DNA of 64,000 nucleotides from Schizochytrium sp. TIO01 (Eukaryota > Sar > Bigyra > Thraustochytrida > Thraustochytriidae): NCBI GenBank assembly GCA_004764695.1, contig SMSO01000006.1, positions 224,359-288,358 on the forward strand, written 5' to 3'. A model generated the notes under the pieces. The model searched no databases and was not told the origin of the DNA. It saw nothing but the letters and a program-made list of their open reading frames with translations. Of the stretch, positions 1 to 64,000 are shown in pieces (within the stretch, counting starts at the first letter, position 1; each line of letters opens with the position of its first letter). The position numbers and the translations under genes are program-made.

Positions 1-2940
1 AGATTGATCATTAATACCTGGGTGTTAATGAACTTTTAAAAACCAAGTTATATGTAAAATTGGAAAGAGAATATTGGCATTATCATTTAAATGAAGGCCT
101 GATCCTTTATGAAAACAATACTTTAATATTCGACAAAACTTTTCGATTGCTCACGGCTTACCTCCTTTATTCTTAAAGCCTTCCTTGTACCAAGTAGAAC
201 GGTTGCTTTCATACAACGAAGCACGGTTGGTACAACTATGAAATTCTGACAAATGCCATCTTCATATATGACACACCTACGAGAATATCAAAAGGTTGTG
301 AATGCTTGTTTTCCATGTTAGATGTTTATGTATATAGTTACCTATATACCCTACTCCATACTCCTTCCTCCCATGCAGTGGGGCTAGGAACCTGACATTG
401 ATTGTCGCATCATTTCGGAATAGCAAACAAGCACTTTCACTAGTCAGAGGTACTGAGTTAAAATCTTTTAACTTGGTCAGGTCATAATACCCTCAATACG
501 GCAAACCAGGAACCTCCACGGCGTAGGTAGGCCCAACGAGCAGCGCCTCTTTTCGCCATTAATTCTAATTTCTGACATCCAGTTCCACAGGCTTGCACAA
601 AGATGTTCCAGGTAGAAGAGGTATTAAGTTGTAAGAAAACTACTACGTGCCACAGTAAATTAGGGGTCGGTCTCTAAGGCCCAAGGACTACCACATGACA
701 GCCTGGGCGACTCACTATCCAGTACTTTCCGCAGAATGAAATAGGAAACTTGAAGTCAGAGCCGAAAACTGGATCCCAGGATCTACCATGCTTGAAGAAA
801 GTCGCCTTTCCTCCTCGCCTCAATTATGTTTAGGGCCGATCTTCGTCTTCCTCGCCACTCGTGTGAGATTCGGCTCCAGCGGTAACAGCACCAGTCTTGG
901 TACCAGAGAGACATCTCATCGGAAAGGACTGAATCAACTTTTAATTCCGAAGATGAAGCGAACCTTGAGGAGCTTCTGCACAGGCCTCCCCCTTCAAGGC
1001 ATGGCCGACAGCTCCTTTCAGCTTTGACGTCAGTTTATGAACTGTTGAGTCGACCGAGGTTTTAATTGCTCTTGTGTAGGAATCCAGAAACTCGCGAGTA
1101 TCGTAGGCAGTGTATGTATGTATATACAGAGCTTCCTGCTCCCAGAACTTCCAAGCCTAAAAAAACTTGGAAAGAACTAGGGACCTACAATATGTATTGG
1201 TCTAGCTCTCGACTATAATAGGTGGTGGATTGTGGTACTTAGTACTTGCTTGGTTGGCAATTGAAAGCGAGTGACGTGGTGATTGATTGTGCTTATCTCC
1301 TATTGAAGCTCCGGTTGCTGATCCCAGGTTCTTATGTTTGAAGAGCACTCTCGCAATTTTCCCAGAGGTGATTAGCTGAAATCTTTGAGCCTGAGTAAAA
1401 ACTCAAGCCTGAACATTCATCATCGCTGATTAAAAAGGGAAAGCATTTCTCTCATTTCATAGAAGTGGTAGTTGTAGGTAGGTACACCTACCTACATAGT
1501 ACCACCTTTTTTACTCTTTTTCTTTTCTGTGCTTAGACAGGGAAAGAGGCGGCAAAGTACGATATACACAAAAGAAAAAATCACCAAAAGGTAGTGACGG
1601 CATTTTTTTTCTGGTTGCTTGGATCTTCATGAATGCACATTTTAGGGAATGTTTATTGGGTCTGAGAGACCTCGGTAGCAAGTTATAAACTCTAATATAT
1701 ATATGTTATATATATTTTTTATTTTTTATTTTTAAAATTAAAAACATGAACAAAAAAACATGTACTATAGTCTGTACTTACTAGTACTTTTACGAGTATT
1801 AAAATTATAAATAAAAACAATTTATAATTTTCAAATGGACAACAAGGCAATAAAATTGGACAAAACTGACAACAAAAACTACAATAAACATCAAACTGTA
1901 TCAAATCAAATTGAACTATCGCAAGTTAGCATGAGGCGAACACCAAGAGATAGTGTAAGTAGAGAGACGAAGGAACAGAATAGTTAGCATTAACGCTCAG
2001 GAACTGCTGACAAGGTCCATCCATTGTCCAAGTCTAGGCTTGGGCTTGTGTATGTTCTAATTGAGTGTTCTCAAAGATCCACAGCTATGTACACACATAG
2101 CTGTTAGACTTCAATAAATACCTGCTGCAACAGAGGTAGAAGGGTCTTGAGATCCAAATTGGAATGCCGTGGCCAGCAACATAACGACCAAACGCATGGA
2201 GAGACATCCTTTTCTATTTATTTATCTACATTTATTTAAAATAAAACCCACTAGATTGGACTTGAACCAGCCACAGACGTGGATGGGTGTGTGTGCCATG
2301 TCCAGCAAATTATCTTGGAAACACCCTTCAAGTTGCGAGAAACCATGATGCTATGAATTATTGATTTACAACAGCACAGGTACCGCAGACATCATAAGCT
2401 TTTGCTTCCAGGATTTGTGTAGATCCAGGTGGCTTATGCCCTTTCCCAGAAAAATGACCCATAATCAGACTTTCTTCCTTGCTAGGTCTGAGATCTCCTA
2501 GCTAGAGATTAATGTACATTAGCAATGTAAAGAACAGCATGTGAGAACCACAAAGTCTTTCGTCAAGATCAGTTTATAGCTATGTACCTAGATTCTGCCA
2601 CGGGACTATGTCGAAGGCACCAAAACACGCCATGAATTCTGCAAAGCTGCTCTCTTTTCGCAAGGAGTTGAAGATGAAATGTGATCCCTAAGAACAGAGT
2701 GCATTTGCATGGCCCCTGTGTTGGCACTAGTACTCTAGCTAGAGAGACCTATTAGGATGTGTAATTTTGGGCTGGACACAGACTATACTAGCTAATGATG
2801 CACTTTATCCGGCGTTTTGGGCTACCGACCCATATATGGCGATATGAACTCTCAGTAGTGGTCGAAACCGCACGAGTCCGTGACAGGTATTATCATGGCT
2901 CAGTAGAATGACTAAGCGGTTCATTACGGGTTTCTACCCA
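1..2940. other. Gene-free AT-rich left flank
   Basis: No open frame here resembles a known protein and the longest are under 80 codons. The stretch is AT-rich, with an AT dinucleotide run near 1694-1716 followed by a T-rich tract, and a perfect short inverted repeat at 1474-1495. A weak tRNA-like B-box on the minus strand near 2266-2276 was examined and rejected. It could hold the end of a gene that starts outside the window, but I see no sign of one. Confidence 0.5.
1474..1495. repeat. Short inverted repeat, 10-bp arms
   Basis: Arms GTAGGTAGGT and ACCTACCTAC are perfectly complementary and separated by two bases (AC). The AGGTAGGT/ACCTACCT octamer recurs in several other spacers of the window (for example near 19955, 45353, 60855 and 62730), so this may be a dense example of a common spacer motif and not a dedicated hairpin. 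Confidence 0.6.
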
Positions 2941-2951
2941 TACTGAAGAGG

Positions 2952-2959
2952 TATAAATA
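2952..2959 (+). promoter_or_regulatory. TATA box for the sulfotransferase-like gene
   Basis: A TATAAATA octamer lies 112 bases before the ATG at 3064. A transcription start about 25-35 bases downstream would give a leader of roughly 75-85 bases. It is the clearest core-promoter match in the window and supports the downstream ATG as the true start, since the longer open frame begins with TTG at 3016. Confidence 0.6.
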
Positions 2960-3063
2960 GCATAGCGCCACTAGTTATTCCAACCGATGAAACAGACAAC
3001 CCTTCCAGGCAGACTTTGAATGCAGGCATAGCCAAGGAGCAGTCCATTTTGGCTGTCTGCAAG

Positions 3064-3975
3064 ATGCGAAAGTTCTTAATGCTCTTCGCGGCCTTTGTGG
3101 GCACCCTGGTTCTCCTGGTGAACCTCACAGAGGCAGGTCTCAGGGGCTGGCCCTCATTGAGGTCCGTCCCGACTCCTACTCAGTCGAGGCTCCACAGACT
3201 CCGCTCGAGGCTGGGACTTCTGCAAAGAACGGCGCCGAAGCGTAAGGTAGTCCGCACATTCATGCGGCAGCCGAGCACTATGAACTACATGGGTAAACCT
3301 GTTCGCTCTGTTTATGTTCTCGGGCCCGAGTCCTCCGGAACAAGATTTGTGAGCAGGAGTATCAGTCACGCTGTGCAAAGCGGCAATGGCTGGGATGGGG
3401 AATACCCTCCCTGCATTACATTGGTTAATAAGACTGTTGCAGATGACTTTTCGTACACAAATGTACACCACGTGTCGCTGCCTTGGGGAGGTTGGTGTGA
3501 GGGCGAAACTAAGGTAGTACCCACTATTGATCAATGCCATCACGACGCAGGGTTTCCGCGCTTCTTTGTAGACATCGAGAGCTTGCTCAAACACATTTCC
3601 AAGGCGAGGGCGGTTATTGTGACAAGAGATCCCGCATATACAATGCGGTCTGTGATTCAGAAACACTGCAGGAATGTCAAGTGGGCAAAAGAAGAGTACG
3701 AATTAGCCATGTCACTCATCGGAAAGGTGCGTTCGAATCAGGCGTTAAGCAAGCGGGTCTTCCATTTGAGTTATGAAGAACTGGAGATGAATGGAGATGA
3801 GATCTGGGCGCAACTTCTGGAGTTCCTAGAACTTCCGCAAAGTCCCTCACCACAATTTATCTCCGGTAACCACCGTCGCGTCCTCGCAGAACTCGCTGCC
3901 AAGGGGTTACCACCACCTTTCCCCCGCTCGGATTCATACAGTTTTGATTCCAACTTCACTAATACTTTTCTCTAA
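3064..3975 (+). CDS. Sulfotransferase-like type II membrane protein
   Basis: The 303-residue protein begins with a short basic head and a hydrophobic segment (about residues 4-20), as in Golgi signal-anchored enzymes. Residues 88-99 (GPESSGTRFVSR) resemble the P-loop-like 5'-phosphosulfate-binding element of sulfotransferases. Residues 182-196, with R-x5-TRDP and a following serine, resemble the 3'-phosphate-binding motif. A later FHLSYEEL and LLEFL stretch (about 233-254) matches the usual fold continuation. Family members transfer sulfate from PAPS to sugars or proteins in the Golgi lumen, but the acceptor here is unknown. The start is the first ATG, since the frame extends upstream only to a TTG. 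A TATA box lies upstream. It is intact, single-exon and on the strand opposite its neighbour. A P-loop kinase-like nucleotide-binding protein is the main alternative. Confidence 0.7.
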   Translation: MRKFLMLFAAFVGTLVLLVNLTEAGLRGWPSLRSVPTPTQSRLHRLRSRLGLLQRTAPKRKVVRTFMRQPSTMNYMGKPVRSVYVLGPESSGTRFVSRSISHAVQSGNGWDGEYPPCITLVNKTVADDFSYTNVHHVSLPWGGWCEGETKVVPTIDQCHHDAGFPRFFVDIESLLKHISKARAVIVTRDPAYTMRSVIQKHCRNVKWAKEEYELAMSLIGKVRSNQALSKRVFHLSYEELEMNGDEIWAQLLEFLELPQSPSPQFISGNHRRVLAELAAKGLPPPFPRSDSYSFDSNFTNTFL

Positions 3976-4776
3976 ATTGAGGAGACACTTGTAGCTTCTT
4001 TTCGACTGTATTGCGTCATGTTTCGCATAAAATCTGCCTTGCAAGGAAATGCAAATGTAGTGGCTGTTAGATTCTCTATTGTGCGTGTAGAGTTTTGCTA
4101 CTCGGCGAATCGTTGGAAGCTACAAATTAAATAGATATCATGCTAATCACCATGATCTATTTCATGTTGCACAAGAACAATTCAAATCAAAGCAAATGAT
4201 AAAAGTCGCATTCCTCACCTATCGTCGCTGAGCCGCTGCGTTATTTTGTTAGGAATAAGGAGGATCAGTACAATGCAAAGATTTGAGGCACATTTGCATT
4301 GACCAAACTGCTTCAATTGAGTGATTCTCCACAGATCTTGACTTGGCGCTCCAATAAAGGCGATATGTTGCTTTCGGAATGGTTTCAATATAACATCTCC
4401 TAGTACTTTAATATGAATGGATATATGAATCTTGATACGCTCCACGCACAACTAAATTATTCTTTCTTGATTCTCCAAGCTCGTAATCTTGCTATCGAGG
4501 GCTAAATACATTCAAAGATTATAGTTAATCAACATTGCGAAGTGTCAGGGTGTGATTGTGCAGCATAAGCACGCACCTTGTGATGCATACATTGAACCAG
4601 GAGCAGGACTAAATATCAAAGAACGAGATAACAAGAGCAATCCAGCACTTACAGTTTTCCTCTTTCATTTTTATTACTATGATTTTTATTTTGTTTATAT
4701 TTAAAGCGAAAGCTCAACAGTAGAGATGCGATGGCACATTCTAAGGCTTAAATTGCAACAGCGGCTATCTACAAAT
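3976..4776. other. Spacer between convergent genes
   Basis: This AT-rich spacer separates the 3' ends of the sulfotransferase-like gene (+) and phosphatidylinositol synthase (-). It should hold both 3' untranslated regions and polyadenylation sites. No recognisable gene or long repeat is visible. Confidence 0.5.
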
Positions 4777-5397
4777 CTAGTTAGACTTGGTGTGGGTCTC
4801 AGCCTCGGGAGCAGGCGGCAGCATGATATCACGGAGACGCATAAGGTTAGCCACGGCGCGAAAGAGAAACCCAGGCATGAAGACCAGACTCATCATTGGC
4901 TCGCCAATAACAATGCAAATGGCAGCAGCCTCAAATGATACGCAAGACCAGAAGAGGATCTTCTTGTTGCCAAGGTACAGGCGCACGATAGGGCCACCAG
5001 GCATCTCCTTTTGGTGAAAGTTACCCAACTCAGACTTGTACATGACCACACCATGGGCAACAATCTCCACCATCACAAGGGCAGCGTAGAGAAAAGCAGC
5101 AATTAAAGTGCTGAGAGGAGCTTCGTACTTATCGAGTACAGTCGTCGCTGCGAGGTGAAGACAGACGCAGGTGCTAATTCGATCAATGATCATGTCCAGG
5201 TAGTAGCCAAGTTTGGAGGTCTGATTGAGCGCACGAGCCACGGGGCCGTCAAGAGCATCTAGCAAGTAGCTAAACATGTACAGACCTGCAAAATACAAGG
5301 TCTCGCCTTTGGTATACTCAACATATGCCAGGTACAAAAAGATGACTCGAAAATAGTCAATGATGTTGGCGAGATACAACACAACAGGGATCTCCAT
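4777..5397 (-). CDS. PIS: Phosphatidylinositol synthase
   Basis: This 206-residue membrane enzyme joins CDP-diacylglycerol and myo-inositol to give phosphatidylinositol and CMP, normally at the endoplasmic reticulum. The complete CDP-alcohol phosphatidyltransferase signature D-x2-D-G-x2-A-R-x8-G-x3-D-x3-D runs from Asp47 to Asp72 (Asp47, Asp50, Gly51, Ala54, Arg55, Gly64, Asp68, Asp72). The surrounding residues (LLDALDG, ARALNQ, LDMIIDR and the following ST) match the eukaryotic PIS branch and not choline or ethanolamine phosphotransferases. The early NIIDYFR stretch corresponds to the NxIGYxR segment of the family. Several hydrophobic helices fill the rest, and a short hydrophilic tail ends the protein. 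Its length is about that of yeast and animal PIS (roughly 210-220 residues), so it is complete. The start is an ATG. No intron is needed. Confidence 0.93.
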   Translation of the reverse strand: MEIPVVLYLANIIDYFRVIFLYLAYVEYTKGETLYFAGLYMFSYLLDALDGPVARALNQTSKLGYYLDMIIDRISTCVCLHLAATTVLDKYEAPLSTLIAAFLYAALVMVEIVAHGVVMYKSELGNFHQKEMPGGPIVRLYLGNKKILFWSCVSFEAAAICIVIGEPMMSLVFMPGFLFRAVANLMRLRDIMLPPAPEAETHTKSN

Positions 5398-7198
5398 CTT
5401 GGTGGTAGTTTTATCAGACTCTCAGGCTGCTGAGCGGAATGCAAGCAAAGCGGCTATCTATACGTCTTGCTCTCCTCAGTCCACGGCTGACGGTGACAAA
5501 GCTCTCCCGAAGGCAATCAAAGAGTGTAGCAGCGATGGCAGCTAAGGGTGAGGCAGGGATAAGTCTTAACTAAAGGAAAACCTGTGTCTGGAGTAGCCCG
5601 CACGCGTGCCGAGAGACCAGACGGTGGAGACGGATGCCAAACTGCTGATGTTCTTGATATCCTCGAGCGCAGATAGGTATTAGTAATAGGTAGCGAGAAA
5701 AAGCGGCTGCGAAGTAATTTTTAATTTTAAAATACCAGATCATTTTCTCTCGACCTAGTGGTTTTGCTATGTACCTACTTTGATAGGGTGTATTCTAAAT
5801 TAATATAATACGTATTTTGGTCATAGTAATAGTAATAGTGATAGTAAGAGAATAAAGAGTAGCTAAATACCGGTCATACAAAGTTAGTAGCGCAGCTCAA
5901 GACTCAAAACATGCCAAATCAATTTCTTTCCTTAGGTGCACTGAGGAAAGGATTGCTTTTGTTTATTTGATCGAAGATTAAGCACATTTTTATGGTATCT
6001 ATGACTGCACTAGTTTATACTGGAAGCATAACTGGTTTGCAGACTGTTCGTCAGATGGCAAATGTCATTTCACTTGGAGTTTGCAGAACCTAATTCATGA
6101 TTACCTACAAATGAAGTTAGCTATGAAGGCTATTACATCAAGCTTTATACAATGCTCTTTAGACATCTTTGAATGTTGCAGCAAATGCGTCCCAAAGTCT
6201 GGCGTAGTCAAACCAGACCTTGCTGTGACGCCAAATCAGTTTACCTTTTACATAGCTGTGCACGCTGTATACCTGTGTCGTATGCCTGCTGAGCGAATCC
6301 ATTGTGTCTTTTCAATCTAACAAGTCAACTAGCTACAGTCTATTTGTACTTGTTATCAAAAACACGAAATCGAGTGCAATCTGTATATCTTCATGGTGAT
6401 CTGTGGCAACGTCGAGAGTATTTTAGTCGGTGCACGTTTTATACGTCTGAGCGAGCATATTTTGATCTCGTTGCGAGATCTTTTGGTCAGCGTTGCATTA
6501 TCTTTATCCAAAGAACTTCGTCATTTGTTTGCTGGTTCTAGGCAACTCAAGGTCGACCACAATCGAAGGCCGTTGACGTTGATCCTCTGTGATGGAGCAA
6601 GTTGTGGGACAAACGATAATTTGGGGGTGCATGAAATTAGTAAGACCAAGTCTACGAGACACGCAGCAGGTCACGCCACGTAGTGTGCGAGGCACATATG
6701 TTAAACTAGTAGACTGCCAAGATGGCGACAGTTATTTTGCATCACACGAGTTTGACGGCTTCGAATTTGGAGAACTGCTTTTGTGAGTACTGGAGTGTTA
6801 CATAGAAGGTACAAGTGTGGTTGATCCTGCTCAGCCTAAGCTTCCGACAGAGTTCGTGTCTACTCGGGTGCAAGCATTCCGCAACTTTTTATTTGTACAG
6901 ACGTTTTGCTCATCACAAGTTCTTTTGTGGCTGGCTGACAGGAAACCATATCATGATTGCCAGTAACATTGATGTGGTATCCGTAAACTATCATCCAAAT
7001 ACATCGAAAATATGACCAAATTCTATTAGAAGAAAATCATCTTAAGCCACATTCATGCTGCTATTATATCTTTTTTCTTATCCTACCTTCTTGAAAGGAA
7101 AGTAAAAGTCAGATCCGTAAAAGTCAAGTCATACAAAAATGAATTCGTGTCAAGAGAAAATAATTAAGAATTACGCATATTTTGGCCTTCTGGATAAC
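5398..7198. other. Spacer upstream of PIS, downstream of the synthetase array
   Basis: About 1.8 kb with no recognisable gene. Short open frames (all under 100 codons, for example 6393-6683) have no motif and overlap each other in different frames. The PIS promoter should lie in the first few hundred bases, and the 3' end of the first synthetase gene lies at the right edge. Confidence 0.5.
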
Positions 7199-9010
7199 TT
7201 AGAGCTTTGACTGGGGTTGTTTCTTCTGCTGCTCTGAGAGAATATTTTCCGTCTTGATCTTATCGCGGATGACAAGCTTGACGATTTTGCCAGTCGCACC
7301 TCGAGGAAGCTGCTCGGGCCAGTAGTAAAGGTGGGTAGGCTGCTCAAACTTGGCAAGGTCCTGACACTTGGACCGAATCTCTTCGAGCGTGGGGCGAGCA
7401 CCATTCTTGGGAAAGACTACAATACCAACCTCCTCGCCAAGAGACGGATGAGGGACAGGAATAGCCGCAACCTCTGCAACACCAGGGTGTTGGTAGACAC
7501 CATCCTCTACAGCAACGCATGAAATATTTTCACCACCACGAATGATAATCTCCTTGGTACGACCACCGAGGTGCAAAAAGCCTTCAGTATCAATCGTGCC
7601 AATGTCACCGGTGCGAAGCCAGCCATCACGAGTAATGGTATCGGCTGTTGCCTCCGGTTTGCGCCAATACTCCTTGAGGTTGGCTGCGCCCTTGACCATG
7701 ACATTGCCACGGACACCGGGGGGCACGGGCTGATCCTTCTCATCCCAAACAGCGATTTGGACACCAGGTACAGCACGCCCACAGCTAGTGGGACGCTCAA
7801 TATAGGTTGTGCCATCATTGAGTACAGTGAGAGCATTTGTCTCAGTCATTCCAAACCCTTGAATAGGAGCGGCCTTCTTAAAGTTGGATCCTACATCCTT
7901 GACCATAGTACTCGGAGGAGCAGCACCACCACCACCAACAGACTCAAGGGAGCTGGTGTCATACTTCTTGAAGTTAGGATGGTTCATCATGTCAAGAACC
8001 ATGGTGGGCACACCAGTAAAATTGGTGATCTTCTCACGCTCGATGAGCTCAAGAGCACGCTCTGGGACCCACTTGCTCATCATCACCATCTTGCGAGTGA
8101 CAAGAAACGAAAGGAAAAACACAGAGTGAAGGCCAGTGGCATGGAAGAGCGGTACATTAAGAAGAACAGCGAGATGTTTAGGGTCCTCCTCTGTCGGGGT
8201 GAACGTCTCCCCCTTTCGCTCAGCCTCGATTAACTTCTGGCGGAACGAATGGGCAGCTGCGCCGATGAGAGCATGGCAGATGCTACGGTGAGTCAAAACT
8301 ACGCCCTTGGGATGACCGGTGGTTCCCGAAGTGTACATAATGAGGGCGTTGTCGTCTTTGGTAGCAACGAAAGGAGGCATTTCCTTGCCACGATACTTGG
8401 CAATGACGTCGTTGTACATCACGAGCTTGGCGTGCGGTTTGACCTTTTCAGTCCCCGGGCCACCAAAGAGGATGACCTTTTCCACACAAGCAATTTTGTC
8501 AAGCACAGGCTCAATAAATCTGTAGCGCTCAATATCACACAGAACAACTTTACTTCCGGAGTTGTCAAGGCCGTACTCGAGTTCTTTGGTCTTCCACCAT
8601 GAGTTCATCGGCACATTCGTCGCACCAACAGAGGTGGATGCTACTACAGAGGTGACGTATTCAATGCGGTTTTTGGAGCAGACACACACACGGTCGGACT
8701 TCTTCACGCCAAACTCGTTAACAAGAGCGTACCCAAGGGCGGCAGACTCCTCGTAAGTCTCATCAAACGTGCGGCGGTCATCTTCATACACTAGGAATTC
8801 GTAGTGCGAGAGACCACGGTCCTTAGGCACCTTGAATACGTCAATGAGAGTCTGCGGTGCATTAGGGAAGACATCGTATTCGACTCCATCATGATGGGGG
8901 GCGTGTTTCTCCGGGAATGACACCACCTCTTTCTTCAACTCGAACAGAGTTCCGGGCTGGTGAATCATTGCGTCAACCTTGTTAAGGAGATCATTTGTAA
9001 GAGGCTTCAT
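7199..9010 (-). CDS. Peroxisomal acyl-CoA synthetase, array gene 1
   Basis: This 603-residue class I adenylate-forming enzyme should activate a carboxylic acid with ATP to an acyl-AMP and then form the acyl-CoA. Motifs are complete: P-loop YTSGTTGHPKG at 226-236, A4 region FHATG near 289-293, A5 GFGMTETNA near 385-393, A7 TGD at 467-469, hinge GGRTKEIIIRGGENI at 482-496, and A10 PRGATGK with catalytic Lys575. It ends in SKL, a canonical peroxisomal (PTS1) signal. The start is the first ATG at 9010, because the open frame upstream begins with GTG. It is the most downstream member of six same-strand paralogues and is closest in sequence to gene 2. The NSWWK and GGENI signatures resemble bacterial and fungal fatty-acyl or aromatic-acyl CoA ligases. 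Chain length or substrate class cannot be read from sequence alone. Confidence 0.9.
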   Translation of the reverse strand: MKPLTNDLLNKVDAMIHQPGTLFELKKEVVSFPEKHAPHHDGVEYDVFPNAPQTLIDVFKVPKDRGLSHYEFLVYEDDRRTFDETYEESAALGYALVNEFGVKKSDRVCVCSKNRIEYVTSVVASTSVGATNVPMNSWWKTKELEYGLDNSGSKVVLCDIERYRFIEPVLDKIACVEKVILFGGPGTEKVKPHAKLVMYNDVIAKYRGKEMPPFVATKDDNALIMYTSGTTGHPKGVVLTHRSICHALIGAAAHSFRQKLIEAERKGETFTPTEEDPKHLAVLLNVPLFHATGLHSVFFLSFLVTRKMVMMSKWVPERALELIEREKITNFTGVPTMVLDMMNHPNFKKYDTSSLESVGGGGAAPPSTMVKDVGSNFKKAAPIQGFGMTETNALTVLNDGTTYIERPTSCGRAVPGVQIAVWDEKDQPVPPGVRGNVMVKGAANLKEYWRKPEATADTITRDGWLRTGDIGTIDTEGFLHLGGRTKEIIIRGGENISCVAVEDGVYQHPGVAEVAAIPVPHPSLGEEVGIVVFPKNGARPTLEEIRSKCQDLAKFEQPTHLYYWPEQLPRGATGKIVKLVIRDKIKTENILSEQQKKQPQSKL

Positions 9011-9063
9011 TTTGCTCACCACGGTCTACAGACAATATCAATTACCCTCTGCCAACCTCGCGC

Positions 9064-9072
9064 CTATTTAGA
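9064..9072 (-). promoter_or_regulatory. Possible TATA-like element for array gene 1
   Basis: On the minus strand this reads TCTAAATAG, about 55 bases before the ATG at 9010. Position and composition are compatible with a TATA element, but it is a weak match and no equivalent is clearly conserved upstream of all paralogues. Confidence 0.25.
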
Positions 9073-9984
9073 TACCTTCACCTGCACGCGTGCACAATAA
9101 GCTCTCTGTCTCGAGCCTCGTATGTTGCGGTTTTGCTTTTGAGCAAGGCAGCAAGTCCAAGCTTTGGTTGATTAATTTTTTCCTAAAGTTCCTAAATTTG
9201 AAAACAAAAATAAAAATATTCTTAAACAAAATTTTATAAAGATAAATAAAAACTTTTCCTTCTTCAAAAGAAAAACATTAACTCAAATCATTGATTGAGC
9301 TCCCTCCTTCTTGCAGCCAACAGAGAGCAAGCATTGACACTCAGATCTCATCTTTAAGTAAGCTTTTGCTTTGTAATAGAGAGCATCAGACCTATGGCTT
9401 GGCAAGGTCCTAAAGCCTCCACTCCACGCACGCGAAAATGCACAGCGCCTCGGGTCTCCGATCGGGATCCAAGGGCCATTTTGCCAGTTCGCAGAGAGCT
9501 CAATTGCAGGGCCAGAATAACAAGGACTGCCGTTGCTGTGCTCTTTATGCCCTCTGCCGATGCTTCATGGCGGTGTCTAGACGAAAGAAATCAAACACGC
9601 GGTTCTGAGGTGCTTCGTTCACCCTGCAGAATCCCTTACACCCAAACAAGGTTGGTCGGGGCCTGACGAGCTTTGACCAGAACAAACTGTGCGTGGAAGC
9701 ACCCTGGCCTCGCTGGCCCTGGCCTCGCTCGCTGCGCTAGGCAACAGCCGATGGTCAACGCTTGTTTGTCTTCTGCGAGCTCTTCTTCGAGCTCTTCTTC
9801 GAGGTCGCATCAGTCAGCGGTTCTCAGCTCAGGGTTCGCCTGTGTGTCACGTTGTCTGGTATTTATTGCTCTCGGCTTGTTTACAGGTTCACAGTTCTTT
9901 CTTCCTTTCTTGCTATTATGGTCCTTTTCTCATATTCGCACCCGAACGACAGTTCGTTTGCTGTTGATCTGCATTGCTCAAGAC

Positions 9985-10026
9985 ATGAATGAATGAATGA
10001 ATGAATGAATGAATGCATGCATGGAT
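9985..10026. repeat. (TGAA)n microsatellite
   Basis: About seven copies of TGAA run into a short ATGC/ATGG tail. It is translated as Phe-Ile-His-Ser repeats in an antisense frame, which makes spurious open frames. Confidence 0.9.
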
Positions 10027-10281
10027 GAGACTGAGTTGAGGTGTGGAGGGAGAAACTGAGGAAACCCTGCAAAAGTATCGTCTGAGCGAATCTTGGCGAG
10101 AGAGAGGAGGAAGGATACCCAGGCCGGTCAGAAGGCCCCTCTGCTTCCCATGAAACACGAAACTGAGATGAGATCGAATATACTAAGGGCGTATCTTTCC
10201 ATCTGAGATCCTCGTTCTTCAAGTGAGTGTCAAACTGCAAGAAAGAGCGGCTCCTTCAAAAACAGAAAATCGAAGATCTTT

Positions 10282-10369
10282 TAAATAAAATAAAATAAAA
10301 TAAAATAAAATAAAATAAAACAAAACAAAACAAAATGAAATGAAATGAAATGAACTAAACAAACAAACA
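10282..10369. repeat. Compound pentamer microsatellite (TAAAA/CAAAA/TGAAA)
   Basis: Runs of TAAAA change to CAAAA, then to TGAAA, and end in AAAC units. Such stepwise unit changes are typical of an ageing slippage tract. Confidence 0.9.
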
Positions 10370-10682
10370 GATAACATAACATAACAGAACGAGCTACGAA
10401 CTGACTTGTATGTCCAAAGATACGCCTCCGGCGTGTCATCCATCGACCGTATGTCACTATACGGACCCACTGGCGCAGGCGATGGTGCAAAAAGCGCCTC
10501 TAATAAGTCCCAAGCAACAACCCGGCAATCGAATCATCGGTTCAAATGGCTTCTTCTTTACCAGCACAAATGAGTGAGCGGAGTTGAACGTCTTTGTGAG
10601 AAACGGAGTATAAGTCATTCTCTCTTTCATCACTTTCATAAATCTTGAAAGAAAATAATATCAAACCATCAGACAAACCAAC

Positions 10683-10773
10683 AACTAACTAACTAACTAA
10701 CCGACTGACTAACTGACTGACTGATGCACACACTAATAAACAATCTAATAAGTAAACAAACAAACAAACAAAC
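10683..10773. repeat. (AACT)n/(GACT)n and (AAAC)n microsatellites
   Basis: AACT and GACT tetramers occupy 10683-10724, and an AAAC run lies at 10754-10773. Confidence 0.85.
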
Positions 10774-11270
10774 GAATGAGCGAATGAATATGCGTACAAA
10801 TCTAAAAACACGAGGCTCCACCAATCTGCAATCCTGGGAGCATCGTCGGCCTTCAGGTTGACCAAGTTGAACGTCGCCAAACTTCATCTCAAGTCTTGAA
10901 CCTCAACGACTGCTTATCCACTTCTTCAAGGGAAGCTCTCTCCATTCCAAACCTGAGCTCCGTTCAGATTCTTCTTGTTCAACCAACCTTCCGTAAAACA
11001 TTCTTCTTTCAACGAAACGCGCAGAGGCCCTCTTAGGGCCCTCCTACGAACCACGATAGACACCCCCGCAGCCCAACAGATCGGAACGGCACCTCCATAG
11101 CACTGTCGCTTCTAAAAGTTGATTTTAAAATAAATAAAATTATCTTTATTATATTTGCACGTCATTCGCCAGTTCAGACGGTGAGTCCGACTCCTTCAGG
11201 TCGCCCTTTATGCGCTCATTCTTCTCCGATGATTTCTTTCTTCGATAGGCCCGTCATAGGGGTGCATAGA

Positions 11271-11383
11271 CATTCATTCATTCATTCATTCATTCATTCA
11301 TTCATTCATTCATTCATTCATTCATTCATTCATTCATTCATTCATTCATTCATTCATTCACTCATTCACTCATTCATTCATTC
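11271..11383. repeat. (CATT)n microsatellite, 113 bp
   Basis: An almost perfect CATT array of about 28 units, with two CACT variants near its right end. It is the longest pure tetranucleotide array in the window. Confidence 0.95.
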
Positions 11384-11666
11384 TTCTGCAGTGGTGTTCA
11401 AAGGGATCATAATATCAAAATAATGGCTCACGACATCTGATGATGAGTCAATCGTTCGTAGAATTGCGCTTCGGCTTGAGTCCTTCACGTTCTAACACTC
11501 GCTGGGTGCGCGGTCTTTGGACTGTGGCAGACGGAGGCAGCTAGCTGTGCGGAGAGGAGTGCAGTGGGAACGGAGAGAGAGCCTTTCCCACGCACTCACC
11601 TCTTCAAAATCGAAGACGCCGCATGGCCTCATATCATCATGCAATGGGTTCTCTTGGCATTTGCTC

Positions 11667-11711
11667 CAAGATTTCAAGATTTCAAGGTTTCAAGATTTCG
11701 AGGTTTTCAAG
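11667..11711. repeat. 8-bp tandem repeat (CAAGATTT)n
   Basis: About five imperfect copies of CAAGATTT with A-to-G changes (CAAGGTTT, CGAGGTTT). Confidence 0.8.
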
Positions 11712-13365
11712 CGCGCCTTTTCCAAGCGGGCTCTTCTCCGGCAGGGCCTAGCAGCCGGCTACCCAAGCGCGTACGCGTTCTTTTGCGATGGGACCGTTTC
11801 TCTCCAGCATAAAATCGCTATGGAACACCGCGACGGTCCAGAACCTAGCTACTACCTAACATGTACAGGCAAAAATCTGATCTCCCGCTTCTTCTCCCTC
11901 TGTTCCTCTATCTTCTGCTTTGATGATTAGTATTGGTTTTTAATTATAGGAAGCCCGAATGAAACATGAAAAGTTAAAAACTTGTTTTAATAAGAATAAG
12001 AATCGAAATGGTGACTACAGTACTAAAAATAGATCTGGATAGGGGCTCTTAGCAAGAAAACTAAAGCGCTCAGGTGCCAAGTACTTCGACTATTATGCTC
12101 TTTTCAGTTTCTAAGCAAGCAGCTCTTTGAGCTCGTTTCGAACTTGAAATTGAAAGGAACGCGAGCGGTGCTACCTCTGCAAAGCAAGAGCAGAGGGCTC
12201 GGACTCCAAGCTCAGCGACGTGAGCCTAAGTCGCGACGCACCATACGAAACGGAGAGCGACCGGCTTCGTTTGGTTGAGTGTGAGCTCGCATTAATATTA
12301 ATCTTGACTTCTGCCCTGAGAACTACTTAGGCATAATTAGCGGCGCTTCTAAAAGCTCACTGCACGTGAAAGGCGTAGGACCGAGGCAAAGGGCAGGACT
12401 GAGCCAGACGGTATACTAAATCTTCGATGGGTAATCTTCGATAAAGCATTGGCGCAGATGAATTAGCGTTGACACGAACTTGCACAAACGTGATCTGACG
12501 CGAAAACATGAAATCGAGGACATCTCGAGGCGCAATATTCGATGGCCTCTGCTTCCCTGTAAGTTTAAAGCATCTTCGCTGTCACTCCATCGTGGCAGTA
12601 CAGAGAGACACGGCTATCACCAGAATAGGGGTTACTCGATCAAGAGACAACTGATTGTCACGCTTGTGTCCTGTACGAAGGGCCACTTCCGGGCCAAACC
12701 GAGGCAAGACCTTCAGCTGAGCTGGGGGGGGCGTCGTCGAAGGTGTCGCGCGCTTACTGACCACGTGTATGCCACTGCCGTCGTCGATTTGTAGGTAGCT
12801 AGCTATAAGCGGGTAGCGCACTCGCTTTGATTGGATTAGATAGATAGTCCTACCTAGTTACCATTGTACGAAATGCCAGGTTTACAAGTTGAACTTCAAG
12901 TTATGAAGGGCTCTGGGTCATTCAATTCTGTCAGAAGTTGAAGCGGTCTGAAGATTGCTTTTGGGACTTTCAAGGGCTCGTGATCAGGATAACAGCTGAC
13001 AAAGGTGGGGAGCTGTGAAGAAAGGTGGTACAGGATTCCTTTGAGAATTGCTATCGGGACTAAATAGAAGATGCGGATCTCTTCATGAAAACACCGGATG
13101 AGAACTAACACCACGTAAGGATTCGAGGTGCCTAGGAAATAGATTTAGAACTACCATCTCGAGGCTCGTTTTGTTCAACTTGCTCGCAATAATATAGACA
13201 TACAAATTGGGGAGGGGGGGAGGATAATAGTAAAGTAGGAAACAACGAAAGAACAAGCCTTGCAACAGAATATATGCTTCTACATGTTGTCTAGAAACTA
13301 AAGGCCTTTGATTAGAAATTGAAAATGGAAACTAGAAGGGAAAACTTTCGGACAGATAGCTTCGG

Positions 13366-15189
13366 TTAGAGCTTAGATGGAGGAGCATGCTTCTGTTGCT
13401 CGGAAAGAAGGTTCTCGGTCTTAATGCGGTCGCGAATCTCGAGCTTCACGATTTTACCAGTGGCACCACGTGGAAGCTGTTCAGGCCAGTAGTACAGATG
13501 CGTGGGCTGCTCGAACTTTGCTAAGTGTTGGCATGAAGCACGAATATCCTCCAACGAAGGCTGAGCTCCGTCTTTTGGGTAAATCACAATCCCAACCTCT
13601 TCGCCCAAAGTTGGATGCGGAACAGGAATTGCGGCAACTTCAGCTACATCAGGATGCAAATAAGCACCATTCTCTACAACAACGCAAGAAATGTTTTCCC
13701 CTCCGCGGATGATGATTTCTTTGGTACGGCCGCCTAAATGCAAAAATCCCTCCTCGTCAAGAGTACCAATGTCTCCAGTATGAAGCCAACCATCTCGTGT
13801 CACTGTATCTGTCGTGGCTTCCGGCTTGCGCCAATACTCTTTGAGGTTTCCAGCACCGCGAATCATGACGTTACCTCGAACCCCGGGGGGTACGGGCTGA
13901 TGATTGTTATCCCAGATGGCAACCTGTACACCGGGCACGGGCCTTCCACAGCTTGATGTGCGCTCTTTATATGTCTCACCGTCATTGAGAACAGTCAATG
14001 CGTTGGTTTCGGTCATGCCATATCCTTGTACAGGATTAGTCTTCAGAAAGTGGCGATCAATATCAGCGACCATTGTGCTGGGCGGTGCTGCACCTCCACC
14101 ACCTGCAGCTTCTAAGGAGCTTGTGTCGTACTTTTTGAAGTTTGGGTGAAACATCATATCCAAGACCATCGTAGGGACACCAATAAAGTTTGTAATCCTC
14201 TCGCGCTCAATCAGCTGTAGAGCTTCTTCCGGGACCCACTTGCTCATGATCACCATCCGACGAATGTAAACAAAGCAAAGTAAAAATACAAGGTGCAATC
14301 CTGTGGCGTGGAAGAAGGGCACGTTCAAAAGGACACCCAGGCGTTTGGGGTCCTCTTCAACAGGCACATACTCCTCGCCCCGACGAGCTGCCTCAAGCAT
14401 CTTTTGCCGTGCGTTATGGGCCTGAGCACCAAACAATGCATGACAAATGCCTCGATGAGTCAAAACCACACCTTTGGGATGGCCTGTAGTGCCAGAGGTG
14501 TACATGATTAACGCATTATCATCAGGACGCGCCGATGATTCAGGCATGTCTTTTCCTCGATACTTGGCGATAACCTCATTGTATTTCAGAAGCTTAGGAT
14601 GGGGTTGCACTGTGTCGATGCCTGGGCCATTGAACAAGATGATCTTCTCCAGGTCAGGCAGCTTGTCAATAATAGGCAGAATGAGTTCATAACGCTCCAC
14701 ATCACAGAAAATAATTTTGCTTTGGGAATTCTCCATGCCATATTCGAGCTCGCTTGTCTTCCACCACGAGTTCATTGGAACGCACACTCCACCGATTGCG
14801 GTGCTCCCAATCACAGTGATTGCATATTCATTGCGGTTCTTCGCACAAATGCAAACACGATCCCCCCGTTCAATACCAAACTCGTTAGTAAGAGCATAAC
14901 CAAGCGCAGAGGCTTCTCTCATGGTCTCTTCAAAAGTGAGGCGTTCTTTTTCGAACACCAAAAACTCGTAGTGCGAGTAGCCCCGGGTTTTCGGAATATT
15001 GTAAACGTCCACCAAGGTGCGAAAGCCATTGACAAAAACATCAACATCTATACCGTCATGATGCGGGGCGTGCTTCTCTTCGAAAACGATGCGCTCCTTT
15101 TTCAACTCAAAGGGTGACCCCGGAGCAAAGAGCTGCGCATCAACTTCACGCAGAATCTCTTTCGTGATGGGCGCTGGAGCTCGTGGCAT
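13366..15189 (-). CDS. Peroxisomal acyl-CoA synthetase, array gene 2
   Basis: This 607-residue paralogue of gene 1 keeps the same alignment with a 4-residue longer N-terminus. P-loop YTSGTTGHPKG lies at about 230-240, the A5 motif is GYGMTETNA, the hinge is GGRTKEIIIRGGENI and the catalytic lysine is Lys579. It ends in SKL. The open frame starts directly at ATG 15189, so the start needs no change. Shared features with gene 1 include EEDPK in the variable linker, VRGNVM after A5, LNDG after TETNA, and the C-terminal YYWPEQLPRGATGK. Differences cluster in the linker, in the hydrophobic segment after FHATG (residues 294-312, probably lining the acyl pocket) and in the last ten residues. It is predicted to be peroxisomal and catalytically intact, with unknown substrate. 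Confidence 0.9.
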   Translation of the reverse strand: MPRAPAPITKEILREVDAQLFAPGSPFELKKERIVFEEKHAPHHDGIDVDVFVNGFRTLVDVYNIPKTRGYSHYEFLVFEKERLTFEETMREASALGYALTNEFGIERGDRVCICAKNRNEYAITVIGSTAIGGVCVPMNSWWKTSELEYGMENSQSKIIFCDVERYELILPIIDKLPDLEKIILFNGPGIDTVQPHPKLLKYNEVIAKYRGKDMPESSARPDDNALIMYTSGTTGHPKGVVLTHRGICHALFGAQAHNARQKMLEAARRGEEYVPVEEDPKRLGVLLNVPFFHATGLHLVFLLCFVYIRRMVIMSKWVPEEALQLIERERITNFIGVPTMVLDMMFHPNFKKYDTSSLEAAGGGGAAPPSTMVADIDRHFLKTNPVQGYGMTETNALTVLNDGETYKERTSSCGRPVPGVQVAIWDNNHQPVPPGVRGNVMIRGAGNLKEYWRKPEATTDTVTRDGWLHTGDIGTLDEEGFLHLGGRTKEIIIRGGENISCVVVENGAYLHPDVAEVAAIPVPHPTLGEEVGIVIYPKDGAQPSLEDIRASCQHLAKFEQPTHLYYWPEQLPRGATGKIVKLEIRDRIKTENLLSEQQKHAPPSKL

Positions 15190-15224
15190 CTTCTCGCTCT
15201 CCTTTCTTCACTCTGATCACTCGT

Positions 15225-15234
15225 CTTTTATTCT
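15225..15234 (-). promoter_or_regulatory. Possible TATA-like element for array gene 2
   Basis: On the minus strand this reads AGAATAAAAG, about 36-45 bases before the ATG. It is a weak AT-rich match, reported only because of its position. Confidence 0.22.
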
Positions 15235-16296
15235 GCGTTGGATTTCCTCGAATTCCAAGTCTGCTGATCAGGATTTTCTCTTCATGCAAATATGTCATCC
15301 CGCCCTTTCAAATTTGATAACCGAACCGAGTGTTAACCTAATAGCAAGGAACTCGCGCATCTTTATTTCTTTGTCAGTCTATCCCTCTTAATTCGGAGCT
15401 CTTTGTTTTCGCTTGTCTCGGTCTTCCGCCAATTCAGACTTCGAACGACTTACTTTAAAAGTTCGTGGTCCCCTTCCCTCGTAGACACTTACCTCTGCCT
15501 GAATGTGCTGCGCCTTTTCAGGTCTCCAAATCTGCGTTGAATGTGAATCGTCAAGGCGAGTGACTCGCCGTGCGGTACAATCTTTGTCGATGGCTTTCGA
15601 CGATAAACAAGATTTGACTTGAGTTTCACCAGAGGAGAAAGATCTTTAGAAATACTAGCCTCAGCGAGAGGGTGCATTTCGAAGATCCAACAACGCAATA
15701 GATAGGTACAACCTATTTCTTTTTGTACACTTTATAACTATTCTACCACTGCCCAATCGTTACGAGTGATCGTTTTGACCTAAGCTTTCGCCGAGTTGCT
15801 AAAAGATTTAAAGGAGTTGCCACGTGAAAGGGATCGATTGATTAGATAAAACTACCCTCCATTTTACTTCTTCTACTATTCTTTAATGCAAGCGACTTAT
15901 GGGTCGATCTTTCAATCAGATACCTGAGGTCGGGTTCGCGCAGACTGCCTGTCCACCACCTCGACTTGAGCTTGCCACGAACGAATTAGAACTTGAATCG
16001 AGACCGTATCTGAAGTGCGTTTATAGAAAAGGCAGCCGTATCTTGCACCGCTTTTGTGCATACTAGTGCTACTTAGTTACCTCATGTCTGAAGATCGGCG
16101 ATACAATAAATAAACTTCTTCTGCTGTCGACCTCAGGCGCCCTTTGTATCGGCGTCATTAACTTTTGGATCCCTCGACTGAATGAGGGAGACTTTGGGAG
16201 AACTCCAAAGGGCGATTTGTTATTCGGACCAAGAGACGGAACTTTACTTTAGGCTTTTCTTGCTTCAAAAGTTAATTTGAATAAAATTTAATTTTT

Positions 16297-16322
16297 AAAA
16301 AGAAAAGAAAAGAAAAGAAAAG
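16297..16322. repeat. (AAAAG)n microsatellite
   Basis: About five AAAAG units. The same pentamer recurs at 27794-27816 in the spacer upstream of gene 5. Confidence 0.85.
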
Positions 16323-17465
16323 ACCTTTTTATAGAAACAAAAAATAAATATCTTCACAAGGAAATAAAAGGTGCTTGAAACGTTTACCTAAATCTCTGGC
16401 CTATCGAACAGAGCAGACTTGGAACAGTGCTAGAGTTTGCTGATGAAAAAATGCCCTTCGCCCGCACAGCTTTCTTTGAGTTTTGACCCCGTAATGATCA
16501 CACCGAAAAGTATGCATGATATTTGATGTTCTGTAGGTTTAAACGAGCTAATGCCACTTCTAAAACTTGACGTTTGTGAAAGCGCTGATCGAGAAAAGAA
16601 GTGGTGAGAGGAGCAGCCTACAAGTATGAGAGGATGTGTGAATTCTAATGGACGGAGCGAGCACAGACGGGACGAGTTGTATTTTCGATCGCTTGGTGTC
16701 TGTCGTTCAGCGTTGTTCGAACGGATTAAAGTCCGATCAAAGAAACCATCATATTCTACGTTGGTTTAATCTATCCTTCGTGATGACAGCAAAAAGCTCG
16801 ATTGGTTTTGCGTTGACTTTTTCTTAATTTTGTTTTTTCGCAAGCTCGCAAGAGATTGAAGCATCGCGTTGTTTGCTCCCTTCTTCTGAGAAGATTGCTG
16901 CATTGCTGTGCACTGACAAATACAATAGTTCGCCAAGAGATTATGCTTAACCAATTGAAATATATGGGGATTGATTTTGGTACCTTTTCAATAAGCGCTG
17001 CTCAATATAGAGGCTGAGCTCAAACCACTGTCTTTTGGAGTCAATTAAAACTACAGTTTGAAAAAAAAGAAAAGAATAAAAGAATAAACATGGAAACAGT
17101 AGAGATGATAGAATTAGATCACCAAAAACAAAGTAAAAATCTCTAAGCCTTGAGGCTATAATAATAAGGAATTGCTCTGAGGAATCATTAGCGACAATCG
17201 TATGAAATGGGTTAAAAATTATAAAGCAATTGTCAACTTTTGTTTCGCCCTGAGATAACAAATGAAAGTGATAACCTAACGTCGCTCCAAATGAAAGAGT
17301 CAAACAAAACAAAAATTACGATATGCTATCATTGAAGTTGATTTTAAAACAAAGAGTGTCTATTTCTAAAATAATATAAATGAGCGAGACGATTGGGCAA
17401 TTTTGCACCAGCCAGGATAGTGGTACACAAAGAAAGAAATTGACGAACCTACTTTCTTACTGTTC

Positions 17466-19277
17466 TTAAAGCTTCGAGCGCGGTTGCTGCTTCTGCTGTT
17501 CGGATAAAATATTTTGTGTCTTGATTGCCTCGCGAATCTCGAGTTTCACAATCTTGCCAGTAGCACCTCGTGGAAGTTGCTCAGGCCAGATATACAAGTG
17601 CGTGGGCCGCTGAAATTTGGCTAGGTCGTCGCAGTATTGATGAATTTCTTCGAGAGAAACCTTGCCTCCGTGCTTGGGAAAGACAACTATACCAACCTCC
17701 TCGCCAAGTGTAGGGTGGGGCACAGGAATTGCGGCAACCTCTGCAACGTTGGGGTGTTTGTATACACCATCCTCCACAGCAACACAAGAAATGTTCTCAC
17801 CGCCGCGAATGATGATTTCCTTGCTGCGTCCACCAAGGTGAAGATAACCATCCTCGTCAAGGTGACCCACATCTCCAGTTCTTAGCCAGCCATCAGCAGT
17901 GATAGTGTCAGCCGTAGCTTCCGGCTTGCGCCAGTACTCTTTCATAACAGAGGCTCCTTTAATCATTACGCTGCCCTTTTCGTATGCCCGTACGGGCTTA
18001 TCGTTCTCGTCCCAAATTGCTATTTCCATGCTTGGCACAGCTCGTCCACAGCTGGTAGGTTTCGCACGGTATGCTGCGCCGTCATTGAGAGCAGCAATGG
18101 CGTTTGTCTCGGTCATGCCAAAACCTTGACCGGCAGATGCCTTCTTAAACTTCTTGCCGACGTCGTCCACCATGGTACTCGGTGGAGCTGCACCACCGCC
18201 GGCAACGTTTTGTAATGTGCTAGTGTCATATTTCGCGAAGTTGGGATGGTTCATCATATCGAGTACCATCGTAGGCACGCCTGTAAAGTGCGTGATTTTC
18301 TCCCGCTCGATAAGCTCTAATGCACGTTCCGGTTCCCACTTGCTCACCATGACAATTTTGCGACAAGCAAATATGGAAATCAAGCAAACTACATGCAAGC
18401 CTGTAGCATGAAAAAGTGGGACTGTCAACAAAATTGCCGGGGCCGATGCATCCTTGGCATTTTTCTTTTTCTTGTCACCGGAGCTGGACTTGTTACTACC
18501 CTGAGTTCCTGTACTAAGGGCTTTTGTGTATGCAGAATGTGCAACAGCGGCGATAATTGCGTGGCAAATGCTTCGATGTGTCATCACGACACCTTTGGGG
18601 TGTCCCGTAGTTCCAGACGTGTACATGATCATTGCATTGTCATCCTTGCCCGCGGTGAATGGAGGCATAGGCTGCCCGTGAAACTTTGCAACTACCTCAT
18701 TATAGAGGGACATTTTTGCATGAGGGCGCGCCTTTTCTGAACCAGGGCCATCCAAGAGCAGGACATTAGTGAGGCTAGGGACTTGGTCCAAGATAGGCTC
18801 GGCAAATTCATACCTCTCAGCATCACAGATCAAGACTTTGGTACCTGAGTTATCCAGGCCGTACTGCAGTTCTTTCGATTTCCACCACGAGTTCATGGGT
18901 ACAAAGACGGCACCAATTGATGTAGAGGCAATCAAGGTTACGACATACTCAATGCGGTTCTTGGACAGCGCGCACACGCGGTCTCCCTTTTGTACGCCGC
19001 AAGTCTTGACGAGAGCTTGACCAAGAGCCGCTGCCTCATCGAAAACCTGCTGAAAGGTCCTGCGTTCATCCTCGTAAACGAGGAATTCCTTTTGAGCTAC
19101 ACCCTTTTTCGTGGGAATCGCGAACAGGTCTACAAGAGTCTGCGGACCATTCGGAAATACCTTGTGCTTAACGCCGTGGTGGTGCGGTGCGTGCTTGTCA
19201 GGAAACTCAATCACCTCTTCCGCGATCTCCAGCAGCGAACCCGGTGCAAAAACCTTTTGCGCAACTGCGTCGTCCAT
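17466..19277 (-). CDS. Peroxisomal acyl-CoA synthetase, array gene 3
   Basis: This 603-residue adenylate-forming enzyme has its P-loop at about 219-229, A5 GFGMTETNA, A7 GDV, hinge GGRSKEIIIRGGENI and catalytic Lys575, and it ends in SKL. The open frame runs 14 codons further upstream but begins with TTG. The first ATG (19277) gives MDDAVAQKVFAPG, which aligns with the other members. The linker between the P-loop and the A4 motif is unusual: a serine, glycine and lysine-rich stretch of about 30 residues (KSSSGDKKKKNAKDAS inside it), unlike the acidic linkers of genes 1 and 2. Its closest relative is gene 4: both share LQYGL, HQYCxDLAKFQRPTHLYIW and IREAIK near the C-terminus. Substrate unknown. 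Confidence 0.9.
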   Translation of the reverse strand: MDDAVAQKVFAPGSLLEIAEEVIEFPDKHAPHHHGVKHKVFPNGPQTLVDLFAIPTKKGVAQKEFLVYEDERRTFQQVFDEAAALGQALVKTCGVQKGDRVCALSKNRIEYVVTLIASTSIGAVFVPMNSWWKSKELQYGLDNSGTKVLICDAERYEFAEPILDQVPSLTNVLLLDGPGSEKARPHAKMSLYNEVVAKFHGQPMPPFTAGKDDNAMIMYTSGTTGHPKGVVMTHRSICHAIIAAVAHSAYTKALSTGTQGSNKSSSGDKKKKNAKDASAPAILLTVPLFHATGLHVVCLISIFACRKIVMVSKWEPERALELIEREKITHFTGVPTMVLDMMNHPNFAKYDTSTLQNVAGGGAAPPSTMVDDVGKKFKKASAGQGFGMTETNAIAALNDGAAYRAKPTSCGRAVPSMEIAIWDENDKPVRAYEKGSVMIKGASVMKEYWRKPEATADTITADGWLRTGDVGHLDEDGYLHLGGRSKEIIIRGGENISCVAVEDGVYKHPNVAEVAAIPVPHPTLGEEVGIVVFPKHGGKVSLEEIHQYCDDLAKFQRPTHLYIWPEQLPRGATGKIVKLEIREAIKTQNILSEQQKQQPRSKL

Positions 19278-21395
19278 CGTCTCTCCTGCAGTTCTCTTCG
19301 TAAACAGCCGACTATCCAACTATCGCTTCAGGTCCTAATTTTACGGAGTTTCGAGTTTGCTGCTAGCATTCTGCTCTGCTTCAAGATGATCTTTGTCGAT
19401 GTCACATCCCCAAGGTTATAAATCTTGTTATTCTTCGCACCAGACTCCGTGTCACCCGCGACCTTTGCTCCTCAATAGTATTATCCTTGTTTGCCTCCTA
19501 GTTTCATTTTCCTTGAATCTTAGTCCTCTCCCTTCCGAGCAGGAGCATACGCAGCGTTCAACTCTTGAGGTTGAAGACCAGGTTGATAATGCCGATCTTG
19601 TGCCTGTATTACAAGTTCGAGCGAGCCTTCTGACTGCGCCCTCTTTTGATAAAAACAGCAACAAATAACATCTGCTAGATCCTTGCAGAGTTGACTTCGA
19701 ATTCAGAACCACAAGAGATGAGATCGGACCCATCTTCGTGCGCCCTCGATGTTAGACGTTCCGCTGTCGTGTTATGATACATATATGTAGAGAAAGATTA
19801 TAATAAACGTATGTATATATAGGAATAGATTCACAGATAGAGAGAGGATGTATTTATAGATAGCTACATACACCAGCTGGTCAGACCTCAAGCCTAAGCA
19901 GATGCAAGTAGGCAGGATCTTCCTGTGCTTACTGTCTCGAAAGACATAAGAAGGTACCTACCTACGTATGTATTGAGGCAGAAGAAGAGGAAAAGGCAAG
20001 AAAAAAAAATGTCATTCCGGTCGTATGCTCAAAAGTGTAGGGTGTAGTTTCTTCTTAATCTTCGGGTTTGATTTGAGAAGATAAGTCGTGGTCGTGAACC
20101 ATGACGATACCTGCTGATAAGTGCAAGTGCTGCCTTGGCAGTTTTTAGAGCTGCCACTAAGAATAAACTGCCACACAGAACAAAGCATTGAGGAATAAAT
20201 CGCAAGCTCAACAATAAACTCTTACAGTTCTCTTTATTTATTCAATTAAAAAATAATTTAAAATGATGAAAAAGAAGTAAGTTGACCCATGAAAAAGTAA
20301 GGACCCAAGCCGTTCCCAACATCATGGCTGTCTTATTCATTTGAAAAATATGATTGAGCAGACCGTATTCAAGTAGCGCTAGTCACTGTAGTTGGACAAG
20401 GGCAACATTTAAATGATTCTATTCGTGAGGGAAATTAAAGTGAAAAAAAGCGAAGAAATCTGCGAAGATGAAGAAATGGTCTAGTCATATTCTTCAAATT
20501 GAAGCTGCTCTTTAGTGTCTCTCAAGAAAAAGCGCAAAGAATGCGTAGGAGCCACAGTGAGCAACCATTCCGTGGTAGTCCAGATCATCCGTTTGAAACG
20601 AAGAACCGATTGAAGTTGATTGAAGTCGAGGGTGCTTTGGGTTATTCTTTTCACCAAGGGATTCATTCATTCGCTTCGTGTTCAATGTTCACATAGGCTT
20701 AATTGATAGGCTTGGAGGTTGGTGCATCGGTAAACGCTGTGAATTTCGACTATTCTAGTAGAATGGGATTTTAACGCGAGGATAGGCATGAAGTTCGAAA
20801 AGCAAACCTGATTCAGAGGATGGACATCCTGGATGGCGCTGACGATGCTGTTGTACAACAAGACAGGAAGCAATCGGGGGGTCCCGGAGGAGAAGCTAGC
20901 CTTACAGCCGTAGGATGCATGTGCGGGCTACATACAGTTTGCCCTTTGGCTACAAGAAGGGCTTCTCGCTATGGTAACGTGTTGAATATGGGCAAGTTGA
21001 GAATGAGCTGCAGGTAGCTAACAAGTAGGTATATCCCAAGAAGCCTCAAACTCAAACACTAAGGGATTTGTAAATCCCTCATGATGGACGATATATTCTG
21101 ACAGCTTTCTTGTGAGTTTGAACATAATATGATTGTTATGAAGAAGCAAGACTTAGTCGAAGCCAACATTTTTTCCTAAAGTTATGAAGATTGATGCATC
21201 ATACTTGGGATTGTCCAAATCTTTGGTTATCAAACACATAAAGTCTAACCAGAGCACTGTCATGCGAACGAGGCACATAGATGAAAATTTTTAATTTCCT
21301 ATAAAAGAAGAAGAATATGGTTTTGTTGACCCTGGGCCAAAGCGAAGGATTGAATACAGCAGAGTAGTGAGTGTTGATCGCAGGCCATTTATGGT
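19278..21395. other. Spacer between array genes 3 and 4
   Basis: About 2.1 kb with no recognisable gene. An ACCTACCTACG motif lies near 19956-19966 and AT-rich tracts near 19780-19860. A TTTATA element on the minus strand near 19413-19420 is too far upstream of gene 3 to call with confidence. Confidence 0.5.
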
Positions 21396-23189
21396 TTAGA
21401 GCTTGGACTTCATTAACTTCTGCTGCTCCGAGAGAAGCTTTTGGGACTTGATTGCCTCGCGAATCTCTAGTTTCACAATCTTGCCAGTAGCACCACGTGG
21501 AAGTTGCTCAGGCCAGATGTACAAGTGCGTGGGTCGCTGGAACTTGGCTAGATCGTTACAGTATTGGTGGATTTCTTCAAGGGTTACTTTGCCACCGTGC
21601 TCCGGAAAGACAACTACGCCTACTTCCTCGCCAAGAGTAGGGTGGGGTACAGGAATAGCAACAACCTCAGCAACATTAGGGTGTTTATGGACAGCATCCT
21701 CAACCGAAACACAAGAAATGTTCTCACCGCCGCGAATAATGATTTCCTTGCTTCGCCCTCCAAGGTGCAGGAAACCGTCATCATCAAGGTGGCCAATATC
21801 GCCCGTATCAAGCCAACCATCTGCCGTAACGGTTTTAGCTGTAGCCTCAGGGTTCTGCCAGTACTCCTTCATGAGTGACGCAGCTTTGAACATGACATTA
21901 CCCTTGACATTTGGTGGAACAGGTCTGTTCTGGTCATCCCATACGGCAATTTCAATCGTGGGCGCTGCTCGGCCACAGCTTGTTCTCTTTGCACGGTAAG
22001 CAAGCCCGCCATTCAGAGTTCCAATGGCATTCATCTCAGTCATACCATATCCTTGGCCCGCAGAGGCATTCTTGAAGTGCTTATCGATGTCGTCAACTAA
22101 AGTTGATGGAGATGCAGAACCACCGCCAATAAGAGACTGAAGGGAGCTAGTGTCATACTTTGTGAAGTTCGGATGACGCATCATATCGAGCACCATGGTG
22201 GGTACTCCAGTAAAATTTGTAATTTTTTCACTTTCAATAAGCTGCAGTGCATGCTCAGGGTCCCACTTGCTGACCATGACAATCTTACGGCAAGCAACAA
22301 TTGAAAGTAAACATACTGCATGGAGTCCAGTAACATGAAAAAGCGGTACAGTGAGTAAAACAGCTGGCTCGGCAGTGCTCACAGTAGCTGGGGCCCCAGC
22401 ATTTGCTGCAGTGAGCGCTTGGCTGAGAGTGAAGAAAGCCATGCCGGCATTGAGAGCGTGGGAGACTCCACGGTGCGTCAAAACAACGCCCTTTGGGTGA
22501 CCCGTGGTTCCAGAAGTATACATTATCATTGCGTTGTCGTCCTTATCACACGGGAATGGAGGCATGCTTTCTCCGTGGAATTGGGCAATGACTTCATCGT
22601 AAGCTGACAATTTGGAATGCGGACGGATTTCATCAAAGCCCTCGTCGCGAAGGAGGAGAATGTGGTTGAGGCTCGGAACCTCGGCAATGATCGGCTCCAC
22701 CAATTTATACCGGTCCACATCGCAAATTAGAACTTTGGAACCAGAGTTCTCGAGCCCGTACTGAAGGTCCCTTGACTTCCACCAGGAGTTCATCGGGACA
22801 AAGACAGCACCTATTGAAGTTGCAGCAATGAGCGAAACGACATACTCAATACGATTTTTAGAGAGGGCGCAGACGCGGTCACCTTTTTTCACTCCATACT
22901 TTTGTACAAGTGCTTGGGCAAGCGCGGCTGCTTCATCATAAGTCTGCTGAAAGGTCCTTCGCTCATTTCCCCAAACCAAAAACTCCTTCTGCATTGCATT
23001 CATTTTCTTGGGCATTTCATACAAATCCACCATTGTTTGCAATCCGTTTGGGAAAACCTTGTATTTGACACCTTGATGATGTGGGGCATGATTATCAGGG
23101 TATGAAACCACTTCCTCCCTGATCTCAAACATTGTGCCAGGGGCAAATAGCTTCCGGGCAATAGCTTCCTCCATCTCGCTTTTCGTCAT
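21396..23189 (-). CDS. Peroxisomal acyl-CoA synthetase, array gene 4
   Basis: This 597-residue paralogue is closest to gene 3. The P-loop YTSGTTGHPKG is at about 224-234, the hinge is GGRSKEIIIRGGENI, the catalytic lysine is Lys570 and the end is SKL. It departs from its sisters at several otherwise constant sites. A5 reads GYGMTEMNA (Met for Thr), the preceding glycine-rich strand reads IGGGSASPST where others have GGGAAPPST, and A7 is preceded by WLDTGD where most have WLRTGD. These could shift substrate or nucleotide handling. The frame is open for 35 codons upstream but begins with GTG. The ATG at 23189 gives MTKSEMEEAIARKLFAPG, which aligns with gene 3. The linker is alanine and threonine-rich and short. 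Confidence 0.9.
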   Translation of the reverse strand: MTKSEMEEAIARKLFAPGTMFEIREEVVSYPDNHAPHHQGVKYKVFPNGLQTMVDLYEMPKKMNAMQKEFLVWGNERRTFQQTYDEAAALAQALVQKYGVKKGDRVCALSKNRIEYVVSLIAATSIGAVFVPMNSWWKSRDLQYGLENSGSKVLICDVDRYKLVEPIIAEVPSLNHILLLRDEGFDEIRPHSKLSAYDEVIAQFHGESMPPFPCDKDDNAMIMYTSGTTGHPKGVVLTHRGVSHALNAGMAFFTLSQALTAANAGAPATVSTAEPAVLLTVPLFHVTGLHAVCLLSIVACRKIVMVSKWDPEHALQLIESEKITNFTGVPTMVLDMMRHPNFTKYDTSSLQSLIGGGSASPSTLVDDIDKHFKNASAGQGYGMTEMNAIGTLNGGLAYRAKRTSCGRAAPTIEIAVWDDQNRPVPPNVKGNVMFKAASLMKEYWQNPEATAKTVTADGWLDTGDIGHLDDDGFLHLGGRSKEIIIRGGENISCVSVEDAVHKHPNVAEVVAIPVPHPTLGEEVGVVVFPEHGGKVTLEEIHQYCNDLAKFQRPTHLYIWPEQLPRGATGKIVKLEIREAIKSQKLLSEQQKLMKSKL

Positions 23190-25389
23190 GTGTGAACCGC
23201 TCAAGTTATAGGATATGGCCAGGGAGATTGAATTTGGGTTTTGCTTCTTTATCCAAGGAAGAGCCTGTCGGCCGATGGCTTTCTTCTCAGCCACTCACGC
23301 TGAGAGGCTCATCTAGGAAGCACTTAACAGTATAATATTTGTAGATGCCGGACCCACTCTCCGTCAGTCAAGACCTCATAAAGCCATAATTTCGACGTCG
23401 TTGAGCTTTCTCCTGCCAGGGTACTATTCAAGTTTTCACCATGATCATTCATTTTCAAGACCATCTAGACTATCTGGATAATCCTGTCTGTAGAAAACCT
23501 CCTCGCGCCTCCGGGTATCGGGCTCCCAGCTTTAAGGCCGCATGCAGCATCAGGAGCCTGCTCATAGAACCCGATGAAAGACTTTCTCTCACAGGAGTGA
23601 GTCAGTGAGTGCTTGAGTTTCTTACCCATATTACCTACCAGTAGTGAGAGTTAGTTTCTCGTCAGCTCTAGGACTAGCGTTCGGCACAAAGCCCGAAGTA
23701 ATAGCAGCAGGTAGATAGATGCCTACGGCACTACCTCCCGCATTATCGTGAACCTCTTTTCGTTCGACTTACTTCAGGTGTGTTACTAGAGAAACTCTTT
23801 TCTATTCCTGGAAAAGGTCTCTCTCGGTGTTGCTTCTACCTACACTCGTGTCGACCATCAAGACTTTGGCCTGCACGCGATACTCATAATGCTCAGACAC
23901 CATGTCGAAGAAGATCCATCGATCCATTGGTTGTTCGACGGCCCCACCAATCTGCTTGACATTCGATGTGAAATTATCGCCAAGAAACAGCATCACCAGC
24001 CACAAGAACTGCTTGCTAGGTATTACATGTATTACATGACCATCCTTCATTATCTTTTTTGCCTTAATCAATCGATCAATCAATCAGTCAGGCAGTTCGT
24101 TAGTTTGTCAATCAACCTATCGATCGCGACTCGATGTTTGCGATCGGCAATGACTTCAGCATGGCAAACGGGGCGCGCTGATCGATGGTAATAGCAGAAT
24201 CTTGGCAAATAATCAATCGGAGTCTGGGCCCACGGGTTTCGTGAATTCAGAGAGAGAGAGAGAGAGAGACTTGAGTGCATAATGTAGATCTCGGCCGAAC
24301 ACGAGATAGGAGGATTCAGGCATTGAATTCACAATGATCGATTGCCTCCCAAGAAAGAACCAAACGAATAGTTAGCTTCTTCATGGTAGTAGGTACCTTC
24401 GTGGCTCATGCTGAGACAAGAGCAAGCAAACCAGCCTTCAGGATATTGTCATTCTGTGTAGCTGTTGACTTACTTTACTTCATACGTGGCAATTGCCAGT
24501 GGGGCGAAGCGCTGTTCTCGTCGCCAAAGCTCCTGAGAGGTACGCCATCTTTTCCGTCGCCAGGGACCCCGAGGTCGCTCGAAGTGAACAAAGTGAAGTA
24601 TCCTTTGAAGCTGGCGAATCAGGGCAGTAAGAGTATGCTCATTGACGCATAAGCTGAGGTTACTAGCTAGCTAATGCAACTTATACTGCCGAGATCTGCA
24701 GGCAGCGCCTGCCTTTAGCCTCAGTACTTTGGCTCCCATGAAACGCATGCTTGTGAGAAGTTGAGCTGTTTCGTGCTTTATTTAGCCAACTAGCTAGTGA
24801 CGAGCTGGCCGATGGGCCACAACACCCACCAATGGACTCTCTTCCTTCACGTGACATAGAAATAAATGGCGAAGCAAGAGATACATGCTGTTGGTTTAGA
24901 ATCTATTTTTAGTTAGTTTACAATTACTAAATTTATTTGATTTTAAAAAAAACATTATGATAGCAAGCCCTATCTATTAGAGTTGTGAGTTTTGGATATC
25001 GTGCACGATAGAGCTGCGATTAGAAGTGCTAGAAAAAAGCGTTGCCTTGGTTAAACCTATTGCAGAGGTGTAAATGCCTGTGCAAGAAGTACGAAAATTA
25101 ACTACTTACCGAAACTCTCACTAGTCAGAGGTCTTTTCGGTTAAAACACAAGCTAAAACAATCACTCAACGCAAAGAGCGCCTTCCCTCGATATAGCGAA
25201 ATGTTGTAGACTCAGATGTTGATTTGAAAGGAGGACTGTGACATTATAATTTATAAGGAGAATAAGATTAGTTTAGAGGTGGTATCTAGCTTCGAAATCG
25301 ATCGAAAATCAGGAAATCAGAAACAAGAGAACATTCACAGCCCACGTGCGCAGGCACAAAGATAATTGGGAAAATAGAAAAGCAAATAA
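23190..25389. other. Spacer between array genes 4 and 5
   Basis: About 2.2 kb without a recognisable gene. It holds an ATCA-type repeat around 24067-24090 and an (AG)n tract at 24249-24269. Open frames there are under 100 codons and motif-free. Confidence 0.5.
24249..24269. repeat. (AG)n microsatellite
   Basis: About ten AG units. Confidence 0.9.
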
Positions 25390-27189
25390 TTAGAGCTTGG
25401 AGACTGGAACGGCCTCATCGCGAATCTTGCCATCCTTGATATCTGCAAGGATAGTGCGCTTGTGGATCTTTCCAGTGTCACCACGGGGCAGCTGCTCAGG
25501 CCAAATGTACAGATGCGTAGGCATCTCGTAGCGAGCAAGATCGCCACATATCTTACGGATGCTCTCCAATGACGGGCGAGCGTTACCCTTGGTGAAGACT
25601 GCAATGCCAACCTCCTCACCAAGCGTGGGGTGGGGTACAGGAATCGCCGCAACCTCAGCAATCTCAGGGTGCTGGTACACGGCGTTCTCGACCACGACAC
25701 AAGAGATGTTCTCACCACCGCGAATAATAATCTCCTTGCTTCGGCCGCGAAGGTGAAGGTATCCTTCCTCGTCAATCACACCAACATCACCGGTGCGAAA
25801 CCATCCGTCCGCAGTAATGTTCTTCGCAGTGGCCTCAAGGTTGTTCCAGTACTCCTTTAACATGAGCGCGCCACGAATGACGAGCTCGCCCTCCTCGTTG
25901 GTAGGCACAGGCTTGTCATTAGCATCCCAAATGGCAATCTCGGTTGTTGGGACAGCCTTGCCACAACTGGAAGGCTTTCTGCGATAAAGATCTCCTTCGT
26001 TCAGAGTCGCAATGCCGTTTGTCTCAGTCATACCCCAGGCCTGAAGCGGGGATGCTCCCTTGAAGTTGCGGTCGACTTCACCAACCATGGTGCTGGGCGG
26101 CGCAGCGCCGCCGCCGCCGACTGAAACAAGCGTGCTAGTGTCATACTTCTTAAAATTCGGGTGGCTCATCATGTCGAGAACCATTGTGGGCACACCTGTA
26201 AAGTTGGTGCATTTTTCCGTCTCGATGAGCTGCAGGGCGTGCTCGGGGTCCCATTTGCTCATGATAACAATCTTACGGCAACTCAGAATGGACAAAAGGC
26301 AAACGCAATGGTGTCCTGTCACGTGAAAGAGAGGCACTGCGAGCAAAAAGGCCGTCTTGGACGGATCAAGAGGAGGGTCGAGCGCCTTGCCGGTCTTGGC
26401 TGCAGCAAGGTTTTTCTCGTAAGCCATGGCTGAAGCAGCGGCAGTGAGATTATGGGCAATACTGCGATGGGTGAGAACGACACCTTTGGGGTGGCCTGTG
26501 GTACCGGAGGTATACATAATCATGGCATTGTCGTCTTTGCCGACGCTAACAACCGGCATGGCCGCACCCTGGTGCTTACGGACTGCATCATCAAAGAAGA
26601 CCACCTTTGGATGAGGCTTAAATTTGTCAGCACCAGGTCCACTAAGAAGCAAAACGTGCTTGAGGCTGGTCAACTTATCGAGAATAGGTTCGAGACTTTT
26701 GTATCGGTCAGCGTCACAGACGACGACCTTGGCGCCAGAGTTTTCCACGCCATACTCGAGCTCTTTGGTCTTCCAATACGAGTTCATAGGCACCGACACA
26801 CCTCCAACAGAGGTTGAGCCGATGAGTGCTACAAGGTACTCGTTGCGGTTCTTAGAGAGTGTAATAACACGGTCTCCCTTTTGCAGACCAAAGTCCTTCA
26901 CAAGTGCAGAGCCGAGTGCTGCTGAGAGGTCGTAGGTCTCCTGAAAGGTGAGCCGGCTGGTTTCATCCACAAGGAAATCAAGCTTCATTGCTCCATTGGC
27001 CACCGGGACCTTGTAAATGTCAAGGAGTGTTTGAGGTCCGTTTGGGAACACCTCATACTTGACACCCTTGAAATGGGCGGACTCTCCTTCATATGAGATC
27101 ACCTCCTCGCGAACCTCAAAAGGAGTTCCCGGCGCAAACACCTGGTCCCAGACCTTTTTCTCCAGGCCGCTCGTGGGTTTCTTGGTCAT
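25390..27189 (-). CDS. Peroxisomal acyl-CoA synthetase, array gene 5
   Basis: This 599-residue member is more divergent. The P-loop YTSGTTGHPKG lies at about 226-236, A7 TGD and hinge GRSKEIIIRGGENI are present, and A10 reads PRGDTGK with catalytic Lys574. It ends in VSKL, so the PTS1 is kept although the preceding tail (KIRDEAVP) differs fully from the SEQQK tail of genes 1-4. A5 reads AWGMTETNG, with Trp where others have Phe or Tyr, and the A4 region is HVTGHH. It has NSYWK where genes 1-4 have NSWWK, a feature shared with gene 6. The first ATG is at 27189, since the six codons upstream begin with GTG. Its codons use C/G at third positions more than those of genes 2 and 4. Substrate probably differs from genes 1-4, an inference from pocket residues. 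Confidence 0.9.
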   Translation of the reverse strand: MTKKPTSGLEKKVWDQVFAPGTPFEVREEVISYEGESAHFKGVKYEVFPNGPQTLLDIYKVPVANGAMKLDFLVDETSRLTFQETYDLSAALGSALVKDFGLQKGDRVITLSKNRNEYLVALIGSTSVGGVSVPMNSYWKTKELEYGVENSGAKVVVCDADRYKSLEPILDKLTSLKHVLLLSGPGADKFKPHPKVVFFDDAVRKHQGAAMPVVSVGKDDNAMIMYTSGTTGHPKGVVLTHRSIAHNLTAAASAMAYEKNLAAAKTGKALDPPLDPSKTAFLLAVPLFHVTGHHCVCLLSILSCRKIVIMSKWDPEHALQLIETEKCTNFTGVPTMVLDMMSHPNFKKYDTSTLVSVGGGGAAPPSTMVGEVDRNFKGASPLQAWGMTETNGIATLNEGDLYRRKPSSCGKAVPTTEIAIWDANDKPVPTNEEGELVIRGALMLKEYWNNLEATAKNITADGWFRTGDVGVIDEEGYLHLRGRSKEIIIRGGENISCVVVENAVYQHPEIAEVAAIPVPHPTLGEEVGIAVFTKGNARPSLESIRKICGDLARYEMPTHLYIWPEQLPRGDTGKIHKRTILADIKDGKIRDEAVPVSKL

Positions 27190-27793
27190 TTTCCCTGTAC
27201 TGTGCACAGGCAGGCTTCTTCACCGCAACTTTGCCAACTCGTGCCTTCTTCGCGATGATTCGGATTTGCTTTCGGTTGCCGATGCCAAACTCCGCAACCT
27301 TCGCTTCCTATGTTTGACACATCTTCTCCGCTTTACAGTCTTGAGTACTTAATTGCAGTAATAGCACTTCTACTAGGACCAGCCCACTTTACTTTCTTTT
27401 TTTGTATGCCGCTAAAAGAAAGGTGGCTGAGATGCTGAGCACTAGGTACTATCTAGTCACCATCGCTCCAAATCATTGTAAAAAACTGACTTCGTGAAGG
27501 CGAGGTAAGTACTTACCGAATCGTCTCCTTCATGTATGTCACGTTTAAGTTGGTTTCTGTTGCCTTTCGTCGGATTTGCACTGGAACTGTTTGTAAGAAA
27601 TGATGTACATTCTCAAGCACTATGCCTTGAAACATCTACTTGAAGGGAGACAGGAATCAAACAATGCTCGCCCAGGCTTCACGGGGAAGTAAAACGTCAA
27701 TCAAGAGCCGAGGCCGTTCGCCTGATAATATGGAATCAATCCTCCAAGGTCAATCGAATCAATCCTCTTCGAAGACGTCCACGTTGAACTTGA

Positions 27794-27831
27794 AGAAAAG
27801 AAAAGAAAAGAAAAGAACAAGAAGAAGAAGA
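27794..27831. repeat. (AAAAG)n and (AAG)n microsatellites
   Basis: AAAAG units are followed after a few bases by AAG units. Confidence 0.85.
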
Positions 27832-28544
27832 TGTACTTTCCGCTCTCCTATCTTCTCAGTCCTTCCCTGTTTTCCTCCCTTCCAAATCAAGTCCGCCTTA
27901 ATTAACAGTATCGAAGTCTCTTTAGAGACCCTAAATTAAGGTCACCCATTGACAGATGAGGATTTGGATCGCTGTCAACACCGCCTCTTTGATCCTTATA
28001 ATTAACAATAGATGAGGGCTAGTATTGCAGTCTCCTCTTGCCCGAATAATATCATATCTTCTTCTTTCATATTTTTTTTTAATTAAATAAAAATCTTCTT
28101 TTCCTTCCTTTTTTTTTGGTTCAAACGAATCACAGAAAAGAAGCTCTCTTTCACAGATTCACATTCTCCCGTTCACGATCGCCATGGTGCCTCTGGAGCT
28201 CGAGCTCTTCGACGACAGCCATCCATCGCGGCTCATGGCTCGCGAAACAGCTCACAAGCGCTGCTCAGGCGCCCCTGGCGCATCAGACGACTTTCCCCTA
28301 CTGCGTGCTAACTGCTCTTGTGAAGTGGCTTTTGCTCTTTTGACTGTCTGTTCTCTCAACACTGTGACCTCAGACAGCGCCCGCCTGCACCTTCGCAGAC
28401 GATGCCGTGGTCGCCCCGCGCCTCTTCACTGGAGCAGCTTTCCGGCAGAAGCCGCGTGCGTCTTCTCCTCGAGCTCGACTGGCGGCCGACCGTCGCGGCT
28501 GTCGCCTTCGCTTGAGCCATCTTCGATTCCGCTTATGTCCACGC

Positions 28545-28669
28545 AAATCCAACCCAACTCCAACTCCAAACCCAAACCCAAATTCAAATCCAAATTCAAA
28601 TTCAAATTCAAATTCAAATTCAAATTCAAACCCAAATTCAAATTCAAATTCAAACTCAAACTATTTCAA
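28545..28669. repeat. Hexamer array (CAAATT/CAAACC/CAACTC)n
   Basis: About twenty imperfect hexamers, changing from CAACTC through CAAACC to CAAATT. A shorter relative of the same hexamer lies at 41792-41818. It is translated as Asn-Ser or Lys-Phe repeats in spurious frames. Confidence 0.9.
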
Positions 28670-28701
28670 AATATCATATTCAAAATCATGAAACTTGAAA
28701 G

Positions 28702-28722
28702 AAAAAAAAAAAAAAAAAAAAA
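28702..28722. repeat. Poly(A) run, 21 bases
   Basis: A pure A tract lies just after the hexamer array. No target-site duplication or coding remnant beside it supports a retroposed copy. Confidence 0.85.
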
Positions 28723-29265
28723 GCAAAGAAAAGAAAAAACACTATCCACGCAACGCTCACATCACACACAGAATTCACAATGCCGGCGATCCACCCTCCC
28801 GCCATAGCGGCCAGAAGCTTCTTCGCCTGCCTCCCTGCCTCCTGCCTACCTACTCCTCTCCACCTTCAAGCTTGAACTCAACCAGCCTCGAGCCCAATCA
28901 AGCGTGAACTCCTCAAAAAACGTCGATCCCATTCAAAAACTCCTCTGCATTCTTCGCATCCCAGTTCCGATCGTGGCGGCTCCAGCCCATGCCCTCCTAG
29001 CCTTTATCCTAGCGCACCCAGCGCACCCCCCCCCCTCCTCCTGGCGATGCTAAGATACGGGGCAAAGAATACCGGACACGGGGTAGCGCGAGCCAAAGCC
29101 GCAGCTGGATTGGCGAGGAAGCTTCAAGTCCGCAATGGGTTCTTGGGGCTCAACCAGGCGGGCGCTGGCGGCGGCGCGGAGAGGGCCGCGCAAGAGGGAA
29201 GAGGCAAGACGCAGGACGCAAGGCGGAAGGGCGATGGCAGCGAGAGCAGGCTCGATGGAAGGAAG

Positions 29266-29286
29266 GAATGAATGAATGAATGAATG
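29266..29286. repeat. (GAAT)n microsatellite
   Basis: About five GAAT units. GCTT/GCCT units follow further right near 29485-29512. Confidence 0.85.
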
Positions 29287-30982
29287 CACAGAGCTGCCGT
29301 GGAACTGGAGGTTCTTGTGCGTCATCAGGCGCAGCGGCCGCCCTGATAGGCGTAACGGTAGGAGAGCCTACTCTGCGCTCGAAGAACCGAGGGACCGCTG
29401 CCGCAGACGTTCAGCTGGAGAGCGCCCATTGGCCTGCGGTCTCTCTCGCCGCGCTCGCTTGCGTGCCGCCAGGCAGAACCTGATTGCTTGCCTGCTTGCC
29501 TGCCTGCTTGCTGGGTTTCGTGCTGCAGTTTGAACCAAGAGTTCGGCGGGCTCTCGAAATGGCAGGCTCTCGATCCTTCAAGTTGGGCACCTTGATCTTT
29601 CTTGATCTCAGATCTGCAGCCCACTTTCCAATCCTTCGTAGACAAGTCGCGGCAACTGCTCGTCCGAAACTGGTGCGGCCTGTCACCAAATGTGTGGTCG
29701 TGCTGCAACTCTAGAGGTAGACATCTGAGATGGGAAGTAGCAAGAGCACTCGTTGCAGCGAGCGAGTAAGGCAGCAGCTTCGAGCAAGAGCGGAGAAGAG
29801 GCGAGCGCGGCTGGCGACCTCGAGCCCCTCCTCCTGGCGTTGTTGTTCGAGATTCCTCATGATCTCCAGGTGTGGTTCAAGTTGCCAGCTACAGAGGCCA
29901 TGAATCGTACTCTCAGCAAGCGCGCACCTACTAGTAGTGCTTAGTAGTAAGGCGGCAGGCTCACGAGGTACTCTTGAGATCTGACCGCCCTGTGCTCCTC
30001 CCTGCTGAGCGGATCTGTCGACGCTTTCGATGGCTGTTTGAGAAGCGGTTTTCTGAACATTCATGGTCAACTATTCAACTCGTCGATCGATCAATGGATC
30101 AGTCCTGTAACTGATACGCTGAACTCGAACGGTGTGGATCGTATCGCAGGACTTGGATCGCAGTTGAGCATGATCAAGGATCATGATTGAGAATGTTTGT
30201 GTGATTATTCTTGTCGATAATTCAAGGAGGCCCATCGTCCCAAACCTATGAAGTTAGTTCGGCCTGGCTGCAGCTGAGAGCATCTCTGGTGAGACTGGCA
30301 GATATTATGCAGTTGGGCTATGGGCTAGGTTAGCCAGGTAGAAAAGATCCGTAATGTTCTACGCAGACTCTTTGAGTAGGAAGAACGTACTGGCGGACTC
30401 AGCAAAAGTATCAACAAATCGGTTCCAGAGGCGAGCACAGATTTTGACATGACGGGAACTCCATCTTCCTTTTCATCAGCAACAACATGTCCCAAAATAT
30501 CTGATGAGAGGCTCTCGCGCCGGCAGGGTTATCAGACTGCCTAAAGCTTCCGAAGTTTTCAAGATATACTTTGCTTCTGTAGAAAGTAACCAAGCAAGAG
30601 GCCGAAGCTTTCTGGTAGAGGAGGAGGTAAGGCCCTTCGTGTGAGTACATCTTGACATTGTAGAGAGGGTGCAGGTAATGGGAGTAGGCAGAAGAAATAT
30701 GTGTGTGCGCTCATTCATGGTGATTGTGCGCAGTTTACTTGGCAATTCACATTGAGAAGCCCAGAGGTGCAGTTAGCACAAGTCCAGATTGCCTCTAGAG
30801 AGGAGCAAACAGAAGAGCGGAGAATCATATAGACCATGAAAGTCATTATTAAGATGTGCCACGGCATACTATTTTATAACAACAAATCCTCCAATGGTAT
30901 ACACTCTTCTAATGTAAAAAAAAAAAAAAGAGAACTCTCTGGTGTAAAATATAACTAGTATATAAGGCCTACGAAGATGTGA

Positions 30983-32809
30983 CTAGAGCTTAGAAGGTAA
31001 TCCTTGCTTTACCTGCTCTGAGCGAATTTCGCCCTTCTCGATTGACTCAATAATCCCGCGTTTGAAAATCTTACCAGTAGCGCCACGCGGGAGTTGGTCG
31101 GGCCAGATGAAGAGATGAGTTGGGTGTTCGAATTTTGCAAGATCTACACATTTAGTGAGTAGCTCTTCAAGAGTGACTTTGGCGTTTGGCTTCGGCCAGA
31201 CAACAATGCCTACCTCCTCACCAAGCGTAGGATGTGGCACAGGAATGGCCGCAGCCTCGCCTACACTAGGGTGCTCATAAATGGCATTCTCCACAGCTAC
31301 ACAGGATATATTCTCTCCGCCTCTGATGATAATCTCTTTGCTGCGACCTCCAAGATGTAAGTAGCCATCTTCATCAAGAAGCCCAACGTCTCCAGTACGT
31401 AGCCAGCCGTCAGGCGTGATTGCTTTGGCAGTGGCCTCCGGATTGCCCCAGTACTCCTTGAGCACCGAAGCCGCCTTCACCATCAAATTACCCTTTACTC
31501 CGGACGGTACTTTGTTGTCCTGATCGTCCCAAATTTCGTAATAAAGACCTGGGATAGAACTACCGCAGCTTGTAGGTTTCAGCTTATAGAGTTCGCCCAT
31601 TGTAGCCCCTGTCACTCCACTCGTTTCGGTCATTCCAAATCCTTGCAGGGGAGCTGCTTTCTTAAAGTTAGAGCCCACATCGCGAACCATAGTCGTTGGA
31701 GGAGCTGCACCTCCTCCACCGACTGTGCCGAGAGAGCTGGTGTCATACTTATGAAAGTTGGGGTGTGCCATCATGTCAAGTACCATGGTAGGTACACCAG
31801 AGAAGCTTGAGATCCTCTCCCGCTCAATGATCTGCAGAGCACGTTCAGGGTCCCACTTGCTCATAAGGACGATCTTGCGTGATGCTACAATCGAAATGAA
31901 GCAAACGGCAAGAAGCCCAGTTACATGAAAAAGTGGGACATTCAGAAGGGTGGCAGAGGCAGCTGGGTCAGCTGGCGAAGCGTTTTGCTCAGGAACTGTA
32001 CCTTCTAATATATCTGAGACGGCCTTGTTAATCATTCCTTTGGCAACAGTACCAACCAAGGCATGGGTCACAGAGCGATGCGTTAAGACTACACCCTTCG
32101 GGTGGCCTGTGGTTCCCGATGTATACATGATGATAGCGTTATCATCCTTGTCAGCTGTGAACGGAGGCATCTCCTCCCCCATACGATTGGCTACAACCGT
32201 ATTGTATGTAGTGAGCTTTGGGTGCGGCTTGGCACCCTCCACTCCGGGACCGTCACATAGGAGTACTTTGTGTAGCATTTGCAGCTCATCTAGGATGGGC
32301 TCAACATCACGGTATCGCTCAACGTCGCAAATGAGGACCTTGGTTCCGGAGTTGTTGAGACCATAGAGGAGTTCTTTCGTCTTCCAGTACGAGTTCATCG
32401 GTACGTAGACGGCTCCAATGGAGGTGATGGCAATGAATGAAATCAAGTACTCAATACGATTCTTGGACAACATGCAGACGCGGTCACCATTTTGAACATT
32501 GAAGTCTTTTACAAGAGCTTGACCAAGAGCGGCTGCCTCAGCAAAGGCTTGAGCAAACGTCAGTCTGCGGTCTTCAAAAATCAAAAACTCGTTCTTTTGT
32601 ACGCCCTGGCTTAGGGGAATGTTGAAAACGTCTCGGAGAGTCTGAGGACCCTTGGGAAATACTGGGACACGAATTCCTTTGTGATGTGGAGCAGACCCAT
32701 TCTTGTGGACGATTGTCTCTTCTCCAAGCTCAAACATTGTCCCCGGAGCACACACCTTTTTAGTAATTTCATCTTCTAGCTGCTTGAGCTTGGATACTGC
32801 ATGAGGCAT
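30983..32809 (-). CDS. Peroxisomal acyl-CoA synthetase, array gene 6
   Basis: This 608-residue member is the most upstream in transcription direction. The P-loop is at about 229-239, A5 is GFGMTETSG, A7 GDV, hinge GGRSKEIIIRGGENI, and A10 PRGATGK with Lys580, and it ends in PSKL. After A5 the sequence (VTGATMGELY) lacks the LN-x-G present in genes 1-5, and the next strand reads YYEIWDD. These are its clearest departures. It shares NSYWK and the IEKGEIR/IKDGKIR-type tail with gene 5. The frame is open 23 codons upstream but begins with TTG. The ATG at 32809 gives MPHAVSKLKQ and aligns with the family. An internal SKL at residues 6-8 is not terminal and has no targeting meaning. A small tandem repeat abuts the start codon. 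Confidence 0.9.
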   Translation of the reverse strand: MPHAVSKLKQLEDEITKKVCAPGTMFELGEETIVHKNGSAPHHKGIRVPVFPKGPQTLRDVFNIPLSQGVQKNEFLIFEDRRLTFAQAFAEAAALGQALVKDFNVQNGDRVCMLSKNRIEYLISFIAITSIGAVYVPMNSYWKTKELLYGLNNSGTKVLICDVERYRDVEPILDELQMLHKVLLCDGPGVEGAKPHPKLTTYNTVVANRMGEEMPPFTADKDDNAIIMYTSGTTGHPKGVVLTHRSVTHALVGTVAKGMINKAVSDILEGTVPEQNASPADPAASATLLNVPLFHVTGLLAVCFISIVASRKIVLMSKWDPERALQIIERERISSFSGVPTMVLDMMAHPNFHKYDTSSLGTVGGGGAAPPTTMVRDVGSNFKKAAPLQGFGMTETSGVTGATMGELYKLKPTSCGSSIPGLYYEIWDDQDNKVPSGVKGNLMVKAASVLKEYWGNPEATAKAITPDGWLRTGDVGLLDEDGYLHLGGRSKEIIIRGGENISCVAVENAIYEHPSVGEAAAIPVPHPTLGEEVGIVVWPKPNAKVTLEELLTKCVDLAKFEHPTHLFIWPDQLPRGATGKIFKRGIIESIEKGEIRSEQVKQGLPSKL

Positions 32810-32840
32810 GATGATAACTTGATGATAACTTGATGATAGA
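32810..32840. repeat. 11-bp tandem repeat abutting a start codon
   Basis: GATGATAACTT is repeated twice and then partly a third time, ending at the ATG of array gene 6. It would lie in the 5' leader of the mRNA. Copy-number change here could alter translation. Confidence 0.7.
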
Positions 32841-34442
32841 TATCCTATAATGATTTTTCCAGGAGATCGCGAGGTCAATCAACGTGTGGCGTTTGATTTC
32901 TTCTTTTCGTCTGATTGTCGATTAAACCAGTCGTCTGTTGCTTAAAAGCTCAGAAGAGGTTTAGCCCAAAACTATCCGCTGCCGTTTGACCTTACAAACG
33001 CCGTGTTAAGCCTTTGACAAGATCAATTTGGGATTTGCTGCATTGCATCAACCTCAAACTTGGCTTGAAGAAGGTACTCTCTAATCGTATGTTTTCCTCA
33101 AAGTACCTGGAGCAATAGCACGCTACCTATCTAGTACCACTTATGTATCTTCTTAGTCTAGAGATCAAGGTTTTGGTCTGTCCAGTGGCCGGTGTCGGAC
33201 GGGCTGGCACGCTTTCTTTCTTTCTTTCTTACTTTCTTTCTTTCTTTCTTTGTATATGTGTGCGCACTATCTAGTTCGTTACTGCAAAATGGTGCTTCTT
33301 CGTTCCTCGTTCCTCTTACACATGATCTCATGCTACTAGAGTGTTTCGATCCGACAGTCTGTTGCAATTGGGAAATAAAAGGCCCTCTCAGGAGCAGAAG
33401 ATATCGTTTTGGATGCATGCTTCCCGAGTGCAATTTGGACTGGTTCATAATATTTGCCTTGGGCTCTTCTGAGGAATGTCAGGCAATATAACGTAGAAGA
33501 AGGTTTTGCATGTCTTGGTGGCACATGCGAAGTCGTAAACAAATGCTGGACCATTGGCTTTTGATTGCCAACGGGTATAAGTAGTTAGGTCCCTAATTCT
33601 ACGAAAGTATGAGTCCTGAGTTCTTTAGTCCTACACAACATTATTGGTGGGCTCTAAGAAACTTTTTACCTTTCTTTTCTTCTATTTTTAAGTATCATTG
33701 AGCTCTAGCTAGCACTGATAAGCATTTCTTAATCTCTTGAAAGTGCTGATACCGCGATCAGTCCTACTCCATGGTACTCTAAGAGGACCCCGATAAGTTG
33801 TACGGTGCCCTTCAGTATGGCAGCAAGATATAGTCAACATCACCCCTATGTTTGTTGCATTCCCCACGAAGCCAAAGGTAGTTCCTTCTGCAAATTTTGG
33901 TCTTGGGTGGGTAAGAAAGTACATTTGCATAATAAAATAAAACTAATCAAGCAGGAAACCAAGAAATTATCAATCGTCTATAAGAACACAAAATTAGATT
34001 TTACTCAGGGTAATACTAGGTAGAGATGTTTCATCAATCAAAGAGAATGGGAATCAGGCTCGCTATCCGTACATGTTAAAAAGGTATTGGTTGGGATGCG
34101 GCAAAAGAATTAGAGAGCAGTAAAGATGAGAAAATATGCCAAAGCAGGTTGCAGTCATCAACAACATCGAAGACTGCCTGAACTATGTTACCAAACAAGC
34201 AGAAAAGGTCTCTTTGGCCTAATCATGCTGCCTAGATAGAGCATCTCGTTCTTGTTTTTGTTTGCTTTTCTCCTGCTAAGGAAATTTCCTCTCTTGACAT
34301 ACGCGGCATGATGGTCACTAGGGACTCCAGCAGCCCAGGGAAAGGAAGCAACCTGAGGTTACTTTCTACAGATCCGAGATTAGGCTTCAAGACGTTGTTG
34401 AAGAGTTTGGGAGAAGGGTTAATTAATTGACCAGTCTCAAAT
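32841..34442. other. Spacer between the synthetase array and the ATP-grasp gene
   Basis: About 1.6 kb with no recognisable gene. It contains a (TTTC)n tract at 33211-33251. The 3' end of the ATP-grasp gene lies at the right and the promoter of array gene 6 at the left. Confidence 0.5.
33211..33251. repeat. (TTTC)n microsatellite
   Basis: About ten TTTC units with one ACTTTC interruption. Confidence 0.9.
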
Positions 34443-35948
34443 TTAGGCAACCATCTCCGGAGTAGTCTCAACCTCGACTTCCTCAGGAGCAGTGGGGGGC
34501 ACGATGGTGCAGTTAGCAGCGGAATCGTGGATAATGTCAAGAAGGTTGCCCATCTCGAGGAGCATATCCTCGCCGGAGCAGTTGCCCTTGAGATGAACCT
34601 CACCAATCCAGTCCGGGAGACGGGAGTCGAGACCCTTGACGGACTCCTTAGCCTTCTTGAAGTAGGTCAAGTCGTGGAAGTACGGGGACTTCCTGGACTC
34701 CTCGAGGAAGTCAGCACCGTCCATAATCTCACCGGTGAGCGGGGCGTTGGGGAGGATGTAGCCATAGACGCAGAAAGGTTCCTCAGCGCGGGGAGGGTTG
34801 ATGGGGATGTCGAGCATGGCGAGGGTGAACTCGAGCATGGGGTTGACGCCCCAGACCTGTCTGTGGGTATCAACGGTAGCACCACCACCGACGCGAGGGT
34901 TGTTCTCAATGAGGATGGGGCCAGTAGGGGTCATCCAGGTCTCGACGTGGAAGGCACCGGTGTGGAAGCCAAGGCCGCGGGTCACGGCAGCAGCGTACTG
35001 GATCATCTCTTCCTGGACCTCACGCGGGGAGAGGGAGGGGGCAATGCTGCCGAGCTCCTGGTATGTGTGCGGGAGTGCCTCGAGGTTGTCGAGTACGTTG
35101 GAGTACACAAGCTCGCCCTTGTTGAGAACAACCTCAACGTCGAACTCGTTGATGCGACCACCGTAGATGTTCGGGAGCACACAGGTCTCTGCCATGACGG
35201 GAGCCTGGCGCTGAACGGCGCCGTGGTTGTTCTTGAGGCCCCAGCTGGAGTCAATGTCAGCGAAGACACGCTCGAGGGTGTGGCGGAGCTCTGCATTGTC
35301 ATCGACACGGTAGACACCGGCGCTGCCCATTCCGGAAGAGGGCTTGACAATCATGGGGAAGCCAATCTCGCGGGCGGCGACCTCGGCGTCGTTGACGTCC
35401 CAGATCTGCACGGCCTTGATCGAGTTAATGTTGGCCTCGCGGAGAGCCTCGCGAGTGCGGAACTTGTCGCGAGCAATTTCGTAGGCCTGAGGGGGGTTGC
35501 CGGGAAGCTCGAGAAGCTTGGCAATGCGGCTCATGAGGAGCACGACGGCTTCGTGGGGGGACCACACGCCATCGAAGGTGAGTCCAGCCTCGCGGACGAC
35601 GGCAACGGCGTTCTCAGCACCGTTCTTGGCGCCAAGATCTGCGAAGAGCTCGGCATCGACGGCTGCGCTGCAGTCCTCGTAGTACTTGGCCTTCTTGTCT
35701 TGCTGGAAAATCGCTGTGATCTTCAGTCCGTATGCGCGAAGTCCCTTGAGGTGATCGCAGAGAAACTTGGCGCACGTAGGGTAAACGAAGTCTCCTCCCA
35801 CAAAGAGCATGTGCTTGCCCTTGAGCGAGGCGAGGCGAGCGCGCTGGGTCTCGTCATCGGCGGCATTCACCTCGAGGAGCTCCTGGATGCGCTCCGGGGT
35901 GAGGTCGTCCACCTGGGGTGCCTCACGGGGGGGGAACTCGAGAACCAT
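34443..35948 (-). CDS. ATP-grasp carboxylate-amine ligase, carnosine synthase-like
   Basis: This 501-residue protein has the ATP-grasp layout. A nucleotide-like N-terminal fold (KHMLFVGG, 45-52) is followed by a DKFRTREAL segment (161-169). The ATP-binding strand FPMIVKPSSGMGSAGVY covers 197-213, with Lys202 and a glycine-rich loop, then EFDVEVV (268-274). The metal-binding end of the fold has Glu336 and ILIENNPRVGGG (345-356, with Glu348, Asn350, Arg352). Such enzymes join a carboxylate to an amine through an acyl phosphate, and carnosine synthase and bacterial dipeptide ligases share this pattern. The actual substrates are unknown. An acidic tail (about 485-501) follows. Third positions are strongly G/C and the codon set is narrow, unlike the synthetases, suggesting high expression. 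The start is an ATG, with no targeting signal seen, so it is probably cytosolic. Confidence 0.82.
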   Translation of the reverse strand: MVLEFPPREAPQVDDLTPERIQELLEVNAADDETQRARLASLKGKHMLFVGGDFVYPTCAKFLCDHLKGLRAYGLKITAIFQQDKKAKYYEDCSAAVDAELFADLGAKNGAENAVAVVREAGLTFDGVWSPHEAVVLLMSRIAKLLELPGNPPQAYEIARDKFRTREALREANINSIKAVQIWDVNDAEVAAREIGFPMIVKPSSGMGSAGVYRVDDNAELRHTLERVFADIDSSWGLKNNHGAVQRQAPVMAETCVLPNIYGGRINEFDVEVVLNKGELVYSNVLDNLEALPHTYQELGSIAPSLSPREVQEEMIQYAAAVTRGLGFHTGAFHVETWMTPTGPILIENNPRVGGGATVDTHRQVWGVNPMLEFTLAMLDIPINPPRAEEPFCVYGYILPNAPLTGEIMDGADFLEESRKSPYFHDLTYFKKAKESVKGLDSRLPDWIGEVHLKGNCSGEDMLLEMGNLLDIIHDSAANCTIVPPTAPEEVEVETTPEMVA

Positions 35949-36074
35949 CCTGCTGTGAGTTTTTATTTACTTCTGCTGCTGATGCTCTTGATTGATCTCA
36001 ACTACACGAGTCGAGTCACGTTTGGGGTTTGCTTGAGCTAGTGCAGTGCAGTTTCGGGTTTGCTTGAGCTCGAA

Positions 36075-36098
36075 TCTGTCTGTCTGTCTGTCTGTCTT
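36075..36098. repeat. (TCTG)n microsatellite
   Basis: About five to six TCTG units, 130-150 bases upstream of the ATP-grasp start codon. Confidence 0.85.
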
Positions 36099-36311
36099 CT
36101 GCTCCTTTGCTTTTCCTTTTTCATTCTCTCTTTCAGCAGTTTTGAAAATTTAATTTCTTTCTTCTTCTTTTCTTTTTCAAAACTTTTTGCAAACAAATAC
36201 CACTTTTTTTCAAAAGGTAAGACTTTCACGCTAAGCAAAGACCTTTTCTTTTTTTCTCCCTTTTAGATGTATTAAAAATACACAACAACACCAACAAAAC
36301 ATTAATGAAGC

Positions 36312-36372
36312 TCTTTTTTCTTTTTTTTTTTCTTTTTTTTTTTTAATCTTTTAATCTTTTATCTTTTTTAAC
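36312..36372. repeat. T-rich tract
   Basis: Runs of T broken by single C, followed by TTTTAATC units. A similar tract lies at 36935-36957. Confidence 0.8.
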
Positions 36373-37424
36373 TAATTTCGGATCTTTTTAAACATATATC
36401 TGTGGAGAGGAGAAAATCATGATTCAAGAGTGTTTTGTTTCCTCTGCTTTTGTAAATAAACCCTTGCTCGCTGGAAGTCTGCGGAAGGCTCTGGATCCCG
36501 AGTTGGTACCTGTCTTCTCCGCACTATTTGCTACTGCTTTGTGCCAGCTTGGACGTATTTGGGTAGTTCGCGCAGAGTTTTGGCAGAGTTCGAGCTGCGA
36601 CTGCCTTCCTTTTCCCTCTTTCTCTCTCTCGCTCTCCTTGCAATCACTCAATGTATGTGCTACTACCTACCTCCTACCAGCCTGATACCGCTATCAGTAG
36701 CACCCTGTCAGGTCCACTTCTCTCCTCCATCTCTTCGAACTTTCAAGTGTTTCTTTCTTCTCTTTTCTCCTTCGTCGCCAGGGACCAGCATCGCTCTAGC
36801 AGTCCCTACCTCCCTCCTACTACTAACCCCTGACTTCTTCTTTTTCTTTTCTTTCCTTATTCTTTGACAACGTTAATTCAAACATCTGTTTTAAAATTAA
36901 ATTAAATATTGAATAAACATTCTCCTTTTCCTCTCTTTTTTTTCTTTTTTTTTTTTAAATGAAAAGTTCATTGTAAACGCAGTCTTGACAAGAATCAGCT
37001 TAGTGCATAGTCTAGTGGGCGCCTAGTCTCTTGTACGATCTTTCGCCAGAACCTGGTCAATAAGAAGGAAACATCGAAAGAAAACAGAAAAACTTATTAT
37101 AACCAACATAAAACGATACAGCAAATAAAATTGTAAACTGCGCAAACAAAGAACTCGAAGAAGATAAATAGAGAGAGAGAGAGAGGCAGATCATGAATGA
37201 GGACCTCCACCCACAGCATATCCATCCCTCCTTTGGCTGCCTCGCCGTTCGTGAAACCCTTTCCTGAGCGGTCTTCGGCGCACGCTCCCCGTCCCTTGCC
37301 AGCTCCACGGGGCCTTCTCTGTACCCACCCATCCATGCACACGAGGCTTCAGACGGAGTCCATCGAACGCGGTCGAACGCGTGGTCCACAGAAGAAGATC
37401 AGTATCCATCGATCGAACAATCAA

Positions 37425-37456
37425 TCTTTCTTTCTTTCTTTCTTTCTCTCTTTCTT
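37425..37456. repeat. (CTTT)n microsatellite
   Basis: About seven CTTT/CTCT units. Confidence 0.85.
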
Positions 37457-38626
37457 GTCTACTTTTATTATTATCATTATCATTATATTAATTAAAAATA
37501 TACAAAAGTTGAACATTACGATAGTGAAATAATGTGTAAACAAAAGAGTTTTAATTTTCAATTAATAAAAAACAAAGATGAAAGTTTTGCAACTTTTCAT
37601 TTCTACTTCATTCACGAAGCCCCCTTAGGCATGTCCTAAGAGTTCCTACCGCAAACCCATTCGAACTGGCGTCATTCAAATTACGTGCCATACTGTATAG
37701 TTCCTTTCAAGGTCAGGAATTCGTTTGCGCGATGATTCATTGATTAATTAATTAATTCACCAATTAATTATTTCGCTCAGGCCGAAAGAGCGAGAGGGGG
37801 CGCAGAAGCAGGGGCCTCAAGCTCGATTGTCTGCTGCAACTGCTCGCGCCTCCGCTCTTTCGAAGGCTCCTTTGAAGGCCTCTCGATCGATGGATGGATG
37901 GTCCATCGATTCATCATCGAACTTCGAGCATCATCATCATTCACGGCGCGCGGCTGGCTCGTGCGAAGGCCACTGTAGGCTATCCCCGCGCAAGTAGGAT
38001 ATACCCTCTTTCTCTACTACACGGCCCCCTATAACCTACTTGCGGCCTCTTCTATAAACCACTTGGCTCCGGCTTCCGGAAACCAATTTCTTCGCCTTTT
38101 CCTCGCCATCCATTTCACCCCCGCCCCCCTTCATCCCACACTGGACACCCTCAACGAGTCCTACTCTGCAGCAGAGGAGACGCATCCCACCTGGCCCCCT
38201 CTGGCTTCCGCAATATGTTCGGTGGCGAGGTGTCCTGCGGTGGTTCTTAGTGTTTACTATACTCGTAATAGGACTGCTTTGGCCACTGGTTTTGCTCGGA
38301 GCGCGGCTCTTCCCAGTTCTCCCCAGACTAGCCCCTTTTCGAACGCGCCTCCCCCTCCCCGCCCAGAGAGCTTGGGGTCATGTAAGGACTTGAGGCGCAG
38401 GCTCTCGATGCCGGGGGTATCCGTTCCACGAGGAACCCTTGGGGAACGGTAATGCGGGGATCGCCTCTCTGTGCCTTTCTGCCTATGATTCATTCTTCCT
38501 GTGCTTAGTTTGGGTGCCACAAAGATGAATGAGCGATCATCATCTCACTCCGTTTGGCGCTTGGAACTGCCTGAGTCATCGCGGCGATTCTGCGTGGATG
38601 AGAGAGCCGCGTCGCGAGAGGAATCC

Positions 38627-38656
38627 TGGATGGATGGATGGATGGATGGATGGATG
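38627..38656. repeat. (TGGA)n microsatellite
   Basis: About seven TGGA units. Confidence 0.9.
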
Positions 38657-38760
38657 CGTGGACAGTCAAGAGTGCTGCAGAAGGACAGTCAGTCAGGCGG
38701 TCAGACTGCCTGAGCAAAGGAGCCGTCGTACGCGCCGCAGGAATTGTCTCCACGAAAGAT

Positions 38761-38828
38761 TACATCACATTACATTGCATTACATTACATTACATTGCAT
38801 TGCATTACATTGCATTACATTGCATTGC
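38761..38828. repeat. (TACAT/TGCAT)n pentamer array
   Basis: About thirteen pentamers alternating between TACAT and TGCAT. A related pentamer mix (ATGCA with ACAA) lies at 53743-53840. Confidence 0.9.
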
Positions 38829-39239
38829 ACTCTATCACTGAGTTACCTCGCACGTAGCCGCCTAGTAGTTACCTACCTCCCTCCATCTGAGCAGCCCTGT
38901 AGGCCTCCCTACCGCATTCTCTAGCCCACCCTGCCCCTGACTGCTTCCGCTGACTAACCAACACTCTAAGTAACCTTAGGTGCGTACGTACGGTCGTTAG
39001 CTGTGTCATTTCGCGCAACGACCTGGTCACTAGCAGTCAACTACCGGTCGCTAGCCAGCGCCGTCCTACTAGTTGCTATGACGTCACTCACTTTGTCTGG
39101 TCATCTTCCACTAGTAGGGCCTGGCTACCGCTAACGGTAAGCGGCTAGTCGGTACTTCCCCTCTCTTTCATGCACGCACAGAAAGATTCAATGATCCACT
39201 GCAAAGAAAGCGTTGAATCCAAGTCTTAAAAGAAGAAGA

Positions 39240-39248
39240 GAGAGAGAG

Positions 39249-39287
<39 letters not shown>

Positions 39288-39290
39288 AAA
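39240..39290. repeat. (AG)n then (GAAA)n microsatellite
   Basis: Short AG run grading into about ten GAAA units. Confidence 0.9.
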
Positions 39291-39550
39291 AGGGGGAAAG
39301 CCAACTTTTATCTGTCTATCGCTGTATCCATCGATCGATTGATTGATCAATCTTTCTATCTGCCTGTCTCTCCGTCGCCCATCTTCTGACGCCACGCTGA
39401 GAGCAGTGAGTGCGAAGAGAGCGGCTCTGAGCTCCACCAATGGGCCGCCAATCGCCGCTCAGCGAGCATCCGCAGAAGGGGCAGAAGGCGGGCCGGTCAC
39501 GCAGACAGACCATCATGGCCACCCATCATCCCTCCTTCGAGGCCTGTTAA

Positions 39551-39551
39551 G

Positions 39552-39592
<41 letters not shown>
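39551..39592. repeat. (GATA)n microsatellite
   Basis: About ten GATA units. Confidence 0.92.
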
Positions 39593-39939
39593 CATTGAAA
39601 GGAGTTTTCTCCATTGTCCATATTGGTGTAGTAAGGAGTAAGATCCCCTCTTTCTTTCTTTCTTTCCTTCTTTTCCTTTTCCTTTTATTTAACAGTTGTT
39701 TCAATCAGATCGTATAAAAATGCATTTTTTTAAATATTATTTTCATTTTGCCATTAGCATTCATGATTACAACAGCAAATACTTGCAAAAGAATATGCAG
39801 ACGGTGATGAATGATGGCGGCAGCGAATGCTTAGAATGGAAAGAAGCGGAGAGGGCTCGAAATCAGGGCTCCTCGATCGTAAGAAAGTTAAAGAGAAGAG
39901 CGCAGACAGCAGATCTCTTGAAAAATGCGCGAATGCGAA

Positions 39940-39984
39940 GGGATGGATGGATGGATGGATGGGTGGATGGGTGGATGGGTGGAT
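39940..39984. repeat. (GGAT)n/(GGGT)n microsatellite
   Basis: GGAT units mixed with GGGT units. Confidence 0.9.
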
Positions 39985-40312
39985 CAAGGAGAAAGAAGCT
40001 ACTTACTTGGGCAGAAACGAGGAGCTAAGAAGATGTGGAGATGATGGGAATCGTCGCCGAAGCGAAGTAAATTTCGCCAGAACAGGAATGAGTGAGAAGA
40101 AGGGGTAACGTAACCGCGGATCATGCTTTGGACTGAATGCGCTCACTCCAGGTACGTGGATTAGTGAAAGATGAAAGAAAGAAAGGGAAGCTGAGGCTGT
40201 TTCGAATTGTTTTTGGTTTTGTTTTAAAGAGAAAAAGAACAATATTTTCACCTCAGTTCCTTCAAAACGTTTCGTTTGATTTAGTTTTATTTTATTTTAA
40301 GATAAAATGTTT

Positions 40313-40345
40313 TTAATAATAATAATTATTATTATTATTATTATA
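40313..40345. repeat. (ATT)n microsatellite
   Basis: AAT/ATT triplets, about ten units. Confidence 0.85.
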
Positions 40346-41592
40346 AAATGAGTAAATTTGGTTTGCAGTGTCATTCATTCTTTCTCTTAGGGTCAAGACT
40401 TCGATCGCTCGTTCACGGCAGTTTGGAGATTGAAGTTCAACGAGGTTTTGGTTTTGACTGATCTTCAAGATCCTGAGGGTACCGACGGCTACGCTCAAAA
40501 GGCACGCGGAGACAGACGCTGCCAACCTACATACCCGCTCAGCAGCTGCCCGCGTGGATGGATAGATAGATGAATGGGCGCATTTTTGGGGAATGACTGG
40601 TGTGATGGCAAGTCCTTCATTGATCGATTTGAGCCATTCGACGTGCAGATGATTGTAGGTCCTACCTACGTACCAATATATTATGGTAATTTTATTTATC
40701 AATAAAACACAGAAACTTACGACAGACGATTGTTGCGAAATTTACATAAATGTGCTGCGCGATCTTGAACCGCGGCTTCAAGAACCTGCAGAACCAGCAC
40801 GCCTCGCCTCCGCCAAGCAACGAGTCGCAGCTTCGATTGCGCCAGATAAATGAAGGCCGCAGCTCTGGTTCTTTTGAAGTAAGGCATACAAATTCTTCGC
40901 ATGCCTGCCTTTCTTCACAAGCTCGAGCTGTACCATTCGAAAGTGGTCTGCATATGGAATACATTCACACGCATGAATGCATTTGCTTTAAAATAAATAC
41001 ATGCATGCACGTCAGCATGTAACCAGGCGCCTAGCTCTTCATTCTTTGTCTCCAGAGAAGTAGGTCCTACGGCTCCAAAAACCGTGGCCCTGCATCTGAC
41101 GAGATCAAGGCATCTATAGACTCGTAGCGGGAGTTTGAATGGTCTTCGAAGCGGAGATAGGACGTGAGAGCGCGGGTTCCCTTTGATTTTGGTGGGCAGT
41201 GAATTTGCTTTCGATAGTAAACTTGGATGACTGTGATCGAAGCGAATTGAAGCGATGCATTCATTGCGGAAGATGATTGCTCGACTCGCAAAAGAAATCG
41301 CAAGGGAGCTCTTCACTCCATCCTCCTTTGGTTGATCTTCATGTGCGTGTCTGCCTTCGAAGTCAAGAACCGCCTCTACAGATATTATATTGAATTCGCG
41401 ATCAGCCGAGATTTAGGAACTCTCAAGAATTGTCCATGAACGTATTAGAGTCTTGCATCGCGAACGAATCTTCAAGCGCACACTCACTGTCCAGCGAGAA
41501 TGGCTCCCAAGCTCAAACTCACTCCCTCCCTGGAGCGAGGCCCGCTTTCCTGCTATCGTGGTTTCATCGCAAATACTGTGTCCAACCAAGCG

Positions 41593-41670
41593 CATCGCCA
41601 TCGCCATCGCCACTGTCATCGCCATCGCCATCGCCATCGCCATCGCCATCGCATTGGCATTGGCATTTGC
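41593..41670. repeat. Hexamer array (CATCGC)n with (TTGGCA)n tail
   Basis: About ten CATCGC units with one CACTGT variant, then three TTGGCA-like units. It gives alternating Ala-Met or Ile-Ala in spurious frames. Confidence 0.9.
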
Positions 41671-43037
41671 TGTACCCAAGCTGTTCTGGTCTTGAATTCA
41701 AATTCCGTGGTTCCCTGTGCAGCTAGCTAGGTAATACACTAGGAAGTTATTTAATCCTAAAGTTTTGAAATTCGAGTTTTTGAATTTACTCAAAATCCAA
41801 ATCCAAATTCAAATTCAGACTTACCAACAGACACGCAAAGCCCCAAAAGTAGTTCACCGACCGGTCGATCGATGGCACGGAGCGAGCAAGCAGGCCTGCA
41901 GGCCGGCCGGCACGCCACTCAATCCGCCACAGACAGCTGCCAACTTGGTCCTTGACGCAGCTTCCGCAACCTCGAGCTTCAGCCAGAAAGCTCTTCCACA
42001 AGAACCCTCAGAGGGAGGCAGCTCCAGCGGCGGAGGAGGATCCGCACCGCCAAGATGGCCGTGGAGATCGATATATACCTCTGGACAAGGAAACCTTCGG
42101 GCTTGCCGGAGCGGAAACCGCTGCGGCCTGGCTGGCGTCCTCGCGCTTCTCTGCACGCCCACGCGGGGGCTCGATCGAAAACCAGCGAGGTATCTGCAAG
42201 CAGCGAGGTATCTGCAAGGAGCGAGCTGCGAGGCTCCTCGACGTCTTCACTTCATTCAAGCTCAGTCGATCGGCCCGTCAATGACAACCAGCCGCTGCGT
42301 CCGAGGGTGCGGAGGTCTGCCGTGAAAACCACCCATTCCATTCGAAACCCAAGCGCAAGCTCAATCAAGCAAGCTCAATCAAGCTCGACTTGGGCTCCGA
42401 GCTCGAGCTCCACTTGGGCCCGAGTTCAAGTACAATTCGCACTTCAAGCCTCAGCAAACGGCCTGCTCAGGTAGACAGACGACAGATTCCAGACAGGTTC
42501 GGATCCACCACGAAATCCACGTTTCCGTGACATTTCATGATTCCGCGACGCAATTGATGCGGTGGCGCCAGCGAAGGCGGGGAGGGAGGACGGCGGGCGG
42601 ACTGGCCTGATGATGAAGACTCGGCGCCGATCGGTCTTTCATGATTTGTGGACCGTGGGCGGTGAATCGAAAGTCGAGAGTCGAGAATCTAGAGCCTCTT
42701 CACGCTGCTTTCTCTCGCTCTTTTGAGAGCCTTTGCGCATTCACGGAAACAGCGATAGGCTGGGATCCTCTGGAGCTCAACTCTAGAGGAAGATAGGCTC
42801 TCTTCATTCGAAGAGGTTGCGTGCGCGGGAATTGGAGCAGAAACGGCTTCAAGCCTCGAGCAGGCGCGAGCGAGCGGGGGTGTTTGCGCTGCTCGGGTTG
42901 CGCTAGGCTGGTGGTCCTGACGGCGAGGTGAGCGTTGTTTGTGCACCCGACGAGCAGTTGATCCTTGTAATTGGGCTTCTTCTTCACTGGCTGATCACGA
43001 TTTTTTTACTTTGTTTTTTGTTTTAACTTATTTGAGC

Positions 43038-43148
43038 TTTTTTTTTCTTTTTTCTTTTTTCTTTTTTCTTTTTTCTTTTTTCTTTTTTCTTTTTTCTTTT
43101 TTCTTTTTTCTTTTTTACTTTTTTACTTTTTTACTTTTTTATTTTTTT
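43038..43148. repeat. (CTTTTTT)n heptamer polypyrimidine array
   Basis: About ten units of one C and six T, then several units with an A inserted (ACTTTTTT). With its T-rich flanks it forms over 100 bases of nearly pure pyrimidine on the plus strand. Confidence 0.92.
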
Positions 43149-43455
43149 AAAAAAGAAAAATACTAGCTGACCTTTTTTTCTTTTTAAAGGTGGTAGTACA
43201 ATGGGTTAACTCTGGCTCTACAAGCGGCAATGGCTCTGTTTTCCAAACAATCAAAGTTCAAAGTTTAGGATACATTTTGTTTTTATAATTAATTTATTTT
43301 ATCATATTTCATTTCAATTTTTTCATTGAAAAATCACTTTTAGCTTGAAAGCAAATAACACAAATTGAAGACATAAATCATGAGACTCTTTCATGGCAGA
43401 GGCGAGAAAAGCACTGGCGGTGGCGTGACGGAGGAAGAGGGACGATGGATGGACG

Positions 43456-43477
43456 ACCAACCAACCAACCAACCAAC
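43456..43477. repeat. (CCAA)n microsatellite
   Basis: About five CCAA units. Confidence 0.85.
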
Positions 43478-45457
43478 GAACCGGCCAACTCGAGGCAAGC
43501 AACCACAAGAACGCCAGGCCCCGCCAGCTCGATCCAGCGGCCGAGGGCGCCAAAACAACGGCGAGAGCCACCCCTCCCTTCGATCTCCTCAAGTTCTCCT
43601 CCCCAGTCCTCATTGCCAATACCTTGAGTTCTACAGTTCGATAACCAGCTTCGTTTCTCCTCTGCTCAGTCAGCTCTTCCCTCCAAACAGAGCGCCTGAA
43701 AGAAAGCTGCGTCGTAGCAACAGCAAAGGCAGTGAACGAACGTAGCACACGCGAAGGACTGACTGACTACCTGCTACAGCTAGCGAAGTGAAGAGAAGCG
43801 GCGCGTGGCAACGGCTCAATAATTGGGTGGCTACCACCGAAGAAACTTCTTCGACTTGACTGACTGACGGAATGGTCACAAAGGGACACGCCAACGAGTG
43901 AACGGGAGCCATGATCGTCCAACAAGTGCGCTGAAGGTGAAGATCAGGCCCACGCCAATCGTTGGTTGCGCACCTCGTGCTTGAACTTGATTCAGCCCGG
44001 AATTGGCTGCTTCGAGCACAGGCCAAGAAATTGCACTTGAGAGCGCCTTCAAGTTGAATGAACTTCGGCAAAGCCGGCAGCATGACCAGCCAGAGTTTGC
44101 TGGGGATGTGCGGCACGTTTTACACAGGAGCAGTTGCTGCTCTTTAGGTTGGCTCTTCTCGTACCTGGGAAGCGCGTACTTGGAGGGATCAATGGAAAAG
44201 AGCCTGCGTACCACAGAAAGTTAAACAGGAGCGACGACTCACGCTTAGATAACTTAACTTAGTAAGGATTTGGGAGCGGAAACTGTAGAAATGGGTGGTT
44301 CTGTCTCTCTGTGAGGTAAGCCTCAGATAACCACTTGTACCTATGGAGGTGTTGAGGTCTTTCATGACAAGTAAGGGCCAGTGGTTCTGATTATGCTACA
44401 AGTGTATGAGGTTATATGGCTGAATTGAAAGTTGTCCTTACGTTTATTAGTTATTGTAATAAACGTCTCTAGAGAAGTGAAAATCAAAGAATCGAACACT
44501 GACCACGGAGGAAGAAACCAGAAGAAAAACGTGTGGTCAGCACTACAGTGAAGCAAGCACCAACGATATTGCTGATAGGTAGTAGCACTCGCCGTGTGGA
44601 TGTAGGGTCTTTCAAAAGCTATCGAAGAGAATACTTTGCACCAGGAGGCATACACAACTCACTCTGCCCCTCTCTCCCACAACTATTCACCCGCTCAATT
44701 GAGTTAGCACGATGCGCGAAGACACTCAAGAAGGGCAACATTCTACCAGTCGAGACACTAGCCCTCGCTTGCAAGCTTCTGGCCCTTTCATCAAACTTTT
44801 GTGGAAGGGAAATCGCGCCAACGACGCAATAGATGGTATTGAGTACAATCACCAGCAGAGAAACTAGACCCCTGATAAGGTGGCAACAACTGAGCACCCA
44901 CCAGCAACCCCAGATATATCAATTCACGAGGAGCAACTCAACGGGAAGCGAACGCGTTAATTTCGCAAGTATGAATCTCCAGGTCAATAATTAAGTCTGC
45001 AAATTCAGTGCTTGGGATCGTGACATCATCTTCACCGCTAGGTTTGCGTCGGAGATGCACGGGTCCACGAAGTTACGATTGAGTTATTGACTACAACACA
45101 AAGCAAATCGGCTTCCCTAGAGGACGCTCTCTTCTGCAACGGTTTAGTGAAGTTACCAATCTTTTTACGAAGTCAAAACAATCGCTCAGCCCCTCTGATT
45201 ACTATAGGGGGTTAGGAAGACTAGTTTTGTGTTTAACATTCTTCAGTGCGATATCTAGTGACCTTCCGAGCAGCGTGTACAAAAGAGCCGCTAAGCACAA
45301 GTTATTTCCCTCTATCCATACTCATATCTGATTATCTGTCCCTTCGGTAGTTAGGTAGGTAGGCAACAATCAACTAGGATCACCTTTGACCTAGAAAATG
45401 ACGTTGTAGCGCCTTTTGAGATATACACTTTATTTGTTTCAAGCTCAGTTTGAGTGC

Positions 45458-45489
45458 ATCATTCGACCATGTTATCATTCGACCATGTT
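45458..45489. repeat. 16-bp direct repeat, two copies
   Basis: ATCATTCGACCATGTT occurs twice without a gap, in the 3' flank of the reductase-like gene. Confidence 0.8.
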
Positions 45490-45744
45490 AGGTTCAAGCT
45501 ACACGGAGTCGGTGCTCGCTGGTATTTCACTCTAATCTAGAGTGACAAAGCAGTACGCAAGGTAGAAACTCCAAACCAAATGTCAACGAGAAACCAAGGA
45601 CCCATTATAGGAAGACAGAACATGAGATTTGGTTATACATGTTAAGGGGGTAGTGAGATAAAGAAAAGAAAGGAACAGGCATGTTTTTTTTTTTAATGTT
45701 TTGCAAGAACGTGACTTGTTTTACTGTGATTTGTTTTCATTCAT

Positions 45745-46932
45745 TCAGAGGATAATTACACGAGAAGGATCAGTGCATCCGAGCTGACCCAGGACGCCAC
45801 CAATGGATTTAGGCCGAAGGGTTTTGGAACCCGTGAGGTGGTGCACAAAACCAGGAGGACCGCAAACCACAATCTTGGCATGCGGGTCCAAGAGGGTAGC
45901 CCCAAGCTGGTCTGCAAGCATATCTGCAGACATTCGGCCAACGCCTTGATCCCATTTTGCTGGGACCTCGCGCGTTAGAGTCCGAAAAACAGTCAGCTCC
46001 TCAGGGTATTCCGCAACGAGGCGGTCGAGCTCGCGAATGTAAAACATGTCTTCCATAGTCTTGTCGCTTGAGAGAATCTTGATACGGGGACGCGATACGA
46101 TGGGTACCTCGGCACATTCCTCCACAACCTCCTCAACCAGCGTTGCGGAGTCATTTTCAGAGCTTCCGGAAGGAGACTCCTTCGAGGACTTTGCAGCTTC
46201 GGCAACAGGTGCAACATCGAGAGAGGGGTCATGCTGGAGCATTGTGCGAACCAACTGAATACCGGCTGTGAGACCTGACCCAGCCGACAAAACTACAATC
46301 GTACTGCACGCATGCGGGTTGACCTTGGCGTGAACTCGTGGCTGAGCGTGAAGCGAAACTTCTACAAATTCACCCTGTTTTCGAGCGGCCAGGTAGCGAC
46401 CGGTGTCCCCATCAGGGTACGGGTATGTCTTGACAATAATGTCCATATGTCCTTTGCGGTCAAGAGGTTGCAGCGGGATGTAGGACCTCAACAAGCGCTT
46501 TCCAAATGCGTACGACTCGTCAACATCAAAGCTGAGTGCACGAACATTCACAATATCCCCAAACTCGTACGGATACTGCTTAGTGCCCTCTGGCAGTTTG
46601 AACCTCACAATTCGCGTGTGCAAACCCAGCGGCTTGTTGCGAAGGATCTCCAGCTTTACAAACGGCTCGCCTGCCAGTGCTGCCACACGCTCTGCCGCCT
46701 CCAGCCGCCGCTGCTTAGGTGCTTCGTCGTTCTCGAGCTCGCGCTGCTCGAATGAAGCGCCATTTTCGGTGCTGGCGTTTTCATTCGAGATCCGGGGCTC
46801 AGAAGGGGTAAACTCGCACTTTGCGTCTCGTCGCAAACCGTTTCCGAACCGCTCTTGTGCAGAAAGCACCCCGGCCGTGGCCAAAGCGGTCAGCACCGCC
46901 ATGGCTCTTGGCCGCGCCCAGGCCGGTGTCAT
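45745..46932 (-). CDS. Cytochrome b5 reductase-like FAD/NAD(P)H flavoprotein
   Basis: This 395-residue protein has the ferredoxin-NADP reductase fold. A beta-barrel domain spans about 90-205, with RSYIPL (149-154) matching the FAD-binding RxY[ST] motif and GDTGRYLAARKQGEFVEV (175-192) matching the second flavin segment. A nucleotide domain starts at SAGSGLTAGIQ (216-226), where family members have GGTGITP, and holds the CGPP motif (357-360). The C-terminus (LGQLGCTDPSRVIIL) resembles the family's closing strand, though without the usual terminal Phe. The N-terminus has a hydrophobic stretch (10-25) and then a charged low-complexity linker (40-85), suggesting a membrane anchor or organelle import. 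A serine and acid-rich insertion (about 240-278) interrupts the nucleotide domain. It probably moves electrons from NAD(P)H to cytochrome b5 or a similar acceptor. The acceptor is unknown. Confidence 0.85.
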   Translation of the reverse strand: MTPAWARPRAMAVLTALATAGVLSAQERFGNGLRRDAKCEFTPSEPRISNENASTENGASFEQRELENDEAPKQRRLEAAERVAALAGEPFVKLEILRNKPLGLHTRIVRFKLPEGTKQYPYEFGDIVNVRALSFDVDESYAFGKRLLRSYIPLQPLDRKGHMDIIVKTYPYPDGDTGRYLAARKQGEFVEVSLHAQPRVHAKVNPHACSTIVVLSAGSGLTAGIQLVRTMLQHDPSLDVAPVAEAAKSSKESPSGSSENDSATLVEEVVEECAEVPIVSRPRIKILSSDKTMEDMFYIRELDRLVAEYPEELTVFRTLTREVPAKWDQGVGRMSADMLADQLGATLLDPHAKIVVCGPPGFVHHLTGSKTLRPKSIGGVLGQLGCTDPSRVIIL

Positions 46933-49900
46933 GGTCGCTCTACACTCAAAGTTTGGGGCTGAGAGGCTAGCGATATATGTCTGGCGCCGCTCAGCTCAAG
47001 CAGTAGGGCCTTGTCTCGTCGGGCAGGAACGCCACTGCAGGATCAGAACTGCGTTTGGTTAAAGATATGTATGTCTGTTGTTTGCTTGGGTTTGCTTATT
47101 GTTGTATAAGTAGTTGGTAGAAGGAGCTCACTACTAAAAGCTCGTACTCGGGGCCGCTGAGCAATAGGACGTGCTAAACGACTCCTATGGCGACGAGTCC
47201 AGTGTCGAGAATGCGGTTAAGATGGGGCCAATTTTATAAATTATTGAGCTCCGCTTACGCTAATTTGGAGGACAAAGAACGTAGATCAGTGCTGCGAAGG
47301 AACTTTGACGGGCTGTCAAGAGAAGAACAAAATCTTGAAAGACTAGACAAGTAAGAATTGTGCTAGAAAGAGGGAAGCGTGCTTTGATGGTTGCGGATGA
47401 CCTCGTAAGAGTGTGAATGAACCTTTGAAGTACTAATGCAAACAATAACTTTCGTGTGGTTGTGAGGGTATTTATTTGTGGTGAATTTGATGTATAAAAA
47501 TTGAATAGGGAAACCGTGTTGGCAGAATGGCTGGACACCTGCTAGCTCGCTGCTCTGTGAAATTAGAAGACTCATTACAAAATACAAGAAACCCCTTCTT
47601 TAAGGCATGCAAAGTTGCCGTGTATCCGTACAAAGTAAGAATTATAGTATCATTGTCCTCGCTATCTATGAAGTAGCCATACTTTGATCTAGAAAATAAA
47701 CCCCAAAGGGAAATGTAATCCCTGTTAATTTATGAAAAGTGAAAGACTAATGCCCAGACAGTTCCTGAGTGGTTAGACTCTTACATAGATCTTTGATATG
47801 AGCGTTAGCTACACTCTATCAGATCCTTATGGGCATGACCCAAACACATGTCAGGCTTTGGCAGCCATCAGTAAAAGAGCATATGCATTTCCTCCATGTA
47901 ACTTAGCCTCCTTAGGCTTACAATATATTGTCCAAGGCTCTTGCTTTACAATATCTAAAAGCTCGTTCGACCCATATACTTAATAACCATGCATTCCTCC
48001 AATACTCGCCTCCCTAGACTCTGGAGGATTGACACCTAGTTCAAAAACCTCCACATGCCCTTCTCCCATTCATCATCTGTTTTTTACGCTTTATCCAGAA
48101 GAATCATTTTTTTTAATTTTAAGATTTATATGTCAAGAGCGCGCAACAAGAAAAGAACCAATTCTCATTACCTTGTTTAGAAGGGTCAAACTATGGAGCT
48201 CGTGTTCATTTTTTGCGACCGCGTAGACGAAGGATAGACATTCATGGAAATTCGGAGTGGATGTAGTGCATAAAACGTAATGCAATCGTGACAAAACTAC
48301 TGCAAAACATGGCGCAATGGAAGCTCTACAGTAGTCGAGTTGACGACCCATTTGAGCCAAAAGTATTCGGGTTTTAACATAATGACTATGAGTTGAGGAC
48401 ATAACTTGAGTTATGGACAAACCTGCGTAAGCCCAGATATGATGATATACATATAAATATATATACATAGAGCAGCAATAGAACCTGAAAAATGGTTATT
48501 GATACCCATGTATATAAACGCATGTTGCTTAGTTTTCTTACACAACCTCTGTTGCCAAAGAAGATAACCTGTTTGGAGCAATTAAGATTTTGCTGTATGC
48601 AGAACTAAAAGTTCTTTGGAAAAGGTAACTCAATAATGAATTAAATGCAGAGTTATTTAAGTTGCAACAGACTTGATCTGCTCTAGTTCCTGATTTTCTC
48701 AAATTTTGCTGGCATCAATATTTCAATTCTGCTAATGGTATTCTCTTTTGGTATTCCTACTCCTTCAAAATTGTTTACTCATGTAACATGGTGTATGAGC
48801 TCTAGTCCGTGAGGTTGAGAAATAGTTTCAGTTGCGTGTGCGATGGTTAGGTTTGTAGGGCGCTCTTTAGTCCCATTAAAGGCATAAATGTAAAGTCCAG
48901 TCTTGTCAGAGCTAGATAGATGACCTGTCATAGGTTTGTGTGGCCTCGTTTCTGCGTCTGTTTTGCCTTTGTTGAGTCAGCGAGCGCGGTGGTGGCATGA
49001 TGCAAGATCCATTTGAACAACACTGTTGTACACGCGCTCACGAAAAGGGGCTCTTCGAAGGGACATAGTTTTCCAGCAATAATAAGGAAAGCTCCTCGAA
49101 TTCTTCAGGTCATAGCAAAAATACTTCCTCTCATGGATTTTCTCATAAGGATAACCGTAACTGACGAGGATATCGGAGACGCTTGGCTAGTTCCTTTGAA
49201 TTCGAGCCATTCTTTACCTGAGGTATGTGGCGATCATTACGATGCAGTCAGTAGTTTGATTAGCGAGATGCACAGCCATATGGTTACTTTAAATATTCTA
49301 AAACTTAAAGCTTCTTTGATGTTTTTAAAACGAGACAACCCACGTAATACCATTTACAAAAAAAAAACGAACTTGACCTCCAATCGGACCACAAACACTT
49401 GTCAAGGCTCTACTGCTTTTGGGTTGAGACCACCCAACGCTTCGCTCAGACTGGCTGGAGACGGGGTCTCCAGATCATACTCGTCAATTCAAGTCTTCCA
49501 GCTTGGTTGATACAGTATGACGTGCCAATTTAATCACCTTTAAGACCTTTGCGAACAATTATTGAGGCGTGATTTTTCTCAAGCTCAACAAATCTATTCA
49601 GAAAAGCAGCGATATTCGGTGACCGGAATTAGGCATCAACACTTTCGTATCAACCAGCTGATACTTTGAATTGAGGACGAAGCTGGTGCACATTGGGCAA
49701 ACGTTTTATTAACTCACGGTATTAGCTAAGTTCGAATCGAAACTGTTCACATTCAGTATTTAACATTATAGATCATCAAGCAACTCTAACGATGGCGAGA
49801 AATTTTGACTTGAAAACAGTATCTTCAGATGCTGCAAACAGTCCAACAATCTTCATTAGTCGCTAATACCCTACCCCGAACATAAAACACGAGTGAAGAA

Positions 49901-52800
49901 TTTCAACATATCGTGTGGCATGGACTCATCGGTACGACTCGCTGCAGCTTTACCTTGCTGAATCTACACTGGACAAAGAATTGACATTGATAAGGAAATT
50001 GCGGACTTTCTCAGAACTACAGAAGAAACTTAGTATTCGACAATTAGAAAAATAAAAAAAGAAAGGAAAGTGAGGAGATAGGATGACTTCGAGATCAAGG
50101 CGATCTTCCAGCCAGCAAAGGAAAGAGAATAACAGCAGAACCCTCTGCTGAAAGGTGATACTGATTAGCTTGAGGTTGGGTGTAAAGATGAAGGCTTTAA
50201 GAAGGAAAATTTACGAGTTAGCGAACTGCTGTCCTGGAGAATGAATTCCAGGACAGATGGATTCATGTAGTAATTAGGGAGATTAAGACATCTTGAATGT
50301 GGTTAGAGATAATCGATGGGGTTAGGTTAATCCAACTTCTCCAACCATCGATTCAAGTTACATCATGCTTGGTAAGTAATGTGTATTCACACTGCTAGTT
50401 CTTGGCTTCGGTAGCCACATGAGCCTGGCTGCCTATTCTTGCTCTATTGTAAACCCTATTTCTACTGGGTTTTACAAAGGGACACCAAAAACTCTAGCAA
50501 TGTCTTGTCTACTAGTTCCTTCGAATGGAGATCTCAGCACCCTCTTCACAGCCGAGATGTTTCAAATTCGGGTCTATCTGATGATAGATCTAACAGCGAA
50601 GCAGCAACTAGAACTAAGCGAGAGAAACTTTACTTATAAAGCTGCTTCCTTTAAATGTTGGCAACGTGCATTTCTTTAAGCTAATGTTGTTGGTGTTTGA
50701 TGAAGCAAGCCCAATGTCATGTGTCAGCTTGTACTGACTGACCAGCTTATATGCTTGAAAGAAGACGAAGAGTAAATTGCAATGGACTTGCCTTTCTTTG
50801 TAATCAAGTATTCTTAAGTCTTGCCCAAATCTTTTTCAAAGCATTGAAGAGTACAGACTCTTTTCAGTGTGTTGCTGCTCACTTTTCATAGAAGGTTCTC
50901 TGGATTGGAAGCTCTCTCCGAATCAGACAGTCTAGTTGCCCTTGAATATAGGGCGTGTGTTTTGGCGGACTCTGTAGCCACTGCAGCATCTCGCAGGACG
51001 AAATTCGATGAGTTCGGATAATGCTCGTATTGAACAGAGTGTTTGAAAGATTTAGTTCTTTGTCCAGGAAATCGAGCACAGCTTAGTTAACATTTAATAC
51101 AAACAGACTCTTTTAATGTATGCTACCCCAGCTTGAGTTTTTTTAAAGTAGTTTTGGGTTCAGGTCCCTACTTGTCAGAGGAGTTAATATAAGAAGAATC
51201 GTGCTTCTAATTCCCTTAGTTTCACATATAGCCAAGTTTCACAACCCTTTCCATGTGTTGGACCAGGCTACTCAAGTCCTCTAGTTTCGCAAAGCTTTAT
51301 CTTCGGACTTAGTTGGGGCGTACTTCTCAGTGGCGCAGCTCCTCATTGTGCAAGGCTTATAGCAGTGAAATTTAGCACTTGGAATCACTGCATGGGCAAC
51401 GCTGAGGTTATTTACAGTCGACAGATTAACGCTACAAAGCTTAATTCTACCTGTGTAGCTCTATATCCTGTCTCAATTTTGGGTTGTACCATACATACAC
51501 TCCGCCTAAATCAGCTCAGTATGCCAGAGAAAGTCTCTATCAATTTGAAACATACAAAGAATCTCAGAAAAACAAAATACAGATAGGAAGCCTATGAGTA
51601 CTTCTTGGATTTGCGAAAAGATGCATCGTTTAGACACAGAAGTAGGGACTTTCTCTTTTCTTAAGATTCTAAGGAGAACAATGTACACGCAGGACACTTC
51701 TACAAGCCAATCTGAATTTTGCGAGGACGCATAGAATATAGTGATTCCAGATCTTGTGAAAAAAGTATTTGACAAGACACAGTGTCAAACACTTATGCAA
51801 AATACACAACGCAGGTAAGAAACCAAACGTAGCAAATGTATTCTGTGCTGTGCGAATTGTAAACGTAATACTGAGCACTCTTTTCGTAAACCGAGGTAGA
51901 CAGCCCAGACATGTTTAGGATGTATGACTTCACCAGCATATACTATTGTCTTTGCAATGTTTCCATGATGAGGTGTTGGTTTCTGCAATCGACATTGCAA
52001 CGCAACACTTCAATTGCATCATTTCTCAAAGCAAGCCAACAAAAGCCAAAAAGATCTTCATCAAAATCGAAAGATTTCAAACTGCGTAAGATGATCAGTA
52101 GCCACAAAAGTTGACATGTTTGTAAGAGTGAGATTTGTCGCTGGATTTTGAGTCGGCGCTGCTGCGCTCTGTGAAGCCATTTCAGTGATTATGAGTGCCT
52201 TTGATCCTCAGCAAACAACTTCCGTGAACGATCGCGGAGCTACCCAGCTTTGCATCATATTAAAAAGTAAAAATAACAAAAAAAAGGTAGAAAGCGCGAG
52301 CGATTGATACATTCGTTTTTGATTTTGCTTAGTGGCATGCTTTGATACGTTCTTTTGGATATGAATAATGCGAAATGTATTATGATTTTGGGGAGCCCGA
52401 AAGATCACCATTCCAGTGTCACAAAATCACGTCAGTCACAATCACAATACATCACACCTCTGCTTGCCATCCATCTCGATCATGAGTAGAGGTTGCCACG
52501 TAAACTAGCCAGTAAAGGTAGGCTGGTTGGTTGAGTTCCTCAGGGTAGACTACGTATCGCGCGTGGGCATCGTTGGCACGTCCCTTGACGGTCTCCTGTG
52601 TCGGATTTTTTATTTCCAAACCTGGGGTCATGCCTCTATCGATGCCATGTATTACCCATGCATTAAAAGGCGTCAATATCTGCGCTGTGCTTTGGACTGC
52701 CTTTACACCGCACTGCTGCCAATGCACCGCACTACAGCATCGTACTAGGTAGAACCAGCTGCACAAGCACGCCCTCACTCACTTGAAGAACTAACTTGTA
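46933..52800. other. AT-rich gene desert, 5.9 kb
   Basis: Unlike its flanks this stretch has few microsatellites. Open frames are short and scattered in all frames. The largest (49013-49510) begins with TTG, and I see no domain in it. The look is of long-decayed sequence or plain spacer. No terminal repeats, integrase or reverse-transcriptase motif could be seen. Confidence 0.45.
46970..46979 (-). promoter_or_regulatory. Possible TATA element for the reductase-like gene
   Basis: The minus strand carries CATATATCG about 40 bases before the ATG at 46932. The match is short and could be chance. Confidence 0.25.
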
Positions 52801-53391
52801 CCTTGTCCACAACTTGAGGAACCGCCTCGTAGGTAGGCAGGCAGTAGGAGGAAGTGCCTCAAGAGAGAGTAAGGAACCTATTGATAAATTGAGGGATGAT
52901 AATCATCCGAGTCATCCGTAATTTCCAACAGCATCATCATCACTGCCTGCGAATGCATCATCGATCGCGTCATCATCACAGGCACCCATCATCATCCTCA
53001 CCATCATTATCATCACCACCTCACAATTTCCTTCCTCAGGCTTTTCGTTCTATAAATCACACCCAGCCTGGCTTGGGCTTGCACGAGTGAGCGTGCTCCA
53101 CTGCCGTGCTCACGCCACGGCATCTATCGCTTGGCCATGCACAACATCATCGCTCCTTTGTCTGCACCTATAGCTAGCTAGCTGCTGCGTCTGCGCCGCC
53201 ACAGTCTCCATCATCGTCCTTTATTCCCTTTTAGGACAGCGTCTTAAAATACTGAAGGCGCATACTCCAAGCCAGCCAGGCCTCCTACCCTAAACCTTAG
53301 GACATCCACAGTACTCACCTTTCAAGCTCAGCAACAGCAGCGCACTCCTACAGTTAACGCTAGCCGCGGGGACTGGGAAGAAAGGCGGAGA

Positions 53392-53420
53392 AACTAACTA
53401 ACTAACTAACTAACTAACGA
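53392..53420. repeat. (AACT)n microsatellite
   Basis: About seven AACT units. Confidence 0.88.
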
Positions 53421-53742
53421 ACTGGAGGTCTGTCTGTGTGCTGGGAACGGGCCATCGCGAGGAACCCAAGCAGCAAGAGCGGCCAATCAATGCGAGGCAG
53501 GCAGCTGGTCGTCCTCCCAGGCACGCCTGCTGCCCATCATCCGCACGCCTGCGTGTCGGTCGTCTCGCGATGCTGCCCGATTCTTGCGGTTGGAGAATGG
53601 ATGAATGATAAGTGAATGAATGAAGGATGAATAAAATACGAGGCACCTCTGTATTTTATTCAAGAGTCTTTTGCTACCCTGTTGAAAATTCAATTTCAAA
53701 AATACCTTCTTCAAAGCCTCTCTTCCTCCCTGCGACCCTATA

Positions 53743-53840
53743 ACACAACAAATACAATGCAATGCAATGCAACAAATACAATGCAACACAACAAATACAA
53801 TGCAACAAATACAATGCAACACATACTGCACATACTGCAC
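53743..53840. repeat. Complex tandem array of ACAAATACAATGCA units
   Basis: Imperfect units combining ACAA, ATAC and ATGCA words, repeated about six times over 98 bases. Confidence 0.85.
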
Positions 53841-53860
53841 ATTGGAAAGGTTAATAAGTT

Positions 53861-53930
53861 AAAGAAAGAAAGAAAGAAAGAAGTTTAAAAAAGAGTCCTC
53901 TCTGATCATATACATACATACATACATACA
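53861..53930. repeat. (AAAG)n and (CATA)n microsatellites
   Basis: AAAG units at 53861-53883 and CATA units at 53908-53930. Confidence 0.85.
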
Positions 53931-54057
53931 CGAACATTACTGCGCATAACATACATACATTACATGGACAATGTGCTCTCTCGCGGAGAGAGGGAACAAA
54001 TAGGGGCAGGATCGGGAGAGAACCGCCGGCTTCTCGGGCGCTCTGCCTCTGCCTCCT

Positions 54058-54113
54058 GCCTGCCTGCCTGACTCGAGGCCTGCCTGCCTGCCTGACTCGA
54101 GGCCTGCCTGGAG
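54058..54113. repeat. 20-24 bp minisatellite with CTCGAG end
   Basis: Two full units of repeated GCCT followed by GACTCGAG, and a third shortened unit. The second unit has one extra CCTG. Confidence 0.8.
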
Positions 54114-54730
54114 GCCTGCGCCAGGCCGCTCCTCCCGCCCTGCGGGCCTGCGCTCGCCCTGCGCTGCGCTGCGGCGCTCCGGGTTCTGGTTCTGGGCCGC
54201 GCAGATTAGATTTGCTTTGGTTTGCTTTGGTTTGATTTTTCAAAATTCGCCGGCGAATTAAATACGCCTGCGGGTGCGAATTAAATACGCCCTGTGTGCA
54301 TTAAAATACGCCCTGCTCGTCGACCGCGGAAGCCTCCGTTGCCGCCAAAAAGCCGCGGGCGAACGGGAGTTTAGCTGCTGCTCAGGCGCAGAGCGACTCC
54401 GTTGCACTCGGCCTGGGACGAGCGAATCTCGCGCGAGAGGGTGATTGAGCTGCGGATGAATGTCACAATAGGTAAGAGATCAGAGAAAGATCAAATCCAA
54501 CAAAATCAGCGCAGTTGGTTTTACTTTCTTTTTACTTTACTTTAACATTAGTTATCTTTCTTTCGATCATTGCGAACTTACTTAGTGGTTGAATGGCGTG
54601 GTTTTTGAGGGTTCGGAATACAGTGACTTATAGCCCCTTACAAGTGGAGTTTACGACGCTCTTGCAAGTGAAGTATACCACTGCGCAAGTAGAGCACTAG
54701 CTTCACAAGTCAACTATCGCGCCAGCGGCC

Positions 54731-54774
54731 CTTTTTTCTTTCTTTCTTTCTTTCAATCTTTCAATCTTTTAATC
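54731..54774. repeat. (CTTT)n with CAATCTTT units
   Basis: T-rich tract and CTTT units followed by CAATCTTT repeats. Confidence 0.8.
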
Positions 54775-55091
54775 TGGCAAAAACGGAGCATTAATTGTTC
54801 CCTCTTTTACTTACTTATTCTGTATATTTGTGCATTTATCGTGGGCAAATGAACTTGAATCTTAGGTATAAAAGGGTAAAATTAGATACAAATAAAATAA
54901 AAAACCGCGACTAATTCATTCATTCGTGCGATTGACCACGACAGGAATCCTCATCAATCTCATCTCAAAAGGCCGCCCCAAAAGCAGTCTGCGGAGGTCC
55001 GCAGACCATATCGATTGCCGGAAAGTCATGCTACAAAATGCGCTGCGGCAGGTTCAAGAAGCAATCTGCTCATGAGTGAATCAGGAAACGA

Positions 55092-55188
55092 ATGATTGAT
55101 TGAATGAATCAATGAATCAATGAATCAATGAACGTATTGCATCGTTTGCTCTGCTTTGCTTTGCTTTGCTTTGCAAATAAATAAATAA
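55092..55188. repeat. (AATGAATC)n, (TTTGC)n and (AAAT)n cluster
   Basis: Three neighbouring arrays: AATGAATC units at 55092-55131, TTTGC units at 55145-55173 and AAAT units to 55188. The same octamer recurs at 57667-57694. Confidence 0.88.
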
Positions 55189-55567
55189 AGAGAGAAAGAA
55201 ATAGAGAGATAGAGAGGCAGTAGGTACTGCTACAGAGGCAGATAGATTTGTGCGACTGCGCTAACTTTGTGCCGACACACTGCCGACGGCTGCCCCCCTG
55301 AGTGCCCTGCAAGATGCGTACAGAAGCGGGCAAAGGGGGGTAGCGAGGGAGTGAGGGAGAATAATGGACGCTCCGCGGGTGTATCTTTCGTGCGCATAGT
55401 ACACAGGACTGAATGAGTTTCTTAATGAAAACAAAAAGCAATCACAGAATGAGCAAGTTAATAAATTACTACCATCTGAAGAAAAGGAGAAAAGAAAAAA
55501 AGCATTCGGATATTTAAAAATGGGAGGTTCTATTGACAGATCTATCTGGTGATAAGGCGCCTACAAT

Positions 55568-55610
55568 TTAAATAAATAAATAAATAATTAAATAAATAAA
55601 TAAATAAAAA
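55568..55610. repeat. (AAAT)n microsatellite
   Basis: About ten AAAT units with one ATTA break. Confidence 0.9.
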
Positions 55611-56642
55611 GGTATTCTCTTCTTTGCAGATCATGATTTAATTATAAAACAATCTCCTCGCTTGCGATGAATAATCTTGCAGCCCTATACCGATTCGCTG
55701 ATTGCTGATGTGCAGGCGCGGTAGTTTTGGTATGTGACACAGGGCCGACGCCTGTGAGGGCTCTGACTCATGGCTTCTGCGTGCTTTGCTTATGGCCTCC
55801 TCGTTTTCTTGAACGATGGAGCGAAACTTCAATTGGTTTGCCTGTGATCCAGCGAATGCTGCTTGCTTTCGGTGTGAGGCACCTCAGGCTGTGGGCCAGT
55901 GGCCCGTAGAGGGGAGAGCTCCGACAAACAGCAAAGATTCGTCACAGACTTATGAGAGCACTGTCGAAAGAAAGGACATGGGGTTCTCCTCCACCTCTCC
56001 TCACTGTGTTTCGAGGAGGCAGTGGAGGAACCAAACTTAACGCCCCATCAGAGACAGACATGTGCAGTGGGGATAGAGGGGATTATAGGCAGTTGTCCAC
56101 CATAATTGCTCTTGCGCGGTTTCCACAGCTTTCTGTGTGCCCAAATCACTGCCAGATTTGTCACCGCTGCACTTCCTCCCTTATCCCACTTGCATTTTTG
56201 TATATCCTATTTGTGTCCACATTCTACAATAACTTATTTCTAAACTTACTATGACCCTTCGCTCTCCGTAACTGCACAATTCGCACTTTTGCTATAGCCC
56301 CCTTTCCCTTTTCCGCCAAGTGAGTTATACTTTTATTATCTACTTGTAGAACCCTTCGCAAGTGGGCCAAACCGGTATACCAAGTTCCCAATTTTGGCGG
56401 GCCTTGTAAGCAAACAAACAAACAAACAACCATAAAAAGGGAAAGAATCGCGGAAGCATCGATGATTTATTTTCCGCCATCGACCTTGTGAATCTCTGAA
56501 GCATCGATTGCTGCTTAAGCAGGTCTGTCGGAGCTGCCTCAGTCGCACCTCAACGCTTACTCGGCGAGCGTGATCTGTCAACAAACAAATCCCCAAAGTC
56601 CAACGATGGCAAACCAACTTTCGTTATTGTCTCTCTTTTGAT

Positions 56643-56670
56643 TAAAACTAAAAACTAAAAACTAAAAACA
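56643..56670. repeat. (AAAACTA)n heptamer array
   Basis: About four units. Confidence 0.8.
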
Positions 56671-56851
56671 AAAATAGAATGAGTTTGTAAAAAACATTTT
56701 AAAAAAAATTAAAATCTCTCCTTTCTGAAAATAAGACAACATAAAATACCAAATCATTTAAAAGAAGGAGGCCTAATCAACCGCTAGTCCATATACGCAG
56801 GCACTGCTAGAAGAAGACCATAGCTAGTATTAGCCTCAGTCAAAACAAACT

Positions 56852-56910
56852 GAGAAAGAGAAAGAAAGAAAGAAAGAAAGAAAAAAAGAAAGAAAGAGAG
56901 AAAGAGAAAA
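56852..56910. repeat. (GAAA)n microsatellite
   Basis: GAAA units mixed with GAGA. Like other tracts in this island it is pure purine on the plus strand. Confidence 0.9.
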
Positions 56911-57315
56911 ACGCAATGGTGCCTATCTATATCCACAGGTAAGTGACTCAATCTTCGTTCGATCGTGAGGTCATACGTACGTCATTGCCACGTTCAGCCT
57001 GCGCCGCAGCAAGCAAGAAGGCCGGCAAGCCGTCTGCTCTGCCGTGTGCACCCGTCTGCGCGGCGCTCCTCGCAGCCTGCTTCCCGCCACTCCTCTCCCT
57101 CCGCCTCGACGACGATGCTGATCCGTTCGCTCTCTTCTCAGCTCAATCCGGTTTTCTCTTCATCAATCAGCGCCCTCCTCTGGCAACCTGCGGTACCCTC
57201 CAGCTAGCGTTTTCTCTACCCTCCGCGTATTTTATTCGCTCCCTGCCGTCTCCCTCACAACGCTGCAGGGAAACAAACTCAAAAAGAAAGATTTAAAACA
57301 GCAGACGTGTGACAA

Positions 57316-57317
57316 CA

Positions 57318-57353
<36 letters not shown>

Positions 57354-57408
57354 AACAGACAAACACAAAGAGAGAAAGGGAGAGAAAGAAAGTAAATGAG
57401 AAAGAAAG
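57316..57408. repeat. (AAAG)n polypurine tract
   Basis: Ten clean AAAG units (57316-57355) followed by degenerate AG-rich sequence. Confidence 0.9.
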
Positions 57409-57666
57409 AACAAATGACTGACCTGTATGTATGTATGCTTTATCTTCATACGCTTGCTTACTTACGTAGGTCAGCGCCGCTGACTCATAAAAGGCCTTCG
57501 CGAGTTTCCCGAAGAGAGCAGCATAGCGGCACATAGGCGGCTCTAGGCTCGAGGAGGCGCTGCTGCTTTGGTATTATCCATCTCTACTTATGGTGGATAC
57601 GGATGAAAATGAAAATTAAAATTAAAAGGAAAATGAAAAGGAAAGAATGACGGAGCTCTCTCTCTA

Positions 57667-57720
57667 TCAATGAATCAATGAATCAATGAATCAATCTATC
57701 TATCTATCTATCTATCTATA
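57667..57720. repeat. (TGAATCAA)n then (TCTA)n
   Basis: Octamer units to 57694 pass directly into TCTA units. Confidence 0.88.
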
Positions 57721-57866
57721 GGTAGCTGGTTTCTCGCTTCTTTCCGGTACGAGTTGAGTGAGTGCATGGCCTACCTCGATATAATGCGATAGAAGGTCTG
57801 CGAAGAGCATCGCTCACGCTGGAAGGCGACGATGGTCGATGGTGAAACTGATAGATCGTTGGGCAG

Positions 57867-57957
57867 GTTTTGTTTGCTTGTTTGTATTTGTTTGTTTATA
57901 TTTGTTTGTTTGTATTTGTTTGTTTGTATTTGTTTGTTTGTTTGTTTGTTTGTTTGG
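57867..57957. repeat. (TTTG)n array with TTTGTA interruptions
   Basis: A higher-order pattern in which two to four TTTG units alternate with TA-containing units, over about 90 bases. Confidence 0.9.
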
Positions 57958-58028
57958 AAAAGGTAACAAATCGAGGTAGATAGCGAATGTATGGGGAACA
58001 AATAGATAGAAAGGGGAAAGAGAAGAGG

Positions 58029-58107
58029 CTTTTCTTTCTTTCTTTGTTTCTTTGTTTCTTTCTTTGTTTTTTTCTTTGAGCCAAGAAGAGAGAGAGAGAG
58101 AGAGAGA
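58029..58107. repeat. (CTTT)n/(GTTT)n and (AG)n tracts
   Basis: Pyrimidine-rich CTTT and GTTT units at 58029-58079, then ten AG units at 58088-58107, within 350 bases of the dehydrogenase start codon. Confidence 0.85.
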
Positions 58108-58374
58108 AAACAAACGATGAGTTGATCGTCGATGGACTGGTAGGTGGAGCAGTAGGTGGAGCAGTAGATGGATGATGAGTAAAATAGGTAGATAGATAGT
58201 TAGTTAGTTAGTTGTAGGATAGATATTTAGAAAAAAAGAAAAGAGAAGGAGGATAGTAAGAAGGAGAAGGAGAAAGAAGATGATGACTGCGGCAACAAAC
58301 CCGATTGCGGATCGCTCTACGCGGTGCTCCTTTCTCTGTCCTCGCTTTCCGCTTCCCGCTCGCTCTTTGTCACG

Positions 58375-59886
58375 ATGCTCGCAGCTTCTCGCGTGAGCAG
58401 CTCCATCGGCGCCAGCGCCCCCCGCCTTCGCGTCCTCGGCGTTCGCGGCGTTCGCGCCTTCTCCGCCGCCGCGGATGAGGAATTCGATGTGGTCTTCGTC
58501 GGCGGTGGTCCCGGTGGCTACTACGGCGCCATCAAGGCTTCCCAGCTCGGCCTCAAGGCCGCCTGTGTTGAGGGCCGCGGAAAGCTCGGTGGCACCTGCC
58601 TGAACGTGGGCTGCATTCCCTCCAAGGCTCTTCTCGAGTCCTCTCACCACTACCACATGGCCAAGCACGACTTCGCCGAGCACGGTATCTCCATCAAGGA
58701 TATCTCCATCAGCCTCGACACTCTCATGGAGAAGAAGCGTGATGTCGTTGAGGGTCTCACCAGCGGTATTGAGGGTCTCTTCAAGAAGAACAAGACCACC
58801 TACGTTAAGGGCTGGGGTAAGATCATCAGCGCCAACGAGGTCTCCGTCGCACTCGCTGACGGCGGCAACCAGACCGTCAAGGCCAAGAACATTGTCATCG
58901 CCACCGGATCTGAGCCCACCCCTCTCCCCCCCTGCCCTGTGGACAACGAGAAGAAGCGCATCGTTGACTCCACTGGCTGCCTCGAGCTTGAGTCCATCCC
59001 CGAGAAGATGATCGTCGTTGGTGGTGGTGTCATTGGTCTCGAAATGGCCTCTGTTTGGTCCCGCCTCGGATCTGAGGTCACCGTTGTTGAGTTCATGGAC
59101 TCCCTCTGCCCCGGCATGGACGCTGAGCTCATTAAGACCTTCCAGCGCACCCTCCAGAAGCAGGGCATCAACTTCAAGCTCAAGACCAAGGTGACTGGCA
59201 CTGAGGTGACTGACAACGGCGTCAAGGTGACCATGGAGCCCAGCAAGGGTGGTGACGCCGAGACCATCGAGACCAACGTTGTGCTTGTGGCCACTGGACG
59301 CCGCCCGTACACCAAGGGTCTCGGCCTCGAGGAGCTTGGCATTGCTGTTGACAAGGCTGGACGCGTTGAGGTCGATGACCACTTCCGCACCAACATCCCT
59401 TCCATCTACGCTGGAGGTGATGTCATCAAGGGACCCATGCTTGCACACAAGGCTGAGCACGACTGCTCTGCTATCGCTGAGATCCTCTCTGGTAAGGCAG
59501 GACACGTCAACTACGATACCGTGCCCGGCGTCATCTACACTAGCCCCGAGGTTGCTGCCGTGGGCGCCACCGAGGAGCAGCTCAAGGCACAGGGCATTAA
59601 GTACAAGAAGGGCAAGTTCAACTACATGGCCAACTCTCGCGCACGCGCCATCCGTCAGACCGAGGGATTCGTCAAGTTCCTTGCCTGCAAGGAGACTGAC
59701 CGCCTTCTCGGAGCCCACATCATTGGCCCTAACGCCGGTGAGGCCATTGCTGAGGCTGTCATCGCCCTCGAGTACGGTGCCTCCTCTGAGGATCTTGCCC
59801 GTGTGTGCCACCCTCACCCCTGCCTCAGCGAGGCCATCGGCGAGACCGCCATGGCCACCGCTTTCGGCAAGCCCATCCACAGCTAA
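58375..59886 (+). CDS. DLD: Dihydrolipoamide dehydrogenase, mitochondrial
   Basis: This 503-residue flavoprotein is the E3 component that reoxidises dihydrolipoamide in the pyruvate, 2-oxoglutarate and branched-chain dehydrogenase complexes and the glycine cleavage system, passing electrons through FAD to NAD+. FAD motif GGGPGG is at 43-48, redox disulfide GGTCLNVGCIPSK has Cys75 and Cys80, NAD motif GGGVIGLE is at 216-223, the second FAD motif YAGGDV at 345-350, and the C-terminal active-site pair is His481/Glu486. That pair sits in HPHPCLSEA, where Cys replaces the usual Thr after HP. The first 33 residues are rich in Arg, Ser and Ala without acids, a typical mitochondrial presequence. The start is the first ATG, since the longer frame begins with GTG at 58324. 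The length equals the family norm. Third positions are strongly C/G, implying high expression. Confidence 0.96.
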   Translation: MLAASRVSSSIGASAPRLRVLGVRGVRAFSAAADEEFDVVFVGGGPGGYYGAIKASQLGLKAACVEGRGKLGGTCLNVGCIPSKALLESSHHYHMAKHDFAEHGISIKDISISLDTLMEKKRDVVEGLTSGIEGLFKKNKTTYVKGWGKIISANEVSVALADGGNQTVKAKNIVIATGSEPTPLPPCPVDNEKKRIVDSTGCLELESIPEKMIVVGGGVIGLEMASVWSRLGSEVTVVEFMDSLCPGMDAELIKTFQRTLQKQGINFKLKTKVTGTEVTDNGVKVTMEPSKGGDAETIETNVVLVATGRRPYTKGLGLEELGIAVDKAGRVEVDDHFRTNIPSIYAGGDVIKGPMLAHKAEHDCSAIAEILSGKAGHVNYDTVPGVIYTSPEVAAVGATEEQLKAQGIKYKKGKFNYMANSRARAIRQTEGFVKFLACKETDRLLGAHIIGPNAGEAIAEAVIALEYGASSEDLARVCHPHPCLSEAIGETAMATAFGKPIHS

Positions 59887-61068
59887 ATTTTGCACATCAT
59901 TGCTTCTTTAACCTACTTACTTACTCATTGAGCACCTGCATACTCTTCCATTGTTCTTATTCATTGTCGTTGTTGCTGTTGATGCTGTTTGCTGCTGTCT
60001 ATTTGTTTGATTCTTCTTTGTGTCACCTTCAATCTAGTGATTGATTGACCCCTTTACCTGCCCACTTCTTTCCTCTGGTGCCGCTGGTGCCGCTGCTGCT
60101 GCTGCAAGAGAGAGAGATCGTTCTTTTGCACACTCACACCACACAAATATATACAAACAATCATGTCACAAATAGATAATTATTGCTCAGCCTACGTTTG
60201 ATTTCTAGCGACAAGAACAATACTATGAGAAGCCTTTTTCCAATCCGCAAAACGTTCAACACTTTTACTTCTCTGACTCTGTCTAGACAGATTAATCACT
60301 TCAAGAAAAAACCTAACTAAATAGAATACAATTGTGACAACATGTCTTCTTCGTATCTCTTCTTTCGCGCTCCAGGACACGAAGGATCTTTAAAAGCTGG
60401 GCCTTCTGAAAGGTACATAGGTGCTTGTGTCTGGCGCTGTGACTCCCCCTTTTCCTTTAAAAAAAAATCAAATTATACAGAGCATATACAACCCAGTCGA
60501 ACCTTTTGTTATAGATCATCTTGTGATTTCACTCAAACAACTTTTCATCTTTTATTTTCAGCAACCCCCGCATATCATCATTGTCACGTCAGACCCTTCT
60601 GTGCAGGTAGGTAGAAACCTGACTACCGATACTATCAGTTTTTCGAAGATTTCGAAGATCTTTTTATAAATGTAATGGCATAGTGGGACCTTGTTTTGGG
60701 GTTTTCCTCTCTCAGAAGATATTTTCTGCTTCACTATGGTTGCTCTCTTTAAAGAGATCATGCGGATTTTGCCTCAACTTAGGTAGAGAGTCAACTTGAT
60801 CAAAGCATTGCGCATAGCTTGTGAGAATGACTTCATAGATCTACGCAGTTGGTACCTACCTACCTACCTACCTACCTACCTGCCTACCTGCCTGCCTGCC
60901 TGCCTGCCTACTATGCCTACCTAGGTTGTTGTCACCAACGTTTTGTGATTTGCTAGTGTGAGCCAAAATGCGAACTAAAGGAGGACTAACTACCAGTCAC
61001 TCAACCCAGTTCAACCCAGTGCGTTGAGGCAAGGTCGTAAACGAAGTAGAGACAGAAGTACACAAACA
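59887..61068. other. Spacer between DLD and PCD genes
   Basis: It contains the DLD 3' region, a CTGGTGCCG/CTG tract (60075-60105) followed by AG units, and an (ACCT)n array close to the next gene. No frame with a domain was seen. Confidence 0.5.
60852..60910. repeat. (TACC)n/(TGCC)n microsatellite
   Basis: About seven TACC units grade into TGCC units, 160-215 bases upstream of the pterin dehydratase start. It is the longest form of the ACCTACCT motif seen elsewhere. Confidence 0.92.
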
Positions 61069-61497
61069 ATGGAGGCATCATCAGTAGCTACCACTCCGGC
61101 ATCAGAAGCTCCTGCTAGAGGCAAGTGCTCTGGAGAAAAACTTGAAGAGGCAGAAGTCGCTGCTGGCATGACCACACTCTGCCCCTCTTGGCAGCTTGCA
61201 GGCGAAGGTACCTTGATTAAACGCGCGTTTGTTGCGAAGAACTTCGTAAAGGCTGTGGAGTGGATCAACGCTGTTGCTGTAGAGGCCGAAAAGATCAACC
61301 ACCATCCGGATTTACACCTCACAAACTACCGCGAGGTCGAAATTGTGCTGCAAACGCATTCTCAGAAGGGTCTCACAGCGGTCGACTTTGATCTTGCTCG
61401 CAATGTTGACGAGATTGCCATTGACTACAGCCCCAAATTCCTCAGAGAAAATCCCAACATCACGGCGGGTATCAAGAAGCAGGAAGAGGAGCAGTAA
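61069..61497 (+). CDS. PCBD: Pterin-4a-carbinolamine dehydratase
   Basis: This 142-residue protein dehydrates 4a-hydroxytetrahydrobiopterin so that the cofactor of aromatic amino acid hydroxylases can be recycled. The family signature is complete: E-K-I-N-H-H-P (74-80), then Tyr87, His97 and Asp106, the same spacing as in PCD/DCoH proteins. The conserved W-x-L stretch near residue 41 is also present, with FVKAVEWINAVAVEAE forming the usual helix. An N-terminal extension of about 30 residues, rich in Ser, Ala and Glu, has no clear targeting signal. The ATG at 61069 is used because the frame upstream begins with TTG. A charged tail follows the fold. The phenylalanine-hydroxylase partner is not in this window. 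Confidence 0.93.
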   Translation: MEASSVATTPASEAPARGKCSGEKLEEAEVAAGMTTLCPSWQLAGEGTLIKRAFVAKNFVKAVEWINAVAVEAEKINHHPDLHLTNYREVEIVLQTHSQKGLTAVDFDLARNVDEIAIDYSPKFLRENPNITAGIKKQEEEQ

Positions 61498-62834
61498 AGA
61501 GCGAAATTAGTCAAGTTTCGGCATAAGCTGACCAAAGATGTATAACACACATTATTCTGTCAGATAGTAATAGCCCTTCAGTAGGCCTCTCGATAAGGTT
61601 GCATTTTGATGACCTCAAGCAAGAACTGCAATAGGCTTATGCCATGCTGAAGTGCGGGACATTAACACAATTCGCCCACCTTTGGCCTTTCCATAAAACA
61701 AATGTTCTGAAAATGAAGTTCTATTTCCTATTCGGTTGAATCATGTCTAATACTTGTTGCCTGGCAGACCCTGCGCCCACTTGAGCAAGTGTGTGAAATA
61801 GACGTTAATTCTTGTGGACAATAATTGAATGAGTCAGGTTGACAGAGGCAAATTATAGTAACAAACCTGCATTGCAATGCGCCTTTCTCTCTCTTTAATC
61901 ACAGAGTTTCCCTCCGAAGATAATATAATGTCTGAAGGACAACATCTTATGAGATAAAGTTGCGCGACTTTGAACTATTCCGGGACATGTCTATTAGATC
62001 TCGGGCTTTGGGAGTCTATAAGGACACGGTAAAGAGGGAGTAGGCTACGATAGTTTGTGTATTATCATTAAGACAGATTCTCTGAGCATTTTGGTGCCAG
62101 TGATAGTTGTAGCAGCAGCGATCCTTTCTCACATCCTCGACGTCATGTAGTATCTATCTAATATAGGTTGATTTGAGCAAGAAGAAAACGATTTTGAAGA
62201 ATGCCAACAAACACTCTTTGCTTCCCAAATATTAAAATATTGCAAGGTAAGAATCACTCAATTGATACTCCACCACTCAGCACAACGTATTTCAAGATTA
62301 TATACTGCAGATGGCCCCAGACGTGGATTATCGCAACCTACTAAACATGAAACAATATCAACGAGGCAAGTAAAAGAAGTTATAAACTCAATAAAGCAGT
62401 TATAGCAGAAATGAGGATTGTTTCATACGTCGTATTGCCGAAAGAGAAATAAATCCCAGAAAGTAGGAAAAGGTTTTGGTTTGTTTTTTTGTTCTTGAAA
62501 AGACATAGTATGTGGGGATATTTCACTCCAAAGCAGTGTTGGCCAGTTAGCTGATGTCTGTTTTATTCATACACCAACAAGCAAGCAAGCAAAAAGCAGA
62601 CAGTAACAGATAATTGTTTCTCGATCAGATAGACAGATAGGCTGCTCAGCAAATAACGCGCAACTGTTGTGACATGTTCGATCGTTTTCGAGTTGCAGAC
62701 TCGCAAGAGAATAGCAGCATGGAAAAGAAGGTAGGTAGGTGATGTATGGATTGGTGATGTGTGTGTGTGCAAATTCACCGACCCACGCAAGCGAATGGTC
62801 AAAACGTGGTTAAGCAAATAAAACCTTCTCACGT
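61498..62834. other. Spacer between convergent PCD and cysteine-rich genes
   Basis: About 1.3 kb, AT-rich, with no recognisable gene. It should hold both 3' untranslated regions. Confidence 0.5.
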
Positions 62835-63605
62835 TTAGGAGCTCGTCGTGGAGCAAGATGCGCCGTCAACGCACGCTTGAACTGCCTCGTCCCAGTAGAG
62901 ACCATCAGTGCAGCTGCAGATGTCACATGTCATGGGCATGTCTGCCGGGGCAGGGTAAGAAGTGGAGCCACATACGTAGTGGTAAGTACAGTCAATGGTA
63001 CGGTTGCCAGAGCATGAGGTGTTCCAGTAAGACGAGGTGGAGTTATCAGAGAGAGAAGACGAGAGTTCACTAGATTCAAGATAGACATCGTCAGCAGAGA
63101 GGGTGAGCGTAGCGCTGGAAGAGGAGGCCCAAGAGGCTCCAGCAACGTAGTTACTGCACTTCTTCGCTGTTGCCACACAGGTGCCTGCATCAGCGTCCCA
63201 CCACTCGGCACTGGGGCAAGCACATGCATCGCAGAGCATAAATTCATTGGCGGGTTGACCACAGATGTTGTAGTAGCTGCAGTCATATGTACGGCCACCA
63301 TTGCAGGAGTCCTCCTCGGCAACACAAGAAGCCCCTGCCAGGGTAAGCTCCATGACATAGCCATCGTTACATTTGCAGTCGGTGTAGGTGCCAGAGCATT
63401 TCTTCTTTCGCTTGGCAGTACCGTTTGCACCACAGTCAGTACTGCAGAGCTTTTTGTGGCGAGAGAGCTGAAGCGTAGAAATTCCTTCACCATCTTCAAG
63501 AGCTTGCATGATTTGGCTACGCAAATGCACGGCATTTGTTACCTCGCATGCCATTGCGATAATCATGGCGAAAAGCACTGCCGCTGCTACTTGTGTCTTG
63601 GACAT
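62835..63605 (-). CDS. Secreted cysteine-rich protein with a duplicated module
   Basis: I do not recognise the family. The 256-residue protein starts with a signal peptide (Lys3 and then a hydrophobic core at about 6-19; cleavage likely near 25). A first cysteine-rich segment (54-94) has CSTDCGANG and KCNDGY-like spacing resembling EGF or thrombospondin-type folds. Two copies of a longer module follow at 100-150 and 197-251. Both share C-x-G-x-RT-x-DC-x-Y, CG, then M-x-CD-x-C-x-C, WD and a CV near the end. A serine and threonine-rich linker (156-192) with likely O-glycosylation separates them, and NTS, NRT and NST are possible N-glycosylation sites. The pattern suggests a disulfide-bonded surface or matrix protein. 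The start is an ATG. Confidence 0.8.
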   Translation of the reverse strand: MSKTQVAAAVLFAMIIAMACEVTNAVHLRSQIMQALEDGEGISTLQLSRHKKLCSTDCGANGTAKRKKKCSGTYTDCKCNDGYVMELTLAGASCVAEEDSCNGGRTYDCSYYNICGQPANEFMLCDACACPSAEWWDADAGTCVATAKKCSNYVAGASWASSSSATLTLSADDVYLESSELSSSLSDNSTSSYWNTSCSGNRTIDCTYHYVCGSTSYPAPADMPMTCDICSCTDGLYWDEAVQACVDGASCSTTSS

Positions 63606-64000
63606 TTTGCTAATGTGTTAACCTAAGTTTCCTCTTTTCTTTATCCACAGACGCAACACTTAGAAGGTCTTCTGCTAGGTTTGGTCTGTCTTCTCTCGCG
63701 ACTTTCGACGGTCAAGGGTTTTCAAGCAGATTTAATCGATTCTGGGTTTTCCTTCTTTTCGCTAGTTTTCACCGTGAAAACAGGGCTCAAAGACTTCAAG
63801 CAAGCAGCACGGTGGTGCAAAAGGGTTCTGCGCTACCGAGCGTGCGTAGAAGAGGTTCGCGGAGGTCGCTCCTGAAGCAGCCTCAGCAGCAAGCTCGCGA
63901 GGACACCGCGTGCTCAACAGTGCCAACCCGAATAAGGCTTTGATTGTTTGATGCTTTGCCTCGCGCGCGAGCGCCTTAGCCCCGTCCTAAACTCCCACTG
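63606..64000. other. Right-end flank
   Basis: Promoter side of the cysteine-rich gene. No recognisable gene; one short open frame (63681-63875) has no motif. Confidence 0.45.

Follow-up and report, generated by a model that had tools for sequence, protein, structure and literature searches.

Six tandem acyl-CoA synthetase genes with SKL termini, a probable old array for peroxisomal acid activation in a labyrinthulomycete

Why would a protist keep six acyl-CoA synthetase genes side by side, every one of them ending in the same tripeptide? The window in which they occur, the whole stretch of 64,000 nucleotides analysed here, offers an answer that we consider likely on the basis of sequence, namely that this is a tandem array of long standing whose six products are acyl-CoA synthetases of the peroxisomal matrix and feed β-oxidation, in a labyrinthulomycete that is probably a thraustochytrid. 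As to the host, the LABY-A primer site occurs four times, against none for its reversed control, and L072 carries a complete eukaryotic 18S; the LABY-Y site, sought in L072 with at most one mismatch, did not turn up, which speaks against the assignment unless the primer mismatches this genus. The most likely function is the activation of free carboxylic acids inside peroxisomes: the C-terminal SKL (PTS1) would direct each protein into the organelle, where it would use ATP to adenylate a free carboxylic acid before transferring the acyl group to CoA, and the acyl-CoAs would pass into peroxisomal β-oxidation via acyl-CoA oxidase.

The original prediction of six intact same-strand paralogues at 7199–32809 holds, all six ORFs being open, full-length and on the minus strand, with the start taken as the first ATG of each frame. 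A1 (7199–9010, 603 aa, ending KKQPQSKL) is followed by A2 (13366–15189, 607 aa, KHAPPSKL), A3 (17466–19277, 603 aa, KQQPRSKL), A4 (21396–23189, 597 aa, QKLMKSKL), A5 (25390–27189, 599 aa, DEAVPVSKL) and A6 (30983–32809, 608 aa, KQGLPSKL). No other recognisable gene was expected between the copies, and the gap tests that were run gave none. The one gap ORF put through the Pfam scan (28184–28807) had no match, and a tblastn search of A1–A6 against the window, their own ORFs being masked, returned one match, with an E-value of 0.58, which lies outside the array and is no relic. A codon-usage scan, rough because it was trained on nine ORFs of the window, placed no strong segment in the gaps among the best 60 segments listed, the best gap segment scoring 22.3 at 29065–29331, among other weak ones at 28.1–29.9 kb. 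On these three tests, the idea that the gaps hold further genes or dead copies was rejected.

All six proteins belong to the ANL superfamily by their domains, with Pfam AMP-binding and AMP-binding_C both above cut-offs in each. The full set of adenylation motifs claimed for every copy was likewise found, motifs A3, A4, A5, A7, A8 and A10, including the A10 catalytic lysine, being kept in 6/6 as YTSGTTGHPKG, FH.TG, GMTE, TGD, the A8 hinge and PRG.TGK; the motif names and set are those that we take to apply to these proteins. The pattern for motif A5 was written to admit the AWGMTE of the fifth copy, the only one to carry this in place of G[FY]GMTE.

Pairwise identity among the six is 56–72%, and in 14 of the 15 pairs synonymous sites have reached saturation, from which it follows that the array is old and not an assembly artefact. 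Assembly artefact or collapsed haplotypes can be ruled out by pS values of 0.73–0.83 in all 15 pairs, the copies being too divergent for mis-assembled repeats of one gene, which answers that worry; recent gene conversion on the scale of whole copies was also rejected, as no pair shows low synonymous divergence. Since pS lies far above pN (0.16–0.31) throughout, purifying selection acts on all copies. In a tree with sampled bacterial and own-genome rows, the six form one clade (support 100/100) in which adjacent copies pair, A1 with A2 (100/100) and A3 with A4 (100/98), and support is only 96/79 for the branch that links them with 37 bacterial rows, while three own-genome outgroups sit on very long branches of 3.5 to 5.5. 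Left out of the tree were 14 of the 71 bacterial rows scoring above 340 bits: ten re-cut copies of loci that it already included, the interrupted L041 and L043, and the near-copies L019 and L026. The copies are thus adjacent, monophyletic among the bacterial and own-genome rows sampled, and share a PTS1, as in a tandem peroxisomal acyl-CoA synthetase cluster. A search of the 64 Mb genome found no further close subfamily member, the next match having 32% identity over half the length.

The two pairs would have arisen by duplication of neighbours, after which one copy (A1, A3) would have stayed slower and the other (A2, A4) diverged faster. Relative-rate tests are consistent with this, A2 being faster than A1 at p < 0.05 with three of four outgroups and A4 faster than A3, at the same threshold, with two of four. 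The faster rates of A2 and A4 are compatible with divergence in substrate range or expression, and some division of labour may exist among the copies.

The case for peroxisomal import was examined from several sides. Every copy ends exactly in SKL, as predicted, preceded by QPQ, APP, QPR, LMK, VPV and GLP respectively, and SKL matches what we take to be the PTS1 consensus, [SAC][KRH][LM]. The accompanying claim that the tails have drifted around a fixed tripeptide is correct only in part: the preceding residues do differ, but the tails are not fully drifted, LSEQQK being common to A1–A4. Conservation of three terminal residues would not by itself be striking in an alignment where 227 of 616 columns do not vary. 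By a count of columns, the probability that all of the last three belong to the unvarying set is 0.030 for a tail of 30 columns, 0.009 for 20, 0.007 for 16 and 0.014 for 13. Selection for import of all six is nevertheless supported at the level of sequence, SKL having been kept though synonymous sites are saturated in nearly all pairs and the codon for its serine varies among copies (TCA, TCT, TCG, TCC). Further evidence comes from the bacterial relatives, none of whose 61 frames has a PTS1-like end (a count that omits ten re-cut copies only, and in which at least one frame, L041, is interrupted before its end), and from the genome itself, which has Pex2_Pex12 matches over the cut-off at three places, compared with none in 14 control genomes, as expected of a host with import machinery, and also acyl-CoA oxidase matches (four, at three places). 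The genome's other AMP-binding loci include 18 whose C-terminus can be read; none of these ends in SKL, and four fit a looser PTS1. An SKL-tagged reporter is described as marking peroxisomes in the stramenopile Nannochloropsis (PMC7710942).

Gene arrangements of this kind have precedents, and the locus, though a clear example of how genes for peroxisomal acid metabolism duplicate, is not an unprecedented one. Arabidopsis OPCL1 presumably has tandem neighbours, and superfamily members in tomato likewise lie in tandem groups. OPCL1 (At1g20510) itself is a 4CL-like acyl-activating enzyme named as peroxisomal in PMC8674732; OPCL1-type enzymes are, like A1–A6, peroxisomal and adenylate-forming, and these plant enzymes activate specialised acids, but OPCL1 belongs to the plant 4CL-like clade and the likeness drawn here is one of features. 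Tandem PTS1-bearing acyl-CoA synthetases are already known from fireflies, and SKL-ending ones have been reported in Aurantiochytrium. In firefly and click-beetle PACS clusters, peroxisomal fatty acyl-CoA synthetases lie near luciferase (PMC6191289) as tandem AMP-binding duplicates, with a C-terminal PTS1 on members and one diverging in place; unlike A1–A6, which all keep the exact SKL, some beetle neighbours are without PTS1, and luciferase evolved from one of them. A1–A6 match luciferases only distantly. The likeness to the PACS clusters is one of organisation, and no descent is claimed. In the thraustochytrid Aurantiochytrium limacinum, three putative acyl-CoA synthetases with SKL are reported, which the authors place in peroxisomal fatty-acid activation (PMC8534400); no more than these three are named there, the main text never uses the word tandem, and A1–A6 are likened to them here by SKL and family.

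As to which acids are activated, the substrate does not follow from sequence family. Scores to CasG, the steroid-24-oyl-CoA synthetase model (NCBIfam NF052580), are 371–407 bits in 6/6, far from its cut-off of 750, and the general long-chain-fatty-acid--CoA ligase model PRK06187 scores as well, at 372–407 bits in all six, also below its cut-off of 476. The original prediction went further and proposed a dedicated, specialised supply of acyl-CoAs, a step that these results neither establish nor exclude. In those ORFs of the window that were scanned, no ring-degradation genes were recognised, nor any pathway or β-oxidation genes next to the array, and no 8-, 9- or 10-mer was common to at least five of the six 700-base upstream stretches, in a weak test that gave one such 7-mer, the same as in shuffles. 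Eight pocket columns, mapped weakly by motif offset from 4CL2 numbering as we assume it to be, average 2.13 distinct residues compared with 2.17 for the whole protein. The array is explained equally well by ordinary fatty-acid activation for β-oxidation.

One alternative, which we regard as tentative, is that the copies are near-redundant fatty-acid activators with the same substrates, kept for amount or for life-stage expression. The unchanged catalytic motifs and the lack of a hot spot of change in the pocket columns are consistent with this, as is a report that A. limacinum zoospores have higher peroxisomal β-oxidation than vegetative cells (PMC12221091). Divergence down to 56–72% identity, unequal rates within pairs and the lack of a low-synonymous pair would however be unusual for pure dosage, and codon usage gives no hint of very high expression, GC3 being 0.49–0.60 in A1–A6, compared with 0.76–0.77 for two of the other window ORFs and 0.57 for another.

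It is rather unlikely that the copies are each tuned to a different non-fatty, bulky or ring-bearing acid, such as sterol-side-chain or cyclic acids from marine detritus. In favour of this, CasG ranks first or second among the NCBIfam models for each of the six (top for A6 and, by a hair, A4), its alignment spanning nearly the whole model with the N-terminal part included, and the pocket position that would correspond to 4CL2 S243 reads S, L, V, A, C, A in A1–A6. Bacterial gene neighbourhoods bear on both readings. In the wider family, where 20 flank ORFs were scanned at 16 of the 24 loci L085–L108 (one or two per locus), acyl-CoA dehydrogenase genes adjoin the ligase at four (L090, L097, L099, L100), in favour of a supply to β-oxidation. 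At L099 and L100 they lie on both sides, and here, in favour of bulky or ring-bearing acids, one of the pair best matches the pimeloyl-CoA dehydrogenase small subunit, and also IpdE2, and the other acryloyl-CoA reductase, all below cut-offs. The flank ORFs scanned at the other 12 loci, which count against the β-oxidation reading, encode short-chain dehydrogenases, aldo-keto reductases or unrelated proteins, or have no Pfam match. Against this reading stand the distance from the CasG cut-off, the equal scores of the long-chain model, pocket columns no more variable than the whole protein and the lack of recognised ring-degradation genes in the scanned ORFs of the window.

Among the bacterial and own-genome sequences compared, the nearest relatives are bacterial, the top-scoring being an acyl-CoA synthetase from marine Gammaproteobacteria such as Pseudohongiella and OM182 (among L013–L050), whose best segment is 37–40% identical to A3 but which has no PTS1-like end. 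A bolder version, which we think improbable, would have a bacterial-type acid-CoA ligase, kin of steroid-acid ligases, recruited by a labyrinthulomycete, provided with SKL and expanded to six specificities for the peroxisomal breakdown of bulky (sterol-like or cyclic) acids; if true, this would be a peroxisomal route for bulky carboxylic acids of which we have seen none described for labyrinthulomycetes. That at least one copy now uses its acyl-adenylate for another peroxisomal reaction, by analogy with the origin of firefly luciferase from a tandem peroxisomal acyl-CoA synthetase (PMC6191289), would fit the faster A2 and A4 and the AWGMTE of copy A5, but seems very improbable with the catalytic motif set and A10 lysine kept in 6/6 and no pointer to another reaction.

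This probable β-oxidation-feeding array can serve, beyond beetles and plants, as a test case for the division of labour among duplicated peroxisomal acyl-CoA synthetases. DHA is produced industrially from thraustochytrids, and the way in which they burn fatty acids in peroxisomes affects oil content (PMC8534400). The six SKL genes are a defined knock-out target, which might cut oil turnover or reveal unusual acids used by detritus-feeding protists.

A search for viral relatives gave 14 pattern matches, none encoding a relative. Among the ten neighbours of the close bacterial relative L047, there was no β-oxidation gene and no acyl-CoA dehydrogenase, three being without Pfam match. In 10 of the 11 bacterial genomes re-searched, a single match stands far above all others, and a PIG3-like oxidoreductase gene, which names no pathway, lies upstream in 36 of 37 bacterial loci, including the query source L047.

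The eukaryotic host assembly amounts to 64.06 Mb in 37 contigs, and the window, at C5:224359-288358, contains six minus-strand open reading frames, A1 to A6 (7199-9010, 13366-15189, 17466-19277, 21396-23189, 25390-27189 and 30983-32809), encoding products of 597-608 residues. AMP-binding and AMP-binding_C domains were identified by Pfam in all six, every adenylation motif tested is present in each copy, the A10 lysine included, and each product terminates in the PTS1 tripeptide SKL, so that the original prediction of six intact, tandem paralogues ending in SKL is right. The intergenic gaps measure 2.1-4.4 kb, and the accompanying claim that they hold no other recognisable gene is upheld: the one gap ORF scanned, at 28184-28807 between A5 and A6, has no Pfam match, a search of the window with the six copies found no relic synthetase in the gaps, and a coding scan of the gaps returned only weak segments, most of them within the GC-rich 28.1-29.9 kb. 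The stretch at 28100-29950 of the A5-A6 gap is GC-rich and includes an AAATTC-type repeat run; the coding signal there is weak and comes from either strand. The A1-A2 gap carries ATGA/CATT tetranucleotide arrays at 9985-10028 and 11271-11390, in opposite orientation and ~1.2 kb apart.

Pairwise protein identity among the copies is 56.1-72.0%. NG86 estimates put pS at 0.73-0.83 and pN at 0.16-0.31 across the 15 pairs, with dS saturated for all but one pair; given the saturated dS and low pN, A1-A6 are old copies under purifying selection. The worry of an assembly artefact is answered by the same divergence, which rules out assembly duplication of one gene. In a 66-row tree (A1-A6, 57 bacterial sequences and, as outgroups, three host-genome sequences whose branches are very long), the six form a single clade with support of 100/100, and neighbours pair (A1/A2, 100/100; A3/A4, 100/98). 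The terminal branch of A2 is 0.38 compared to 0.11 for A1, and that of A4 0.30 compared to 0.13 for A3; Tajima tests gave p values of 2e-5, 0.095, 0.022 and 0.006 for A1/A2 (outgroups A3, A4, A5 and A6, respectively) and 4e-5, 0.116, 0.054 and 0.0016 for A3/A4 (outgroups A1, A2, A5 and A6).

The SKL serine is encoded by TCA, TCT, TCG, TCC, TCC and TCT over the six copies, the lysine by AAG throughout and the leucine by CTC, or CTT in one copy. From a count of invariant columns in the tail, the probability that the final three would all be invariant by chance is 0.030 when the tail is taken as 30 columns, 0.009 for 20, 0.007 for 16 and 0.014 for 13. No PTS1-like terminal tripeptide was seen in the 61 bacterial family members among the loci examined, whose frames include at least one that is interrupted (L041), and 14 bacterial relatives aligned with A1-A6 end before the SKL-bearing extension. 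Nineteen other AMP-binding loci were recovered from the host genome, with the C-terminus read in 18 (L070 runs off; those of L059 and L065 were taken from a frame without the P-loop). On these predicted ends, which may differ from the real ones where introns are present, the exact SKL sets the array apart, with looser PTS1 forms on a few other host loci: SKL terminates none of the 18, L055 finishes in AKL, and L056, L057 and L066 finish in ARL. The simplest history would be that the ancestor of the array bore SKL, which was then retained in all six. Searches of the host genome gave three matches to Pex2_Pex12 and, at three places, four to acyl-CoA oxidase, so that this organism probably has both the peroxisomes to which the proteins would go and the enzyme for the following step. 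The predicted peroxisomal location of A1-A6 is thus well supported at the sequence level by the kept SKL, the bacterial relatives lacking a PTS1-like end and the Pex2_Pex12 matches.

Excerpts of published work describe how SKL reporters label the peroxisomes of Nannochloropsis, a stramenopile (PMC7710942), a trio of putative SKL-bearing acyl-CoA synthetases from A. limacinum, where peroxisomal ATP import is tied to oil content (PMC8534400), and tandem peroxisomal acyl-CoA synthetases adjoining firefly luciferase (PMC6191289). The excerpted part of PMC8546548 contains nothing on tandem peroxisomal acyl-CoA synthetase genes, and no description of the six-gene array was found among open-licence PMC papers, as far as their excerpts extend.

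The predicted catalytic class of A1-A6 is safe; sequence does not fix the substrate. The six score almost alike against two NCBIfam models, with 372-407 bits for a general long-chain ligase, whose cut-off is 476, and 371-407 bits for the steroid-acid ligase CasG, whose cut-off is 750; structurally solved sequence relatives include FadD13 and feruloyl-CoA, malonyl-CoA and 4-coumarate ligases. Variability at eight pocket positions, placed by motif offset from the numbering of the 4-coumarate ligase 4CL2, is not above the whole-protein level. Ordinary fatty-acid activation for beta-oxidation, with the copies diverging, is the better default over the originally proposed specialised acyl-CoA supply, a possible alternative.

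The best bacterial matches come from marine Gammaproteobacteria (37-40% identity to A3 in the best segment), in a scan that falls short of a full survey because two peptide patterns were used. One match stood far above the rest in 10 of 11 re-searched genomes, the exception being a Gordonia (G007); in a wider sample of 398 genomes, with three candidates scored per genome, 37 had a match with an E value no worse than 1e-95, and 14 of these 37 genomes had two such matches. Among 16 wider-set loci scanned for one or two flanking ORFs each, acyl-CoA dehydrogenase genes adjoin the ligase at four, on both sides at two, with every NCBIfam match of these dehydrogenases below cut-off. These neighbours point weakly to beta-oxidation-type catabolism, against which counts the absence of beta-oxidation genes among ten neighbours of the bacterial locus L047. 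A PIG3-like zinc-type oxidoreductase gene lies directly upstream of the synthetase, on the same strand, at 36 of 37 loci (among L013-L050), including L047:6887-9623, with 75-90% identity to the L047 copy, and the two apparently form a fixed two-gene unit in marine Gammaproteobacteria. An N-terminal insert of ~10 residues in A1-A6 (residues ~25-40, alignment columns 50-60), with APHH in five of the six copies, is missing in the 14 aligned bacterial relatives.

Elsewhere in the host, L056 (C20) and L057 (C4) are near-identical 634-residue AMP-binding genes ending in ARL, on contigs of 31.8 kb and 1.9 Mb, and are perhaps an unmerged haplotype. L070 (G000:C24:3814000-3823999) is an NRPS-like open frame of 4400 codons, with three adenylation-type P-loop motifs in the part read. 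Two FabA-type dehydratase domains share one 1647-codon open frame, as in thraustochytrid PUFA synthase. LABY-A, like LABY-Y a labyrinthulomycete 18S primer sequence, has four sites in the assembly (reversed control, none); at one of these, L072, the 18S and 5.8S genes are complete and 28S begins, and a search of L072 found no LABY-Y site. The host is taken as a labyrinthulomycete and probably belongs to the thraustochytrids.

Adjoining the array is a minus-strand gene for a 501-residue ATP-grasp protein (34443-35948), overlapped antisense by a plus-strand frame of 504 residues (34527-36041) that has no Pfam match and probably reflects the high GC3 of that gene, 0.77. A 563-residue antisense frame in the region 58204-59895, also lacking a Pfam match, lies opposite a plus-strand dihydrolipoyl dehydrogenase gene (58324-59886) scoring above the TIGR01350 cut-off. 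GC content of the window is ~46%; excerpts give 63 Mb and 49.99% GC for Schizochytrium limacinum SR21 (PMC7179369), and 59.28 Mb and 45.28% GC for an A. limacinum assembly (PMC8534400).
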